A DNA stretch of 64,000 nucleotides from Cenococcum geophilum 1.58 (lineage: Eukaryota > Ascomycota > Dothideomycetes > Gloniales > Gloniaceae). The stretch is from contig KV748268.1 in the NCBI GenBank assembly GCA_001692895.1, positions 356,161-420,160 on the forward strand. The letters are read 5' to 3'. The translations under genes were made by a program, and so were the position numbers. Below the pieces are notes generated by a model, which worked only from the letters and a program-made list of their open reading frames with translations, made no database searches and was not told the DNA's origin. This document shows, one piece after another, positions 1 to 64,000 of the stretch (its first letter is position 1; each line of letters begins with the position of its first letter).

Positions 1-249
1 AACCGCGTTTACAAAGATTTAGTTAAGTACTTTAGGTCAGAAGTGTTACTAAACCTAGGGTCCTAAGTTAACGTCCGAAACGCGTTAAACAACGTCTAAA
101 ACGCGTCAAATAACATCTTAAATTGCCTACCTCTTAACAGCAAACCTACGAGATCCTACTAAACCGAAAATCCTACCTACCTTTAACATATAATACCCTG
201 TCGATTCTATACCTATTATAGCGTTAACCTACCTAAAGAAGTATAAGGG

Positions 250-1985
250 AGATATTAACCCAAAAATATAGAATAAAGCTATAATTGACCTTGTAAACGC
301 TAATAAACAAGACTTAAATGGATTTTTATTATACCGTATGGTATATTATAAGGATAGTAAATATAATAATACCGCGCTATAGGAATGTATAAAGGAGGAC
401 TTTATTAGATGGATAAAGGAAATATAGGCCCCCGTAAATAAGAATATTATATAGGACTTCCGTAACTTCCTTTGGGAGAATAGAGTATTTGTCCCTAAGG
501 ATGGGGGTACTATTAAAGACAATATTTAGGAGCAGGTTATTAACGTAAAAGAAGAGCACAAATAGACTCTATAAGAGATTAAGCACCAACTACACACTAT
601 AAGAAAGCTTAACTTATAATAGAACCTAAGTAATACACCTCTAAAGACAAACCTACCTCCGCCTTTAACTCCTCTATATCTAATTCAACCCATAACTTTA
701 ATGTTAGATACTATACCCCAATGAAAGTAGGCACAGGATCCCATTACTTCGCGATTTAATAACCTTTAGACTCCACCGACTAGACCTACGTCCCTACTAT
801 AGCCTGCAATATAACTCCTACCTCCTCTACCTTAATCTTAAATTGGAGGTAGTTTAAAATTGCTTATAGAGCTTGCGAAGCTCTACTTAAATTAGGAGAA
901 GAAGTTTAGCAGGGAATTATATAATNTTCTTAATTNNAAACTANNTATCTTCTATAACTATTACTAGAAGGTAGGAATAGAGTCTAATTAATACTACAAC
1001 GCCTATTCCGTTATGCTTAAGGGCCGAGCTAGTACCTTCTATTATAATTATTTAGCAGAAAAAGGATATAATTTTAACCGCATAATATATATATTAAGAT
1101 GCCACTTTAAAATAGAAGAGAATAAGTAGCAGTATATATTAGAATAGAGAGAGACTACCTTTTTAAGAATTATTGCTACAAACCTAAGTATCCCTCGGCT
1201 TAATTGTCTTTAAAAGCTCTTTAATTAACTTTAGACAATTTAGCGTGGTTTATCCGAATTATATTAAGAGGATTTCAGCCTATATAATTAAGTTATTAGC
1301 ATATATTAAGGCGTTAAAGAATATAACCTTACTCTTTTTAATCCTGCAAATACTTATAAAGGAGTGTATGCTTAATTAAGATCTTCCGTTAGCACCGCTC
1401 TACGCTCTTAAAAAGTATAACAATTTAATACCTAACTTTAACCTACTTTAATCGACCCGCCCGGCCAATATGATTATAATTAGACTAATTAAATATATAG
1501 TGGCCATAATAGGCAATACGGTAGAGGGTATAATTAACGACTATAAGGTAAAGGTAGAGGTCCTTATAGAGGTTCATTTCAAAGTAATCGCCAAAAGAAG
1601 TGCTATATTTATAAGAAACCGAATTGCTAGTTAACTAGGCATTCTCTTAATAAGTAAAAGGAGGCATATAATAAGTTTCGCCAGAGTATAAGAAACGTTA
1701 GAAATTATAAGGCTACTATAACTTACTTCTAAAGCTTCCTAGTTTAATACAAAGGCGTAAAAGATTTTAAGGGTAAGGTTAATAAGGCTAAACAGCTCCT
1801 TATAGATATAGAAATTAAGGACTACTCTCCTAACTAATACTTCACTAAGTATAGTAAGGTGAATGGTATATAAACTGTTACTATTCTTAATAACTAATCT
1901 ACGCTCCATTCTATCACAAAGTTAGATATCTTTAATAAGCTAAGGGAGAGTTCCGCGTTCTCCTTTAATAACAGATACTCGGCAA
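250..1985 (+). pseudogene. copia gag, RIP-degraded
   Basis: Reading through TAG/TAA gives a continuous Gag-like frame with a basic GKGRGPYRG stretch just before a zinc knuckle at 1601-1642. The knuckle reads CYIYKKPNC..TRH, consistent with a CX2C..C..H finger whose second Cys has become Tyr (TGC to TAC/TAT). This form, with Pro-Asn-Cys and a downstream His, is what I associate with fungal copia Gag proteins. Gag forms the virus-like particle and binds the element RNA. The start is not defined because the upstream sequence lacks a clear ATG in frame. It runs directly into the protease. Confidence 0.7.
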
Positions 1986-1989
1986 ACGT

Positions 1990-4900
1990 CTTCTATAGTA
2001 TTATACCAGATACTAGAGCCGCAGGAGTATCTATAATAGGAGAACCTTAAGTTCAAGCCCTTTAGTAGCTTAATAGCTCTGTCTAGATTGACTATTTAAC
2101 GGCAGGCTAATATACAATTTATTTTAGCAAGGGTACTACAATCTCTCTTAGCATAATTAGGGTCCAAACCCCCCTAGGGTATATTACTTTCCATATTATC
2201 CCTATAAACACCCTATTTCTATTTTGCATTAAAGATATAAACAAATTAGGCGTTAAGCTTAATAACCTTAAGAATATACTTATTTAGGGAGATAATTAGG
2301 TGCCCGTTATGCGCAAGTAGGGTCACCCCTAATTACTCCTTTATTAACTAGAAAAGAGTATTGCTTAGAGCCACCTAACTAAGTCAGAGTTACGTCAACT
2401 ACACCGTCATTTTAGTTACCTATCCGTTTATTAATTACTTAGGGTTCTTTAGCGAGTAGGCCATAAAGTTAAGGTTAAGGCAATTAAGCACCTTATAAAG
2501 TACTACTATAACTACTAAATAAACCAGAAGTCCCCTAGCCGATTTAAGTTCACCCTTAAAAATAACTACGACTTTAACTTCTGCATTATCGTCAACGTTA
2601 TATATCTTAGCGGCAAGCCAGTACTCCAAGTTATTAACTTCTTAACCTCCTTCCAAGCCATACGTTTCTTAAGGGATATATTAGCTAGAAACATATAGGA
2701 TACCCTTTAACTATACTAGATTAATATCTACCTAAGACCCCCTAATTAAATCGTTTATAACATAGGAAAGAACTTCTTATCTATAGAGTTTTAATAATAA
2801 ATAAAGGCAATAGCAATCGAGGTTAAGGAAGTCCCTATTAAGGCACACAATAGTGTTAAAAAAGTAGAATAATATTACGCGCTATTACGCCGCGTATATA
2901 AGATTATTTTTTTAGAACTAGAGGATGTTAGCGAAGAACTTACCTTACAAATAGCTATTAAAGCCGTTAATGATTCCGCTGGCCTGAATAGACTTATACC
3001 TACGTTACTAGTCTTTAGCGCCTACCCTTAAATAACTAATAATTCTTTACTATCTCCCTCCGTTATATAACGAGCTAAGGCTATTTATAAGGTAATAAAG
3101 GAGGTATAATATCTCTACGCTACACGCCAGGTTAACAACGTACTAGGAATAAGAAATGGCCTAAATACCTCAACTACGCTTAACCTGCCACTCCAATCTG
3201 AGGTACGCGTATAGCATAAAAAGGGAAAATAGTTAGGCCTATATTAACTTATTACAATTAATAGTTAGACTTACACTATTTAGATGCCTTATAGACCTAC
3301 TTAATTCCATTTAACCGTTATTAAGCCTTACTATAAAGATAACAGTTCTGAGCCTTTGCAGGATGCTATAAAAAATGCCCTAAAGGAGAGCTACAATTAA
3401 TATGCTTTAGAAGGCGACAACAATTCTAATATAATTATAGTAGATACGCCGCAACTATAACGCGGTAGAGGTCACCTAAAGGAATTACAAAACCGCCAAT
3501 ATCTTATTAATTTTAAAGAGTAATTTATTACCACTATCAAGAACGGAATCGAGCTATTAATAGCCTTTATAATAACTAAGGAGAAGGCTGACTTTAAGCT
3601 TGCAAAATAGCTCTAAAAGGAAGGTCGTATTATAACTTTAGGAGCTCCTTTTTAAGCATCTAATAAGTAGGAGATCGATAGTCTTATTATAAGAGGAGTT
3701 TTTAAATTCAAGAAGTATGACCATACTAAGTTTGATAGAGTTTACATCTTTAAGTTAAGAATAGTTAATAAGATTAAGGGTAAAGCTACTAACGCCCTAT
3801 TTAAGAAATCAAGGCTTATTATCTAAGGCTATAATAATAATAGTAAGGAGGTAATCCTTACGCAATCTCCTATAATTTAACAAGCTAGTTAGCGAGTTAT
3901 TATTACGCTAGCTCCCTCCTTAATAAAAAATAAAATGGCGGTTTATTTATAAGATATTACTTAGGCCTATACCTAATCAGAAACGTACCTTTAGCGCTTA
4001 ATATTAGTATACCTTTTAGAGTAAATTCGCCACTAATATCCCGAGGATACGATTATAGTTATACTTAAGCCATTATATAGAATTATAGAGGCAGGAACCC
4101 ATTAGTAGGCTACCTACAGCAAGCACTATAAAGAGAAACTTTTAATAACTACTTCTANATTTAATNTATNCTTCCTTATTATAACTANNGNAACCCTATT
4201 NNGAATNNTCGGCATATAAACTAATAATATAATTATCTTAGGAGACGACCGATTCTTAGCCCTTAAAGAAGATAAGCTAGTAAGGGCAAATTTTATAGCA
4301 AAGCTAAAGGAAAAGCTTAATTCAATAACACTATTACTTTTTAATAGATGCATCCTCTCCCTAAATGAGGATATTATTGCTTTACGCCAGAAGGGTTAAG
4401 GTAAGAAAATTGACGTTATTAACGTTAATTCCCTAAAGTAAAGATATATAGAGTAACGCGCTTATAGAGCTTATATTACTTCTATCTGTTAACCTAAGGC
4501 TTTATTTAATCTCTCTATTNCCACCTAANACTANNAACTAANTAAGNANNANATNCTTNCCCTAAATAANCGTCTTTNNTAGNAAATAAACCATCTTAAT
4601 TGGGGACTACTCTATATACCTATTAGTCTTCCTACCACTAAGCTCTTTATATTTATTAATAGATTATTCATAAATAATAAAGATTTTAGCTCCTAGTTAG
4701 GATATAAGATCATTATTACAAATAAATCTATTAGAGAAAACGACTTTATAATCTATAGTAACCTTATTTATTAAAGCTTAACTAAAAGCAAGCGCGTTAC
4801 TTAAAGCGTTCTGGCGTTAAAGATATATAAAATAGTTGGCGGAGTTAATATAGCAATTATAATTAGAACTACCCTAAAGATAATTATAGATTAACTTAAA

Positions 4901-5195
4901 CTTCCCGTTATCCCTATAATTGTATATACCAACTTATACTCCCTCTATAAGTATTTAGTTAAGCTTAGTACTATAAAGGAGAAGCGCCTTATAATTAACA
5001 TTATGGCACTTTATTAATCCTATAAATATTAAAAACTCTTTAAGATTTAATAGATTAATGGCCAAGATAACCTAGTAGATGTAATAATAAAGGCGAACCC
5101 AAATAAGGTACTAGAGACGTTTGTTAATATAAATACTCTATATATATAAGTTAAAGGTTAGGTAAAAAGGGAGTCCTTAGAAATATCTTAGTTAT
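1990..5195 (+). pseudogene. copia pol: protease, integrase, RT, RNase H (degraded)
   Basis: The protease active site reads D-T-R-A at 2009-2020, i.e. DTGA with the Gly codon changed by G to A. The integrase zinc-binding stretch follows at about 2370-2470 (ELRQLHRHFSYLSVYQLL, HHCC type). RT lies at about 3600-4450; the catalytic TDD box appears as TNNIIIL near 4222-4242, both Asp codons being mutated to Asn. RNase H follows (FINRLFINNKDFSSQLGY, about 4650-4705) and ends near 5190. Integrase before RT is the copia order. N bases interrupt the RT. The copy cannot encode an active enzyme. Confidence 0.8.
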
Positions 5196-5207
5196 ATAAG
5201 GCCTTAA

Positions 5208-5255
5208 GATATCTAGGAACTTTAACCGGCGGTTAAAGTTATCTAATTAGTTAGA
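5208..5255. repeat. Shared ~48-bp block with 23-bp palindrome
   Basis: The core at 5218-5240 is AACTTTAACCG, one G, then its exact reverse complement. The same block, beginning GATATCTAGGAAC and ending CTAATTAGTTA, lies at 34249-34295 near the 3' end of an unrelated gypsy element. It follows the end of the copia pol frame here. Confidence 0.75.
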
Positions 5256-5543
5256 TTCTATAGACCCTAACTTAAACTAGCTAATTAGGATTTTCCATCC
5301 CTAAGATAGAAAATCGCTATTAGCTCGCTTATAGCTAGCGCCTTGGCGGCCCTAATAGCCCTAACATAATATCTACCTATGACTCCTTAGTAAGAAAGCA
5401 CTGCGTGCTAAGAGGCAAATTTTAGAATAGCGAGACTTATACTATAATAGCAATAGTAAGTAAGGAGGGTTTATATTTATTATAATAGTTAAGCAGTATT
5501 TATATATAGATAGCAACTATAAAAGAAGAGTTGCTAGTATTAG
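5256..5543. other. No gene; possible 3' LTR/UTR of the copia element
   Basis: No protein frame is recognisable after RIP correction. The position just after copia pol would suit a 3' LTR, but without the 5' LTR for comparison this cannot be shown. Confidence 0.3.
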
Positions 5544-5741
5544 AAATAAGGCAAGTTGCTACTATATACGGCAAACTGCCGTTATATAATGGTAAGTTGC
5601 TATTATATATTACCGCGGTACTAGCGTAGCGAGAAACCTTAAGTTCCTTACCCTCCCTTATTTTATTTAAAAAGCTTTATTAACTAATATTACTATAACC
5701 CTACTTAAGTAGTCGTTATTAATAAGTTACCCTATATAACC
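5544..5741 (+). mobile_element. Small non-autonomous element, copy A (~200 bp)
   Basis: It matches the reverse complement of 8514-8728 along its whole length (landmarks GGCAAGTTGC, AACTTAAG/CTTAAGTTCC, CTACTTAAGTAG, TATATAGGGT). The ends are weakly inverted. It sits exactly where the RNase H part of the minus-strand gypsy element stops, so it marks an insertion or break point. No coding potential. Superfamily unknown. Confidence 0.65.
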
Positions 5742-5759
5742 AACAATAATCTATATATA

Positions 5760-8460
5760 TCTTAATCCGGAAGTTTATACTTTTAAGCTCTATATACTAT
5801 TAAAATAGTAATTAAATAATAGCTAGTATTTCTTTATTATATATTTTATAGTTATACTTAGCTAAATCTATTATTTTTAAGAAGAAGGTAATAGGGTACT
5901 ATTTACTATCTAGATATAACTATAATAGAATTCCTACTATAACTTTATTAGAAGCGTCCATTTTTAGTATTAACTTAAGGTCTAGGCTATAGTAATAAAG
6001 GATTAGAGAGAAAATAGCCGATTTTTTAACTCTTTAAAGGCTTCTATATAGTTATTATTAAAGATAAAAGTGTGTCTTTCTTTCTAAGTAAGTTTATATA
6101 AGAGGCCTTACTATAACTCTATAGTTATAGATAAAACCGGTAATAAAAATTATAAAACTTAAGAAAGGACTAGATTTCTTTTACTATATAAGGGGGCTTC
6201 TAGTAGTAAATTACCTCTACCTTTTTAGGGTTAACTTAACTCCTTTTATAGTTATAATAAACCTAAGGTACTTTATACGTTTTACTCTAAACTTATATTT
6301 CTTAATATTAACTTATAAGCCTATGTTTTGTACTCTCTAGGACCTTCTTAATATAAACTTAATATTTAAGTTTATTATTTAAGTATATAAGAATGTCGTT
6401 TAAGTATACATACAGAATTCGTCTAGGTAATTAAAAAGAACGTTATTTTAATACCTTTAGTATATAGCTAGTCCGTTTATTAGTCAAAAGTAAAAACTTT
6501 ATATTTATAGGAACTATAATAGGTATAAAATATTGTTAAAATCTTTAGATATAGGGTTTATTCTAAGTTTAGTAAAAAGCTTAACGGATATTAAGTTTAG
6601 TAAAGAATCTTTACCCGGCTTAGATATATAAGGGTTTTATTAATTAAAGGAAATAGAATATTAAACCTTTAAGTAATAGTGTTTACGCTTTAAATAGTTA
6701 ATACAAAGCAAAGGCCTCTATTAGGCTTTTTTTTATAAATAGGATAAAAGAAGTAAAAGGGCTTAACTTAGCTTAATAAACCCCTTTATCTATGGTTATT
6801 AATTAATACACTTTATATACTTTAGCTATGATGTATTAATTACTTAGTAGAGGTGGGCTGATAACCTAGTCGAGTTAATAGCTTCTAATTAAATTCTTAT
6901 AATTATATATGCTAGGTAAGGGGGTAAACTTATTTTAAAGCCCCCCTAAAAATATATCCTTATAATTAGTTATAAATAGGTATGAAAAAAGCTAATAAGT
7001 AGAAAAAAGGCGTTTAACTAATTCCTTATTAGTTTTCCTTAGCTAGCTCTCTCTTCTCCCTTATTATTAATAATATTGGTTAATCTTATATAAAGGCTTA
7101 TTAAAAGGGACATTATTTTCCTTTTAGTTATATATTAAAGTAAAACGCTATAGCGCTAATTATACGGTAATATCTTATAAGTAAGCGGGGGTTATATTGA
7201 TAATAGGTGGCGTATATAACGTTTAGGGGACTTCTAGGGTATTAGTATTACTTTATTACTCCTTTTAGCTCCTATTTATGATTTATTTAGAGGTTCTCCC
7301 TTATATCCTATTTAATAACGGTCTTTTCTAAACCGGTTAGATTTATATAATTTAGACGTAATTTAATTACTTACTATCTATTCCACTTTTAAATATAGAT
7401 ATCTTTTTAAAATATAGCGCTTTAGGAAAGTATCTTTATTAGTATTAAAGTTCTTTCTAACTTTAAACGGCAAGCGTTCTTCTTAAGGTAAAATGGCTAG
7501 GTTATAGGCTTGAGAGGTAACCTATGTAGACTAGGTCTACGAGGTTAGCCCCTTATAGAGCTAGTATCTTATCGGTTAGTATCGGATTTCCCTTAATAAG
7601 AAGAGGTGCAACTTTAGTCTATCTCTCCGGCCAGATAACTGACTTATATTACTATAATTTAGCCAAATAATTAAAACTATAGGATCAATCTAATTTTAAT
7701 CTAAGGATTATATCTATAGGACCCTAGGTTTAGGACTATAAAAAGGGATACTATATTAGACGTTATCCCTTAAAAAGCAATATATAACTTTAAAATATAG
7801 GTAATCGGACCGAGCTAGCTTAAGAGCTATTATAGACTTATTACCAACTAACAGGCTTCTCTAGTTAAATAGCTTCCTATATTAAAACTTGGCAATATTA
7901 TTTATATAAGTAGTTATTTGATAAATATGGCGAAGCTATTTACTAACTAGTATTAATTAGGGCGGTTATATCTAATCTCTATGTATCTATTATCAAAGAT
8001 ACTATATATAATAGAACCGTAAAATACTTTTACCTAATATAATCTAACTAAGATTAATCTTCTTTAAGATTAATAGGGTACCCTAAAGGGGAGTTTTTCC
8101 CCTAAGGGTTCTTCGTGGCCCTAACTTATTAATATATTTCTCTTTCCTCTTATCTTCTTAATATGTGCCTATATTCTTTAGCTCTGAGGTAAGAAGTAAG
8201 TGTAAAGTAACCCTCTATTATATCATAGTAATAGTATATAGGCTAAGGTTAACAGTATAATTAGAGTTATTCATAAATAAGTACTTCAGTAAATGGCGCT
8301 AGTACGATAACTAGTTAGGTAAGGCCTTACTAATATATAAGTTAGTAACCGACTTTTAATATAAAAGCGGTTATAGCTTTATCTCCCTACTCTAGACTCC
8401 TATAGGTATGGCGTAACGAGCTTTAATTACTATAGGGGTCACTTCTAAAACTAAATTAGA
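5760..8460 (-). pseudogene. gypsy gag C-terminus, protease, RT and partial RNase H
   Basis: The RT catalytic box is at 6395-6406 on the minus strand and reads Y-L-N-D (YLDD with Asp to Asn by G to A). It is followed by ILIY, and downstream by the KVLE..GL.VNIKK region and the LGF-type turn normal for gypsy RT. An RNase H start (MDASN-like, near 5905-5960) follows and the frame ends at the small insertion. Upstream (8460 toward 7000) the sequence matches the gag/protease part of the 28526 copy. No full-length frame survives. Confidence 0.75.
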
Positions 8461-8513
8461 GTAGTGCAGTTTAATTTGCTTTAGTTTTAAATGTTAATAA
8501 TATGGTAATATTA

Positions 8514-8728
8514 GTTATATAGGGTGAACTTCACCAATAACAAAACTACTTAAGTAGGGTTACAGTAATAATTAGTTAAATAAAGCCTATTAAATTAGAA
8601 TAAGTGGTAGGGCAAGGAACTTAAGGGCTCCTCCCACACTACGTACCATAGCGGCGACACGTAATAGCGAACTTGCCATTACAATAACGGCAGTTTGACC
8701 GTACGGTAGCGGGCAACTTGCCTTATTC
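8514..8728 (-). mobile_element. Small non-autonomous element, copy B (~215 bp)
   Basis: Reverse complement of 5544-5741. Comparison with the uninterrupted gag of the gypsy copy near 29740-29780 shows that this stretch is extra sequence inside gag. It keeps more CA/TG than copy A, so it is less eroded. The exact ends and target duplication could not be fixed. Confidence 0.65.
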
Positions 8729-10084
8729 CCGATAGAGTAATAAGTTTATAAGTCTATTATATAGTTAGTAGGATATTTAAGATTATACGCGATCTTTCTC
8801 TTATAGCTAAATTATATAGCATTATTACGATAGGTTCTAATTAAGTAGTTCTTTAAGGGGAGACCTAGCCTATCTCCCGTAACGGATCAGGAATTAAGGT
8901 TTAAAATTAAGTTAAACGGACCTCAGTTCCGTTTTATCCTATTAGGCACGACACCCCGATCTAAAGTTAATAAACTTCAGGCCGCTACCTGATACCTTTA
9001 TTACAGGATTAGCCATATCACAATAAGCCGCTAGGTGCCTACCTATTATCCTTATTAACTAAGATATAAAACATAGGACAGGGACCCTCGCCTTCAAACT
9101 CGCCCACCCAAAGCTAACCCATTACGCCGCGTCCCATAGTGGTTGTCCTTAAACTAAAGAGGTAGAGTATTTTAGCTTCTTTAGAAAGGAAATAGTTATA
9201 GTTAACGCGGAGCTTTCCTTATACTTAAATCCTCTAATTCTTAAAGGTAGGGTCTATTCTATTAAATAGTAGTAGGGAGTTAAGGAGCTTAATAGACTTT
9301 AATTACTTCGTTATTATATCCGTATTCCCTAATATATTATATTTAATAGAGTAAATAGGTCGGCTAGGGCTTTAAGAAGGGGAAGCTAGGCTATTTTATA
9401 GGGCTATAAGGCTTTCTATAATCTCTTATATATTTCTCGCTTTAAGATAATTAGCTTTTTGGCTAGCTATAAGGGCGCAAATCTACTTACGTACGTCTAT
9501 AATAATAATATTATCTTCAATTTCTAATCCTAATTGGATCTTAGGTTCCTCTTAGGTAAAAGCAGCTCTCTTAAATAAGCTTACTTTAGGTGCCATTATT
9601 AGCTTCCTAGGGTTTATTAGTATTATACGCTTTAGTTTTAATTCTAGGGGTATCCCTTAACACATTGGCGTCCTTATTTGGGCGCTAAGCCTAGAAACAA
9701 CGTGTTTAGGTATATGTAACACCATATAAAAATTATAAATAGCTATTTATTTTCAACAATTCGATACCGCACAATGCCGTATAAATTTTCAAATAATATT
9801 AAATTGCTCTAGCTGGGTGTAGTCTCTAGTATAGGCAGCTAATTTAGAGCCTCTAATTAGCTAAGCCCTTATTAATAGCTAAGGACGTAAATTAATGTGT
9901 TAAGGGATAGGTCTAGTCCTATCTAGCTTATAAGGTAGGATATTATTTAGGCCTTCCCGGGTAATATAGAGTTGTTTTAGTATTTAAGTATAATATATTA
10001 ACGCGTTATTATAGACAAAGTTTTCTTTTTAGGGTGGGATATTATTAAGGCCTTCCCAGGTAATATAGGAAGAGCTTAGTATAA
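8729..10084 (-). pseudogene. gypsy leader and gag N-terminal part (interrupted)
   Basis: The minus strand matches 28736-29780 of the full-length copy, including the leader repeats (AAGGCC..TATCCTACC) and Gag N-terminus. It is interrupted by the MITE at 9653-9907. The part at 8880-9130 still holds noticeable CA and TG and so is less RIP-eroded than its surroundings. Confidence 0.7.
9653..9907. mobile_element. 255-bp MITE with TA flanks and TCCCTTAACACATT ends
   Basis: The left end TCCCTTAACACATT and an inward CGTCCTTA are mirrored at the right end (GGACG..AATGTGTTAAGGGA). TA lies directly outside at 9651-9652 and 9908-9909. The other gypsy copy is uninterrupted at the equivalent point (near 28905). 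TA flanks suggest the Tc1/mariner or pogo group. CA and TG are well preserved inside, so it arrived after RIP of its host or is too short or too rare to be a target. No ORF. Confidence 0.8.
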
Positions 10085-10346
10085 TATAACGGCTTATATA
10101 AATGCCTCTAAACTAAAGCTTATAAAATGCTATCTTATAAAAATACTAAGCTAAGGAAAAGGAAAGGGGGTTACTAGGGCTAGTGTAAATAAATAAGTAG
10201 CGCGAGCCGCTAAGGCGCTAGTAGGCGAGCTAATAGTAGAAAATAGTACTAGACAGTACTTAATAATATAAGATAGTATAATAGGTAGCAGAATATAGCA
10301 GAACTTAGGCAGAATTTAGCAGGTAACGCGCTCTAGCGCTATTATA
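10085..10346 (-). repeat. 5' LTR (family 1) of the minus-strand gypsy element
   Basis: Reverse complement of the 210-bp LTRs at 28526-28735 and 34503-34712, but 262 bp long: it has about 50 extra bases (around 10235-10290, AGTAGAAAATAGTACT..). The eroded ends correspond to TGTAACGG..CCGTAACA. It is joined at 10347 to a different gag fragment. Confidence 0.8.
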
Positions 10347-10791
10347 CTAAGTCCTTAATGTATTATGGGCGTAAATACGTCTAGACGTCCCCGCTAGTAC
10401 GGCCAAAGACATAGGCTATCTAGGCCTAAAGGGTAGGAAAGTAATCAGCATTAACTTTAAGCTTATCCTATAGTTAGAGCTTCTAGTTATTAAATATAGG
10501 GTCTATTCCATCTATAAGTAATAGGGGGTCCGCTACCTTTATAGACTGTAATAGTGCTATATAGGGTTTAGTAGGTCCGCTAAGGCGCTAAAATAGGGCC
10601 TTAAGGACCATAGCAAGTCTCTAGGTGTTTAATAATTTATTACTAAATATGGAAGCAGGGGTATCTCTAGCTTTAAGAAGCTCTTATAGTTATTTAATCT
10701 TAGTATTAGCTGCTACTAGCTCTACCTAGGGGTTTAAAATATTAACTATTTTATTATTTAAGGTATTTAAAGGTCCTACAGCTGCTTTACT
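10347..10791 (-). pseudogene. Ty3/gypsy Gag fragment of another element
   Basis: The minus strand at 10530-10350 reads a Gag signature: LIDGIDPIFNN, then KLKVNADYFPTL and IAYVFGRTSGD, with RIP stops at expected Trp/Gln positions. This is a typical fungal gypsy Gag core but a different family from the neighbouring element. It runs into the assembly gap. Confidence 0.65.
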
Positions 10792-10816
10792 NNNNNNNNN
10801 NNNNNNNNNNNNNNNN
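10792..10816. other. Assembly gap (25 N)
   Basis: Run of N. It lies exactly between RIP-eroded and non-eroded DNA, so the two sides may not truly be adjacent. Confidence 0.99.
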
Positions 10817-10820
10817 AAGA

Positions 10821-13488
10821 TTAAGCCGTATTATTTGTACGGCTTAATTTTGTTGCTCTGGAAATCTTGTAAAAAACTAAAGCCGTATTATCTATATGAC
10901 TTTAATTTTGTTGAGTCGCTATAATCTTTAATGAAAGGTAGATAGCGTCAGTGCATTCCCCTAATAAATTAAAAATGATATATTAATCCTCCGCATCCCG
11001 ATCAAGAATCGTCAAAACGATCATGAATCGTGAATTTAGATGATCTTACAAAGATTGGCATTCGGATTATCGATATTTGATAAATTGATATTCATCAATT
11101 GTGATTCACAATGCCGTGATCGTCTTTTACGTCTTGAATCAATCGTCTTGAATCGTTTTGCAAACACCAATATATTATTTCCTGCATATTTCTTGGGATG
11201 AAATTGAATCTCGACCGAGAAGAAGAGGAAAAGGAAAGAAATCGAAATCTAGGGAATAATATCCATTAGGTTAATATATCTGAACATACGTATGAAACGA
11301 TATTGATATGGAATTAATTGATTCAGCGATTATTACAGATCGCGATATTCAATCTAAGATCCTATTATAATCGTATATATTAATTACGGAATTTTGATGC
11401 AATAAATTTTCTAATATTTATTTCTAGATCATATTATATTAAATCCCATTTTGAAATTTCGCAATTTACCTCACATTAATAATGGCCATGATCGTCTTTT
11501 ACCGTCTTTGAATCAATCATCTTGAATCGTCTTGAAAATATGATCATTCAACGTGTTTAACGGCATATAACGCCAATATATTGCGCTCTTCCTGGAATAT
11601 TTTGTAATTTCGCCGGCGATGAAAAACAAGAGAAAGGAAAGGATTCGTAATACATAAAAGAGCAAATATCTGTTAGAATTGATATATACCGATAACCGAT
11701 TACAACGAACGCGGTGCTAAACTATGATATTTTCTCATAAATATTTAAGATGAGTCCTGCATGATATTATAAGAAATTAATCATTATATATGGTACTGGG
11801 ATTTAGAATCAGAGGTTAGAGAATGATATATCGTATACTATAGATTGGGCCCATTTTCAGGAGAATAAATATCATTGAGTCTATTAGATGGACTATCTTG
11901 ATGAATTTCTAGAGTTCTTTGTATTTAATTATATCGGATGTTTAATGCGTTGATATATATCTGTTTCTAGTCCATGTTGAGTTTTCTTAAATATTGGAGT
12001 TCTTATTTCTGAAAATATATTATAAAAAACTGTATTAATATCCACAAATTCTGTGACTCCGCTGGTCTTTTAGACTCTACTTATTCTTTTGGGCTGTTGC
12101 GATCGTCGATTTGGTCGTAACAATCCTGGATGATGATACTCGATGGAATTCTATTGTCTCATCCGAATTACATAATCTCGGGACAACTATCCATCTCAGA
12201 TTATTCTGGTCTCTTATATCGCTTCCCTAATTGCGCTATATATTCTCGAAGAATCTGTTCCCAACCTCTAAAGGGGTCTTGAAGATCGTAATTTTATCAT
12301 ATACTAATACTTTTCCGGAAATTTAGGGTGTTCCATGTGTCGCGCGATGAGTCGATTATGATTGCCTAGTAATTTGACTAGGCTGCTTTTGAGATAAAAA
12401 ATCGGTTACGATAGAATTTTGGACTTGTCAATCCTGCTGTAGGTATTCGCAGACAAAGAGGATCACCGATCGGGTAAGCTTACACAGAACTTGATAATAA
12501 GTATGAATCGATTGACGAATTTGCTGTTATAACTCTGTGTGGCCGAGTCGCCACAGTGGATTTACACTGTGTATACATCAGCTTGTGCTAGTGGTTATAG
12601 GATGAATTTCAAAAGATCTATGGAGAACGATTGATGTATATCCGACGCGAATATAAGTTTATTGCACTCGAGTGATACAAAATGAATGCGTAATTCAATG
12701 TATATTTAATGGATAACTACCAACGCCGGTCAATGCTCTGATAGTCCCTCTGGCGCCGATCTGACATTCACCTCCATGCTCCGCTGCGCACACAGATCCC
12801 CATTTAGGACTACTACATCTCCCTCCCTCTCGACTCTGCTTGTACCGTCCTTGCTCTCGCACTCCCTATCCCCCCCTCCCTACTCAGCGATATTCCTGCC
12901 CATCTGGTGGATATAATTAGTAATATTTGCAAGGATTATCTTTTTACCTTTTCCTCTTCTTGACGATTATCAGGATAAGAAAGCATAGCATGAATTTGAT
13001 CTTTCTGCGGATACATGATTCGCGTATGAGATCGCCGAGCGCCATTAGACCGATAGTGGATAATTTAATTGTGAATCAGGGATTCGTTTAGTGTATGAGT
13101 AGAGGCATTAGCTAATCCGGATACGTATCATTGATTCAAGATAGTATCGTCATCAGTGATGATAAATCACCGGCGACATCGTCGGGACTCAACTTTTCTC
13201 TGCTCTCTGGTAGATCTGACTCGGAGGAATATTAATAAGATCGAAGAAGTGGATTATAAATGGACCTTTAATGTCCTCTCACATTTTGGTAGTATCATCT
13301 ATTACTTCTCTTTTGACGATCTTGATGGATGGGAGGATTAATATATCATTTTTAATTTATGGGGATCAACTACGCTTCTCCTTCATTATAAATATATAGC
13401 GACTCCAACAAATTAAAGTCATATAGCTTAATACGGCTTAGTTTGGGTTTAACACTGAAATTACTCAAGCAACAAAATTAAACGGTAC
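10821..13488. mobile_element. 2.7 kb element with ~100-bp inverted terminal repeats
   Basis: The left arm 10821-10923 consists of two ~56-bp subunits, each with an AAGCCGTATTAT..TTAATTTTGTTG core. The right arm 13395-13488 is its approximate reverse complement (TATAGCGACTC..AACAAA.. and CAAGCAACAAAATTAA). The 47-bp inner arms (10877-10923 against 13395-13441) match at roughly 85% by eye. Nothing in between looks like a transposase. It could be a non-autonomous DNA transposon or a foldback-type element. No target duplication was found and the left end abuts the gap. Confidence 0.6.
11109..11700 (+). repeat. Diverged ~190-bp direct duplication inside the island
   Basis: 11109-11300 and 11484-11700 share the order TGATCGTCTTTTAC, TTGAATCAATC, CTTGAATCGT, CCAATATATT, a purine-rich AGAGAAAGG-like block and an AATATCTGTTAG-like block. 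The copies are about 370 bp apart and differ by point changes and small indels. No coding function is seen. Confidence 0.6.
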
Positions 13489-14472
13489 TTACGCGATATC
13501 CGACGTACATGGCACTCTTATATACTGATGAGAAGTCAAAGGATCTCGCTCTCAATTAAGACGCGTAGGACATAATAATCGTTTTATTTTTATCGTTTTC
13601 TTTAGTTACTCTAGGAGATTTTCACTATCGGATGAAGATAATTACAAGTGCTAAAGATGATAATAATTCATTGTGCGGATTTGTGAGATCGTTGTGAACT
13701 CCGGACCGTGCGCGATGATAAAATCCATAATATATTTGTGATTCGGGTAGTCATTAGTTCCTGTTTTTTAAGGATGTGTGTGCAGAAAGGGCAGGTAATC
13801 AGAAATCATACAATAAATTATATTCTATATACGTTAGATACGGACATTTTTCGATATTGCAAATACCTCTCTGTCATACTAAGTACAATAAAGAACCGTT
13901 ACTGTATTTGGGCAGTCTTTAATCTCTCTGGTTTCAAAGAAATTTTTCGAGAATGTAAATGGATACTTAAAACGTATGAGACCCTTCACGTGATGGAGTT
14001 TTATTGTACGGTGGAGAATTTTTTTCCTTTCTGAAACAGATAACTTTATTGCGCATTCCATGGTATTTATTTAATTACGTAGAATATTTGAATTGATCTT
14101 GTATTGTATCTGAAATGAGATGCCCATATTGCGCGACGTTGTTATAATTATCATTTTAATAAGTGATAGAAATTATGTACTTAACAAATTGAAGTCTAGT
14201 ATTCTGCAGCCTGCTTGTTTTTTGGCGATTGTGTCTAATTAAAATGCTGCAGGATCGGTTGGTATTATTGTCCTCCGTATTCGATTATATTCTGTATGGC
14301 GATTAGTATATCGACTGTGATATATTGATTCATATGTATCATAGATGTGGGGTCTCGTTCTGGTCATGAAAGTCATTCCATTTTTAATGACGTTTTAAAA
14401 TGCCGTAACACGCCCAGCTTCCCAGACCTTTTATATTACCGAAACTCATAAATATTTCTGGAAAAATCTTTG

Positions 14473-14892
14473 TTCTAAGAGGTCTTATTATTTCGATTTT
14501 AGCATAATAAATATGCCGAAATTAGACAAAAGTTCTAAAAGGTCTCGTTGTTTTAATTTCGGTATATTTATTATACCAAAATCAGAACTTTATTCTAAGA
14601 GGTCTTATTATTTCGATTTTGGTATAATAAATATACTAAAATTAGACAAAAGTTCTAAAAGGTCTCGTTATTTCGATTTTAGTATATTTATTATGCCGAA
14701 ATCAGAACTTTGTTCTAAGAGGTCTTATTGTTTTAATTTTGGCATAATAAACATGCCGAAATCAGACAAAAGTTTTAAAAGGTCTTATTATTTTAATTTT
14801 AGCATATTTGTTATGCCAAAATCAGACTAAAGTTCTAAAAAGTCGCGTTGTTTTAATTTTGGCATAATAAATATGCTAAAATTAGACTAAAG
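14473..14892 (+). repeat. 60-bp tandem array, 7 units
   Basis: Units are exactly 60 bp and alternate between two types (beginning TTCTAAGAGGTCTTATT and TTCTAAAAGGTCTCGTT), giving a 120-bp higher-order period. Each unit contains one near-palindrome of the TTTTRGCAT..ATGCCGAAA kind found elsewhere in the window. The 105-codon open frame across it follows from the 60-bp (20-codon) period and is not a gene. Confidence 0.9.
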
Positions 14893-15135
14893 CTCTAAAA
14901 GGCTACTTTTAGTTTAACGCCTCTCACCCAACTTATATCCGTAATTTATTATTTATTCTTAATTCTTAATTAACATCTAGTGCGGTCCTAATTAAGGTCT
15001 ATATAGATTACTACCACAATATAGGTATAAAAAACCTCTAAGGTAAACATAAGTAGTAATACAAAGTATACCCTTCTAGGTAGTACGCCCGTACTACATT
15101 AACGGGAGGAAAAATACCGTTAGGTCGCTACTTTG
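14893..15135. other. No gene seen
   Basis: RIP-type AT-rich spacer between the 60-bp array and an LTR. No recognisable protein or RNA gene. Confidence 0.5.
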
Positions 15136-15337
15136 TATTAACGACTTAGTTAATTAAGGCACAAACACTATAAGATAGACGCGCAAGCCTATATAATTAG
15201 ATTATCTATAAATAAGAATCTAAAGCTAAGGAAAAGGAAAGGAGAAAATAAGCAGCGCCACTTAAAGTTTTATATAATCTTCGCATTACATAACCACAAT
15301 CTGCGGCAATCTATGGCAATTTACCAGTACCGTAATA
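15136..15337 (-). repeat. LTR (family 2), apparently solo
   Basis: It matches the LTR at 24171-24370/36061-36085: eroded TGTTAGCGACTTAGTTAATT start, CGCAAGCCTATATAAT, the AGGAAAAGGAAAGG purine tract, and a terminal CCGTAATA. No internal element is attached. No 5-bp target duplication was found. Minus orientation as judged from the parent element. Confidence 0.75.
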
Positions 15338-15374
15338 TAAGATGCCATTAGTAAAAAAAAAATAAAAAAAAAGG

Positions 15375-15398
15375 TTTTGGTATATTAATATGCCGAAA
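15375..15398. repeat. Dispersed 24-bp palindrome, single
   Basis: TTTTGGTATATT followed by AATATGCCGAAA, one member of the dispersed palindrome family. It lies about 140 bp upstream of the helicase pseudogene. Confidence 0.8.
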
Positions 15399-15539
15399 CT
15401 AAGTTATAAGTTGTTAAGGAAACCGCTTTAAGTTTTCCACAACAATATAGCCTATATTAAGAAATGATCTTCTAATTTATAATATATTCTACCCTACCTA
15501 TCCAATTATGGATAAGGAGAATACTAATAGGGCTTTTTC

Positions 15540-18500
15540 TATATGCGGGCTTTAGTACCTAACCCAGCCGGCTTTAATAAAATGCGACCGTGTAAGGTAT
15601 TGCGCGAAATTTGCCCTAATATAGCAGTTAAGTTAGAGAAGGCCAATAAAGAGGTAGATTTAGTAATCTAACCGGATAATATTAGATATATAATAAATGC
15701 GTAGTTAAGTAGAGCTAGTTAGGCTAAGCACTTAGGGTATTTTAATGGCGAATAGTTAAAAGATTTAATCCAGAGGCCGAAAAAGTAGGAAAAAGGGTTA
15801 GCTAAGGTATATTAGGTAACAGAAATAGTGATTTAGAAGGCCCAGCGGGCGTTATATACCAATATAGTCGGGTTGCTAGCGGTAAATTATATTAATAGGC
15901 GGGAGATAGGTAACAACATAAATAAGAAGCCGTTAAATGCCATATAAATAGGTATAATAATAATTATATATAGCAGGGCATGGACTAAAATAGTAAGTTA
16001 TATATAGCGGACCTATATATTAGAGGGGGTTAAACTGGGAAATAGAGAAAAGGAAGATAGGGAAAAGAGGGAGGGGGAAAGAATAAAAGGAAAGAAGCCA
16101 GCGTATAGATTTATAATTTAACAGGCAAAGAGATTATAAAAGATTAAAGAAATTATAGGAGAGGTTAAAGAGGAAGTTAATAAGGAAAAGAAAAACAAAG
16201 AGAAAAGTAAAAACAAGGATAAAGAGAGCAAGGAGGAACAGGAGAGGTTAGAGGATTAAGTTTTAGTTTTTTTATTAGCGTTATTAAACTATAATTTAAA
16301 GGATAACGAGTATAGGAGCGCGTTTATTAGCGCGTCGGCCGTATTAGGGGTAGATAATATCTATAGATGGAAAGACCCGTTAATTTACACGCCTATAATG
16401 TCCGCCATAATTATAGTCGCAAAAATGTTAGTATTGTACTAGGCTAAAAAGATATAAGAGGAATGGGTAGTGGATATTATAAAACAAGATAGTTTTAGTA
16501 GGGAGGACGCTAAGGATTAAGCGCTAAGCCATTTCGATTTAGTTAAGGAGATAGCTAATTAGTTTATAATATTAACTAGTTATAGAGGTAATCCTAGCCT
16601 AATAGATTAGTTGTTATATTTATGTATATATAGGATAGGGACTAGATTTAATACGAATGCGGGTAGCGTTATATAGTAGGTAGGAGATATATTGTTATAC
16701 GGCCATATTAAGTTTAGCATAGCGGGTTTACGGTTAATAATTTACGGGTTAGTTAAGATAACGCGGATAGAGTTACGGAAGAAGTTGTTATTATTAGGCG
16801 TTAACGAAAACGGCTAGATTATAAATAGGGCAATAAAGTTACCCGGGATTAAGTGGGACAGTTTAGTAGACAACCTAGTAGAGATAAAGACGGGTTAGAA
16901 TTTTTTTAAATACAACATAAACACGTTTAGGGGCGTAAATGGTAGGAAGTAGTTAACAGCGCGTATAGTTAAAGAGCGGGGTTTAAGGGAAGCGTTTATT
17001 AATATACAGGCCACAGACGCAGTAGTAGTAGGTAAGGTGGGAGTGGTTTAGAAGGGCGACTAGGTAAAGAAGTATAGCAAAATAGTACGATTGTTCCGGG
17101 AATATTTATTAGTATTAGCGTATATAATAGGTGGATAGCTAGCGCGCGGTATAGAGCTAGTAACGATATAGTATAAAAATAGCGCTAATAGGGAGAGCTG
17201 TAGTATATTTGTGGAGAATAGGTTAATAGTATATATAACCAGGTACCATAAGGGGATTAAAGCTAGCGAAAAGGCGAAGATTATCCACTATTATTTACCA
17301 CAAGAGGTTAGGGAATTATTGTTTTATTATTTATAGTTAGTTATACTATTTTAGCGGAAGTTAGAGAGCGCGTATACAGAGGAAAGAGGGATAAAAGGTA
17401 GTCCGTTTATATAGGAATTAATAAAGAAGAAGCTATAGGCGGGTTTATAGCCAGGTAAGAGAAGACAAATAGAAAAAAAGGAAAAGGAAAGGGAAGAGGG
17501 CGAGGAGGTTAAAGGGGAAGAAGAAAGGGAAGAGAATAATAGTTACGCTAAAGGAGCGCTAGATAAATAGAATATAAACTATGTAAGATAGGCAATCTAA
17601 TAGGTTTTAATATAGTAGATAGGGGTTAAATTAACAATAATGGGATAGCGATATATAAGTAAGGTGATTTATTATAAATATATTAACGATAAGGCGGTAA
17701 TTAAAGCGGTAGTTAAAGGGGATAAGGGCGAAGATAAAGAGGATAATCCATTTAATATACAAACTAGGTATAGTTTTAAGATTAGAGGGGGGATTTACAG
17801 AAAACTAATTATAGAGTTGCCGTTTAGTACTAAGTCCTAAAAAACGGCGTTAAGGCGGGTTAGTATAGGGTGGCATCGGTAGTTATTGTTTAAGTTAGCG
17901 TTAAAAGTTTAACTAAAAAAGGGTAATTAGGTAGCCGAAGCCAAAAGAGAGGTAATAGAGGAGGAATTCCGGCGTTAGAGGAGAATAAGAGTGGTAGATA
18001 TTTAAGAACAGTTAAAGGCGTTAGTTAGAGAAGGGGCTAAGTTTAGGGATATCTAAGGACGGGCTATATAGGCAATTATGCGATAAAAGAGCTTAGTTAT
18101 TATAGTTATAGGTATAGGGGCTAGGAAGAGTATATTATTTATATTACCGGCATCGTATTTCACGGGGGTAACGGTAGTAGTTATCCCGTTAATTTTATTA
18201 AGGGATAATTTAAAGGACTGTTATAATAAGGTAGGAATTAAGTGCGTTAAATAGGATAGTCGTAAACCACATAAATAGGCGTTAGTTGTTTTAGTTACGC
18301 CGGAATTAGCAGTTAGCGAAGATTTTAGGGATTTTATTAACCGACAGCGGGCTATAGGAAGGTTGGACCGGATAGTAATTGACAAATACTATATCGTTTT
18401 GGATTTAACTAAGGGTTAAAGGATACGGATATTAAGGTTATAGAATTTAGTTAAAACGGAGATACAGTTAGTATATTTAACGGTAATAATGCGGCTAAGA

Positions 18501-19800
18501 GATAAGGTGGAGTTTATATAGTTAATAGGGTTACTAGCGAAAGAAAAAAGCTATTAGTCTAGAGGGGTAATAATATAAAAAAATATTAAATACTAGATTT
18601 GGTTATACAACTAAGAGGAGGAGAAAAAAGCAGTAAAGAAATTAATAAAAGAGAAGAAGCGCTAGTACCTAATACCTAGATAAATAATCGTATATTATAA
18701 TAAGGTGGAGAAGACGGTTAGGTTAGGGACGGGTTTAAGTTATATTTATTACCACTAGCAGGTTAAAAGTAGGACGAAAAAGAGTAAGTTAGTATAATAG
18801 TTAACAGAAGGAATATAATAGGCTTTTATAGCTATAAACGCGTTAAGTTTAGGGGTTAATACACTAATAATCTAGGCGGTAATCTATATTAGGGTAGTAA
18901 GGAAGTTATAGAATTATAAATAAGAAAGTAATAGGGTAGGGCGGAACGGATTAAAGAGTAAGGCAATTATATTACGCGGGGTATAATATAATTGGGTAGG
19001 GAAGATTTAAAAAGGGGGTTTAAATAAGGATGTTAAAGAGGATATACTAGAGTTTATAATAACTAAAAGTTATATATAGGTTATTTTAAACCAAGAAATA
19101 GATAAAAGGAAAGATAGGGTTAGTTATAAAGACGGGGAAGAAAAGTGTAATAAATGCTAAGTAAATAAGGTAGGGTTAAGAGGGGAAAAAATAGATATGG
19201 AGGTAGAAATAAAAGAGGAAGTAGTAGGGGTAGAAATAGAAGAGGAAGTAATAGAGGTAAATGGATTAGAAAAGGAGAAGGAGAAGGAGGTAAAGATAAT
19301 TAAATTTAAACGGGAGGTAGAGAGGCGAAGATTAATAGCGGTTAAAGAAATGGAGTTATAATTAAGAGAGATATTAGAGGTATAAATATTAGAGGAAAGA
19401 TTAGAAGAGTAGATATTAGGTTATTAGCGGTATAGGGCGGTAGGTAAAGTAGATAAGGAGTATTTAGGTTATAGTATTTAGGAATACTATAAAGAGCGGG
19501 CGGATATAATTAGGGATAAAATTAAGGGAATAAAGGGGTTAATTAAGTAGGAGAGGTTTTTATATTATTTTAAGTGTGAAATCCTATAGGGTATATACGA
19601 GAGGTTTAAAATAAACCCAAGTAATAGTGGTTGGAGGAAGAGAAGAGGGGTATTTATTAGTTTAAGGGGGTATTAGTTAAGTTATTAATATCAAATTAGA
19701 TTATATGGCTGGTTAAGTTTAAGGTATAAATTAAAGGTAGGATAAAGAAGGACGGTTTAGAATGGGTTAATCCGAATAATATTAAACCGGTAATAAGATA
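15540..19800 (+). pseudogene. Telomere-linked RecQ-type helicase, RIP-degraded and 5'-truncated
   Basis: Reading through TAG/TAA gives about 1400 codons in the layout of fungal telomere-linked RecQ-like helicases. First comes an N-terminal region with the SEYRS-like motif KDNEYRSAFISASAVLG near 16305. Then comes a middle region with ARGIELVTI..YHKGIKASEKAKIIH (about 17150-17290). Helicase motif I reads GIGARKS at 18111-18131 (GTGAGKS mutated), motif II D-K-Y-Y at 18381-18392 (DECH mutated) and motif VI QESNRVGRNG at 18921-18950. A Cys-containing C-terminal tail (CNKCQVN, near 19147) follows. Every key change is a RIP-type transition. The usual N-terminal zinc-finger (OrsD-like) part is missing. 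Family proteins are encoded next to telomeres; here the copy is dead. Confidence 0.8.
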
Positions 19801-19913
19801 AATAAAAAAAAAAATTAGGTAGAGAGGATTAGAGAGTAACAGAATATGCTAGGTATTTTATAAATTTTTAAAGTATAGAATATTATAATAATTTAAGCGG
19901 TAGGTAATATTAA

Positions 19914-19967
19914 TTTTGGTATACTAATATTAAAAAAGAAGTAATTTCGGCATATTAATATGCCAAA
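19914..19967. repeat. Two 24-bp palindromes
   Basis: An eroded member at 19914-19933 and a near-perfect one at 19945-19967 (TTTCGGCATATT + AATATGCCAAA), just after the helicase frame and before a C/T tract and the 12-bp satellite. Confidence 0.85.
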
Positions 19968-20060
19968 CCCCCCCCCTTTTTTTTATTTACTAATGCTACC
20001 TTAATTCCCTAATAATATAGCAAAATATAATTATTGCAAAAATGGATAATAATTAATCTA

Positions 20061-20170
20061 AATAAGTATTAAGATAAGTATTAAGATAAGTATTAAAATA
20101 AGTATTAAGATAAGTGTTAAGATAAGTGTTAAGATAAGTAATAAGATAAGTGTTAAGATAAGTATTAAAA
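20061..20170 (+). repeat. 12-bp satellite (AAGATAAGTATT)n, copy 1
   Basis: About nine tandem 12-bp units with small variants (GTGTT, AAAATAAG). It is preceded by AAAATGGATAATAATTAATCTAA, which resembles the leader of the two other copies. It is not a TTAGGG-type telomere repeat. Confidence 0.9.
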
Positions 20171-20549
20171 TAGATGGTTAAGAGGAGTCGTAATTAAGAA
20201 GCTTAATATTTAATAGAGAAAGAAGCTTATATATTATTAAACGGATAATTAAGTATAAGAACACTATCTTATTATAAGAGGCTCTAGAGCCTTATTATAT
20301 ATATTAAATAGGTAGCGAAAAGGCTAATAAAGACATCGCTTAGTTAGTAATAAGTAATAAAAATAGGTAATAAGATATTTAATAAGATATATAATTAAGA
20401 AAGAGGGTAATTAGTTATAAGTTAAGAGACAACTAAGATAAAGTACGTAAATACAATTTGGGTCAACAGATAGTAGTATAATAGTAATAAAAAAATCCAA
20501 TTTAGGTTAATATATATATATATACATCATTCCTAAAGGTAAGCTGCTA
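20171..20549. other. AT-rich spacer with a short (TA)n
   Basis: No gene. Contains loose GATAAG-like units and a (TA)n run at about 20510-20524. Confidence 0.6.
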
Positions 20550-21890
20550 TCCTATTAGACTCCGCCCATTTCTTAATCCTTATCCGCTACGCCTTCCGTA
20601 TATTTATTAAATTTATCTATAGTAAGCGAATTTAGAAGTGCACTACGGCTAGTAATATTATCTCCACATTTATAAAGGCGAGGAAGGAGCCAGTGCTAAG
20701 CAAAGAGGATAAGGTAATTAACAGTATCAACGGCTAAGTCTATCCGTCTACGGTCAACCAGCAGGATACTACCCTTGACATTTTTCCACCATTCTAGGCG
20801 GCGGCCCTAGTCCTAGCTGTTAGGATCTAGGTATAAATAGAGTGCATTATAAACAGGGTTATTAAAGCAATTAGGTAAAGCGAAGTTAGACTTCTAAAGG
20901 GGATTAGGGGAATAGGTACCCGTATATAGTCCTAGGGCGGCAGATCCTAAGTACTTAATAATAAAAGAGGGATTATTAGCTTTAGAGAAGAGAGGATAGT
21001 AGTATAGAATATTAACGGGCTCAAATAACGGCCGGTTATATAGGTAACGGTCCCTATAGGCGTTAACGCAAACGCCTTTAAGCTTAGCGGTTTTAATAAA
21101 CAAGATAACATTACAGGTAAAGTAGGTGTTAGCACTAATGCCATTAATAGCGCTACCGATACCGTTATAAAACCAGGATATATAGTTAATAATATCGCGG
21201 TAATCAACTAAGGAAATATATTAGTAGTAGGGAGGGTTAGGGCTAGGGCTAACCTTAGCCATAGCTAGAAAGGGTCCATACTAAAAACGCCAGCAGCTAC
21301 CGCCAATAATAGCAATACTTTAATTAGGTGGGAGGGTTTAAAAGACATCGCGGCCGGTTAACTTAATAATATAGTCATTAAGGACGGAGGTGCGAAGAGC
21401 GTTACCATAGATTATATTAAGGCTTATACCGACAACATTAGTCTTAGTAGGGGAAATATTAAGGTAGCCTTATAGGATAAGTTTATTATAGCCATCCATA
21501 TCCGGGCAGAAAGGGATAATTTCAACTTATATAAGGCGAGGTTTAGAGCCGAGAAGTATAGGGAAAAGTATAGCCTATTAGTGATTTTCGGATAGAGGTT
21601 CTTAAAATTTTATAAAGGGTTTATAAAGGTGTTTATAAATAGACCAGTTAGACTACTAGTATTCTATAAAGCAGTAAGCGGTAGAATAGCAGCGGGAGCA
21701 TTATTTAGCATTAGTAGCGTTACAGGTAGTACAGGAGTTAGTAAAGTTTAGTATTTTTAAAGATAAAAGAAGCAAGGAGATATTAAGGTGGAAGGTAAAA
21801 TTAGAAGCAAAAGTAGGGGTAGTTAATATTTAAAGGAGGAAAGAAAAGAAAGGCTAGTGGTTATATAATATTAGGGAGGCTAGTAACGCC
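20550..21890. pseudogene. Unidentified eroded coding block, strand undecided
   Basis: Two frames read as protein-like once RIP stops are allowed. The minus frame (about 21540 to 20550) includes NVVGISLNIIYGNALRTS, FYNGIGSAINGISANTYFT and a 69-codon open stretch at 20894-21103. The plus frame (about 20700-21830) includes VTVPIGVNANAFKLSGFN and IVIKDGGAKSVTIDYIKAY. The minus frame has fewer stops and more aromatic residues, but I cannot choose between them. No family recognised. It lies between the helicase's satellite and a cluster of LTR fragments. Confidence 0.4.
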
Positions 21891-21927
21891 AGCCTTATTA
21901 TAGCACTAGAAGATTAATTCTTAATAA

Positions 21928-21979
21928 TTTTAGCATGTTAATATGCCAAAATCAGGATTTTAATATACTAAAATTAATA
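21928..21979. repeat. 24-bp palindrome and an eroded partner
   Basis: TTTTAGCATGTT + AATATGCCAAAA (21928-21951), then TTTTAATATACTAAAATTAA at about 21958-21977, directly abutting an LTR family 1 fragment. Confidence 0.75.
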
Positions 21980-22037
21980 CGGCTTAAATAAATAGCTCTA
22001 AATTAAAGCTTAAACGAATGCTATATTACAGAGATAC
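21975..22037 (-). repeat. LTR family 1 fragment
   Basis: It matches the terminal 60 bp of the 28526-type LTR (ACGGCTTAAATAAAT..GCTATATTACAGAGATACTA), cut by the LTR family 2 copy that begins at 22038. Confidence 0.7.
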
Positions 22038-22265
22038 TATTACAGCGCTAGTAGAAAATAGTAGATTATAGTAGACATTATATAGTAGAGGCAGAGTTAT
22101 ATAAGCTTATATAACTTAAGGACCGTATATAACTTCAAGCGGCACTACTATTCTTCTCCTTTCCTTTCTTTAGCTTTAGATCCTTATTTATAAATAATCT
22201 AATTATACAGGCTTATATATCTGTCTTACCATACCTATATCTCTTAATTAACTAAGTCACTAATA
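22038..22265 (+). repeat. LTR (family 2), plus orientation
   Basis: Inverse of the 15136 and 24171 copies: TATTACAGCGCTAG start, CTCCTTTCCTTTC pyrimidine tract, CTTAATTAACTAAGTCACTAATA end. It faces the 15136 copy, so the helicase region lies between inverted LTRs. Confidence 0.75.
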
Positions 22266-22415
22266 TCCCTTCCACTAGTATATTTCGTCCTACTATTATT
22301 AATAAGAACTGGCTAATAGAATTAATAGGATCAAGGCTACGTAACTATACGCGTACTTTTAATTCCAGTATTTATATATAGTCCGCCTCTTATAGGACAC
22401 TACTAGCGGAAGGGA
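22266..22415. mobile_element. 150-bp MITE-like element with TA flanks
   Basis: TCCCTTCCACTAGTA at the left end and TACTAGCGGAAGGGA at the right form inverted ends. TA sits outside on both sides (22264-22265, 22416-22417). It shares the TCCCTT terminal hexamer and TA target with the MITE at 9653-9907. No ORF. Its CA/TG content is better preserved than in the flanks. Confidence 0.65.
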
Positions 22416-22497
22416 TACTCTCTATAACTATAAAGGCTTAATTAAAAGAATAGAATCTATTAGTAGCTAGTAAACTAGAATTCTATAACAAAGTCTA

Positions 22498-22589
22498 AAA
22501 GGAGGTTAAGGAAAAAACACGTCTATATATATAGGCTAAGGCTCTAAGCGAGCCCCTAACTAGGGTCTATAATAGTGCTGTAATAATAA
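22498..22589 (-). repeat. LTR family 2 end fragment
   Basis: Shares AGGTTAAGGAAA, GTCTATATATATAGG and CCCCTAA..AGGGTCTATAATAGYGCTGTAATA with the end of the solo LTR at 49348-49535. Confidence 0.6.
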
Positions 22590-22608
22590 CCAATTACCTA
22601 TAATATTG

Positions 22609-22945
22609 TTTTAGTATATTAATATGCCAAAATAGATATATTTTAGCATATTAATATACTATATATACCCGCAATCCATTCCTACAACCTATTCCCATAA
22701 CCTATTCCCGCAACCCGTTCCTATAACCCATTCCCACAACCTATTCCCATAAAACCTATTACCAGTAACTAACCCGTTCCTATATAACCCATTTTACAGT
22801 TAATAGAGAAGTAAATAGGGTTAAAGTATAAAGGAAGAATGCAGTATATTAATAAATAAAGTAAGATTTAAAAGATTATTAAAAAGAGAAAGGTAGGTAG
22901 AAAGAGAATATTAAGGGGATATTTCAGCATATTAATATGCTAAAA
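22609..22945. repeat. Three 24-bp palindromes
   Basis: Members at 22609-22632 (TTTTAGTATATT + AATATGCCAAAA), 22641-22664 and 22922-22945 (TTTCAGCATATT + AATATGCTAAAA), separated by the 13-bp array and an AT-rich spacer. Confidence 0.85.
22675..22752 (+). repeat. 13-bp tandem array, 6 units
   Basis: Units of CCYATTCCYRYAA; variants CCTATTCCCATAA, CCTATTCCCGCAA and CCCGTTCCTATAA. C-rich on this strand and not seen elsewhere in the window. Confidence 0.85.
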
Positions 22946-22972
22946 TGAGGCGATTTTATTAATACGTTAACA

Positions 22973-23490
22973 TGGCAGTAATAAGGGTAGTAGTAGTAAA
23001 AGTAGGAGAGGTAATAAAGGTAATAGGAGTAAAAGTAAAAATAAAAGTAGTAAAAAAGGTAATAAAAGTAATAAAAGCAATAGAGGTAGTAAAGGTAGTA
23101 GGAATAATAGAAGTAATAAAGTTAGTAGGAGTAGAAGTAATAATAGTAATAAAATTAATAATAATATAAGTAGTAGTTGTAGTAATAGAAGTAGTAGTAA
23201 AAATAAAAGTAGTAGTAGGGGTAGTAGATTAAAGTAGTAGTAGAAGTAAAAATAATAAAAGTAATTAAAAAAGAGTAGTAATAAGGTAAATAATAGTAAT
23301 TTATAATATAATAGATAAAGGAGAGGATAATAAATAAAAGATTATAGAGGTAGTTATAAGTTATAATAATAGTAATAGTAGTAGTAGTAGTAGTAGTAGG
23401 TTTAGTAGTAGTAAAGGTAAAAGTAATAAGGGTAAGAGTAGTAATAAGGGTAGAAGTAGTAATAAGGGTAGGAGTAAAATTAATAAGTAG
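22973..23490 (+). repeat. Degenerate TAG/TAA/AAG trinucleotide repeat
   Basis: Purine-rich trinucleotide DNA with short pure (AGT)n runs (near 23375-23400) and GTAATAAGGGTAG-like units. The 65-codon frame inside (Val/Ile/Lys only) is a product of the repeat. Same type as 43990-47450. Confidence 0.85.
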
Positions 23491-23639
23491 TATAGTAAAA
23501 CCTCATTATACCGTTCAGCTCGGTAGTAAGGGGGTTAAACATTATACCATATAGAAACGTTATATTACGAGCTTACTTATTAATCGCTATAAGGGGCTAA
23601 ATCAACTCTTTTCTCTATCCATAACTACTTAAAGAAGCT
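23491..23639. other. No gene seen
   Basis: Short RIP-type spacer between the trinucleotide repeat and the transposase-like remnant. Confidence 0.5.
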
Positions 23640-24160
23640 CATAATAGTTGTCTGCCTTACCTACGCAGCTTAACAGCCTTAAATTACTCTCTCTGCCTTT
23701 ATAAGAGCTATAATTAGAGTCTTATTACCATCCTCTTACTGCCCCTTATAGAGCTTAAGGCGCTCCAGTACATCTAAAGCCTTATTAAGCTTAATAACTT
23801 ATAGCTTAACCTCTTTATCGCTTTCTTTATCATCTAGCGCGTCATATAAAGCGACAATTAAGGCCTTAATTGCTTCCTGTAATATAGAGGCCTCAGGCTC
23901 TATTAAAGCGTCCTCCCTATTTATATTAATAAAGTTACTAATAGGAATTAATTGCCTAATTTGCCCTACTTAGCTAAGCTACTATAAATACACTTCTAAT
24001 TCGGCCTTAAGCTAAGGCTTACTATACCCGCTTAGCATACCCTAGGGGCCCTTATAGGGTCCAAAGATTGTTAAATACGTAAAGCAATTTATTACGGTTT
24101 AAGGGCTAATTTTATACCATACTGCGATAGCCTACTAGATAGCCCTAAGTACGTTTATTA
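23640..24160 (-). pseudogene. Possible pogo/CENP-B-type transposase C-terminal remnant
   Basis: The minus strand reads, with Gln stops, QAIAVWYKISPQTVINCF followed by an acidic/leucine-rich tail (ALIVALYDALDDKESDKE, LNKALDVLERLKLY). 'AW..ISPxTIxNCF' just after the DDE core and a coiled C-terminus are features I associate with pogo/Fot1-type transposases. The DDE core itself is missing, so the call is tentative. It ends at the LTR starting at 24171. Confidence 0.4.
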
Positions 24161-24170
24161 TCTTAAGGGG

Positions 24171-24370
24171 TGTTAGCGACTTAGTTAATCGAGATATAAG
24201 CATAGCAAAAGGGTCGCGCAAGCCTATATAATTGGATTATCTATAAACGAGAATCTAAAGCTAGAGAAAAGGAAAGGAAAGAATAGGTAGCAACGCAAGG
24301 AGTTATATACAATCCCTAGTCACGTAAGAGTTATATAAGCCCTACGTCTACTATAACGTCTACTATAGCT
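24171..24370 (-). repeat. 3' LTR (family 2) of gypsy element B, first part
   Basis: Starts TGTTAGCGACTTAG. It is cut at 24370 by the non-LTR element and resumes at 36061-36085, which ends GCTATAATA (eroded GCTATAACA). Joined, it is about 225 bp with TG..CA ends, next to the polypurine tract of the minus-strand gypsy pol at 36086-36100. It therefore defines LTR family 2. Confidence 0.85.
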
Positions 24371-24469
24371 GCGGGACTTAAACCTTATTTTTAAATAACA
24401 CCCCCTAGTACGCAGTACCCAAGTTAAAAAAGGGAAGATAGAAACAGTAGAGGTAGAAGAAAGCTTAAC

Positions 24470-25845
24470 GCGTTAATTACGTTAGGAACGCGCTAAGATA
24501 ACTAAGGCCCTTAAAAACGATAGTTATGAGAGCAATACAAAAGATACGGTTTATATAGTAGCAGTAGCCCCTAGTACACTACGACCAAAACGCATAGGGA
24601 AAAAACTACGCCCTAAGGATTAAATAGGGTTAATAAGAAACCGTATAATAGCTAAAAAGAGAATAGAGTAGCTGGTAATAACAGCCACTATAGTAAACTA
24701 ATTAACAACTAAGAGGACAAATATAACATTAAATATATAGATTAAGGTGCTAACTAACCTAGTTACGTCACTACTAGGGGTGTTAGAGTAGCAGAAAGAG
24801 GCATAAGCGAACTAAATTAAAGTCATTACCGAAATGTTTATAGAGTAGATTAACGCGCTTAGAGCTAAGGTTATAGAGAAAATGGAGGTAATCCAAACCT
24901 AATTATTAAACATTTAAGCACTACTAAGCGCGGCTCTATTATACGCGGATATTGCCTATACGCCGCTAAGCAGTTAACTAAGCAACCTAACGTCCTTCCC
25001 GTTAAGGAATACTATACTATTAACTATTACTAATATGCTGTATTGCACAGTTAACATATCTAAAGTTAAAGAGGAAAATAAAAACAAAATATAACTGGGG
25101 GTAATTAGATAAGTAATTAAAAGTAGTATATATATAACGGAAGGCTATAAGAGCTAGCGCTGTACAGCAGTAATTAAAGACCCTAGGAACCCCGTATATA
25201 TTAGGATAACTTATAGGAATAATACCGAGCTCTAATATATAAAAGAAGCGGCCTAGAAGACCTTAGTACCTAATATTCGGGTACTATAAGACCAGCTCTA
25301 CCTAGTAAAAATTAACAATGCTAATTAAACAGTAGTTCTTAACTAAAAAGGAAAGATTTAAAACAAAGTAGTAGAGGTGCTAGGAAAAGAAAATAATGTA
25401 TATATAGCCCAGATAGGGTGGCTTAGTAGAAAAGACACAAGAAAGGTATATGGTTTAATAGTAGTATACATTACTAAAAGCAATAAGGCAGCACGGTTGC
25501 TATAAAACTAATACTTTTATATTATAGGGGAATTAGCCTACGTTAAAACCTATAAACTTAAAAGCGGCCCAACGTAATACTACTAGTGTTAGACACTAGG
25601 ACACAAAGCTTTTATATATATAAGACCGCAAGTATATACTAGATGCGCTTAAGAAGGACATTATTATAATAACTGCTAAGGATAGATCCTAAAATATATA
25701 CTATACGGAGGACTATATAAATCGTTTAGTAAAAATTGCCGAGTGCTTTATCCTACCCGCTATGCATAAAACACTTTAGGTACTTTAACTAAATATCTAA
25801 AAACAGAGTATAGTATAGTAGAGCCTAATAAACGATAAACAACTA
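24470..25845 (+). pseudogene. LINE ORF1 (Gag-like, zinc knuckles)
   Basis: After an N-terminal basic and coiled region (about 24600-24920), a cluster of degraded CCHC knuckles occupies about 25575-25760: YYQCQTLGHKAF, YTRCAQEGHYYNNC and a third KNC-containing unit, with several Cys codons turned to Tyr. This is the RNA-binding ORF1 of Tad/I-clade elements, needed for the ribonucleoprotein that reverse-transcribes at the target. Stops lie at Gln/Trp positions. Confidence 0.75.
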
Positions 25846-28520
25846 AAAGACTTTAGAGTGTTAGTAATATTAAAGCTGTATATATAGAAAACGAATAATA
25901 TAGTTATAACTATCCCCATAGGACACTTAAATTGGACTAAGATAATACCTATAGTTTAGCGTAAAAAGAGGTAGGCGGTACGGAGTATATTATAGATTTA
26001 AAAAGACATTAAGGCTAAACAGGTGCCAGTATAATTAGCAAATCTTACTATAGCGGTACTACGCCTTCCTAACCGATTAGTACTAGTAATATTAGTATAT
26101 ATTAAGGGAAAGAATATAAAGGCACTATAGGATATAACTAATAAACTATACTAATTAATCTAGGAAATATAGAACAAAATAGGGATATAAACTAATATAA
26201 TACTTATAGGAGACTTTAATCGGCATAACCAGCTATAGGGAGGAAATAACGTCTTGCTGGTAAGATAGGGAGAAGCTAACCCGATTATTAACCTTATAGG
26301 AGATTACTCCCTACATAGCCTACTACCTAGGGGTATAAAAATATGGCAAAATGGCAACTATAAGATAACGATTAACCTAATCCTAGCATTAAACGAGCTA
26401 GCATCTACGATAGTAAAGTATATAGTATATAGGACAGAACACGGATCTAATTATAGGGCAATTAAGACAACATTTAATATTATAGTCCCTAAACATGCTA
26501 TAGAACAGAAAATGCTCTTTAAAAATATACTATAGAATGAAATTAGGAATAGAATTGCCACCGCCCTTCGTATAATCCTAGTAGGTAATAAAGTGCAGTA
26601 GTAAACAGACTGGCTTATAGATATAGTACTAGAGGCAATACACGCATTAACTCTAAAAGCTAAACCGTTACTATATATAAAAAGGTAGTAAATAATAGAC
26701 CTTATAAAGCTCCGCTAGGTATATACTTACTAGAGGAACTAGGCAAAGAACTAACACTAAATAGGTTAAATATTACTAGAACTAGAGTAATAAATAAAGG
26801 AGGCCTTAAAGGAATATTACGATATAATACGGAAATAGAAAAGGATATACTAGAACAACTTCCTAGCTAATAACGCAAACATTTAGTAAGTAGTAAAATA
26901 CCTTAACCTAAACAGTAACTTAGCGTTTAATAAGATACTACCGCTAGTAAGGATAAATAGATCTACTATAGAAGGAAAAGATAAGTAAGTAGCAAAGCTG
27001 TTAACCACGTTTTTTCCCCTACTGCTAGTAGGAATAGAAGATAAGGGCCTACAGCCCTAATAAACGCTAATACTAATACCGCGTTTTATAATAGAAGAGG
27101 TAGAATAAAAGATATTTATAACAAAGCCATAGAAAGCGCTAAAGGACAATAGCCTACTAGTAATAGTATAGAGGCAGATATAGCCAGTAATAAAAGATAG
27201 GGTCCTACTCCTCTTTTAAACCTTACTAAATAAGGGTAACCTTCCTAGCTAATAGAGAAATGCTAAGATTATACCGCTTAAGAAGCTAAATAAAGGAGAC
27301 TATATAAAGGCAAGGGCATAGAGGCCTATCTCTCTACTTTCTACATTAGGTAAGATACTAAAGTCTATAGTTACTAAGAGAATATTACACGCGGTAGAAA
27401 CCTTTGGACTACTACCTATAAATTACTTTAGGGCAAGGAAAAAGCGCTCTACTAAATAGGCGCTATTGCTACTATAAGAATATATATACAACGCATAGAG
27501 GTCTAAAAAGGTGCTTAGCCTTATTAGCTTTAATATAAAAGGGGCATATAATAGAGTATATAAAGAGAGGCTATTATAGAGGCTTATAGTAAGAGGTATA
27601 CCGCTAGTACTAGTGCGGTAGATTAATATATTCTACTCTAATTATACGGCAACTATTTTAGTTAATGGCTATACCTCTAACTAACAACAGTTACTATAAG
27701 TAAAACTACCATAAGAATTGCCGCTCTTACTAATACTATTCCTTTTTTTTAATGCTAACCTAGTCTAGCACCGGCTTAATATAAATAGAGGCTTAATGGC
27801 ATTTATAGACGACTATAATATATAGGTTATAGGACCATTAGTAGCAGCAAACTGCAAAGGTATTTAGGCTATTATTAATAGAGTAATAAACTAGGAGAAA
27901 TAAAGCGGCGCAACGTTTAAAGGAGAAAAGACTATATTAGTACACTTTATAAGAAACGCGAAGTAGACTAATACTACCCCATTTATAATTAAGGGAAAAA
28001 TAGTTATACTAGGGCATATAGCTAAGATTCTAGGGGTAGTTATAGATGCGGAGCTTCGGTATAAGTAATATATCATAAAAGCAGCTACTAAGGGCCTTAT
28101 CGCAGCTATAGCACTAAAGAGACTCCAAATAGTATCCCCCTTAACTATAAGATAGCTATTTAGGGCAACGGTAGCGCTAGTAGTAGACTACGCCTTAAAC
28201 ATCTAGATATACGTCTATAGGGGTTCTGCTATAGCCGTAATAAATAAGGTATAAAGAATTAGAGTATAGGCAATTATAGGAACTTTTTATATAGTAGCTA
28301 TAGTTATTAGGGAAGCTAAAGTAAGTATATAGTTAGTACGCGAGCGGCATTTAAAGAGGGCTACTAAGCTATAGGTTAACCTCTATACGCTATATAAAAC
28401 AAACCTACTCTTAAGGCTCCGTATAAAGGTACTCTAAAGGTTTATATCCCTACTATAGAAGATAGCCTATATATACTAATATACACTAATAGATAAAATA
28501 GAGGTTATTTAACCCTATAT
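25846..28520 (+). pseudogene. LINE ORF2 N-terminal part: endonuclease and reverse transcriptase
   Basis: The apurinic-type endonuclease shows GDFNRH at 26209-26226 (GDFN-H motif) and SNYRA at 26446-26460 (the SDHRA motif with two RIP changes). RT follows: RPISLLSTLGKILKS near 27325, and the catalytic box F-I-D-D at 27802-27813, which still has both Asp residues. The frame is broken at 28521-28525 by the gypsy insertion and resumes at 34713. Confidence 0.8.
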
Positions 28521-28525
28521 AGTAC

Positions 28526-28735
28526 TGTAACGGCGCTATCGCATATTACCTACCAAATTCTACTATATTCTGCCGACCTATAATTAGCCCGCCTAAAGCT
28601 AGCGCCTTAGCAGCTCACTCTATATATTTATTTACATCAGTCCTAGCAACCCTTTTTCCTTCTCTTTAGCTTAGTATCTTTGTAATACAGCATTCTATAA
28701 GCTTTAGTTCAGAGATATTTATACAAGCCGTAACA
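28526..28735 (+). repeat. 5' LTR of gypsy A (family 1)
   Basis: TGTAACGG..CCGTAACA ends. It is less eroded than its 3' partner: it keeps CA at several sites where the 3' LTR has TA. Confidence 0.92.
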
Positions 28736-28889
28736 TTATACTAAGCTCTCCCTATCTTACCTAGAAAGGCCTCAATAATATCCTACCCTAAAGAAACTTC
28801 GTCTACAACGACGCATTAACGCGCTATACTTAGACACTAAAACAACTCTATATTACCTAGGAAGGCCTAAATAATATCCTACCTTATAA

Positions 28890-30160
28890 GCTAAACAGGA
28901 CTAGACCTATACCCCTAAAATTAAAACTAAAGCGTATAATACTAATAAACCTTAAAAAGCTAATAATAGTACCTAAAGTAAGCTTATCTAAAAGAGCTGC
29001 CTTTACCTAAGAGAAACCTAAGATCTAATTAGGATTAGAAATTAAAAATAATAATAATATTATAGACATACACAAGTAGATTCACGCCCTCGCAGCTAGC
29101 TAGAAAGCCAATTATCTTAAAGTAAAAAATATATAAAAGACCCTATAAGAGATCCTAGAAAGCCTTACAGCCCTATAAAATAGCCTAGCTTCCCCTTCTT
29201 AAAGCCCTAGCTAACCTATTTACTCTACTAAATACAATATACTAGGGAGTACGGATATAATAATAAAGTAATTAAAGTCCGTTAAGCTCCTTAACCCCCT
29301 ACTACTATCTAATAGGATAGACCCTACCTTTAAAAATTAGAGAATTTAAGTATAAGAAAAGCTCCGCGTTAACTATAACTATTTCCTTTCTAAAGAAGCC
29401 AAAATACTCTACCTCTTTAGTTAAACCACTAGGGACGCCTAACGGCACCTTTAAGCCAAGTTTAAGGACGACTCCCCTATCCAATTTATATTTATTAATA
29501 AGATAATATAGCATCTAGCGGCTATCTATATTAACCCAAATAAAGTACGGGATGCCTATTATAACTATAATTACCTAATAATAAAACCGAACTAACCCTT
29601 TACCGAATTCTAAACTTAATTTCTATACCTTATAGGAGAAGGCCAGGTTCCCCTTAAGAACTACTAATTAGACCTATATAATAAGCTAATAATCCAGCTA
29701 TAAAAAAAGATTACTATAACCTTAAATAACCTACTAACCCATAAAAGACTTACAGCTTATTACCTATTATTAGACTTAGAACTAAAGCGGATTAACGCCC
29801 GCCCTAATTAGTAGAAGCAACTTTATAATAATTAGAACTTGCTAGCTATACCTATAAGAGCTAGAGTAGGAAGATAAGTTATAACTACTCTTATACTAAA
29901 GGCGGTTATAACTACGCCCTAGTAAGCCTTACCTAACCAGCTATATACTACACTATTAACTAGTATTCGCCGTAATACTTTAATTAACCCTACTTCGGCT
30001 ATATACTTTAACTATAATAAGTAAGGTTACTTTACCTTATCTTACTTAGAGCTAAAGGATATAGGCAATATTAAGGAGATAGAGGAAGGAAAAACGTCCA
30101 ATAAGTTAGGAAAAAAAAAACCTTAGGGAAAGACTCCCCCCTAGGGTACCCTATTAATCT
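28890..30160 (+). pseudogene. gypsy A gag
   Basis: Gag core near 29310-29480 (RIDPTFKN, then EKLRVNYNYF), then a zinc knuckle at about 30005-30050 reading YFNYNKQGYFTLSYLE, i.e. CFNCNKQGHFTLSCPE-type CCHC with Cys to Tyr and His to Tyr by C to T or G to A. It forms the particle. The copy at 8729-10084 (-) is its homologue. Confidence 0.75.
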
Positions 30161-30169
30161 TAAAGAAAT

Positions 30170-33100
30170 TAATCTTAGTTAGTTAATAGGTAAAAAGTAT
30201 TTTATAGTTCTATATATAGTATCTTAAAATAGATATAAAGTTAATATAACTACCCTTATTAACACTAAAGTAAATAGCTTCGCCTTTATAAATACTACCT
30301 ATATAAATAATGTTGCTAAGTTTCTAAATATAGAAGCCATCTAACTAAAGAAGCCTATTTAGGTAAAGGGCTATAACGGCTAAGCCAATCGGCCCGTTAC
30401 CTATATCTTAAAGTTATATATTACTCTTAACGGATAACGCTAATATAGTATCCCCTTTTACATCCTAGACCTAGGGTCCCATAATATAATCCTTAGACAA
30501 AAATAGATATTCTATTTTAATATTTAGTTAAATATATAAAAAAGATAGTTTATTTAGCCAGAGGATAGACTAAGATTACCCTTCTTTATTAGGGAGATCC
30601 AAACTAACCGTAAGACACTAGCTATAAGGGCTAACCCTACCTACTAGTAGAATATCCGGGCCTATAACCTAGCCTTTACCTAAAAGGACGCCTACCATAA
30701 AGCTAGAAAGAACTCTATACTAATAAAGATACTCTCCTAAAGCGCTATATTTAAAGAGGACTCTACATATAAAAGTGGGATAGATAATAATATAAATAAC
30801 GTCCAAATTATATAAATCTAACTATTATAGAAAAGAACGTATTAATAGAATATAAGGGATAACCTTTAAAAGATATAATAGGAGCTAAAAGGAGTAACGA
30901 TAACGCCAGTACCTTAGAAGTCCCTAAAGTTATATACGCCCCTATTATTAGTTAACCCCCCTACCATAAATATCGCCGTAATTAGCGCTATAGTATTCTA
31001 CTTTAATATATACTAGAAGGATAATAAGGTCTTTATAATAAGCCTATATAAGATTAACTAAATTATTAATAATAGAGAGGAAAGGCTAAATAAGGAAACT
31101 AATAAGGAACTAGTTAAACGCCTTCTTTTTACCATTTATATAGGCTACAAGGATATATTCTTAAAGGCGGCCTTAGACAAGTTATCCCCCTACTAGATAT
31201 ACGATTATAAGATTTAATTAGAGGCCAATAACTCGCTAGGCTATAGCCCCCTCTACTATTAATTAATAGATAAGCTAAAAGTAATAAAGTAGTACTTAAT
31301 TAACAACCTAGATAAAGGGTTTATTAAGCCAAGTTAAGCCCCTTTTACTTCCCCTATTTTATTTATAAAAAAGCCTAATAAAGGCCTTCGTTTTTATATT
31401 AACTATTAAAAGCTAAACACTATTACTTAAAAGGACCAGTATTCTATTCCTTTAATTAATAAAACCCTTATATATTTAAGCTAGGTAAAGATCTTTACTA
31501 AACTTAATATCCGCTAAGCTTTCTACTAAATTAGGATAAACCCTACATTTAAAGATTTAATAACGTTCCGTACCCGTTATAGTTTCTATAAATATAAGGT
31601 TCTTCCTTTTAAACTAATAAACGGACTAGCTATATACCAAAGGTATATAAATAACGTTCTTTTTAATTACCTTAACGAATTCTACATAGTATACCTAGAC
31701 GACATTCTTATATACTTAGACGACGAACTTAAGCATTAAGTTTATATTAAAAAGGTCCTAAAGAAACTACGGAACGCGGGCTTATAAGTTAATATTAAGA
31801 AATGCAAGTTTAGGGTAAAACGTATAAAATACCTTAGGTTTATTATAACTATAGAAGGAATTAAGGTTAACCCTAAAAAGGTAGAGGTAATCTATAACTA
31901 AAAGCCCCCTTATATAGTAAAAGGAATCTAGTCCTTCCTTAGTTTTTATAATTTTTACCACTGGTTTATCCGTAACTATAGAATTATAGTAAAACCTCTT
32001 ATATAACTAACTAGGAAGGATACACCTTTTATCTTTAATAATAGCTATAGGGAGGCCTTTAAAGAGGTAAAGGATCGGCTTATCTCTTTTTTAATCCTTT
32101 ATTATTATAACCTAGACCTTAAATTAATGCTAGAAATAGATGCCTCTAATAGGGTTATAGCAGGAATCCTATTATAGTTATATCTAGACGGTAAATAGTA
32201 CCCTATAGCTTTCTTTTTAAAGATAATAGACCTAGTTAAGTATAACTATAAAGTATATAACAAAGAAATGCTAGCTATTATTTAATTACTCTTTTAATAG
32301 CGCGTAGAGCTTAAAGGTATAAACTTCTAAATTAAGATATATATAGATTATAAAGCCTTAGAGTACTTTATAACTATAAAGCAGCTTATAGGGCAATAAG
32401 CCTAGTAGGCTAAAATACTCTCTTAATTCTTCTTTATAATTATATATTATTCTAATAAGTAAAACTCTAAGGCTAATACCTTAACCTAAAGAGAATAAGA
32501 TATAGGACCCTAGGATAAGCTAAAGACCCAATATTAGACCCGCGCCCTCCTCTATTTAGAATAGCTTAACCTACGGATTCTTAAGGAGCTAGACTCCTAG
32601 TAAAATAAGCTAGCACTAATAAAGAAGTCCTTAAATAAGCTAATAGGGCTAATTAACTACCTTTTAACTATAAACCGTACAGCTAATACCCTAAGGGCCC
32701 TTCGCAAATAAGCTATAAAAGGAAACCCCAATTTTAAAATAGAGGAAGGATTACTCCTATACTAGGAGCGGCTTATAGTCCCTAACGTTAATAATTTACG
32801 AACTAAACTAATCCGTAAAGCTTATTACTAAGTCTCTATAGTATACCCTAGCAAGAATAAAACCTATAAAATTATTAACTGCTGCTACTACTAGCTAAGA
32901 ATAGTTATAAATATTAATTAATATATACGGAACTATAAAGACTACTAGAGAGCTATAATCCTATAGGATAAAACCCTAGGACTACTTAAGCCACTTCTAA
33001 TACTAAAGCGCCCTTAGTAGTATATCTTTATAGACTTTTATAAACTACCTAAGGACTATAACGGATATAATATAGTTATAGTTATAATTAACCGCTTTAG

Positions 33101-34245
33101 TAAACGCCCGTTCTTAATTCCATATTATAAGAATATTAATACTAAAGAGGCAGCCCGGCTATATATCTATTATATTTACTAAATCTATAAACTACTAGAT
33201 ACTATTATATCTAATTATAGGCTATAGTTTATATTAGCCTTCTAGAATAAGTTTACCTAAATCCTAGGCATTAAGCTAAAGCTTTCTACAGCTTATTACC
33301 CCTAGATAAACAGTTAGACAGAGATTATAAATTAGTACCTAAACTAAAGGCTTAGGCCCTTTATTAACTATTTCTAGGATAACTAATCTAAACTACTACC
33401 CTTAATAAACTACGCGCAAGTAACCCTACCCTATAACTCCATAAGGTTTACCCTAATTTAGCTAGAAATGGGATACTTACCCTATATAAGCTTTAACTAG
33501 AAAAGGCTAGAGAAACCCTAAACTATATAAGAGAAGCTATCCTATACTAAGGCCTAATAGTACGCTAAATAATTAGAGGAGGCCTAGACGGTAGCCCACG
33601 AGAACCTAAAAAAAGCTTAAAGGTTAATAAAACAGCAGGCGAACAAATACCATTAAGAGCCTAATTTTACCCCTAGTAATATAGTCTAGGTTATAATAAG
33701 AAATTAAAAAACTAAACAACCTAGCTATAAGCTAAACTACTAAATAGTAGGACTATATAAAGTTCTTAAGAAGATAGGTAATTTATATAAAATAAAGCTC
33801 CTAGACTTAATTAGGGTTCACCCTATCTTCTTACTAAATAAGTTATAGAAAGCTATAAACAACCTATTACCTAGACAAAAGAATAAGCCTCCCCTACTAG
33901 TTTAAGTAAATAGTAATAATAAATAGGAGGTTAATAAAATACTAGCCTATAAGATAGTATAGGGAGCGCTAAAATACCGTGTCTAATAGAAGGGCTACAA
34001 TCCTAACCCAACCTAGTACCCTATATGGAACTTTATAGGTTGCCCCTAGAAGCTTAAAGAATTCTATAACTAATACCCTAATATACCTAGACCCCTAAAG
34101 TACCTAGATAAATAGATAAAATACTAGTATAATAAAGATAATAAGTTACTAAAAGAATATAGGGACAAAAACGCCCTAAAGCCCTAATATAGCTATCCGC
34201 CAAATTCTGCTATATTCTGCCGTTTTCTACTAGTACTGTAAAATT
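30170..34245 (+). pseudogene. gypsy A pol: protease, RT, RNase H, integrase, chromodomain
   Basis: RT catalytic box Y-L-D-D is intact at 31692-31703, within FYIVYLDDILIYLDD. Then come a connection/RNase H domain (LEIDASNRVIAGILLQ, about 32130-32180), an integrase with eroded HHCC (CCYYQLRIV near 32880) and a DDE core (FIDFYKLPKDYNGYN near 33030). A chromodomain follows at about 33940-34075 (KILAYKIVQGALKYRVQ..KGYNP). The chromodomain places the element among chromoviruses, whose integrase targets heterochromatin. All domains are in one frame apart from RIP stops. Confidence 0.88.
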
Positions 34246-34248
34246 TTA

Positions 34249-34295
34249 GATATCTAGGAACTTTAACTACCGGTTAAAGTTATCTAATTAGTTAA
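34249..34295. repeat. Second copy of the 48-bp block with 23-bp palindrome
   Basis: Core at 34259-34281 matches 5218-5240 with one or two changes; it lies just after the gypsy A pol frame. Confidence 0.75.
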
Positions 34296-34502
34296 ATCCG
34301 TGCTAAGACTTTTAGTGGCTACTCTTTCTAGCCTAGTGCTTCTACTTAGCCTATAATCGCCCTTTATACTTAGTTAGGATAGACTTATATCCCCTTTATC
34401 TCCTTATCTTATATTTTTAGAATCCTATATTTATAAGCCTAGTGCTACCCTATTTTTTCTAACTAAGCCTAAGGGCAGGCTTTTTTTTAAAGAGGGGGGT
34501 AA

Positions 34503-34712
34503 TATAACGGCGCTATTATACGTTACCTACTAAATTCTACTATATTCTGCTAACCTATAATTAGCCCGCCTAAAGCTAGCGCCTTAGCGGCTTACCCTAT
34601 ATATTTATTTATATTAGTTCTAGCAACCCCTTTTTCTTCTCTTTAGCTTAGTATCTTTATAATATAGCATTCTATAAGCTTTAGTTTAGAGGCATTTATA
34701 TAAGCTATAATA
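34503..34712 (+). repeat. 3' LTR of gypsy A
   Basis: Same length as the 5' LTR, beginning TATAACGG and ending GCTATAATA, with extra CA to TA changes. Followed by AGTAC. Confidence 0.92.
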
Positions 34713-36051
34713 AGTACTACTATAGGAGGATTAACTACCTATAAGTATTAACCTAGATAAAAATAGGGCAACTAAAGCCGCTAACTCCGTTTAAGGTATA
34801 TAGATTATAATAAGCTTATCTAAAAGGAGAGGCATAGTAGAAATAGGAGGTATTATCTATAATACCCTTAGCAATATACTAAATAGAGAAGTAGTTATAT
34901 ACTTAACTATACTAGGACTAAGAGCAGAATAGAACCTATATATAGCTAAACTAATAGTAATATTATTAGTAATAAGACGCTTACTACTAGATTTATAGGG
35001 GAGATAAATTACTATATTTACTAGTAATTAGGTAGTACTATTAGCGCTTAGCTAACCTAAGTACTAGTTTAGCTAAATAAGTATTATATAGATCTATAAT
35101 ATAACCTATATACTAAGGTAAAGAAGTAACCGCGTCCTTATAGCATAGGTCCTAATATAAGGGGAGTTTACACTAGGCAAGAAGGCAAAAAAAGTAGTAT
35201 AGTAGGCTACTACGTAAGGACGCCTACTATAAGGATAATAATATTAGGCTAAGGCTATAATAATTAATATAGTAAGAGTAAAATAGTAGGGTAGGAAAAT
35301 ATTACTAAAAGGAGTAGGAAGGTACTTAAGAAAAATAAATATAGCACTACTAGGTAAATATACCCATAGGCTATATAACTCTTTTAAGTAAAAAGAGGTA
35401 AATATATTAGCCTAACTATAGATAGGAATAATATAACTTAATAAATATCTATACCAGATTAGAGCGGTAGAATTAGATTAATATAACTGCGGATAAGTAA
35501 GAGAAATAGTAAAATATTTCCTCTTTAGGTATATAAAATAGATAGTATATTAAGAATAAATGTTATAGTAAATAGATATAAGATAAGGCAGCTTATTCTT
35601 CTACCTTAGAGGTAAGGCGCTATTTAACCCTAGATAGTGGATACTAAACATAAACGTAGTTTAAATAATAGTAAAATATATAATAGCTACCAGACGACTT
35701 AAGGTAGAACTAGATTAATAACCCGCCTACTATAGTTAAACCCCCCCCCCCTTATACTTTAACTAACCTATACTATATACCCTTATACTATTAATAGATC
35801 TCGCTTTAATTGCCAAAGATAGGATAATAAACACTTAGAGGAATAGCCCCCTAAGACTACCTACTACTAATTACCTACGAGATCTTATAGAATAAGGTAT
35901 TAGTAATACTAGGGAGTACTAAGTAAGGTATATATATAGGCTTATATAAGAATATAGCAAGACTAAAAGAAGTAAAAATATATAATATAGTACTAGTGCC
36001 CTTTAGGCTTAGTGCCTCCAGGCGGAATAAACATTATTATTATTATTATTA
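34713..36051 (+). pseudogene. LINE ORF2 C-terminal part: RNase H, Cys-rich tail, 3' UTR
   Basis: It resumes after the gypsy. The RNase H region is at about 34780-35100, followed by a conserved tail (VGRYLRKINIALLGKYT, about 35310-35360; AVELDQYNCGQVREIVKYFLF, about 35467-35530, from a Cys/His zinc-binding segment). A C-run at 35741-35750, the 3' UTR (AGTGCCCTTTAGGCTTAGTGCC, 35996-36020) and an (ATT)n tail follow. Confidence 0.8.
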
Positions 36052-36060
36052 ACTATAGCT

Positions 36061-36085
36061 ACTACTTTCTACCAGTGCTATAATA
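36061..36085 (-). repeat. Remainder of gypsy B 3' LTR
   Basis: The last 25 bp of LTR family 2 after the LINE insertion, abutting the polypurine tract (C-run at 36089-36095 on this strand). Confidence 0.85.
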
Positions 36086-39000
36086 TTACCCCCCCCTCTA
36101 TAAAAGCCTACCTTTAGGCTTTATATATCCATATTACGCCTATAAGGCGTTTTTATCTTTATACTCTTCTAGTAGCTTATTATCTTTATTATACTAGCAT
36201 TCTATCTATTTATTTAGGTACTTTAGCGGTCCTAGTTTATTAGGGTAACAGCTATTAAATTCTTAAAGCTTATAGGGATTGCTAATAAAGTTCTATATAG
36301 GGTACTAGGTAGAATCTAGATTATAGCCTTTCTAACTAACGCAATACTTTAGTATTTTTCTTACTAGCTTATAGGCCAGTATCTCTTTAATTTCCTATTT
36401 ATCGTCGCTATTAACTTAAATTAGTAGGGGGGGTTTATTCTTTTATCTAGGTAATAGGTTATTTACTACCTTCCATAGCTTATTTAGTAAAAAGATTAGG
36501 TAAACCTTAATTAAATCTAGGAGCTCTACTTTATATAAGTTGCCTATTTTCTTAAAGACCTTATACGGTCCTACTATTTAATAATTAAGCTTATAACTTG
36601 GCCGTTCCATTTTTTAGTTCTTTATTATAACCTAGACTATATTACCTATAGTAAAGTTAGGCTTACGCCTATACTTATTTACCTACTATTTTATTAATTT
36701 TTAGGCCTTTTCTAGATTTATATAGGCTACCGTCTAGGCTTCCTTTAAGCGTTTAGTGTACTACTAGGCTTCCTTATAAGATAGTTTCTCGCGTATAGTC
36801 CGTAGTTCTTCTAGTCTATCCTAGTTAAAGCTTATTTATAATAGGTACCCTATTTTTAGTTAAATAGGTGCGAATCCTATAAAGTTATAGGGTAGGGTCG
36901 CCTAGGCGTAGTTTATTAGAGGTAATAGTTTACCCTAATTATTTTAGAAGTAGTTAATAAAGGGCTAGAGTTTTTAGTTTAAGTATTAATTTATAATCTC
37001 CGTCTAACTATTTATTTAGGGGTAGTATACTATAGAAAGCTTTAGCCTAATTCCTAAGATTTAAGTAAACTTATTCTAGAAAGCTAATATAAACTATAGT
37101 CCGTAGTCTAATATAATAGTATTTAATAGTCCGTAAATTTGGTATATATAATAGATATATAGTTAGGCCACCTCTTTAGTATTAATATTCTTGTAATAGG
37201 GGATTAAAAAAGGGCGTTTGCTAAAACGGTTAACTAAGATTATAACTATATTATACCCATTACGGTCTACTAATAGTTTATAAAAATCTATAGAGATATA
37301 CTACTAGGGGCGCTCTAGTATTAAAAGTAGCTTTAATAGTCCTAGGGTCTTATTTTATGGAATTATAGACCTATAGTAGTTGCTGTAGTTCCGTATATAA
37401 TGGTTAATATTTATAACTATTCTAGGCTAGTAGTAACGGTTACTAATAATTTTATAGGTTTTATTTTTTTTAGGGTAGGCCGTAGAGACCTAGATATATG
37501 CTTTAGTAATAAGCTAGGTTTATAAGTTCTATTTTTTTACTACTATTAGCCATTCCTAGTGCTTAAGCAGTCTATTTTTAAGGGACTATAGGCTAGTAAT
37601 ATCCTTTGCCTTTTCGCGGTACTCTTATAGAGAAGAGTCCGTACAGTTTACTTATAGTAGTTTATTAATAAGGTTAAATTCCATAGGGTTAATGGGACAT
37701 ATCTTAGCGCTTAAAGATTTAGTACTTAGTTCTTCCTATATCTAAGGGTTAAGGTGCTCTAGTTATAATAGCGTCTAGGTTTATAATAAGATCTTTATAG
37801 CTATTTAGTTATTTAGGTCCTATTTATATCTTATAAGAGCATCTGCATAGTTAATAGCGCCTAGCCTATATATAATTAGGAAGTTAAACTAAGATAGGAT
37901 ATTTACTTAGCGCGCCTACCAGGCTATAAGGGCTTTTATTATTATAAAATATTCTAAGGCCTTATAATCTAAAACTACTTAGATAGGTTTAGGGGTCCCT
38001 TTTAGCTATACTCGCCAGTGCTAAAAGCTATAGATAATAGCTAATATTTCTTTATTATAAATTGGGTAGTTTAGCTTAGTATCTACTATAGTCTTTAAAT
38101 AGTAAGTAATAGGGTGCTATTCTCTATTTATCTACTTTTAGGAGTAAACGCTAGCTATAATACTATTTAAGGCATTAGTTTCTAGTATTAAGGGCCATTT
38201 TAGGTTAAAGTAGGCGAGTAAGGGAGTAGAAACTAGTCGTTTCTTAAGCTTATTAAAGGCCTGCCTATATACGGTATTAAAGTAAAAGGGCCGGTCCTTA
38301 TAGGTAAGTAGGCTTAATAGCTAGGTAATTTTGCTATAGTTCTTAATAAAGCGTTAGTAGAAGTTATAGAACCCTAAGAATAACTATACCCCCTTTACGG
38401 TCCTTAGGGGTACCTATTAGTTAATTACGGCTATCTTTTCTAGGTTTACCTTAATCTTATTTATACTAATAATAAACCCTAAGTACTTTATACGCTTAAT
38501 ACTAAATTCTAACTTTTTAATATTAGCTTAGAGGCTAGCTTTCTAAAGCTGTTATAAGACTTTATAGATATACTCTTTATATTCCAGTTCGTTTTTAAAG
38601 TAGATTATAATATTATCTAGGTATACTATATAGAAGTTATTAAGGTAGTTAAATAGTATATTATTTATATATTGTTAGTATATAGCCGGTCCGTTAGTTA
38701 GTCTAAAAGGCAGTACTTTATATTTATACATTTCGTAACGGGTTTAAAACATAGTAAGGTTTTCTAATTTAGGGTCTATTCTAATCCGGTAAAAAGCCTA
38801 GCGGATATTAAGCTTTATAAAGATTTTAGCTCTACTTATTTAGGCTAAAGTCTTATTAAGTAAAGGCAGTGGGTAGCGGTCTTTAAGGGTTAAATTATTA
38901 AGCTTATAGTAGTTAATACAGAAATAAAGTCCTTTATTTAGCTTTTTAGTAAAGAGAATAGGTAAGTTAAAAGGGGCTTAACTAGGCTTAATAAAGCCCT

Positions 39001-40890
39001 TATTTAGGTTATTAATAAAATACTACTTTATAGCCTATAATTTAGTAGTAAATTGCTATTAGAGGGGGCTATAGCTAAGGGTAACTACCTTATCCGGCTT
39101 AATTTTAATCTTATAGTTATACGGTCGGTAAGGCGGAAGTATATTAGATACTACTTTAGAAAAAATATCTTTAAATTTCTAGTATTAATAGGGTAGTTTT
39201 TATTCTACTAACTCCTTATCTATAAGCTCGCCTTTCTCTTAGGCTAGGGCTTCTTTCTCTTTAATTATTTAATTAATTTTATATAAGCTAGTTATAAAGG
39301 CAACGGTATTAAGCTAAACTAGGTTTTAGTAGAATCCTATAGCGCTAATATAGCAGATATTAACTAGTGGAAGGTCTATAGGTTTCTTTACAGATATTTA
39401 TTAGGCCGTATTTTGCGGTATAAGGTTTATAGTCTTCCTTAGCTTATATTTTATTTTCTATAAGTTATCCTTCTAGTTTATTAGTTTAGTATATTATCTA
39501 ATATCCTTAACCTTTCTTTATAGCTATATAGGGCCTAAGTTCTCTATTAGGAACTTAGCTAGGCTACTACTAACTTCCTAAGTCTTTAGTGCGGGTAGTA
39601 TAATATAGGTAGTTTAGGGGCGGTATAGTATACGGATCTATTATAGATTAAGCTATATATCCTTCTTAAAAGCCTAGTCCCTACGCGTTACATTAGCCTA
39701 GTAAACGGTATTTATCTACGGCTATATAAGGTTTTCTATTATAATACTAATATCTTTTATAAAAAAAGGCGTTAGGGGTATAGTTTTAGGCTAGATAAGC
39801 TGCCTATTTTATACGTTAAGCTATAAGCCTAAATAGGCTAGCTATTTTCTCCTTAAGATTATATTATAGCTTCTAAGGTCCGTAATAAGGAAGGGGATAT
39901 TATACTACCTTTATCTATTAACGCGGAGGTAGATCTATAAGATAGTTATAATAGATAGTTCTATTTATCCGTTATAACCGCGAATAGGAACTAGTTTAGG
40001 TAGTTCTTTAAGGGGTATATTTAAAAAGTTAGCTAGTTTTACAGCGTACTTTATATTAATTAAGGTAAAAGTATTTACTCCTAAGTTAGCTAAAGTAGAG
40101 GTTAAAACTTAATATCTATTATAAAATAAAGTATAAGGGATAGTATAGCTTCTTTTACTAACTAGCTAACCTAGATTAATATATAATATATTAATCCCTT
40201 TTAACCCTAGAAAGGAGTCTTCCTTTAAAGTTTCTTTTTTTCTAGCTTTATACTATTCTCCTAAATTAATAAAACCTTATTTATCTTTACCTTTATTAGG
40301 CAGTTCCTTATAGGGTAGCCTATTTAACTATATAAGAAGTAAGCTCCTTAATTACTAAGGGCTTATATATAGGGGTTGCTATATATAGGCCGGGTATATA
40401 CTAGGCCTATAGTAGGGGTAGCTACACAGCTAGCTACTAGGTTAACTATAGGAGTTGCTAATTATACTAGGGCACTATAGGCCGTATTTATAGTACTTAC
40501 GGCCTAGTTTATAAGGTTTCTAGTTTTTAGCCAGTTAGCGCATACCTTAATTTAATAAAGGCCTTAGTTAATAGCTAGTTAATAGTCTATAAGTTCCTTT
40601 AATATCTATACTATAGTATAAGCTGGTAATACGGCCCGCTATAGGTCTAGGGTAAGCTTATTAAAGAGGTCTAGTAGTAAGTCTTTTTAGGGGATCTAGG
40701 CCTATTTAGCTAGGTATAAAAAGTAGGTTTAAAAGGCTAAAAAGGTCTCCGTTATTTTTATATTTAGGCTTTTATAGCTATATAATTATAGCACCTATTA
40801 TACTAACCGCGTACTTACGCGTTTAATATACTAAGTACGTATTTATATATTTAGTATACCTACTCGCTTATATATTTAGTGTACTCCTAA
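36086..40890 (-). pseudogene. gypsy B gag-pol, chromodomain type, RIP-degraded
   Basis: Reading from 40890 down: Gag-like region (about 40890-40300), a region up to the protease (about 39400), RT with catalytic Y-L-D-N at 38612-38623 (YLDD mutated), RNase H (about 38250-37950), integrase (about 37600-36700) and a chromodomain near 36400-36270, then the polypurine tract. Related to gypsy A but a different family with its own LTR (family 2). The 5' LTR expected beyond 40890 is not found, so the element is 5'-truncated or rearranged. Confidence 0.8.
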
Positions 40891-41444
40891 AACACTAGCT
40901 AGTTAGGGGGGAGATGCGTTAATATATAGACCACATAGCCTACCTTAATAGAATTAATAGTTACTACCGTCTAAATAAGTATACAATACTATACGTATTT
41001 CGTGCCCCTAGATATAACTCGCCTATACTATTAAGTTAGTATAAATACTAATTAGTAAGCGCGCATAGATTAGTAATTACTTAATACCTCCCCCTAAGTA
41101 ATACTCGACAGCGACCACCTGTTTAATCCTAGTATAACTTACTAGAAGGTTAGAAGGTAAAGGATTATAGACTATTACTAACTTTATATACTTATTTAAG
41201 TCTTAGTATAGTTTACTAAAAGTTTATAAATATAAATATAGACCTTTACGGAACCTTTTACCCTCCTATAAACTACTATAGACCTACTAATTACCTTTAC
41301 GGACCGTTATAAAATCTTATAGAAACCTCTTACCCTCCTATAAACCGTTATAGACCTATTAACCGCCTTTACGGACCACTATAAGACCTTTTCCACCCCG
41401 CTATATACTATACTATATAATATAGCAGATATAAGTAAGTAGAT
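40891..41444. other. No gene; short internal duplications
   Basis: Includes ATATATTTAGTRTAC duplicated at about 40845-40890 and a ~72-bp block (ACCCTCCTATAAACYRYTATAGACCT) duplicated at about 41250-41395. It could hold the 5' region of the following copia-type element. Confidence 0.5.
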
Positions 41445-43300
41445 TAATAAAGGTTAAGAGAAATAGAGCTAAGGAGTCGACCTTACGTCTATAAACGATA
41501 TTAATAACTATATTAAGTTTAAAGTCCTTAAATATGGATATTATAAGCTTATAAATAATAACCTATAGGAGTAATATAAGGAAGACTTTATAGACTTTAC
41601 GGAAGCTATTTTTAAGGCTTATAGTATTATACCTGTCTATAACCTACAAAACCTTTTACATTACTAAGGTATATAGGTTAAAAAAGATAAACAAGTTACT
41701 ATTATATAGTCCCTATATAATACACTATATAAGAAAGACTAAATAGAATAGACTAAAGAGGAAATCCTAAACTAGGTTAAGGCTACTAATAAATTCTTTA
41801 CTTCTTCTAAACTTAATAGAATTGCTAGCCTTATACCTAATATACTTAACTAAATTNNTCTAATAAACCTAAGTATATTTAGAATTAATCTTATAGGCTA
41901 AAGTATACCCTATTCTTAAGCTATAGACTATAATACCCCTATAACCTAAGTTATAGACTATAATACCCCTATAAACCAAAATACAAACTAAATTACCCCT
42001 GTTATTTAAGTTATAAATCCGTAAACTATATATCCGTAAACTATATATCTGTAAACTATATATCCGTAAACTATATATCTATAAGCTATATATCTATAAG
42101 CTATAAATCTATAAGTTATAGATCTGTAATTTACTTAAGTAAAGACCTATAGTAAGGAGCTAGCTAACCTAGCTAAGCTCTATACTAACGAATTAAAGTA
42201 TAGTAGTAAAAATAACAATTTTAACTTTAAACTAACTATCTTTATAAACCTTTATTAGAAGGCTAATATTCTTAAATAGGAGTTTAGCTAAGCCTACTTT
42301 ACTATACTATATAGCCTAGCCCTTAACTATTACTATACTAACCTTAAGAGTAGCCCCCTTAGTATTCTATTTAATAAACTATATAAAGCTATATATAACT
42401 ACTTTAAAGGACTAGAATATAGGCGTAATATTCTTACCTAATAAAATATAACTAAGCTACGGACCGTAATTAATAAGAATACTAAAAAATCAACTATAGA
42501 GTGCCTATAAATCCTTATTAAAGACCTCCGGCACCTATAGTACGGCCTTAACACTAAGCTTTAAATAGACGACTTCCTATATAATAAACTTATTACAGCT
42601 TACTAGGAAGTAGAGCTTTATAAGTATACCTACTATAAGCCTATAAATACCTTAGCTAGCCTTATTAATAATTTACACTCCTCTATTATAATATATAAAG
42701 TCTTAAACCTACTAGGTAACACTTAAGCTTTTACTACGGATATTTAATATCTATAAATAGACTTAGATGTCTACTTTATAAACCACTATTACTACTAGTA
42801 GCACCCACACCAACTAAGTCCTACTTATAACCCCTATAATAACTCTTATATAAAAGTATACCCCTATAGACAAATAAGCCAGAAATGCTTTATATATAGT
42901 AAGAAAGGATATTAGTCTATAAGGTATACCTAGAAAGAATATAATAGGTCTAAGAAGAGATTTAATAAATGGATTAATTAGTTTATCTTAAAATATAAAA
43001 AAAAGGAAGAAGAGGAGCCTCCTAATAAGTTAATAGAAGCCCTTATAATTAATTTTAACTTAAATAACTAGAAATAAAAGACCTTAAAGATATTCCTAAC
43101 GACTTTTAGATCTTTTATAAATAGCTAAGCCTTTAATATTATAACCGTATTAGCTAACCGCTTATTTATATATTTAATTACACCTAAAAACTAATCTATA
43201 AGTATTATTACGGAGTAAGTATAAGCGGCGATAATATATAGCAAAGTAGATACTATTAAGCTATATATATAAACTATATAATAAGGTTAAGATATTACGT
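41445..43300 (+). pseudogene. copia-type gag, RIP-degraded
   Basis: One readable frame with Gln stops. Acidic and hydrophobic helices include LNYYYTNLKSSPLS (about 42335), and a zinc knuckle begins at 42896 (CFIYSKKGYQSIRYTQKE). This has the same layout as the knuckle in the copia element at 1601, with Cys and His turned to Tyr. Before it, at 42019-42123, lies a 15-bp repeat encoding a five-residue repeat. No protease or RT follows: at 43300 the frame is lost, so only gag remains. Two N bases at 41857-41858. Confidence 0.65.
42019..42123 (+). repeat. 15-bp repeat inside gag (7 units)
   Basis: Unit CCGTAAACTATATAT with variants CTGTAAAC and CTATAAGC. In frame it gives P/L-Q-T/A-I-Y repeats, once Gln stops are read through. 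Confidence 0.85.
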
Positions 43301-43990
43301 AAAAAGAGAAGGTAGGGAAACGGGAAGAAAGGGTATATATTATTAGCTTAGTTGCTTAGTTAATATATATATAGAGCAGAATAGGATTTAGGTAGTAGTC
43401 CTAGTAGAACTTAGTAGAATTTAGTAGAACTTAGTGGAATATAGCAGAATATAGTAGATTGCCGTTAGATTACTATAAATTGCCATTTTATAGTTAGTCT
43501 CTAGTTACTAAGTTGGTAAAAATAGGTAGACGTATATAAGGTATTATAGGGGTATTCTATAATAAGTATACCCACTAAACCTATTATAGACGTTACTGTT
43601 ACGGACGCTTTAAGTACAATATTACAACTACTTAAAAAAGAGATAGAAGAAGCTAGTTAATTAATATAGGCACAGTCTAGAATAGAGCTAATAAAACTAT
43701 ATAACAAGGAATGGTAACCGAGGTTATATAATGTAATCTGTATAATCTATATAATCTATATAATCTATAATAGAGTAGATAGAGCACACGTATATTATAT
43801 ATAAGAAGGATTTTATAGGAGTACGGTTGCGTATTTAAGGACCCTTAGTCCCTACCTAAATAGTTCCTTCTTTATAGTAATTCTTAGAATATAATTAAAG
43901 TTAATCTATTAGGCAACCACTCCACCAGTTATTATTACGTTGTTAACTTTTATACTTATATTTCCTATACACCTAGCCTATTAACGAGCC
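43301..43990 (+). other. Retroelement debris: short Gag start and possible LTR
   Basis: 43380-43450 holds a run of AGTAGAAYTTAG/AGAATATAGCAG units. 43562-43738 reads a Gag-like start in one frame (TDALSTILQLLKKEIEEAS, then IELIKLYNKEW). 43735-43960 has TAATCTATA tandem units, a TATA-like stretch and a CCACTCCACCAG end that could be an LTR. Assignment weak. Confidence 0.4.
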
Positions 43991-44371
43991 TATTATAGTT
44001 CTTGCTACAAGGTTCCGTTATAGTAATAGTAGAAGTAATAGATTAAATAGTAGTAGGGGTAGTAGTAAAGGTAGTAAATTAAATAGTAATAAAAGTAAGA
44101 GTAATAGTAGAGGTAGTAAAGGTAGTAATAAAATTAGTAGTAATAGTAATAATATAAATAGTAAATAAAAAAGAATAAAAGTAGAAGTAATAGTAGGAGT
44201 AATAGTAAAAGTAGTAATAGAAGTAATAAAGGTAATAGGGGTAATAAAAATAGTAAAAGTAATAGAAGTAGTAGAAGTAGTAGTAAAAAAAAGGAATAAA
44301 GGTAATAAAAGTAGTAGTAAAGGTAATAGGAGTAATAGAAGTAATAAAGTTAGTAGAAGTGGTAGTAAAAA

Positions 44372-44437
<66 letters not shown>

Positions 44438-45219
44438 AAGTAGAAGTAGAAGTAGAAGTAGTTATAGTAATAAAAGTAATAAAGGTAAAAGAAAAATAGT
44501 AAAAATAATAGATTAAGTAATAATTAAGTAATAAATTAAGTAGTAATTTTAGTTAAAAGAGTATTTTTTAGTTAAAAGAGTGTTTTATAATTAAAAGAGT
44601 AGTTTTTAGATTAAAAGGGTAGTTTTTAGATTTAAAAAGTAGTTTTTAAAAGTAAAAGAGTAGATTTAAAAGTAAAAGAGTAGATTTAAAAGTAAAAAAA
44701 GAGATTTTTGATAGTAGGAAAGTAAAAGAGATAATTAAAATAATTAAAGGAGTAATTAAGTTTAAGGAGTTTTTAGGTTATTTTTAGTGCGGTGTTTCGC
44801 AGGAGATTTACAATAGGTAGGAGGATAATGGATTAGGTAGGTATTAGAGAGTTAAGGATAGGTATTATTAATATAAAGGAGTAGTATTAGCGGGGGTTTT
44901 AGGGATAATTTTTAGGTATAAGGAGCAAATTTAGAAGAGATAGTAATAGCAGTTAAAAGGGATCGGAGTTAATTTAGAGTTAAATTTAAGTTTAGTTTTA
45001 TATTTAGTTAGGAAGAGATAATTAAAAGCAGTAAAGAGCAATAGTTTAGTAGGGGAATTTTATTAGATTTTACGGTTAATAGAGGAGTAAATAGGGTTAG
45101 AGTATATACGGAAAAATAGAGTATATTAATAAATTGTGATTAATTTAAAAGATTATTAAAAAGATAGTTATAGGTAAAAAGAGAATAGTAAAAAGATAAT
45201 TTAGTATATTAAAAGGTGA

Positions 45220-45327
45220 TTTCAGCATGTTAATATAGCAAAATTAGGATTTAAAGGATTATTAAAAAGATATAGATATATAAATAAATTTTAAAAAAGA
45301 ATAATTTCGGTATGTTAACATGCTAAA
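45220..45327. repeat. Two 24-bp palindromes inside the trinucleotide tract
   Basis: 45220-45243 (TTTCAGCATGTT + AATATAGCAAAA) and 45305-45327 (TTTCGGTATGTT + AACATGCTAAA), embedded in a non-trinucleotide insert at about 44760-45340. Confidence 0.8.
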
Positions 45328-46904
45328 ATAAGGTGATTTTAGGATATTATTATAGTAGTAGAAGTAGTAATAGGGGTAGTAGTAGAAGTAGTAATAGAGG
45401 TAGTAATAGAAGTAGTAATAAAGGTAGTAGTAGAGGTAGTAGTAGAAATAGGGGCAAAATAGGAGTGGTAGTAATAATAATAGTAGTAGTAGAGGTAGGA
45501 AAGGTAAAAGTAGTAGTAATAAAAGTAGTAGTAATAGTAGAGGTAGTAGAAATAATAAAGGTAATAAAAGTAATAGATTAAGTAATAATAAGAGTAAAGG
45601 TAATAGAAGTTGTAATAGTAATAAAAAGAAAGGTAGTAGAAGTAGTAGTAGTAATAAAAAGAAAAAAGTAGTAGGATTAGTAAATTAAGTAATAGAAGAT
45701 TATTAGGTAGATATAGTAGTAGAAAGAGATTAAATAATAATAAAAGTAGAGATAATAAAAATAGTAAAAAAAAGGGATAGTAGTAATAAAGGTAAAAGAA
45801 GTAATTATTAAAAAAAAGTAGTAGTAAAGGTAATAGAAGTAATAGTATAAGTAAAGGCAGTAAAAATAATAGTAAAAGTAGAGGTAGTAAAAGTAGAGGT
45901 AGTAAAAGTAGAGGTAGTAAAAGTAGAGGTAGTAAAAGTAAAGGTAGTAAAAGTAGAGGTAGTAAAAGTAAAGGTAGATTAAGTAGAAGTAGTAGTAGTA
46001 AAAGTAGTAATATAATAAAGTAGAGAGGATTAGGAATAATAATAGGGGTAAAAATTAAGTAGTAGTTTTAGTTAGGGGCAAAGAGTATATAGTAGTAGTA
46101 TTTTTATTAAGTATTATTAATAGTGGTATTTTAAAGTATAGATAGAGGAGAGGGCAATAGTAAAGATAGATTTAGTAGATTAAGTAATAATAAGAGTAAG
46201 AGTAGTAATAAAGGTAATTTTAATAGAAATAAAATAGGAATAAATATAAAAGTAATAGTAAATATTAATAGGAGTAGTTTTAATAATAAAGATAGTATAG
46301 AGAATAGAAGTAGTAATAGTTTTAAAAGTAGTTTAAATAAATATAGATTAAGTAATTATAGAAATAGTAAAAAAAGTAGTAATTTTAATAAAATTTAAAA
46401 TAGATTAATAAGTAGTAGATTAGATAGGTAGTAATAAAAGTAAATTATTATTAAGTAATAGAAGTAGATTATTAAGTAGTAAAGGTAGTTTTAATAATAG
46501 ATAAGTAATAATTTTAATTTTAATTTAAAGAATAAATAAAGATTAAGTATTAAGTTAAGTAGTAATTTAAATAATAATAATTATAGATTAAGTAGTAGAT
46601 TATTAAGTAGTAATTTTAGTAATAAATTAAATAGTAGGAGTAGTAGAAGTAGTAGGAGTAGATTAAGTAATAAAAGTAGTAGGAGTAGTAAAGTAATTTT
46701 AGTAATAATTTTAGTAAAAGTAGATTAAGTAATAAAAATAGTAGAAGTAGGTAATAGGAATAATAATAATAAAAATAGTAGTAGTAAAGGTAGTAGAAGT
46801 AGTAATTTAAATATTAGTAATATTTTAGGTAATAAGAGTAATAGTAAATATATTAGATTTTATATTAGTAAATTTTATATTAGATTTTATATTAGTAAAT
46901 TATA

Positions 46905-46976
46905 TATTAGATTAAATATTAGATTAAATATTAGATTAAATATTAGATTAAATATTAGATTAAATATTAGATTAAA
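46905..46976 (+). repeat. 12-bp tandem array TATTAGATTAAA
   Basis: Six near-perfect units, with looser related units back to 46850. Different sequence from the AAGATAAGTATT satellite. Confidence 0.85.
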
Positions 46977-47569
46977 ATAATAGTAATAATAAAGGTAATA
47001 AAAGTAGTATTATTAGTAATAGAAATAATAAGAGATTAAGTAGTAGTAGTTAGAAATAGTAATAGAGGCAATAGTTATTAGTTTTAGTAATAATAACAAA
47101 TTAAGTAGTAAAGATAATAGAGATAGTAGAAGTAATAGTAAAAGGAGTTATAAATTTAGTAGTTATTATAATAGGAGAAATTTTAGTAGTAAAAAAGGTA
47201 AAAGGGGATTTTAGTAAAAAGGAGTAAATTAGTAAAAAGGAGTAAAATAGAGTAGTAATAATAATAGAAGAGGTAGTAGAAAAAGTAAAGAGGTAGTTTT
47301 AAAGGTAAAAAGGTAGTAAAGGGGTAGTAGGGGGGTAAAAAAGGGAGTAAAAAAGGTAGTAAAGTAAAGGAGTAGTAGGGAAGGTAAAGGGGTAGTAGAG
47401 AAAGTAGTAAAGAAAGTAAAAAAGTAGTAAAAGTAGAGGTAGAAAGGTAATACTTAAGCGGGAAACTATATAGCTAAGGTAGGATTATATTGCCCCTAGG
47501 GGTAAAACCTATATTTTGGTTATTATAAATAAAGACTTACCCTTAGGTGTAAAAGCTTTTTATTACTAT

Positions 47570-47785
47570 ATAGATAACTTTAATAGCCTTACCCTAGAGG
47601 CAACCGTCTTATACCTAGGGGTAGCTATTTTATAGCTCTTATACCTAGGGGCAGCTATATTAATTACAGGTTCTATATCTAGGGTAACTATCTTATAGCC
47701 CTTATATCTAGGGGCAGCTATCTTATAGCTCTTATACCTAGGGGTAGCTATCTTATAGCTCTTATACCTAGGGGCAAGTAAGTCA
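47570..47785 (+). repeat. ~30-bp minisatellite with TTATACCTAGGGGYA core
   Basis: Irregular units CTATCTTATAGCTCTTATACC + TAGGGGCAG. It ends in CTAGGGGCAAGTAAGTC, the same junction that ends the 21-bp array at 53371-53955. Confidence 0.8.
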
Positions 47786-48500
47786 TACTAGTGGGCTCGC
47801 TAAAAGTAGCACTAACTTAAGAAGTTTAAGCAACCTATCTAATAAATAAAACCTTTTACTCTTCTACTTTATAACTAACTTATTTATAATTCCTAAAGCT
47901 AGATACTAATAATATAAAGCGCTAAAACTTACTTACCCTAAATATAACGAATAAGAAGTAGTAGCTTTAGGGCCCTAAGTTAAAAGCTTCCCACCTAAAG
48001 GAGGTGGATTTAATATATAACTAGGCCGGACTATATTAGCTAGTAATAGTAAAGTTCCTAATTAATTCTCTTACGCTAGTATAAACCGTTAGTATAAATA
48101 GGCCTATTAACGACGCCTATAAGTAAAGGCTTTATAAAATATTTAAGGAATAGGGTGTCCTTTAAAAAGACTTAGGGTATTAATTACAAGTAGCCTATAC
48201 TAAAGCTTAAGTGCAGAAAATGCTAGACTATATTAACGGCGGATAGGTATATAATGCTAACGCTAATAGGCTAGGAGATAAATTAAAATATCCATTATTT
48301 AAAGGCTGGGATATAGTAATTAGAGAGAAGGCGAAGCTTATAGCGGGCAATTACAAAGTAGAGGTATTAAAAGAATATTTATAGTGTCTAAAATCCCTAG
48401 AGAATAAGCGATAGTGGATTTATAATATATATAACAAAAGTATTTAGCTACACCCCTAGCCTAGCTAACTAAAATTAACTAATACTAACGCGTTTATAGA
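47786..48500 (+). pseudogene. Unidentified eroded frame, copy 1 (truncated)
   Basis: It matches 53957-54665 at about nine bases in ten by eye. Readable with Gln stops: VIVKFLINSLTL, IFKEQGVLQKDLGYQLQV, MLDYINGG, IVIREKAKLIAGNYKVEVLK. The product is hydrophilic and helical, with no motif I recognise. Copy 1 diverges from copy 2 near 48480. Both follow a CTAGGGG minisatellite. Confidence 0.5.
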
Positions 48501-48985
48501 GTAAGTAGTCTATATAAAACACTAAATCTAAATAATATATATACCCCTCTAGTGAAAGGCAATTCGGCTTATATATTTAATTTCGCTTAATTACCACTAG
48601 CAATTATAGCGAACGCCCTTTATCTATAATTGACCTTTTATAGCGTTGTAATCTTTATTAAATATTATAAGGTTTCCGTCTATACGATATTACTAAATTT
48701 TATTAACTCTATTTATAGCGTTATATTCGCGTTTTAAAGGCATAGGTAAAGGGGGGAAGGAGGAAAGTATACATTAGGCGAGTTCTGGTTGCTTTAATTT
48801 AGCTTAGGGCAATCGCTTAGGCCGATACTAAAACAGTTAGTAGTAACTAAGCGAAATTAGATACGTATAGCGAATTTAAATTTTACTAGAGGGGGTAAGG
48901 CTAGTTATATATATAGCTATAGTTAATTATATTAATCTAATTAGCTAATTCTTATTAATAACACGTGGACGAATTTTAGCGGGAA
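48501..48985. other. No gene recognised
   Basis: RIP-type sequence with no convincing frame on either strand, ending at an LTR. Confidence 0.5.
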
Positions 48986-49207
48986 TATTAGCGACTTAGT
49001 TAATTAAGGTATAAGTACGGCAAGAGGGACGCATAAGCCTATATAATTAGATTGTCTATAAATAAAAATCTAAGGCTAATAGAAGCACCGCTTAAAGTCT
49101 TATATAATCCTCTAGTTACGTAACCATAATCTGCCTTTAGTATATTAATATACCAAAATCAGCTATTATATAACCGTAATCTACGGTTATCTACTAGTAC
49201 TATAATA
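48986..49207 (-). repeat. LTR (family 2) with an inserted palindrome
   Basis: TATTAGCGACTTAGTTAATTAAGG start, GCATAAGCCTATATAAT, CTACTATAATA-type end. Within it a 24-bp palindrome (49136-49158) lies between 18-bp near-direct repeats at 49116-49133 and 49166-49183; the 15136 copy lacks this extra ~50 bp. No target duplication found. Confidence 0.75.
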
Positions 49208-49342
49208 GTAGGCGTATTTATAGAGGCAGCTTACAGACAGTAGGTAATAATAGTAATAGTTAAATTAGTTCGCGTACTGCCTTATAAATTACTATATAAT
49301 CTAATTAATAAACTTAAAAGTAAGTAGATAGTATTATAAGAA
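49208..49342. other. Short spacer between two LTRs
   Basis: No gene or further repeat recognised. Confidence 0.5.
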
Positions 49343-49347
49343 GTATT

Positions 49348-49535
49348 TATTAGTAACTTAGTTAATTAAGGTATAAGTACAATATAGAGAATATGCAAGC
49401 CTATATAATCGGTAGTCTATTAATAAGGATATTAAGATAAGGACTAGAAGAAGGTTAAGGAAAGAATAGGTCTATATATATAGCGTTAAGTCTCTAGTTA
49501 AGCCCCTAATAAGGGTCTATAATAGCGCTGTAATA
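49348..49535 (-). repeat. Solo LTR (family 2) with target duplication
   Basis: TATTAGTAACTTAG start, GCTGTAATA end; GTATT lies on both sides (49343-49347, 49536-49540). A 5-bp duplication around a single LTR shows LTR-LTR recombination removed the body. Confidence 0.88.
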
Positions 49536-49724
49536 GTATTATAAGTAGTAAGAACGGTAGTATAGGCGTAACTATTATAGAGGTATATAATATTGCGAAA
49601 GATAGTATAATAATTTATATATAGCGTTCTTATTACTTATAATAAAAAGAATAAATAATAAACATCTATATTAACAGTTGAAAATGTCTTTAAGATATAC
49701 CTTTAAGTAAAATATACTTAATAG

Positions 49725-49924
49725 TATAACGGTTTAGATAATTAGTAACCTATACTATTATATAGTTATATAGCGCCAAGGCGCTAGGGCCTTAGCGCCC
49801 CCTTTCTCTATATATAGTCTGCACCCGCTACCTTTATAGCTTTTTACCTTAGTCTACTTATAATATAGCCCTATATCATTGCTTAATCTATTAAATTACT
49901 TTTATAAGATTACTAACCGTAATA
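49725..49924 (+). repeat. LTR (family 3), 200 bp
   Basis: TATAACGGTTTAG start (eroded TGTGACGG), CTCTATATATAGTCTGC TATA-like box, CCGTAATA end. It is the inverse of the solo copy at 52960-53159 and is followed by a readable frame, so it may be a 5' LTR. Confidence 0.8.
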
Positions 49925-50339
49925 AATAGCATAACTACTTTAATATCTTTAAGATAGAATTACCCTAAGCTTTAATTAATAAACCTAATCTAAATAAGTT
50001 AGCCTCTAGTGTAATATAGAACGCTATAACTAAACTTTACTAGTTATTAGATTTATAATAAAACTAGTCTTAAAGGCTAGTATTTTTATATAGATAGAAA
50101 CTATCTAAAACTAAATATATTAATAGTAATACTAATTTCTTTAATCTTATTAAAGTAAGAAGTCCTCTAATAACTTCTATAAATTATAATAAATAGTGCA
50201 TAGATAGTTATAACTAGTAGTAGATAGAGTTAGGCCTAGATATATACTTAACAATTAATAAAAATATAGTTAATTAGCGCTGCTACTTACTATAGAAACT
50301 CAGCTTAATTATTAGGCTAGTACTAATATCTCTACTAGG
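49925..50339 (+). pseudogene. Eroded frame downstream of LTR family 3
   Basis: With Gln stops it reads FNIFKIELPQALINKPNL and KLYQLLDL, then a basic stretch. Possibly the first part of a retroelement protein; it is interrupted at 50340 by an LTR of family 1. Family unknown. Confidence 0.4.
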
Positions 50340-50536
50340 TGTCACGGCTTAAATAAATACTATATTACGAAGATACTAAGCTAAAGAGGAAGAAAAGGGG
50401 TTGCTAGGACTACTGTAAACAAATATATAAATAAATATGTAGAGTTAGCCGCTAAGGCGCTAGCAGTAGGCGAGCTAATTATAGGTTAGTAGAATATAGC
50501 AGAATTTAGTAGGTAGCGTGCCGCAGCGCCGTTATA
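50340..50536 (-). repeat. Solo LTR (family 1)
   Basis: TGTCACGGCTTAAATAAAT start and GCAGCGCCGTTATA end, the inverse of 28526-28735 and about 200 bp long. No matching target duplication found at either possible end. Confidence 0.8.
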
Positions 50537-50539
50537 ACA

Positions 50540-52075
50540 TTGTATTTATATAGCTTTTACTAGTAAAATAGGTGTCTAAGTAGAACCTTAGCTACCCTAA
50601 CCGCCTACTAAGCCGCCGCCAATTAAAAGATTTGGGTAGTAAAGTTACTGCTAAAAGTTATTACCTAGATCTTAGCCGTATAGCCTACCCTATTTATGCT
50701 CTACGCTTATAAGTTTAAAATAGTAGTAGTGTAAAGGCTACCTAATCTCTATTCCCCTACTAACGTTTTTATAACCGGATAAATAAATATAATCTTTAGC
50801 TAGTTGTAGCTAAGGTACATTCTATTACCTTCTACTATTAGATTTACCGCACTTAGTAACACTTAGCTTTACTAAACCTCCCTTAAGAAGCTGTATAGAA
50901 GTCCTATTATAAATTTATCTAACTATAATCTAACTTATAATTAACGTAGGTCTTCTAAACTAGGAAAGAGATAATTACTCTAATCTAAAGCTAGATATGT
51001 TAAGACGTAAATACAGTATTTTAATATTTCGCGAATTATTAGACCGTATATAACCCTAAAGGGCTAGTTCTAAAATATATTATAAAATATAATACTATAT
51101 AATAGGCTAGGATAACCTATCCTCCTAGCTAATAAGTTATTGTATATATTTTACAGAAGGATAAACTAGAAAAGGATTACCCTAAGTATAAAGGGAAAAC
51201 ATTGCTAGAGATACCCTAAGATAATAAAGGACTTAATTTAGAGACTATATATCTAAAGCAATTTCTTATACTTACCTTAACTATAGCGCTAGTTCGGATT
51301 TTATTTCTATAATTTACTCCTTTTTAATCTATTTACTATTTCCTACTCCGTTTTTCCGCCCTAGTAACTACTATAAGCATAAATTTTCGCTTAATAGATC
51401 TAACTATTCTATAGGGTAAAAATCCTAAATATAGTAAGTATATACTAGAGTTATATAGTTTAAGTATTTTACCACTTTCTATTAATTAGGCTTGTATAGT
51501 AGACTTAATATAGTATTACTAGTAATTCTTTCTTTTATAGCTTACTAATAATATTAAGATTATAGATAAACTATTACTTTATTAGCTGAAGTAATTTAAA
51601 CTTAAGTAAAATATGCATACTATTAAAACCTAAGAGGTTTATATCTAGGTTAAAATCCTAGTATAAAACTTCGGAGCAGAATATTTATCCAAAAGTATTA
51701 GGTCGCTAATTTATTTCACTAGGTATATCTATTACGCAGATATATATAATTACACGCATTTAAGCGGAGTTAATACTTTCTATATAAGGCTATAAAAGGG
51801 GGTTTCGGTAGCGTAAAATAGAGTAATCCTTAAGAAAGTAGACTAAATATTTAATCTGCTTATTATGTTAACTATTATAAAGTTTAGGAATAATTGCCTT
51901 ACTTACTACTATAAAGGAATTAAACAGCCAAACTTATTTTAATCGCTAGTAAAAAAAGTGGCTATATTAGCAAGCTTAGACGTAATTCCGTTAGTACAGA
52001 TTTTTAATTAGTCCGTAATATAACGGTTATAATATTATATAACCTACGGCGCTTATTTAGGTATATATATATTAA
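50540..52075 (+). pseudogene. Unidentified eroded coding block
   Basis: Readable in pieces with Gln stops: a Pro-rich start (50580-50640), REIIRPYITLKGQ (about 51030) and, near the end, GAEYLSKSIRSLIYFTRYIYY (about 51670-51735) and GVNTFYIRLQKGVSVAQNRV (51775-51830), then KVDQIFNLLIMLTIIKF. It is aromatic and basic, with no known motif. It is interrupted at 52076 by a truncated LINE. A reversed paralogue of its 3' part lies at about 60610-60740. Confidence 0.45.
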
Positions 52076-52085
52076 ACTATAAGCT

Positions 52086-52250
52086 ACGACTTATAGAATA
52101 AGGTATAAGTAATACTAGGAAATATAAAATAAGGTATATATACGGGCTTATATAAAAATATAGCGAGACTAAAGGAAGTATAATTATATAATATAATACT
52201 AGTGCCCTTTAGGCTTAGTGCCTCTAGGTGGAATAAACTTTATTATTATT
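52086..52250 (+). mobile_element. 5'-truncated LINE copy (3' end only)
   Basis: It matches the last ~165 bp of the LINE at 35890-36051, including AGTGCCCTTTAGGCTTAGTGCC and the (TTA)n tail. A 10-bp target duplication ACTATAAGCT lies at 52076-52085 and 52251-52260. An empty paralogous site exists at 60680-60720 (-). 5' truncation is typical of target-primed reverse transcription. Confidence 0.92.
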
Positions 52251-52260
52251 ACTATAAGCT

Positions 52261-52727
52261 ATAAAGTCGATCTTAATCTTCTTTATATACTATCCTTTTA
52301 GCTAATAATTTGGCCATTATATATAAGCTAACTAACTATAGAGTCTCTATAATTCTAGTAGTTAGCGTAGTTACCTTTACACGGCCTTTTTATAGGGGAA
52401 GTTTTAGTATTTTTACTATTTAAGGGAAAGTTAATAAAATACGCTAACCACTAGACGTGCCTAGGGGCTATATATATTTATACTATATTACTAAAATTAC
52501 GTCTTTTTCTAACACCGCTAGAAGAAGTAGGGAGATACTTAAGAAAAATATATATAGCGCTCTTAGGTAAACATACCCGTAGACTATATAACTCCTATTA
52601 AGAAAAGGGTATCCTAGTATCCTAGCCTAGGATATATACCTATTCTATAGCTTACTTAGGTGTATTATACTCTTAAACTTTAGGTTATAAATAGAAAATT
52701 TTATACAGTTTTAATATATTTAGCTAT
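52261..52727 (+). pseudogene. Host-block remainder and another LINE ORF2 fragment
   Basis: 52261-52320 continues the block broken by the LINE. 52525-52680 matches the LINE ORF2 tail (EVGRYLRKIYIALLGKHT; compare 35310-35400). The join is not resolved. Confidence 0.5.
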
Positions 52728-53250
52728 TTCTTTTAGTATATTAATATGCTGGAATAAGGGTTTTTTTTAATATTATAATATAGTAAAATTGGGTTCTTTT
52801 AGTATCTTAATATACTAAAATTAACTTCTTTTAGTATCCCAATATGCTAAAATTAAACTTTTTTTAGTATCCTAATATGCTAAAATTAACTTCTTTTAAC
52901 ATCCTAACATGCCGAAATAAACTTCTTTTAGCATCTTAATATGCTAAAATTAACTTCTTTATTACGGCTAGCAATCCTATAAAAGTAATTTAATAGATTA
53001 AGTAATAATATAGGGCTATATTATAAGTAAACTAAGGTAAAAAGCTATAAAGGTAGCGGGTGTAGACTATATATAGAGAAAGGGGGCGTTAAGGCCCTAG
53101 CGCTTTAGCGCTATATAACTATATAATGGTATAGGTCACTAATTATCTAAACCGTCACATTCTTTAGTATCCTAATATGCCGAAATTAACTTCTTTTTAT
53201 ACATTAATATAGTAAAATCAACTTCCCCTAGTATATTAATGCGATAGTAC
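52728..53250. repeat. Palindrome array, ~32-bp units
   Basis: At least eight units of the form CTTCTTTTAGYATCYTAATAT + GCTAAAATTAA, each carrying the 24-bp palindrome (eroded to different degrees), continuing on both sides of the solo LTR at 52960-53159. Confidence 0.9.
52960..53159 (-). repeat. Solo LTR (family 3) inside the palindrome array
   Basis: TATTACGGCTAGC start, AACCGTCACA end, 200 bp. TTCTT is duplicated at 52955-52959 and 53160-53164. The inserted LTR keeps a CACA terminus, so it is less eroded than the copy at 49725. Confidence 0.92.
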
Positions 53251-53370
53251 TAGGGCACGTTACTTACTATATTCTGCCTATTACGGACCTTATATTAAAA
53301 GTATTATAAATACTTATTAAGGAGATAGATAAGCTGTAGGAGATAGTATAAGCTATAACGAAAACAGTTA

Positions 53371-53955
53371 TAACGGTCTTATACCTAAGGGCAAATATTT
53401 TATACCTAAAGGCAACTCTTATACCTAGGGGTAATAGTCTTATACTCTTATACTTAGGGGCAATAGTTTTATACCTAGGGGTAAACGTCCTATACTTTTA
53501 TACCTAGGGGTAGCGGTCTTATACCTAGGGGCAACGGTCTTATACTTAGGGGTAACGGTCTTATACCTAGGGGCAACGGTTTTATACCTAAGGGTAACGG
53601 TCTTATATTTAGGGGTAATAGTCTTATACCTAGGGGCAACGGTCTTATACCTAGGGGTAACGGTTTTATATTTAGGGGCAATGGTCTTATACCTAGGGGC
53701 AACGGTCTTATATCTAAGGGCAATAGTTTTATACTTAGGGGTAACGGTCTTATACTTAGGGGTAACGGTTTTATACCTAGGGGTAATAGTCTTATACTTA
53801 GGGGTAATAGTCTTATACTTAGGGGCAACGGTCTTATACCTAGGGATAACAGTTTTATACCTAGTAGTAACAGTCTTATACTTAGGAGTAATAGTCTTAT
53901 ATTTAAGGGTAACTATCTTATATTTAGGGGCAACTATTTTATACCTAGGGGTAAG
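53371..53955 (+). repeat. 21-bp minisatellite, ~28 units
   Basis: Unit GTCTTATACCTAGGGGYAACG with RIP-type variants (TTATATTTAGG, AATAG). Because 21 is divisible by 3 and the units lack stops in one frame per strand, long open frames occur on both strands (53490-53828 minus, 53681-53968 plus). They are repeats, not genes. Confidence 0.93.
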
Positions 53956-53956
53956 T

Positions 53957-54665
53957 AAGTCGCGCTAGTGGCTTTGCTAAAAGTAGTACTAACTTAAAAA
54001 GTCTAAGCAACCTCCCTACTATACCTCCTATTTAATAAATAAAACCTTTTACTTTTTACTTTATAACTAACTTATTTATAATTATAAAGCCGGATATTAT
54101 TAATATAAAGCGCTGTAATTAATCCTCCCCTAATATAACGGAAAAGAAGTAGTAGCTCTAAGGCCTTAGGTTAAAAGCTTCCTATTTAAAGGAGATAGAT
54201 TTAATATATAACTAGGCTAAGCTATATTAGCTAGTAACAGTAAAGTTCCTAATTAATTCTCTTACGCTAGTATAAACCGTTAGCGTAAATTGGCTTATTA
54301 ATAACGCCTATAAGCGGAGGCTTTATAAAATATTTAAGGAATAGGGTGTCCTTTAAAAAGACTTAGGGTATTAATTATAAGTAGCCTATACTAAAGCCTA
54401 AGTATAGAAGATACTGGACTATATTAACGGCGGACGGGTATATAATGCTAATAATAATAGGCTAAAAGATAAATTAGAATATCTATTGTTTAAAGGCTAG
54501 GATATAGTAATTAGAGAGAAGGTAAAGCTTATAGTAGGCAATTATAGAGTAAAGGTATTAAAAGAATATTTATAATATCTAAAATCCCTAAAGAATAAGC
54601 GATGGTGGATTTATAATATATATAATAAAGGTATTATTTTACTGCGCCCCTAAACCTAGCTAACT
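53957..54665 (+). pseudogene. Unidentified eroded frame, copy 2
   Basis: Homologue of 47786-48500 (motifs IFKEQGVLQKDLGYQL, ILDYINGG). Unlike copy 1 it may continue into the next block. Not recognised. Confidence 0.5.
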
Positions 54666-56760
54666 GAAATTAGCTAACTCTAATATAGATATATTACCAC
54701 CCTATCTAAATATTAAGCTCCGCGCTAATTAAGAAGATTTAGTTTTACCTAATAACTATAGCCAGATATGGGCAGAGCTGGCTACTTTATTATTTATAGA
54801 TAGTACTCTTTTCCAAGAATTAAATACGGTAGTAGAATGGCAAATACTAGATCTTCTAGGACTTAGCGGTCGGATTAAATTCCTAGTTAAACGGCTAGGT
54901 ATTCTTTAAAGAAATAAAAATTAAAGGCTAATAATTATAAAATAGTATAAGTTCTTAGTGGGCTAAGCAATATTTAACATTTTAATATTTAAATAAATAG
55001 CTAGCTATAGGATTAATAATGTAAGTAAATTATATAATAGAGCTCCCTAGAAAAATGCTAATAATATTTATAGTTCTAGTTTAATACTTTTAACTAAGTA
55101 ATTAACTTAGTATTTTAAATCCGCGGTTAAGTTAAGATTAACGTCTAATTAAATAACTGGATTAAGTTAGCGAGCCTTTTACATAACTATACCCCTAAGG
55201 ATATTTAAAAGTTATTTTACCCTAAGTTTAAGGATAATATAAATGCTAATTTACTAAAGCTTTGCCGGCAAGATCTCTTTATAGCGGTAAATAACAAATT
55301 ATATAATAACCTGTATAAATTTATACTTTTAAAACTAAAGCTAAGCTTTGCTAATATTTACTCTCTTTTTAAGATTATAAAATAGAAAGGAAAGGTAATA
55401 AATATGGTAATATCTTATATTAGCTAGTAGCTAAATCGTAACCCTATAAAGGTTGCTAAGCGTAATAGCAATAAACCTCCGCTATAAAACGATTTTCTAT
55501 TAGCTTTATAGGAGAAGTATAATAAAGAAGCGGATAAGTAGTTATTAGAACTTCAAAACCGGGTTCTAGAATATATAAGGGATAATATTAGCGAGTTTAC
55601 CTACCTAGCGATGAAGCATTACCTATAAAAATACCTATATAGTAACGGTATAGCTTATACTAAATAATTTGAGTATAAGACCTGGAAAGGTGTATTAATT
55701 ATTATTCTTAATATTACTAGTCCATATCTCTAGCATAACGTACTACTATAATACAATATTAAGGACCTAAGAGAGATGTGCTCTAAACCGGTATTTATAA
55801 TTACTTAAGCCGTATATAAAATTATTAGCTATATACTAGAAATACTGCAAAATTCTGCTCTTAATAAAAATAACGCTATAGACGACCTATATAAAACAAT
55901 TAAACTATTAATTATAAAATAGGTGGTAAGGTAATACGCTAAAGTATTAGAGAGCCCTACTAAATATTAGTAGCTGTTAGTAATTAAGATAATAGAGGTA
56001 TAATACGCAAAATATATAACACTAGGGGAAGAAGACGTGCCTTTACTAGCCTTAAACCCGCTAAAATACAATCTATTAATATCTAAGAAAAAACTATAAG
56101 GAGGTAATACATATAGTATTAGATCTAGTGGGTATAAGTTAGAAGTAAAGCGGCCTAATATAAAAGGGCTTAAGGACGGGCCTATAGCTGGCTATATTAG
56201 TGCACTAGCTTCTACATATCGTTAATAGGTAAAAAATCCGTTACAGCTAATACTAAAGGGCTTATAAGAACTCTGAAACTTATACTATAATTAAACCTAA
56301 TTAAAACTGCCAAATAATAGGCTAGAGACTTAAAGGGTAGGTAGGAAAGAAGGAAGCGAAAGTAGTAATATATTGGGCGGTATCTAGCTAATATAACTAT
56401 AATCGTTAACTACGGCTAAGGGTTTTTAGGCTTAGAGGAAACGTATAATATAAAGTTTAAACATATAATTATTAGATTTGCGCATTTAAATTTAGCTTTA
56501 TTATAAAATAATACTAAATACCAGAATAGTATTAATTGGCATACTAAAATAATATACTTTCCCCCTAATATTTAGTAGGTACCTTACCCCTAGGGGATCC
56601 CCCTCTTATTATATTTATTAGTAGTAGATACCTAAAGGTTTAGCAGATACTAATAAATTTATTTTATCTATCTTAAATATAAGTACTAAATTCTTTAATA
56701 AAGTATATCGCTTACCTAGTAGTAGGTTATAGCCCTTATATACTAAGTTTTTATAAATAC
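54666..56760 (+). pseudogene. Unidentified eroded coding block
   Basis: Several stretches read well with Gln stops: ELATLLFIDSTLFQELNTVV (about 54775-54830), then LDLLGLSGRIKFLVKRLGIL to 54908. Further on come VKRPNIKGLKDGPIAGYISA (about 56140-56205), ALEETYNIKFKHIIIRFAHL (about 56430-56490) and INWHTKIIYFPPNIQQVPYP (56530-56590). The product appears long and globular. No known domain found. Whether it is one gene with the next block cannot be told. Confidence 0.45.
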
Positions 56761-56775
56761 TAATATAGTATAGAA

Positions 56776-59700
56776 ATGGACAATACCTCACTTAATAGGG
56801 AGTTAAGTATTAGCGAGGCTAATAATAGCGAGGTTAATAATAACGACTTTAATAGGGACTTAGATAACAATAACGGCTTATATTATAAAGAAATATCTAT
56901 ATACTATAAACAGGACCTTAAAAATAGAAGCTTTAGAAATAAGGAGTAGGTAAATATAGTATCCAATTTATATTCCTAGAAAATTAATTACTTAAAGGGC
57001 GAGTATAAGCTTAAAGGTATACTATATTCTGCTAGTTTTACTATATTCTAATATATAAGGATAAAGCTAAAGAATTATAGTATAGGATCTAACTAAGAAG
57101 ATAGACTCTCCCTATTTCGACGGACGTTAAGCAATTAAAATACTATAGTAGCTCTATATAATTAACTATAGAAGTAAAAAAGTAGGGTTAAAGGCAGTAG
57201 CAGTGGATAACGAGTACTACTATGCCTTTTACCTTAACCTATTAATTATTATTGGCCGACCACTTAGGCCGATTACGCAGTTAAACGGCCGGTTTTTTAA
57301 TAACATTACTATAACTTTTAAGAACTAGCGGGCCTTATATAGTAGTAAGTATATATATAGTCTACTATTTAACTTAGAGCACCGCACCTTTTAACTAGCT
57401 ATAGTAGTAATAAGGGAGGTATAGTACGTTATAATATATCTAATTACGCCTATAATAACCAATTTACCTTAATTAAGGCGGGAGCGTTAAAAGCGCCTTA
57501 ATAAGTTATCTTAGTCTAGTGCATTATAGCTTTACTATATATATTTTCTCGCGGAATATATTAAGCGAGTCTTCCTTATCAGCGACCTTTTTAGAGAGGG
57601 TATTAAGCCTTTATAAACGCTTAATGGCTTACAGTTATAGAAGATTACGTTTAATAAGTAAACTATTTTTTAAAATAGGTTTATAGAGGAATGGGAAAGT
57701 TACGTATAAAAATGCTTATATAACGATTTTTAGATAGAAAACTAGCCGGCATTTTACGCTTATAACTATAGCGCGAATATAAAAATTAAAGTTAATAAAT
57801 AGGTCTAAACCCTATATAAAGAAACCCGTTTTTACTAAAATAATAAAGAGTTTAAGTCGGAGTTGGAGGATAGTAAGGATAGTACTTAAGTAGAGGTGTC
57901 TAGCTAGAGTAATATAGGAGAAGTATTAGAAGCGGCTAAAGAGGTTAAATACTAAAGCCTATATACTAAGGGCCTTTATTAGCTTTAAACTAAATTAAAA
58001 TAGAAGTATATACTTAATAATATTAGCAGCATATTATATGCTTTAGCGGTTAACACTTACTACCTAGATATAAAGTCCCCTAACGTAAATAATAAGCTTA
58101 TATATTATCTCTTAGCTAACTAGAATAAAGTCTTAAAAGAGTATCGCGGCCCTTAGGACTTTATATTCTATCCGCTAGCCTTCCACCTAATATACAGTAA
58201 CTTCTTATTATCTTAGCCACCTTTATTTTTTATAGATAACCTTTTCACAGTTATAAAAGATAATATAAGCTACTAAAACGATGGCGCTGATATGCTTAGC
58301 TATGGGTATTTCTAGGTATACTTTAATATTAAGCGTAGTATCCGTTACGGACTAGATAAGCTTCTTACTACTAAGGGCATAGTAATAGTAGCGCTCGCTC
58401 TCCCTAAAACTAAGGCTAATACCTCCTCTATACATATAAGGGTAAAACGTTAATAGCTTTTACGGATGCTATAAGGCCCTAATTTATTTAAGCCGTTTAC
58501 ACGTAAGCGGTAGTATATTAAAGCGGCAATTATAAAAGAAGAATTTTCCTTTTAAATAGAATAGGTACTAACTATTTAAGTATCTAAGCTAACAGATAGC
58601 CGCTAAAGTTTTTTAATAGTACTTAATCTAATCTTTTAGCTAATGCGTTTCTACCTTAAGGAGTGTTATTACTATATATATATACTCTAGTCCTTCTAAC
58701 CCTTAGTCTTCTCTAGTATACTTTACTCTTTTACTAAAATATTTAGGCTTACAATTAATAAAGTGTATAGTAGGTTTAAGGCTAGGGGTTTAAAAGGGCT
58801 AAGCATTGCTTTAGTAAAAGGCGTGTCCGCACTTAACTGCTTAGGGAGTTACTACTTTATAGGGTTCCTTAAATCCCTAATAGGCTTAGTCCTTAGCCCC
58901 CTAGAAATAATAGATGGTATATAGTAAGGAGCGTAGCCATATATTAACCCTTAAATATTAAACCTTAGAGATATTAGAGGCAGCCTTTACTTTAGCTAGT
59001 AGCCACAGGGTAAAAATAATTGACCATTACTTATGCATATGGCTTTTATTAGCTTTTACTATAGTCTAAAGGTTATAGTAAGTCGTTATAGTAACGTCTA
59101 GTTTAAAGAGCTTAGTAGTATATTAATTAGAGGACTAAATAGAGCAGCTAAATTCTTAGAAGACTTATTCCATAATTTATAAATACCGTAAACGGTTAGG
59201 TTTATTAATCACTAATTTAATTATACGCTTAGGTAGGGTAGTTAGGGTACAGATAAGATAAAAAAAAAGGTATAGCTATTAAAGGATTAACAGGTATTAA
59301 TACGGCGATAGTTATAATATAACTATCTATTTTCCTAGGCGTATATTAATAATATACATTAAGTCCTATAGCTAATATTTAGGGTAGAGAGTATAAACTG
59401 GTTATATTATACTTTGCACTAAAAAAGGTCCTATTCTTAACCTATACGTTAACTAAGGTTTAGTAAGACTTTTTTTAGGAGCTCTATAATAGCTACGGCA
59501 AAGATAATAAGTTAGCAATTAGATCATTTTCGTTATTATATACTACGTAGGTCTTAGTTCTTTATATAGCCATTTAATATATAGCTAAAGGGTTAGTAGA
59601 TAAGGAATAGTAGATTAGTGTATTATTAGTTATAATATTTTTAAACCGGATCGAATGCGTTCCTAAAACATATTAATTAAGGCTTAGCTATTAAAGGGTT

Positions 59701-60500
59701 ATTAAGCTAGTAGGCTATATACTACTAGCGTTAGCGCTTATAGTAAGACCTAGCAGCGTTAAACAGGTAGCTATTAAGGCTAAAAATAAGATAAAGCAAC
59801 TAATAAAGAGGAGAAGGATTAACTTTAGGTACGCTATTCCGTTTACTAATATTCCTAAATTAATTAAGGATAGTTTTAAGTAGCAAGAAAAGAATAAGTA
59901 GGATTAAATAGTATTAGAGTACTATTAAGTAGCTTAGGTCTACCTAGCAGGATATCTTAATAACCTACTTTATAATATAATGCTAATGCTAGCATTAATA
60001 CTTATGTTATTATTGGTAATACCTATAGTAACACTAAAGATATAGTATTTTAGCGTAGGGGCTAAAAAAGACCTGGGATTATTTGCAGCGAATTTAGTAA
60101 CTAGAATACTATAGTTTCTCCAGCCTAAGGCATTTCTATAGAAAATAGATACTAGGTTAGTGCTTTAAATTCTAGAGATAATAAAGAAACTAGGTATATA
60201 TTAAGATAAGGTATAAATAGAAGGTACTAATAAATATAAAAGTATAAAGGAGTAAATAACCGGTTATTATAAGATATAGGATGGATTAAAGTAGTAAATA
60301 GAAAGTAAGACAGCCCTTAAAATAGTAATATCGTTCTTTATAGTAGGGATAAATTACTATAAACTTATAAAGAGCTTCTCTCTCTATATAAGGATACAGT
60401 AGGATATATTTATAAGGTATTCCGTAGTTACAATAGTATTTAGGTAGATTAATATTCGCAAATTATTATAGATAAAATATAGGTATAAAGGTGGTAGGGT
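56776..60500 (+). pseudogene. Large unidentified eroded frame
   Basis: An ATG at 56776 opens an acidic Asn-rich start (MDNTSLNRELSISEANN) of about 57 codons without a stop. Further on, with frame changes, segments read FNKQTIFQNRFIEEWESYV (about 57645-57705), GADMLSYGYFQVYFNIKRS (about 58275-58335), GLDKLLTTKGIVIVALALP (about 58340-58405), GLNRAAKFLEDLFHNL (about 59130-59180) and RQLQYNYLFSQAYINN (about 59300-59350). Potentially over 1000 codons, possibly more than one protein. No helicase, RT, integrase or DDE motif seen. It is followed by palindromes and the 12-bp satellite, as the helicase is. Confidence 0.45.
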
Positions 60501-60541
60501 ATATTATTATAAAAAACTTAGCAGTTTCCTTAACAAGTTGG

Positions 60542-60564
60542 TTTTGGCATATTAACATACTAAA
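60542..60564. repeat. 24-bp palindrome, single
   Basis: TTTTGGCATATT + AACATACTAAA directly after the large unidentified frame. Confidence 0.85.
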
Positions 60565-60609
60565 CCTTTTTTCTACTAATACTATATTAATTCTCTAAAA
60601 AGAGTAAGA

Positions 60610-60740
60610 ATATAACGGCTAAACTACTAGCTAAAAGGATAGTGTATAAAGAAGATTAAGATTAACTTTATAGTTTATAGTTTAATATATATATACCTAA
60701 ATAAGCGCCTACTAGGTTATATAACGTCACAACTATTATA
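60610..60740 (-). pseudogene. Paralogue of the block at 52020-52320, without the LINE (empty site)
   Basis: The minus strand matches the sequence flanking the truncated LINE on both sides, joined through a single ACTATAAACT where the filled site has ACTATAAGCT twice. It is a short fragment, duplicated and inverted. Confidence 0.8.
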
Positions 60741-60804
60741 AAGAGTAGAAGTAAAGTAGTAGTGGCGTAAAGGGCTAGTAACTAGCCTCCTTAATATTAT
60801 ATTA

Positions 60805-60984
60805 TTTTAGCAGATTAATATAGTAAAGAAAGTTAATTTCAGTATATTATATGCTAAAATAGGATAATTTTAATATACTTATATAGTAGGATGAGTTAAT
60901 ATCAGTATATTAATATAGGAGAGGTTAATTTTAGTATATTAACACAGGAAAAGAAGTTAATTTTGGCATATTAACATACTAAAA
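60805..60984. repeat. Palindrome array, ~37-bp units
   Basis: Five variably eroded 24-bp palindromes separated by a GAAGTTAATTT-like spacer; the last (60961-60984) is nearly perfect. Confidence 0.85.
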
Positions 60985-61015
60985 TTAAATTTGCGGAAAT
61001 AGAAAATAGTTAGTT

Positions 61016-61090
61016 TAAGATAAGTGTTAAAATAAGTATTAAGATAAGTATTAAGATAAGTATTAAGATAAGTATTGAGATAAATATTAG
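61016..61090 (+). repeat. 12-bp satellite (AAGATAAGTATT)n, copy 2
   Basis: Six units, led by AAATAGAAAATAGTTAGTTT, which is also the leader of copy 3. Confidence 0.9.
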
Positions 61091-61439
61091 GCGTTAAGAT
61101 TAGTATTTTTATCCATATTTAATATTAATTAGAAATTATTCAATATTAAATATTAACGTTTAATATTTAATATTAATACGAAAAGTGTTAATATTTAGTA
61201 TATTAAATATTTTATAATAAATATAGCAGTATTATTCTATTTTACTAATACCTTAAATATTCCTTTTTAGAATAAATTACGTTCCTTTTAAGCGAGAGTG
61301 CCGCCTATTAGCCTGTGCTACTCCCACCTCCTTTTTCTATATTAGAACGCGACGCGTTTCTACTTTTCCATTACTATACATACCATTCTTTTTAATCGTA
61401 TATTATATCAATAATATTTATCTTTGCCTTATACCAACT
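61091..61439. other. AT-rich spacer
   Basis: (TAATATT)-type low-complexity DNA to about 61240, then a less AT-rich stretch with better CA/TG content (61280-61400). No gene identified. Confidence 0.5.
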
Positions 61440-63078
61440 ATTTTTTAAGGTTATTTAATTATTACTAACTTCTCTTTTAAAGAAGGCTTGCTAGCAACAG
61501 CTCTCTAACGCTTTAGCTACTATGCCTTAATAGCGTATTTACGTATTAGAATTGGCTTTAAAGTATAATGCTATTATAGATATAAGCAGCGTTAACTTAG
61601 TAGAAAATGGTCTATAGGCAATATATAAGGAGGCCTAGATATATAAGAACGTACTAAAAATGCCTTAGGTTAAATATCTACCCCTTTTTAGTTATCCTGG
61701 CGACTTTAAAAAAACAGATATAATAGAGGAGTAACGCGCAATCTTAGTATACGTAAAGAGTGAGGAATCTAGGATAAACTATATTTTTAAGTCCCGGCGC
61801 TAGCTAATAGAAATTAATAAGCAATTTACACGCTAGCGAAACGTTAGCTGCTAGCTATACTTTGCTACTATAAAACGGCCGGAGCCTAATTATATAGTTT
61901 ATAACTACACTTCTTAGAACAGCTATAAGAGAGTATAGGCGATCCTTAACTGGCTAGAAAAACTTACTCTTTTTAGGTTTTCTAATAAGTTAGGAGTATA
62001 TAGCCTATGCTCCTAAATAAACTGTCTATATAGGGATATTAGGATAGCGTATTAGGTATATATAGCGGAGTTTAAAGAGGTTAAGGATTACTAAAAAGAG
62101 ATATTAGAGTTTTAAGGGTAACTAGATGGCCATTACAAGAATAAGGCAGTAGTAAGGAATATAATTACAGCTCTCTATGCATATAATAACTAAGTACTTA
62201 GGAAAATAGTTATAAAAAAAATATCTAATAAGAATGGAGTAGATATTACGGTAGAAAACTAAGTGCTCTTCTAGTTTAAATAATAAATATTATTCTATAA
62301 CAGCTCTATTCTAAAACTCCTTTTTGTATTTAAGATACTAATATATATATTTAACTTTTGGTAAAAAAGGTAGTTAGAGATATAGGCGAACTAGCAAAAT
62401 AACAATAAGGCTATTAGTGGCGTGTTAGTTAAAACGTAATAAAAGTAATCTAAATAGGGGTGGGATAATAAGTAGGAGCTATAGGACTAGATAGAATTGC
62501 TAGATTAATAGGTTAATAAGCATAGCTTCTACGTAGGTTAAGGGCTAGATAGTCCTTATATTAATTACACGTTAAAAGTATATAAAAGGGGTAAGGTGGC
62601 GCAATATAAGGTTTAACTTAGTAAGGCGATTTACCTTAAAGGGTATAGGGCTTAGGGTGGCTGCGGGGATTATAGTACCCCTTAGGAGTTTTACTAAAGG
62701 TAGAAGAAGAGGGAGAATAGAATATGAAAGTTAAATAGGTTAAAAAGGTGCTAATATAGGCGGCTAGTATATAATATAGTAATTGGGCTCTTTTAGTGTA
62801 GTAATAGCAGGTATAAGGTAGATGTTTATATAGTAATAAAGGAAAAGGGGGATAAGAAATATATAAGTCTAGATAATAAAGATATAGTAGTATAGCTATA
62901 TAGGGGTATAACGGTAGTAGGGGTTAAATATTTAGAGATTATTTAATAATTTTCGCTATAGATAAAGATGGTATAGAAAGCTAAACTATACTAGGGCTAT
63001 AAAGTAACAATTTAATATAGAGGCGAGTGTTTAATATATATTATGGAAAACTTAGAGCAGTTTCGTTAATAAGTTACG
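61440..63078 (+). pseudogene. Unidentified eroded frame, ~540 codons
   Basis: Long stretches stay in one readable frame with stops at Gln/Trp positions: QRIYVLELALKYNAIIDISS (about 61530-61590), YLPLFSYPGDFKKTDIIEE (61674-61730), INKQFTRQRNV (61812-61845), LDGHYKNKAVVRNIITALYA (62120-62180), QVNKHSFYVGQGLDSPYINY (62510-62570), CGDYSTPQEFYQRQKKREN (62660-62715). Probably one ancestral ORF. Soluble, basic, no motif recognised. It ends beside palindromes and the third 12-bp satellite. Confidence 0.55.
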
Positions 63079-63084
63079 GCTTAG

Positions 63085-63220
63085 TTTCGGCATATTAATA
63101 TATTAAATAATTTTTTCAATTTTTTTTTCAGTAATTCCCCTCCTAAGCTTTAGGCTAAGAATAGAAATTTTTTAGTAATTTTTATATAAAAAGCTATTTC
63201 GGCATATTAATATGCTAAAA
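63085..63220. repeat. Two 24-bp palindromes
   Basis: 63085-63108 and the near-perfect 63197-63220 (TTTCGGCATATT + AATATGCTAAAA). Confidence 0.88.
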
Positions 63221-63251
63221 TCAAATTTATAAAAATGGAAAATAGTTAGTT

Positions 63252-63451
63252 TAAGATAAGTATTAAAATAAGTGTTAAGGTAAGTGTTAAAATAAGTATT
63301 AAGATAAGTATTAAGATAAGTATTAAAATAAGTGTTAAGATAATTATTTAGATGTGTTAAGATAAGTATTAAGATAAGTATTAAGATAAGTATTGAGATA
63401 AATACCGAGATAAGTGTCGAGATAAATATTAAGATAAATATTAGGTATTAA
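63252..63451 (+). repeat. 12-bp satellite (AAGATAAGTATT)n, copy 3
   Basis: About 16 units with one irregular break near 63345; variants GTGTT, ACCGAG and GTGTCG. Leader AAATGGAAAATAGTTAGTTT as in copy 2. Confidence 0.92.
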
Positions 63452-63529
63452 GATAGGTTTTAATATAGCAACTGCTAGTATAGCTACGGCGTAGGCGTTA
63501 ATAGTATAAGGCTAGTTAAAATAAATAGA

Positions 63530-63617
63530 TTTTGGCATATTAATATAATAAAGAAAGTTAATTTCGGTATATTAATAGTAAAATTTTATTAATTTTAGTA
63601 TGTTAATATACTAAAAG
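63530..63617. repeat. Palindrome array, three units
   Basis: Members at about 63530-63553, 63562-63582 (shortened) and 63594-63617, separated by AAGTTAATTT-type spacers as at 60805-60984. Confidence 0.85.
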
Positions 63618-63619
63618 GA

Positions 63620-63904
63620 AGTTAATTTTATAATTTTAAAAGGTAAAAAAAGTAAAAAAGTAGTTTTAAAAGTAGTAAAAAGGGTAAAAAGTAGTAAAAA
63701 GGGTAAAAAGTAGTAAAAAAGTAAGTATTTAGTTTTAGAGTAGTTTTAAAGGTAGTTTTTTTTAGTAGTTTAATAGAAAAAAAGAAAAGTTTAGTAGTAG
63801 TTTTAAAGGTTAAAAAAAGAGTTTTTTAAGTAAAAAGAGAAGAAAAAAAATAGTTTAAAGGTTTAGTAGTAGTTTAAGTAAAAAAAGTAGTTTTTAAGTA
63901 AAGG
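63620..63904 (+). repeat. GTAAAAA/GTAGTTTT low-complexity tract
   Basis: Irregular AAAGTAGT, AAGGGTAAAAAGTAGT and TAGTTTT units. Not coding. Confidence 0.85.
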
Positions 63905-64000
63905 GTAGTTTTTTAGTAAGGTATAGTTTTTTAGTAAGGTATAGTTTTTTAGTAAGGTATAGTTTTTTAGTAAGGTATAGTTTTTTAGTAAGGTATAGTT
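63905..64000 (+). repeat. 18-bp tandem repeat running off the window
   Basis: Unit AGTTTTTTAGTAAGGTAT, five near-identical copies, still repeating at the window edge. Its homogeneity suggests recent expansion or an assembly end in a longer array. Confidence 0.92.

Follow-up and report, generated by a model that had tools for sequence, protein, structure and literature searches.

The window, by which we mean the whole stretch of 64,000 nucleotides from Cenococcum geophilum 1.58 that was analysed, ends on the right where its contig ends (C93, 420160 bases). Near this end it contains a large frame and an eroded frame of about 540 codons, and further to the left an eroded RecQ-type helicase frame; each of the three is followed by an array of a 12-bp satellite (Table 1). 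The 32 arrays first examined belong to seven positions with multiple copies (termed a to g) or are single copies; in the window, the array at 20.1 kb represents position g, that at 61.0 kb position b, and that at 63.2 kb position a. The arrays belong to a cassette that consists of a 24-bp palindrome as its left border, a leader (about 32 bp in type 1), the array of 12-bp units and, sometimes, a tail, which was present at a and d only. The 12-bp unit is ancestrally near GAGAYGAGTGTC, at position d. The arrays of the window also appear as rows in the TRF output.

Table 1. Features of the cassettes and of the adjoining frames, in window coordinates
Feature	Positions	Strand	Remark
Gene-3'-end and palindrome element without satellite	15347..15445	-	
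Eroded frame of a RecQ-type helicase, before position g	15603..19802	+	RecQ match ~18039-19007
Palindrome, position g	19945..19968	+	
Stretch between palindrome and array at g: T-tract, truncated second palindrome, type-2 leader	19969..20058	+	
12-bp array, position g	20059..20166	+	9 units
3'-end element after the large frame	60504..60604	+	contains the common gene end, a palindrome (60542), and a T-tract
Palindrome, position b	60961..60984	+	
Type-1 leader, position b	60985..61016	+	
12-bp array, position b	61017..61107	+	7 units; also in TRF output
Eroded ~540-codon frame between b and a	61300..63070	+	6 genome copies; no family match
3'-end element	63038..63149	+	palindrome at 63085
Palindrome, position a	63197..63220	+	
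Type-1 leader, position a	63221..63252	+	
12-bp array, position a	63253..63442	+	15 units; also in TRF output
Tail common to positions a and d	63443..63475	+	read by eye

A preliminary description of this DNA had reported three modules of an eroded frame, a palindrome, and a satellite with a related leader. The combination of palindrome and satellite in the window is real, and the pattern also recurs outside it. A search that tolerated RIP-type changes and at most two other mismatches yielded 17 palindromes in the window, compared to 0, 0, and 0 in three shuffled windows. When the 17 palindromes were placed at random, each of the three arrays had one starting 24-120 bp upstream in only 1 of 200000 trials. 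The details were less regular than described. A palindrome precedes the array in all three cases, but the spacing is not uniform: at b and a, the array begins 56 bp after the start of the palindrome, whereas at g the distance from the start of the intact palindrome to the array is 114 bp, with the T-tract and the truncated second palindrome intervening. A single type of leader is present at 61.0 and 63.2 kb, whereas that at 20.1 kb represents another type with more divergence. A palindrome does follow the large frame, but it stands some 420 bp upstream of the palindrome that belongs to the cassette.

Genes beside the cassette

For the helicase frame at position g, translated with stop codons as X, a RecQ domain was detected with TIGR01389 (E-value 1.6e-12, 46.7 bits, compared to a curated full-length cut-off of 640.2), and its RecQ match in PDB had an E-value of 5.8e-10. 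The frame at position c matched TIGR00614 (E-value 2.5e-13, 49.7 bits, cut-off 219.8). A RecQ-type helicase was found upstream of the cassette in all 13 full-length copies of g and in 8 out of 8 full-length copies of the c query, and a tie to RecQ (TLH-like) genes was thus supported at two positions. The upstream frames at a, b, and f remained without family assignment; Pfam searches revealed no family in three frames of positions 53998-60540, and neither Pfam (three frames) nor NCBIfam revealed one for the 540-codon frame. At position d, the adjoining frame has the opposite orientation and runs away from the cassette, and the frame at e likewise points away, as judged from a 305-bp homology. 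A common 3' end is shared by f, C44, and the two frames that terminate at 60.5 and 63.1 kb; for the helicase at g, the part shared with those frames begins only at the palindrome. Furthermore, the 540-codon gene has six full-length copies, two of which carry the satellite on neither side. These results do not fit the earlier suggestion that the three modules are members of one gene system: only one of the three upstream frames is a RecQ helicase, the other two being without a family match, the neighbouring frames at d and e point away from the cassette, and the 540-codon gene can occur without the satellite. The cassette looks like a repeat that was spread by recombination, and not like a gene family.

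The combination of palindrome and satellite is a variant of the known pattern of telomere-linked helicase (TLH) genes and their associated repeats. As in the TLH regions of fungi, multi-copy RecQ-type helicases near sequence ends adjoin short tandem repeats, the multi-copy character being evident from the gene copies at g and c counted above. However, unlike in TLH regions, no telomere repeat was found, the tandem repeat forms a unit with a 24-bp palindrome and a leader, and the same cassette also occurs beside other frames. Three further observations concern the surroundings. A JmjC-like motif in the gene at d was recognized solely by visual inspection; neither Pfam nor PDB yielded a match for it, and the motif is not claimed. 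ARAGORN detected no tRNA-like sequence after the T-tract of satellite-free elements from six sources, and a search of the window yielded no Rfam match.

Distribution and divergence of the copies

In all 32 arrays first examined (the fetched loci), a palindrome started at most 130 bp upstream. The leader was present in 31 of them, the exception being C75:143.9, and also in 8 of 8 further arrays. Palindrome, leader, and satellite are thus one unit with many recurrences. One RIP-tolerant palindrome pattern had 37 exact matches in 177 Mb, compared to none for the reversed control; the matches were confined to 12 contigs, and arrays were placed on 11 of these. Palindromes also occurred singly and in tandem. 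Satellites were never found without a palindrome (32/32), but most palindromes stood apart, as only 6 of the 37 exact matches adjoined a listed array.

The placement of the arrays brings up the possibility that the cassette is associated with telomeres and plays a structural part at the ends of chromosomes. On the nine contigs longer than 200 kb, 41 of the 43 placed arrays were located within 250 kb of a contig end, and 38 of the 43 were directed to the nearer end. In five of the eight full-length c copies (C142, C155, C148, C152, and C151), the contig terminates inside the cassette or no more than about 0.6 kb past the array, and the same was observed for two of the four full-length copies of position a (in the window and on C114). 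However, other copies at these two positions are internal, a repeat on C72 after 140 kb places copies as far as some 200 kb away from the contig end, and the contig ends are perhaps mere assembly breaks in repeats. Moreover, TTAGGGx4 was absent from the assembly, and TTAGGGx3 with up to one mismatch was absent from the contigs with cassettes. We regard a structural role as unlikely. The arrays are concentrated near contig ends and mostly have an outward orientation, but as no telomere repeat was detected there, the term 'subtelomeric' is unproven.

RIP is a process that silences repeats. Among the copies of one position, 1510 transition columns, but only 2 transversion columns, were found in 9427 columns (28 of the 32 loci, leaving out C71:53.8, C44, C160, and C75:143.9). 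Variable sites within positions comprised 693 of 779 CpA, 408 of 683 CpG, 249 of 1322 CpT, and 158 of 966 CpC sites. The divergence among copies of one position is almost only RIP, and thus the amplification must be recent. Between positions, the 65 columns of the type-1 palindrome, leader, and first unit from five contexts contained 38 invariant columns, 26 with transitions only, and 1 with a transversion. The cross-position comparison of the type-1 cassette yielded 1394 transitions and 60 transversions in 8970 pair-sites, compared to 3870 transversions in 8280 pair-sites for the 60 bp upstream, and these counts have to be read with the fact that the pattern used to pick type-1 sequences tolerates mainly transitions, although 19 of 20 sequences passed it and the twentieth fails by a single transition. 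A single transversion column out of 65 indicates that the cassette was recently spread or homogenised.

Loss of homology at palindromes and proposed spread of the cassette

In all three satellite-free relatives of position a, the homology is lost at 63219, inside the palindrome of the cassette; the palindrome is therefore read as the recombination joint. The three relatives may be products of one event. Comparison of the type-1 positions (a, b, c, d, and C160) did not yield uniform results. For 6 of the 10 pairs, the homology stopped on the left within the palindrome or at its border. For the other four (b-c, and C160 with a, b, and c), it extended 9-57 bp to the left beyond the palindrome, indicating that those contexts are not wholly unrelated. 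When position b was compared with its copies that lack the satellite, the change was located 21 bp to the right of the preceding palindrome (60542-60565), and not at the cassette's own palindrome. The copies of any one position are duplicates of a block, which leaves only about nine independent contexts. A flank comparison of 134 palindromes gave no clean count of one-sided joints and was hard to read, since tandem palindromes had fused into one 40-member cluster; only cases confirmed by direct alignment were used. Palindromic AT-rich repeats are recombination hot spots, and the likeness is that AT-rich palindromes stand here where homology is lost. However, the palindromes of the cassettes, with about 24-40 bp, are much shorter than the human hot-spot examples.

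We are inclined, by a modest degree, to the explanation that a non-coding passenger cassette was spread by ectopic recombination, with dispersed palindromes as joints. The cassette belongs to large blocks with RecQ (TLH-like) helicases near contig ends, which were recently amplified and then mutated by RIP. The ectopic recombination could have been gene conversion or break-induced copying, with the dispersed palindromes as presumed joints, and would have preceded the last rounds of RIP. The cassette would be carried along without being a working part of the genes, and the contig ends would be close to the chromosome ends. Such a system could show the copying and shuffling of subtelomere-like blocks before genome defence freezes them.

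A transposase could alternatively have made the joints. In one rival view, the cassette would be the constant end of a non-autonomous transposable element that terminates in the palindrome and is truncated to varying extents on the array or tail side. This would fit the sharp border at the palindrome and the variable border on the other side, the near-identity of the cassette in different contexts except for RIP-type changes, and the restriction of the tail to a and d. Yet inspection by eye revealed no target duplication or terminal repeat at a or d, palindromes also exist alone and in tandem, and no reverse transcriptase or transposase family was detected in the tested neighbouring frames, at a sensitivity reduced by RIP damage. 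We consider a transposable element end to be rather doubtful. The telomeric retrotransposons MoTeR and FoTeR resemble the present system in RIP-damaged copies and upstream tandem repeats, and FoTeR repeats are co-located with TLH genes; in contrast to these non-LTR elements, the cassette has no reverse transcriptase and no telomere repeats at its borders. No RVT match was found in the tested frames beside cassettes; on C71, a lone RVT_1 match (L064) is separated from the d cassette by about 4 kb. A literature search joining RIP, palindrome, subtelomere, and satellite returned nothing beyond a review, which does not prove absence in print.

The GATA-like motif of the array

The cassette could also be a regulatory element of the helicase and neighbour genes, combining a hairpin terminator with a putative array of GATA-factor sites. 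It lies directly 3' of the RecQ frames in all full-length copies at g and c, the frame at d runs away from it, and the array contains AGATAAG, which matches the GATA-factor site. A GATA enhancer was attractive, as nearly every window unit contains GATAAG; the units with TA at positions 5-6 amounted to 9/9 at 20.1 kb, 6/7 at 61.0 kb, and 15/15 at 63.2 kb. This candidate was weakened by C71:53.8, the least RIP-damaged long array, which has GATG in 10 and GATA in only 6 of its 16 units. More damaged arrays have GATA at columns where C71:53.8 has GATG, indicating that RIP created many of the GATA cores. A counter-case is provided by C71:22.2 and C71:67.7, with GATA in 5 of 5 and 4 of 7 units, respectively. 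An ancestral GATA core was thus not found in every unit, and the GATA-like core is partly a product of RIP. Covariation of the palindrome arms was no more than chance: in 100 distinct sequences among the 134 palindromes, G5-C20 was paired in 56 (expected 51.1) and C7-G18 in 49 (expected 45.3), and selection for a hairpin was rejected because pairing at the RIP-variable pairs was no commoner than the column make-up predicts. Furthermore, the cassette is 3' of some genes and 5' of others, and it is absent from two of the six 540-codon gene copies. Taken together, a regulatory function appears unlikely.

A far-reaching version would be a self-contained end-associated block of RecQ helicases, a Sir2-like gene, and cassettes, which would be amplified as one piece of up to about 140 kb and would reassort its parts at palindromic joints; its satellite, made into arrays of GATA-factor sites by RIP, could rewire host transcription near chromosome ends. 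We deem this very improbable. A literature search joining RIP, GATA, and binding site found nothing, and absence in print is again not proven by this. RIP itself can partly produce an array of motifs resembling transcription factor sites, and motif readings in RIP-affected DNA thus call for caution.

Composition of the cassettes

Each of the three satellite arrays in the window is preceded by a palindrome and a leader, and this arrangement of palindrome, leader and array of a 12-bp unit is referred to as a cassette. The three palindromes have a length of 24 bp and are of the type TTTYGGCATATTAATATGCCRAAA. The window contained 17 palindromes, compared with 0, 0 and 0 in shuffled windows. With a looser cut-off, 40 were found in 129 kb (the window plus stretches of contig C71), compared with 1, 0 and 0 in the controls. 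Random placement reproduced the palindrome-array pairing in 1 of 200000 trials. Chance is excluded as the source of both the number of palindromes and their pairing with arrays. For the arrays of the fetched loci, the palindrome started at most 130 bp upstream of the array in 32 of 32 cases, and the leader was present in 31.

The least damaged long array, at 53.8 kb of C71, has GATG in 10 of 16 units and GATA in the other 6, and more damaged copies have GATA at the columns where this array has GATG. At these unit columns, TA was found in 291 of 328 units of all copies. The C71 arrays at 22.2 kb and 67.7 kb have GATA in 5 of 5 and 4 of 7 units, respectively, and therefore some units possibly contained GATA by origin. 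Judged from these sequences, a GATA core as the ancestral function is doubtful.

Array positions and neighbouring genes

The 32 arrays were assigned to positions by flank clustering and homology within blocks. Flank clustering yielded the multi-copy positions a (4 arrays), b (4), c (7), d (5), e (3), f (3) and g (3), and single-copy arrays on C44, on C160 and at 143.9 kb of C75. On the upstream side, d joined e, and C44 and C160 joined g; on the downstream side, a joined c via low-complexity sequence.

An array was present at 13 of 13 full-length copies of the g helicase (nine from listed array positions, four shown separately), and the cassette was found 3' of all 8 full-length copies of the c helicase, with contig C151 stopping within the cassette. 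These RecQ-type helicases share 28-33% amino-acid identity and are old paralogues. In 10 of 10 places, the array of position f is followed by a RecQ fragment about 140-230 bp long. The frames preceding a, b, f and the C44 array have a gene 3' end in common, after which come a palindrome and a T-tract; this element also occurs without satellite. For the 540-codon gene between b and a, the satellite was missing from both sides in 2 of 6 full-length copies (C122 and C52).

The block between e and d contains a Sir2-like match. The SIR2 profile yielded an E value of 3.7e-5 (24.2 bits, cut-off 24) with stops read as X and 9.8e-8 with stops read as Q/W, and the best PDB Sir2 match had an E value of 3.4e-5. 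No other Pfam family was found at E 0.01 in the six frames each of L042, the locus of this match, and of L041. Locus L064 yielded a reverse transcriptase match, and the frame at position d a zinc-finger match alone, which was sub-threshold. At one locus, a 2.2-kb insert splits the position-g cassette; its short inverted ends (CATCGG.AAAATAT) and TA duplication resemble, by eye, the Tc1/mariner type.

Divergence and homology joints

The 1350-bp upstream regions of 28 of the 32 loci were aligned within the seven positions. The 9427 columns contained 1510 transition, 2 transversion and 42 gap columns, and variable columns were above all in CpA and CpG contexts. Because ordinary mutation is almost absent, the blocks must have multiplied shortly before RIP. 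Across the type-1 positions (a, b, c, d and C160, which share one leader type), palindrome and leader had a transversion in 1 of 65 columns, in sequences chosen by a pattern that admits mainly transitions (19 of 20 passed), and the adjoining genes differ. This near absence of transversions beside different genes indicates that the cassette spread or was homogenised recently. Homology between b and C160 extends about 57 bp further to the left, so that not every one of the five contexts is fully independent.

Of 10 type-1 pairs, as read from the alignments, 6 become homologous within the palindrome or at its edge and the other 4 already 9-57 bp further left. Three satellite-free loci (L017, L018 and L030) align with the window to 63219, in a palindrome, and then diverge. 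In the comparison of b with its satellite-free copies, the break lies 21 bp to the right of the preceding palindrome (60542-60565), which is not the cassette's own. The cassette is probably a non-coding repeat that was spread by recombination through recently amplified blocks, with palindromes as joints. Its spread and the palindrome joints are supported by these sequence comparisons, while we infer the spreading mechanism, the cassette's lack of function and a location at chromosome ends.

Genomic distribution and setting of the window

In the assembly (177 Mb, 162 contigs), a two-unit satellite pattern with up to one mismatch had 442 matches, and the reversed control had 0. The first 100 matches listed (zero-mismatch, in contig order to C76:672665) lay only on C41, C44, C52, C71, C72, C75 and C76. 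The array set is a lower bound, i.e. there are at least the arrays placed among the matches listed. Of the 43 arrays placed on nine contigs over 200 kb, 41 were no further than 250 kb from a contig end, and 38 were oriented toward the nearer one. Spacing was stereotyped, with 13-14 kb for f-d, 31.5-34 kb for d-e and 46-49 kb for e-g. At C72:685-871 kb the f-d-e pattern repeats after about 140 kb, which suggests that a very large unit is present in tandem.

A RIP-tolerant palindrome pattern, which misses palindromes whose centre differs (those at d and e, for example), had 37 exact matches on 12 contigs, 11 of them with placed arrays (the exception is C103), and no exact match on C1-C51; 6 of the 37 adjoined a listed array. 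Four successive TTAGGG units were absent from the whole assembly; chromosome ends may be missing from it, or the telomere repeat may have a different sequence.

Features of the window and of two fetched loci
Feature	Location	Remark
Array g	from 20059	
Array b	from 61017	
Array a	from 63253	
Palindrome preceding b	60542-60565	
Palindrome with joint to satellite-free loci	63197-63220	
Tandem palindromes	14468-14902; 52762-52960	periods 60-bp and 32-bp
21-bp tandem array	53498-53954	TTATACCTAGGGGTAACGGTC, about 22 copies
Island without RIP signature	10800-14400	ratio 1.0-1.6
Low complexity	43800-47400; 63600-64000	+ strand almost without C, GC skew to 0.93
Sir2-like match	L042, about 3286-3543	C71, about 48.3-48.5 kb
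Insert in g cassette	L071	C75:168900-171730

The window is formed by the final 64 kb (356161-420160) of contig C93, which has a length of 420160 bases. At its right edge, which is the end of the contig, the last low-complexity stretch finishes in an 18-bp array. Nearly the whole window carries a RIP signature, with (CpA+TpG)/(ApC+GpT) at about 0.0-0.8 per 600 bp; a single island without this signature lies amid the otherwise RIP-mutated DNA.
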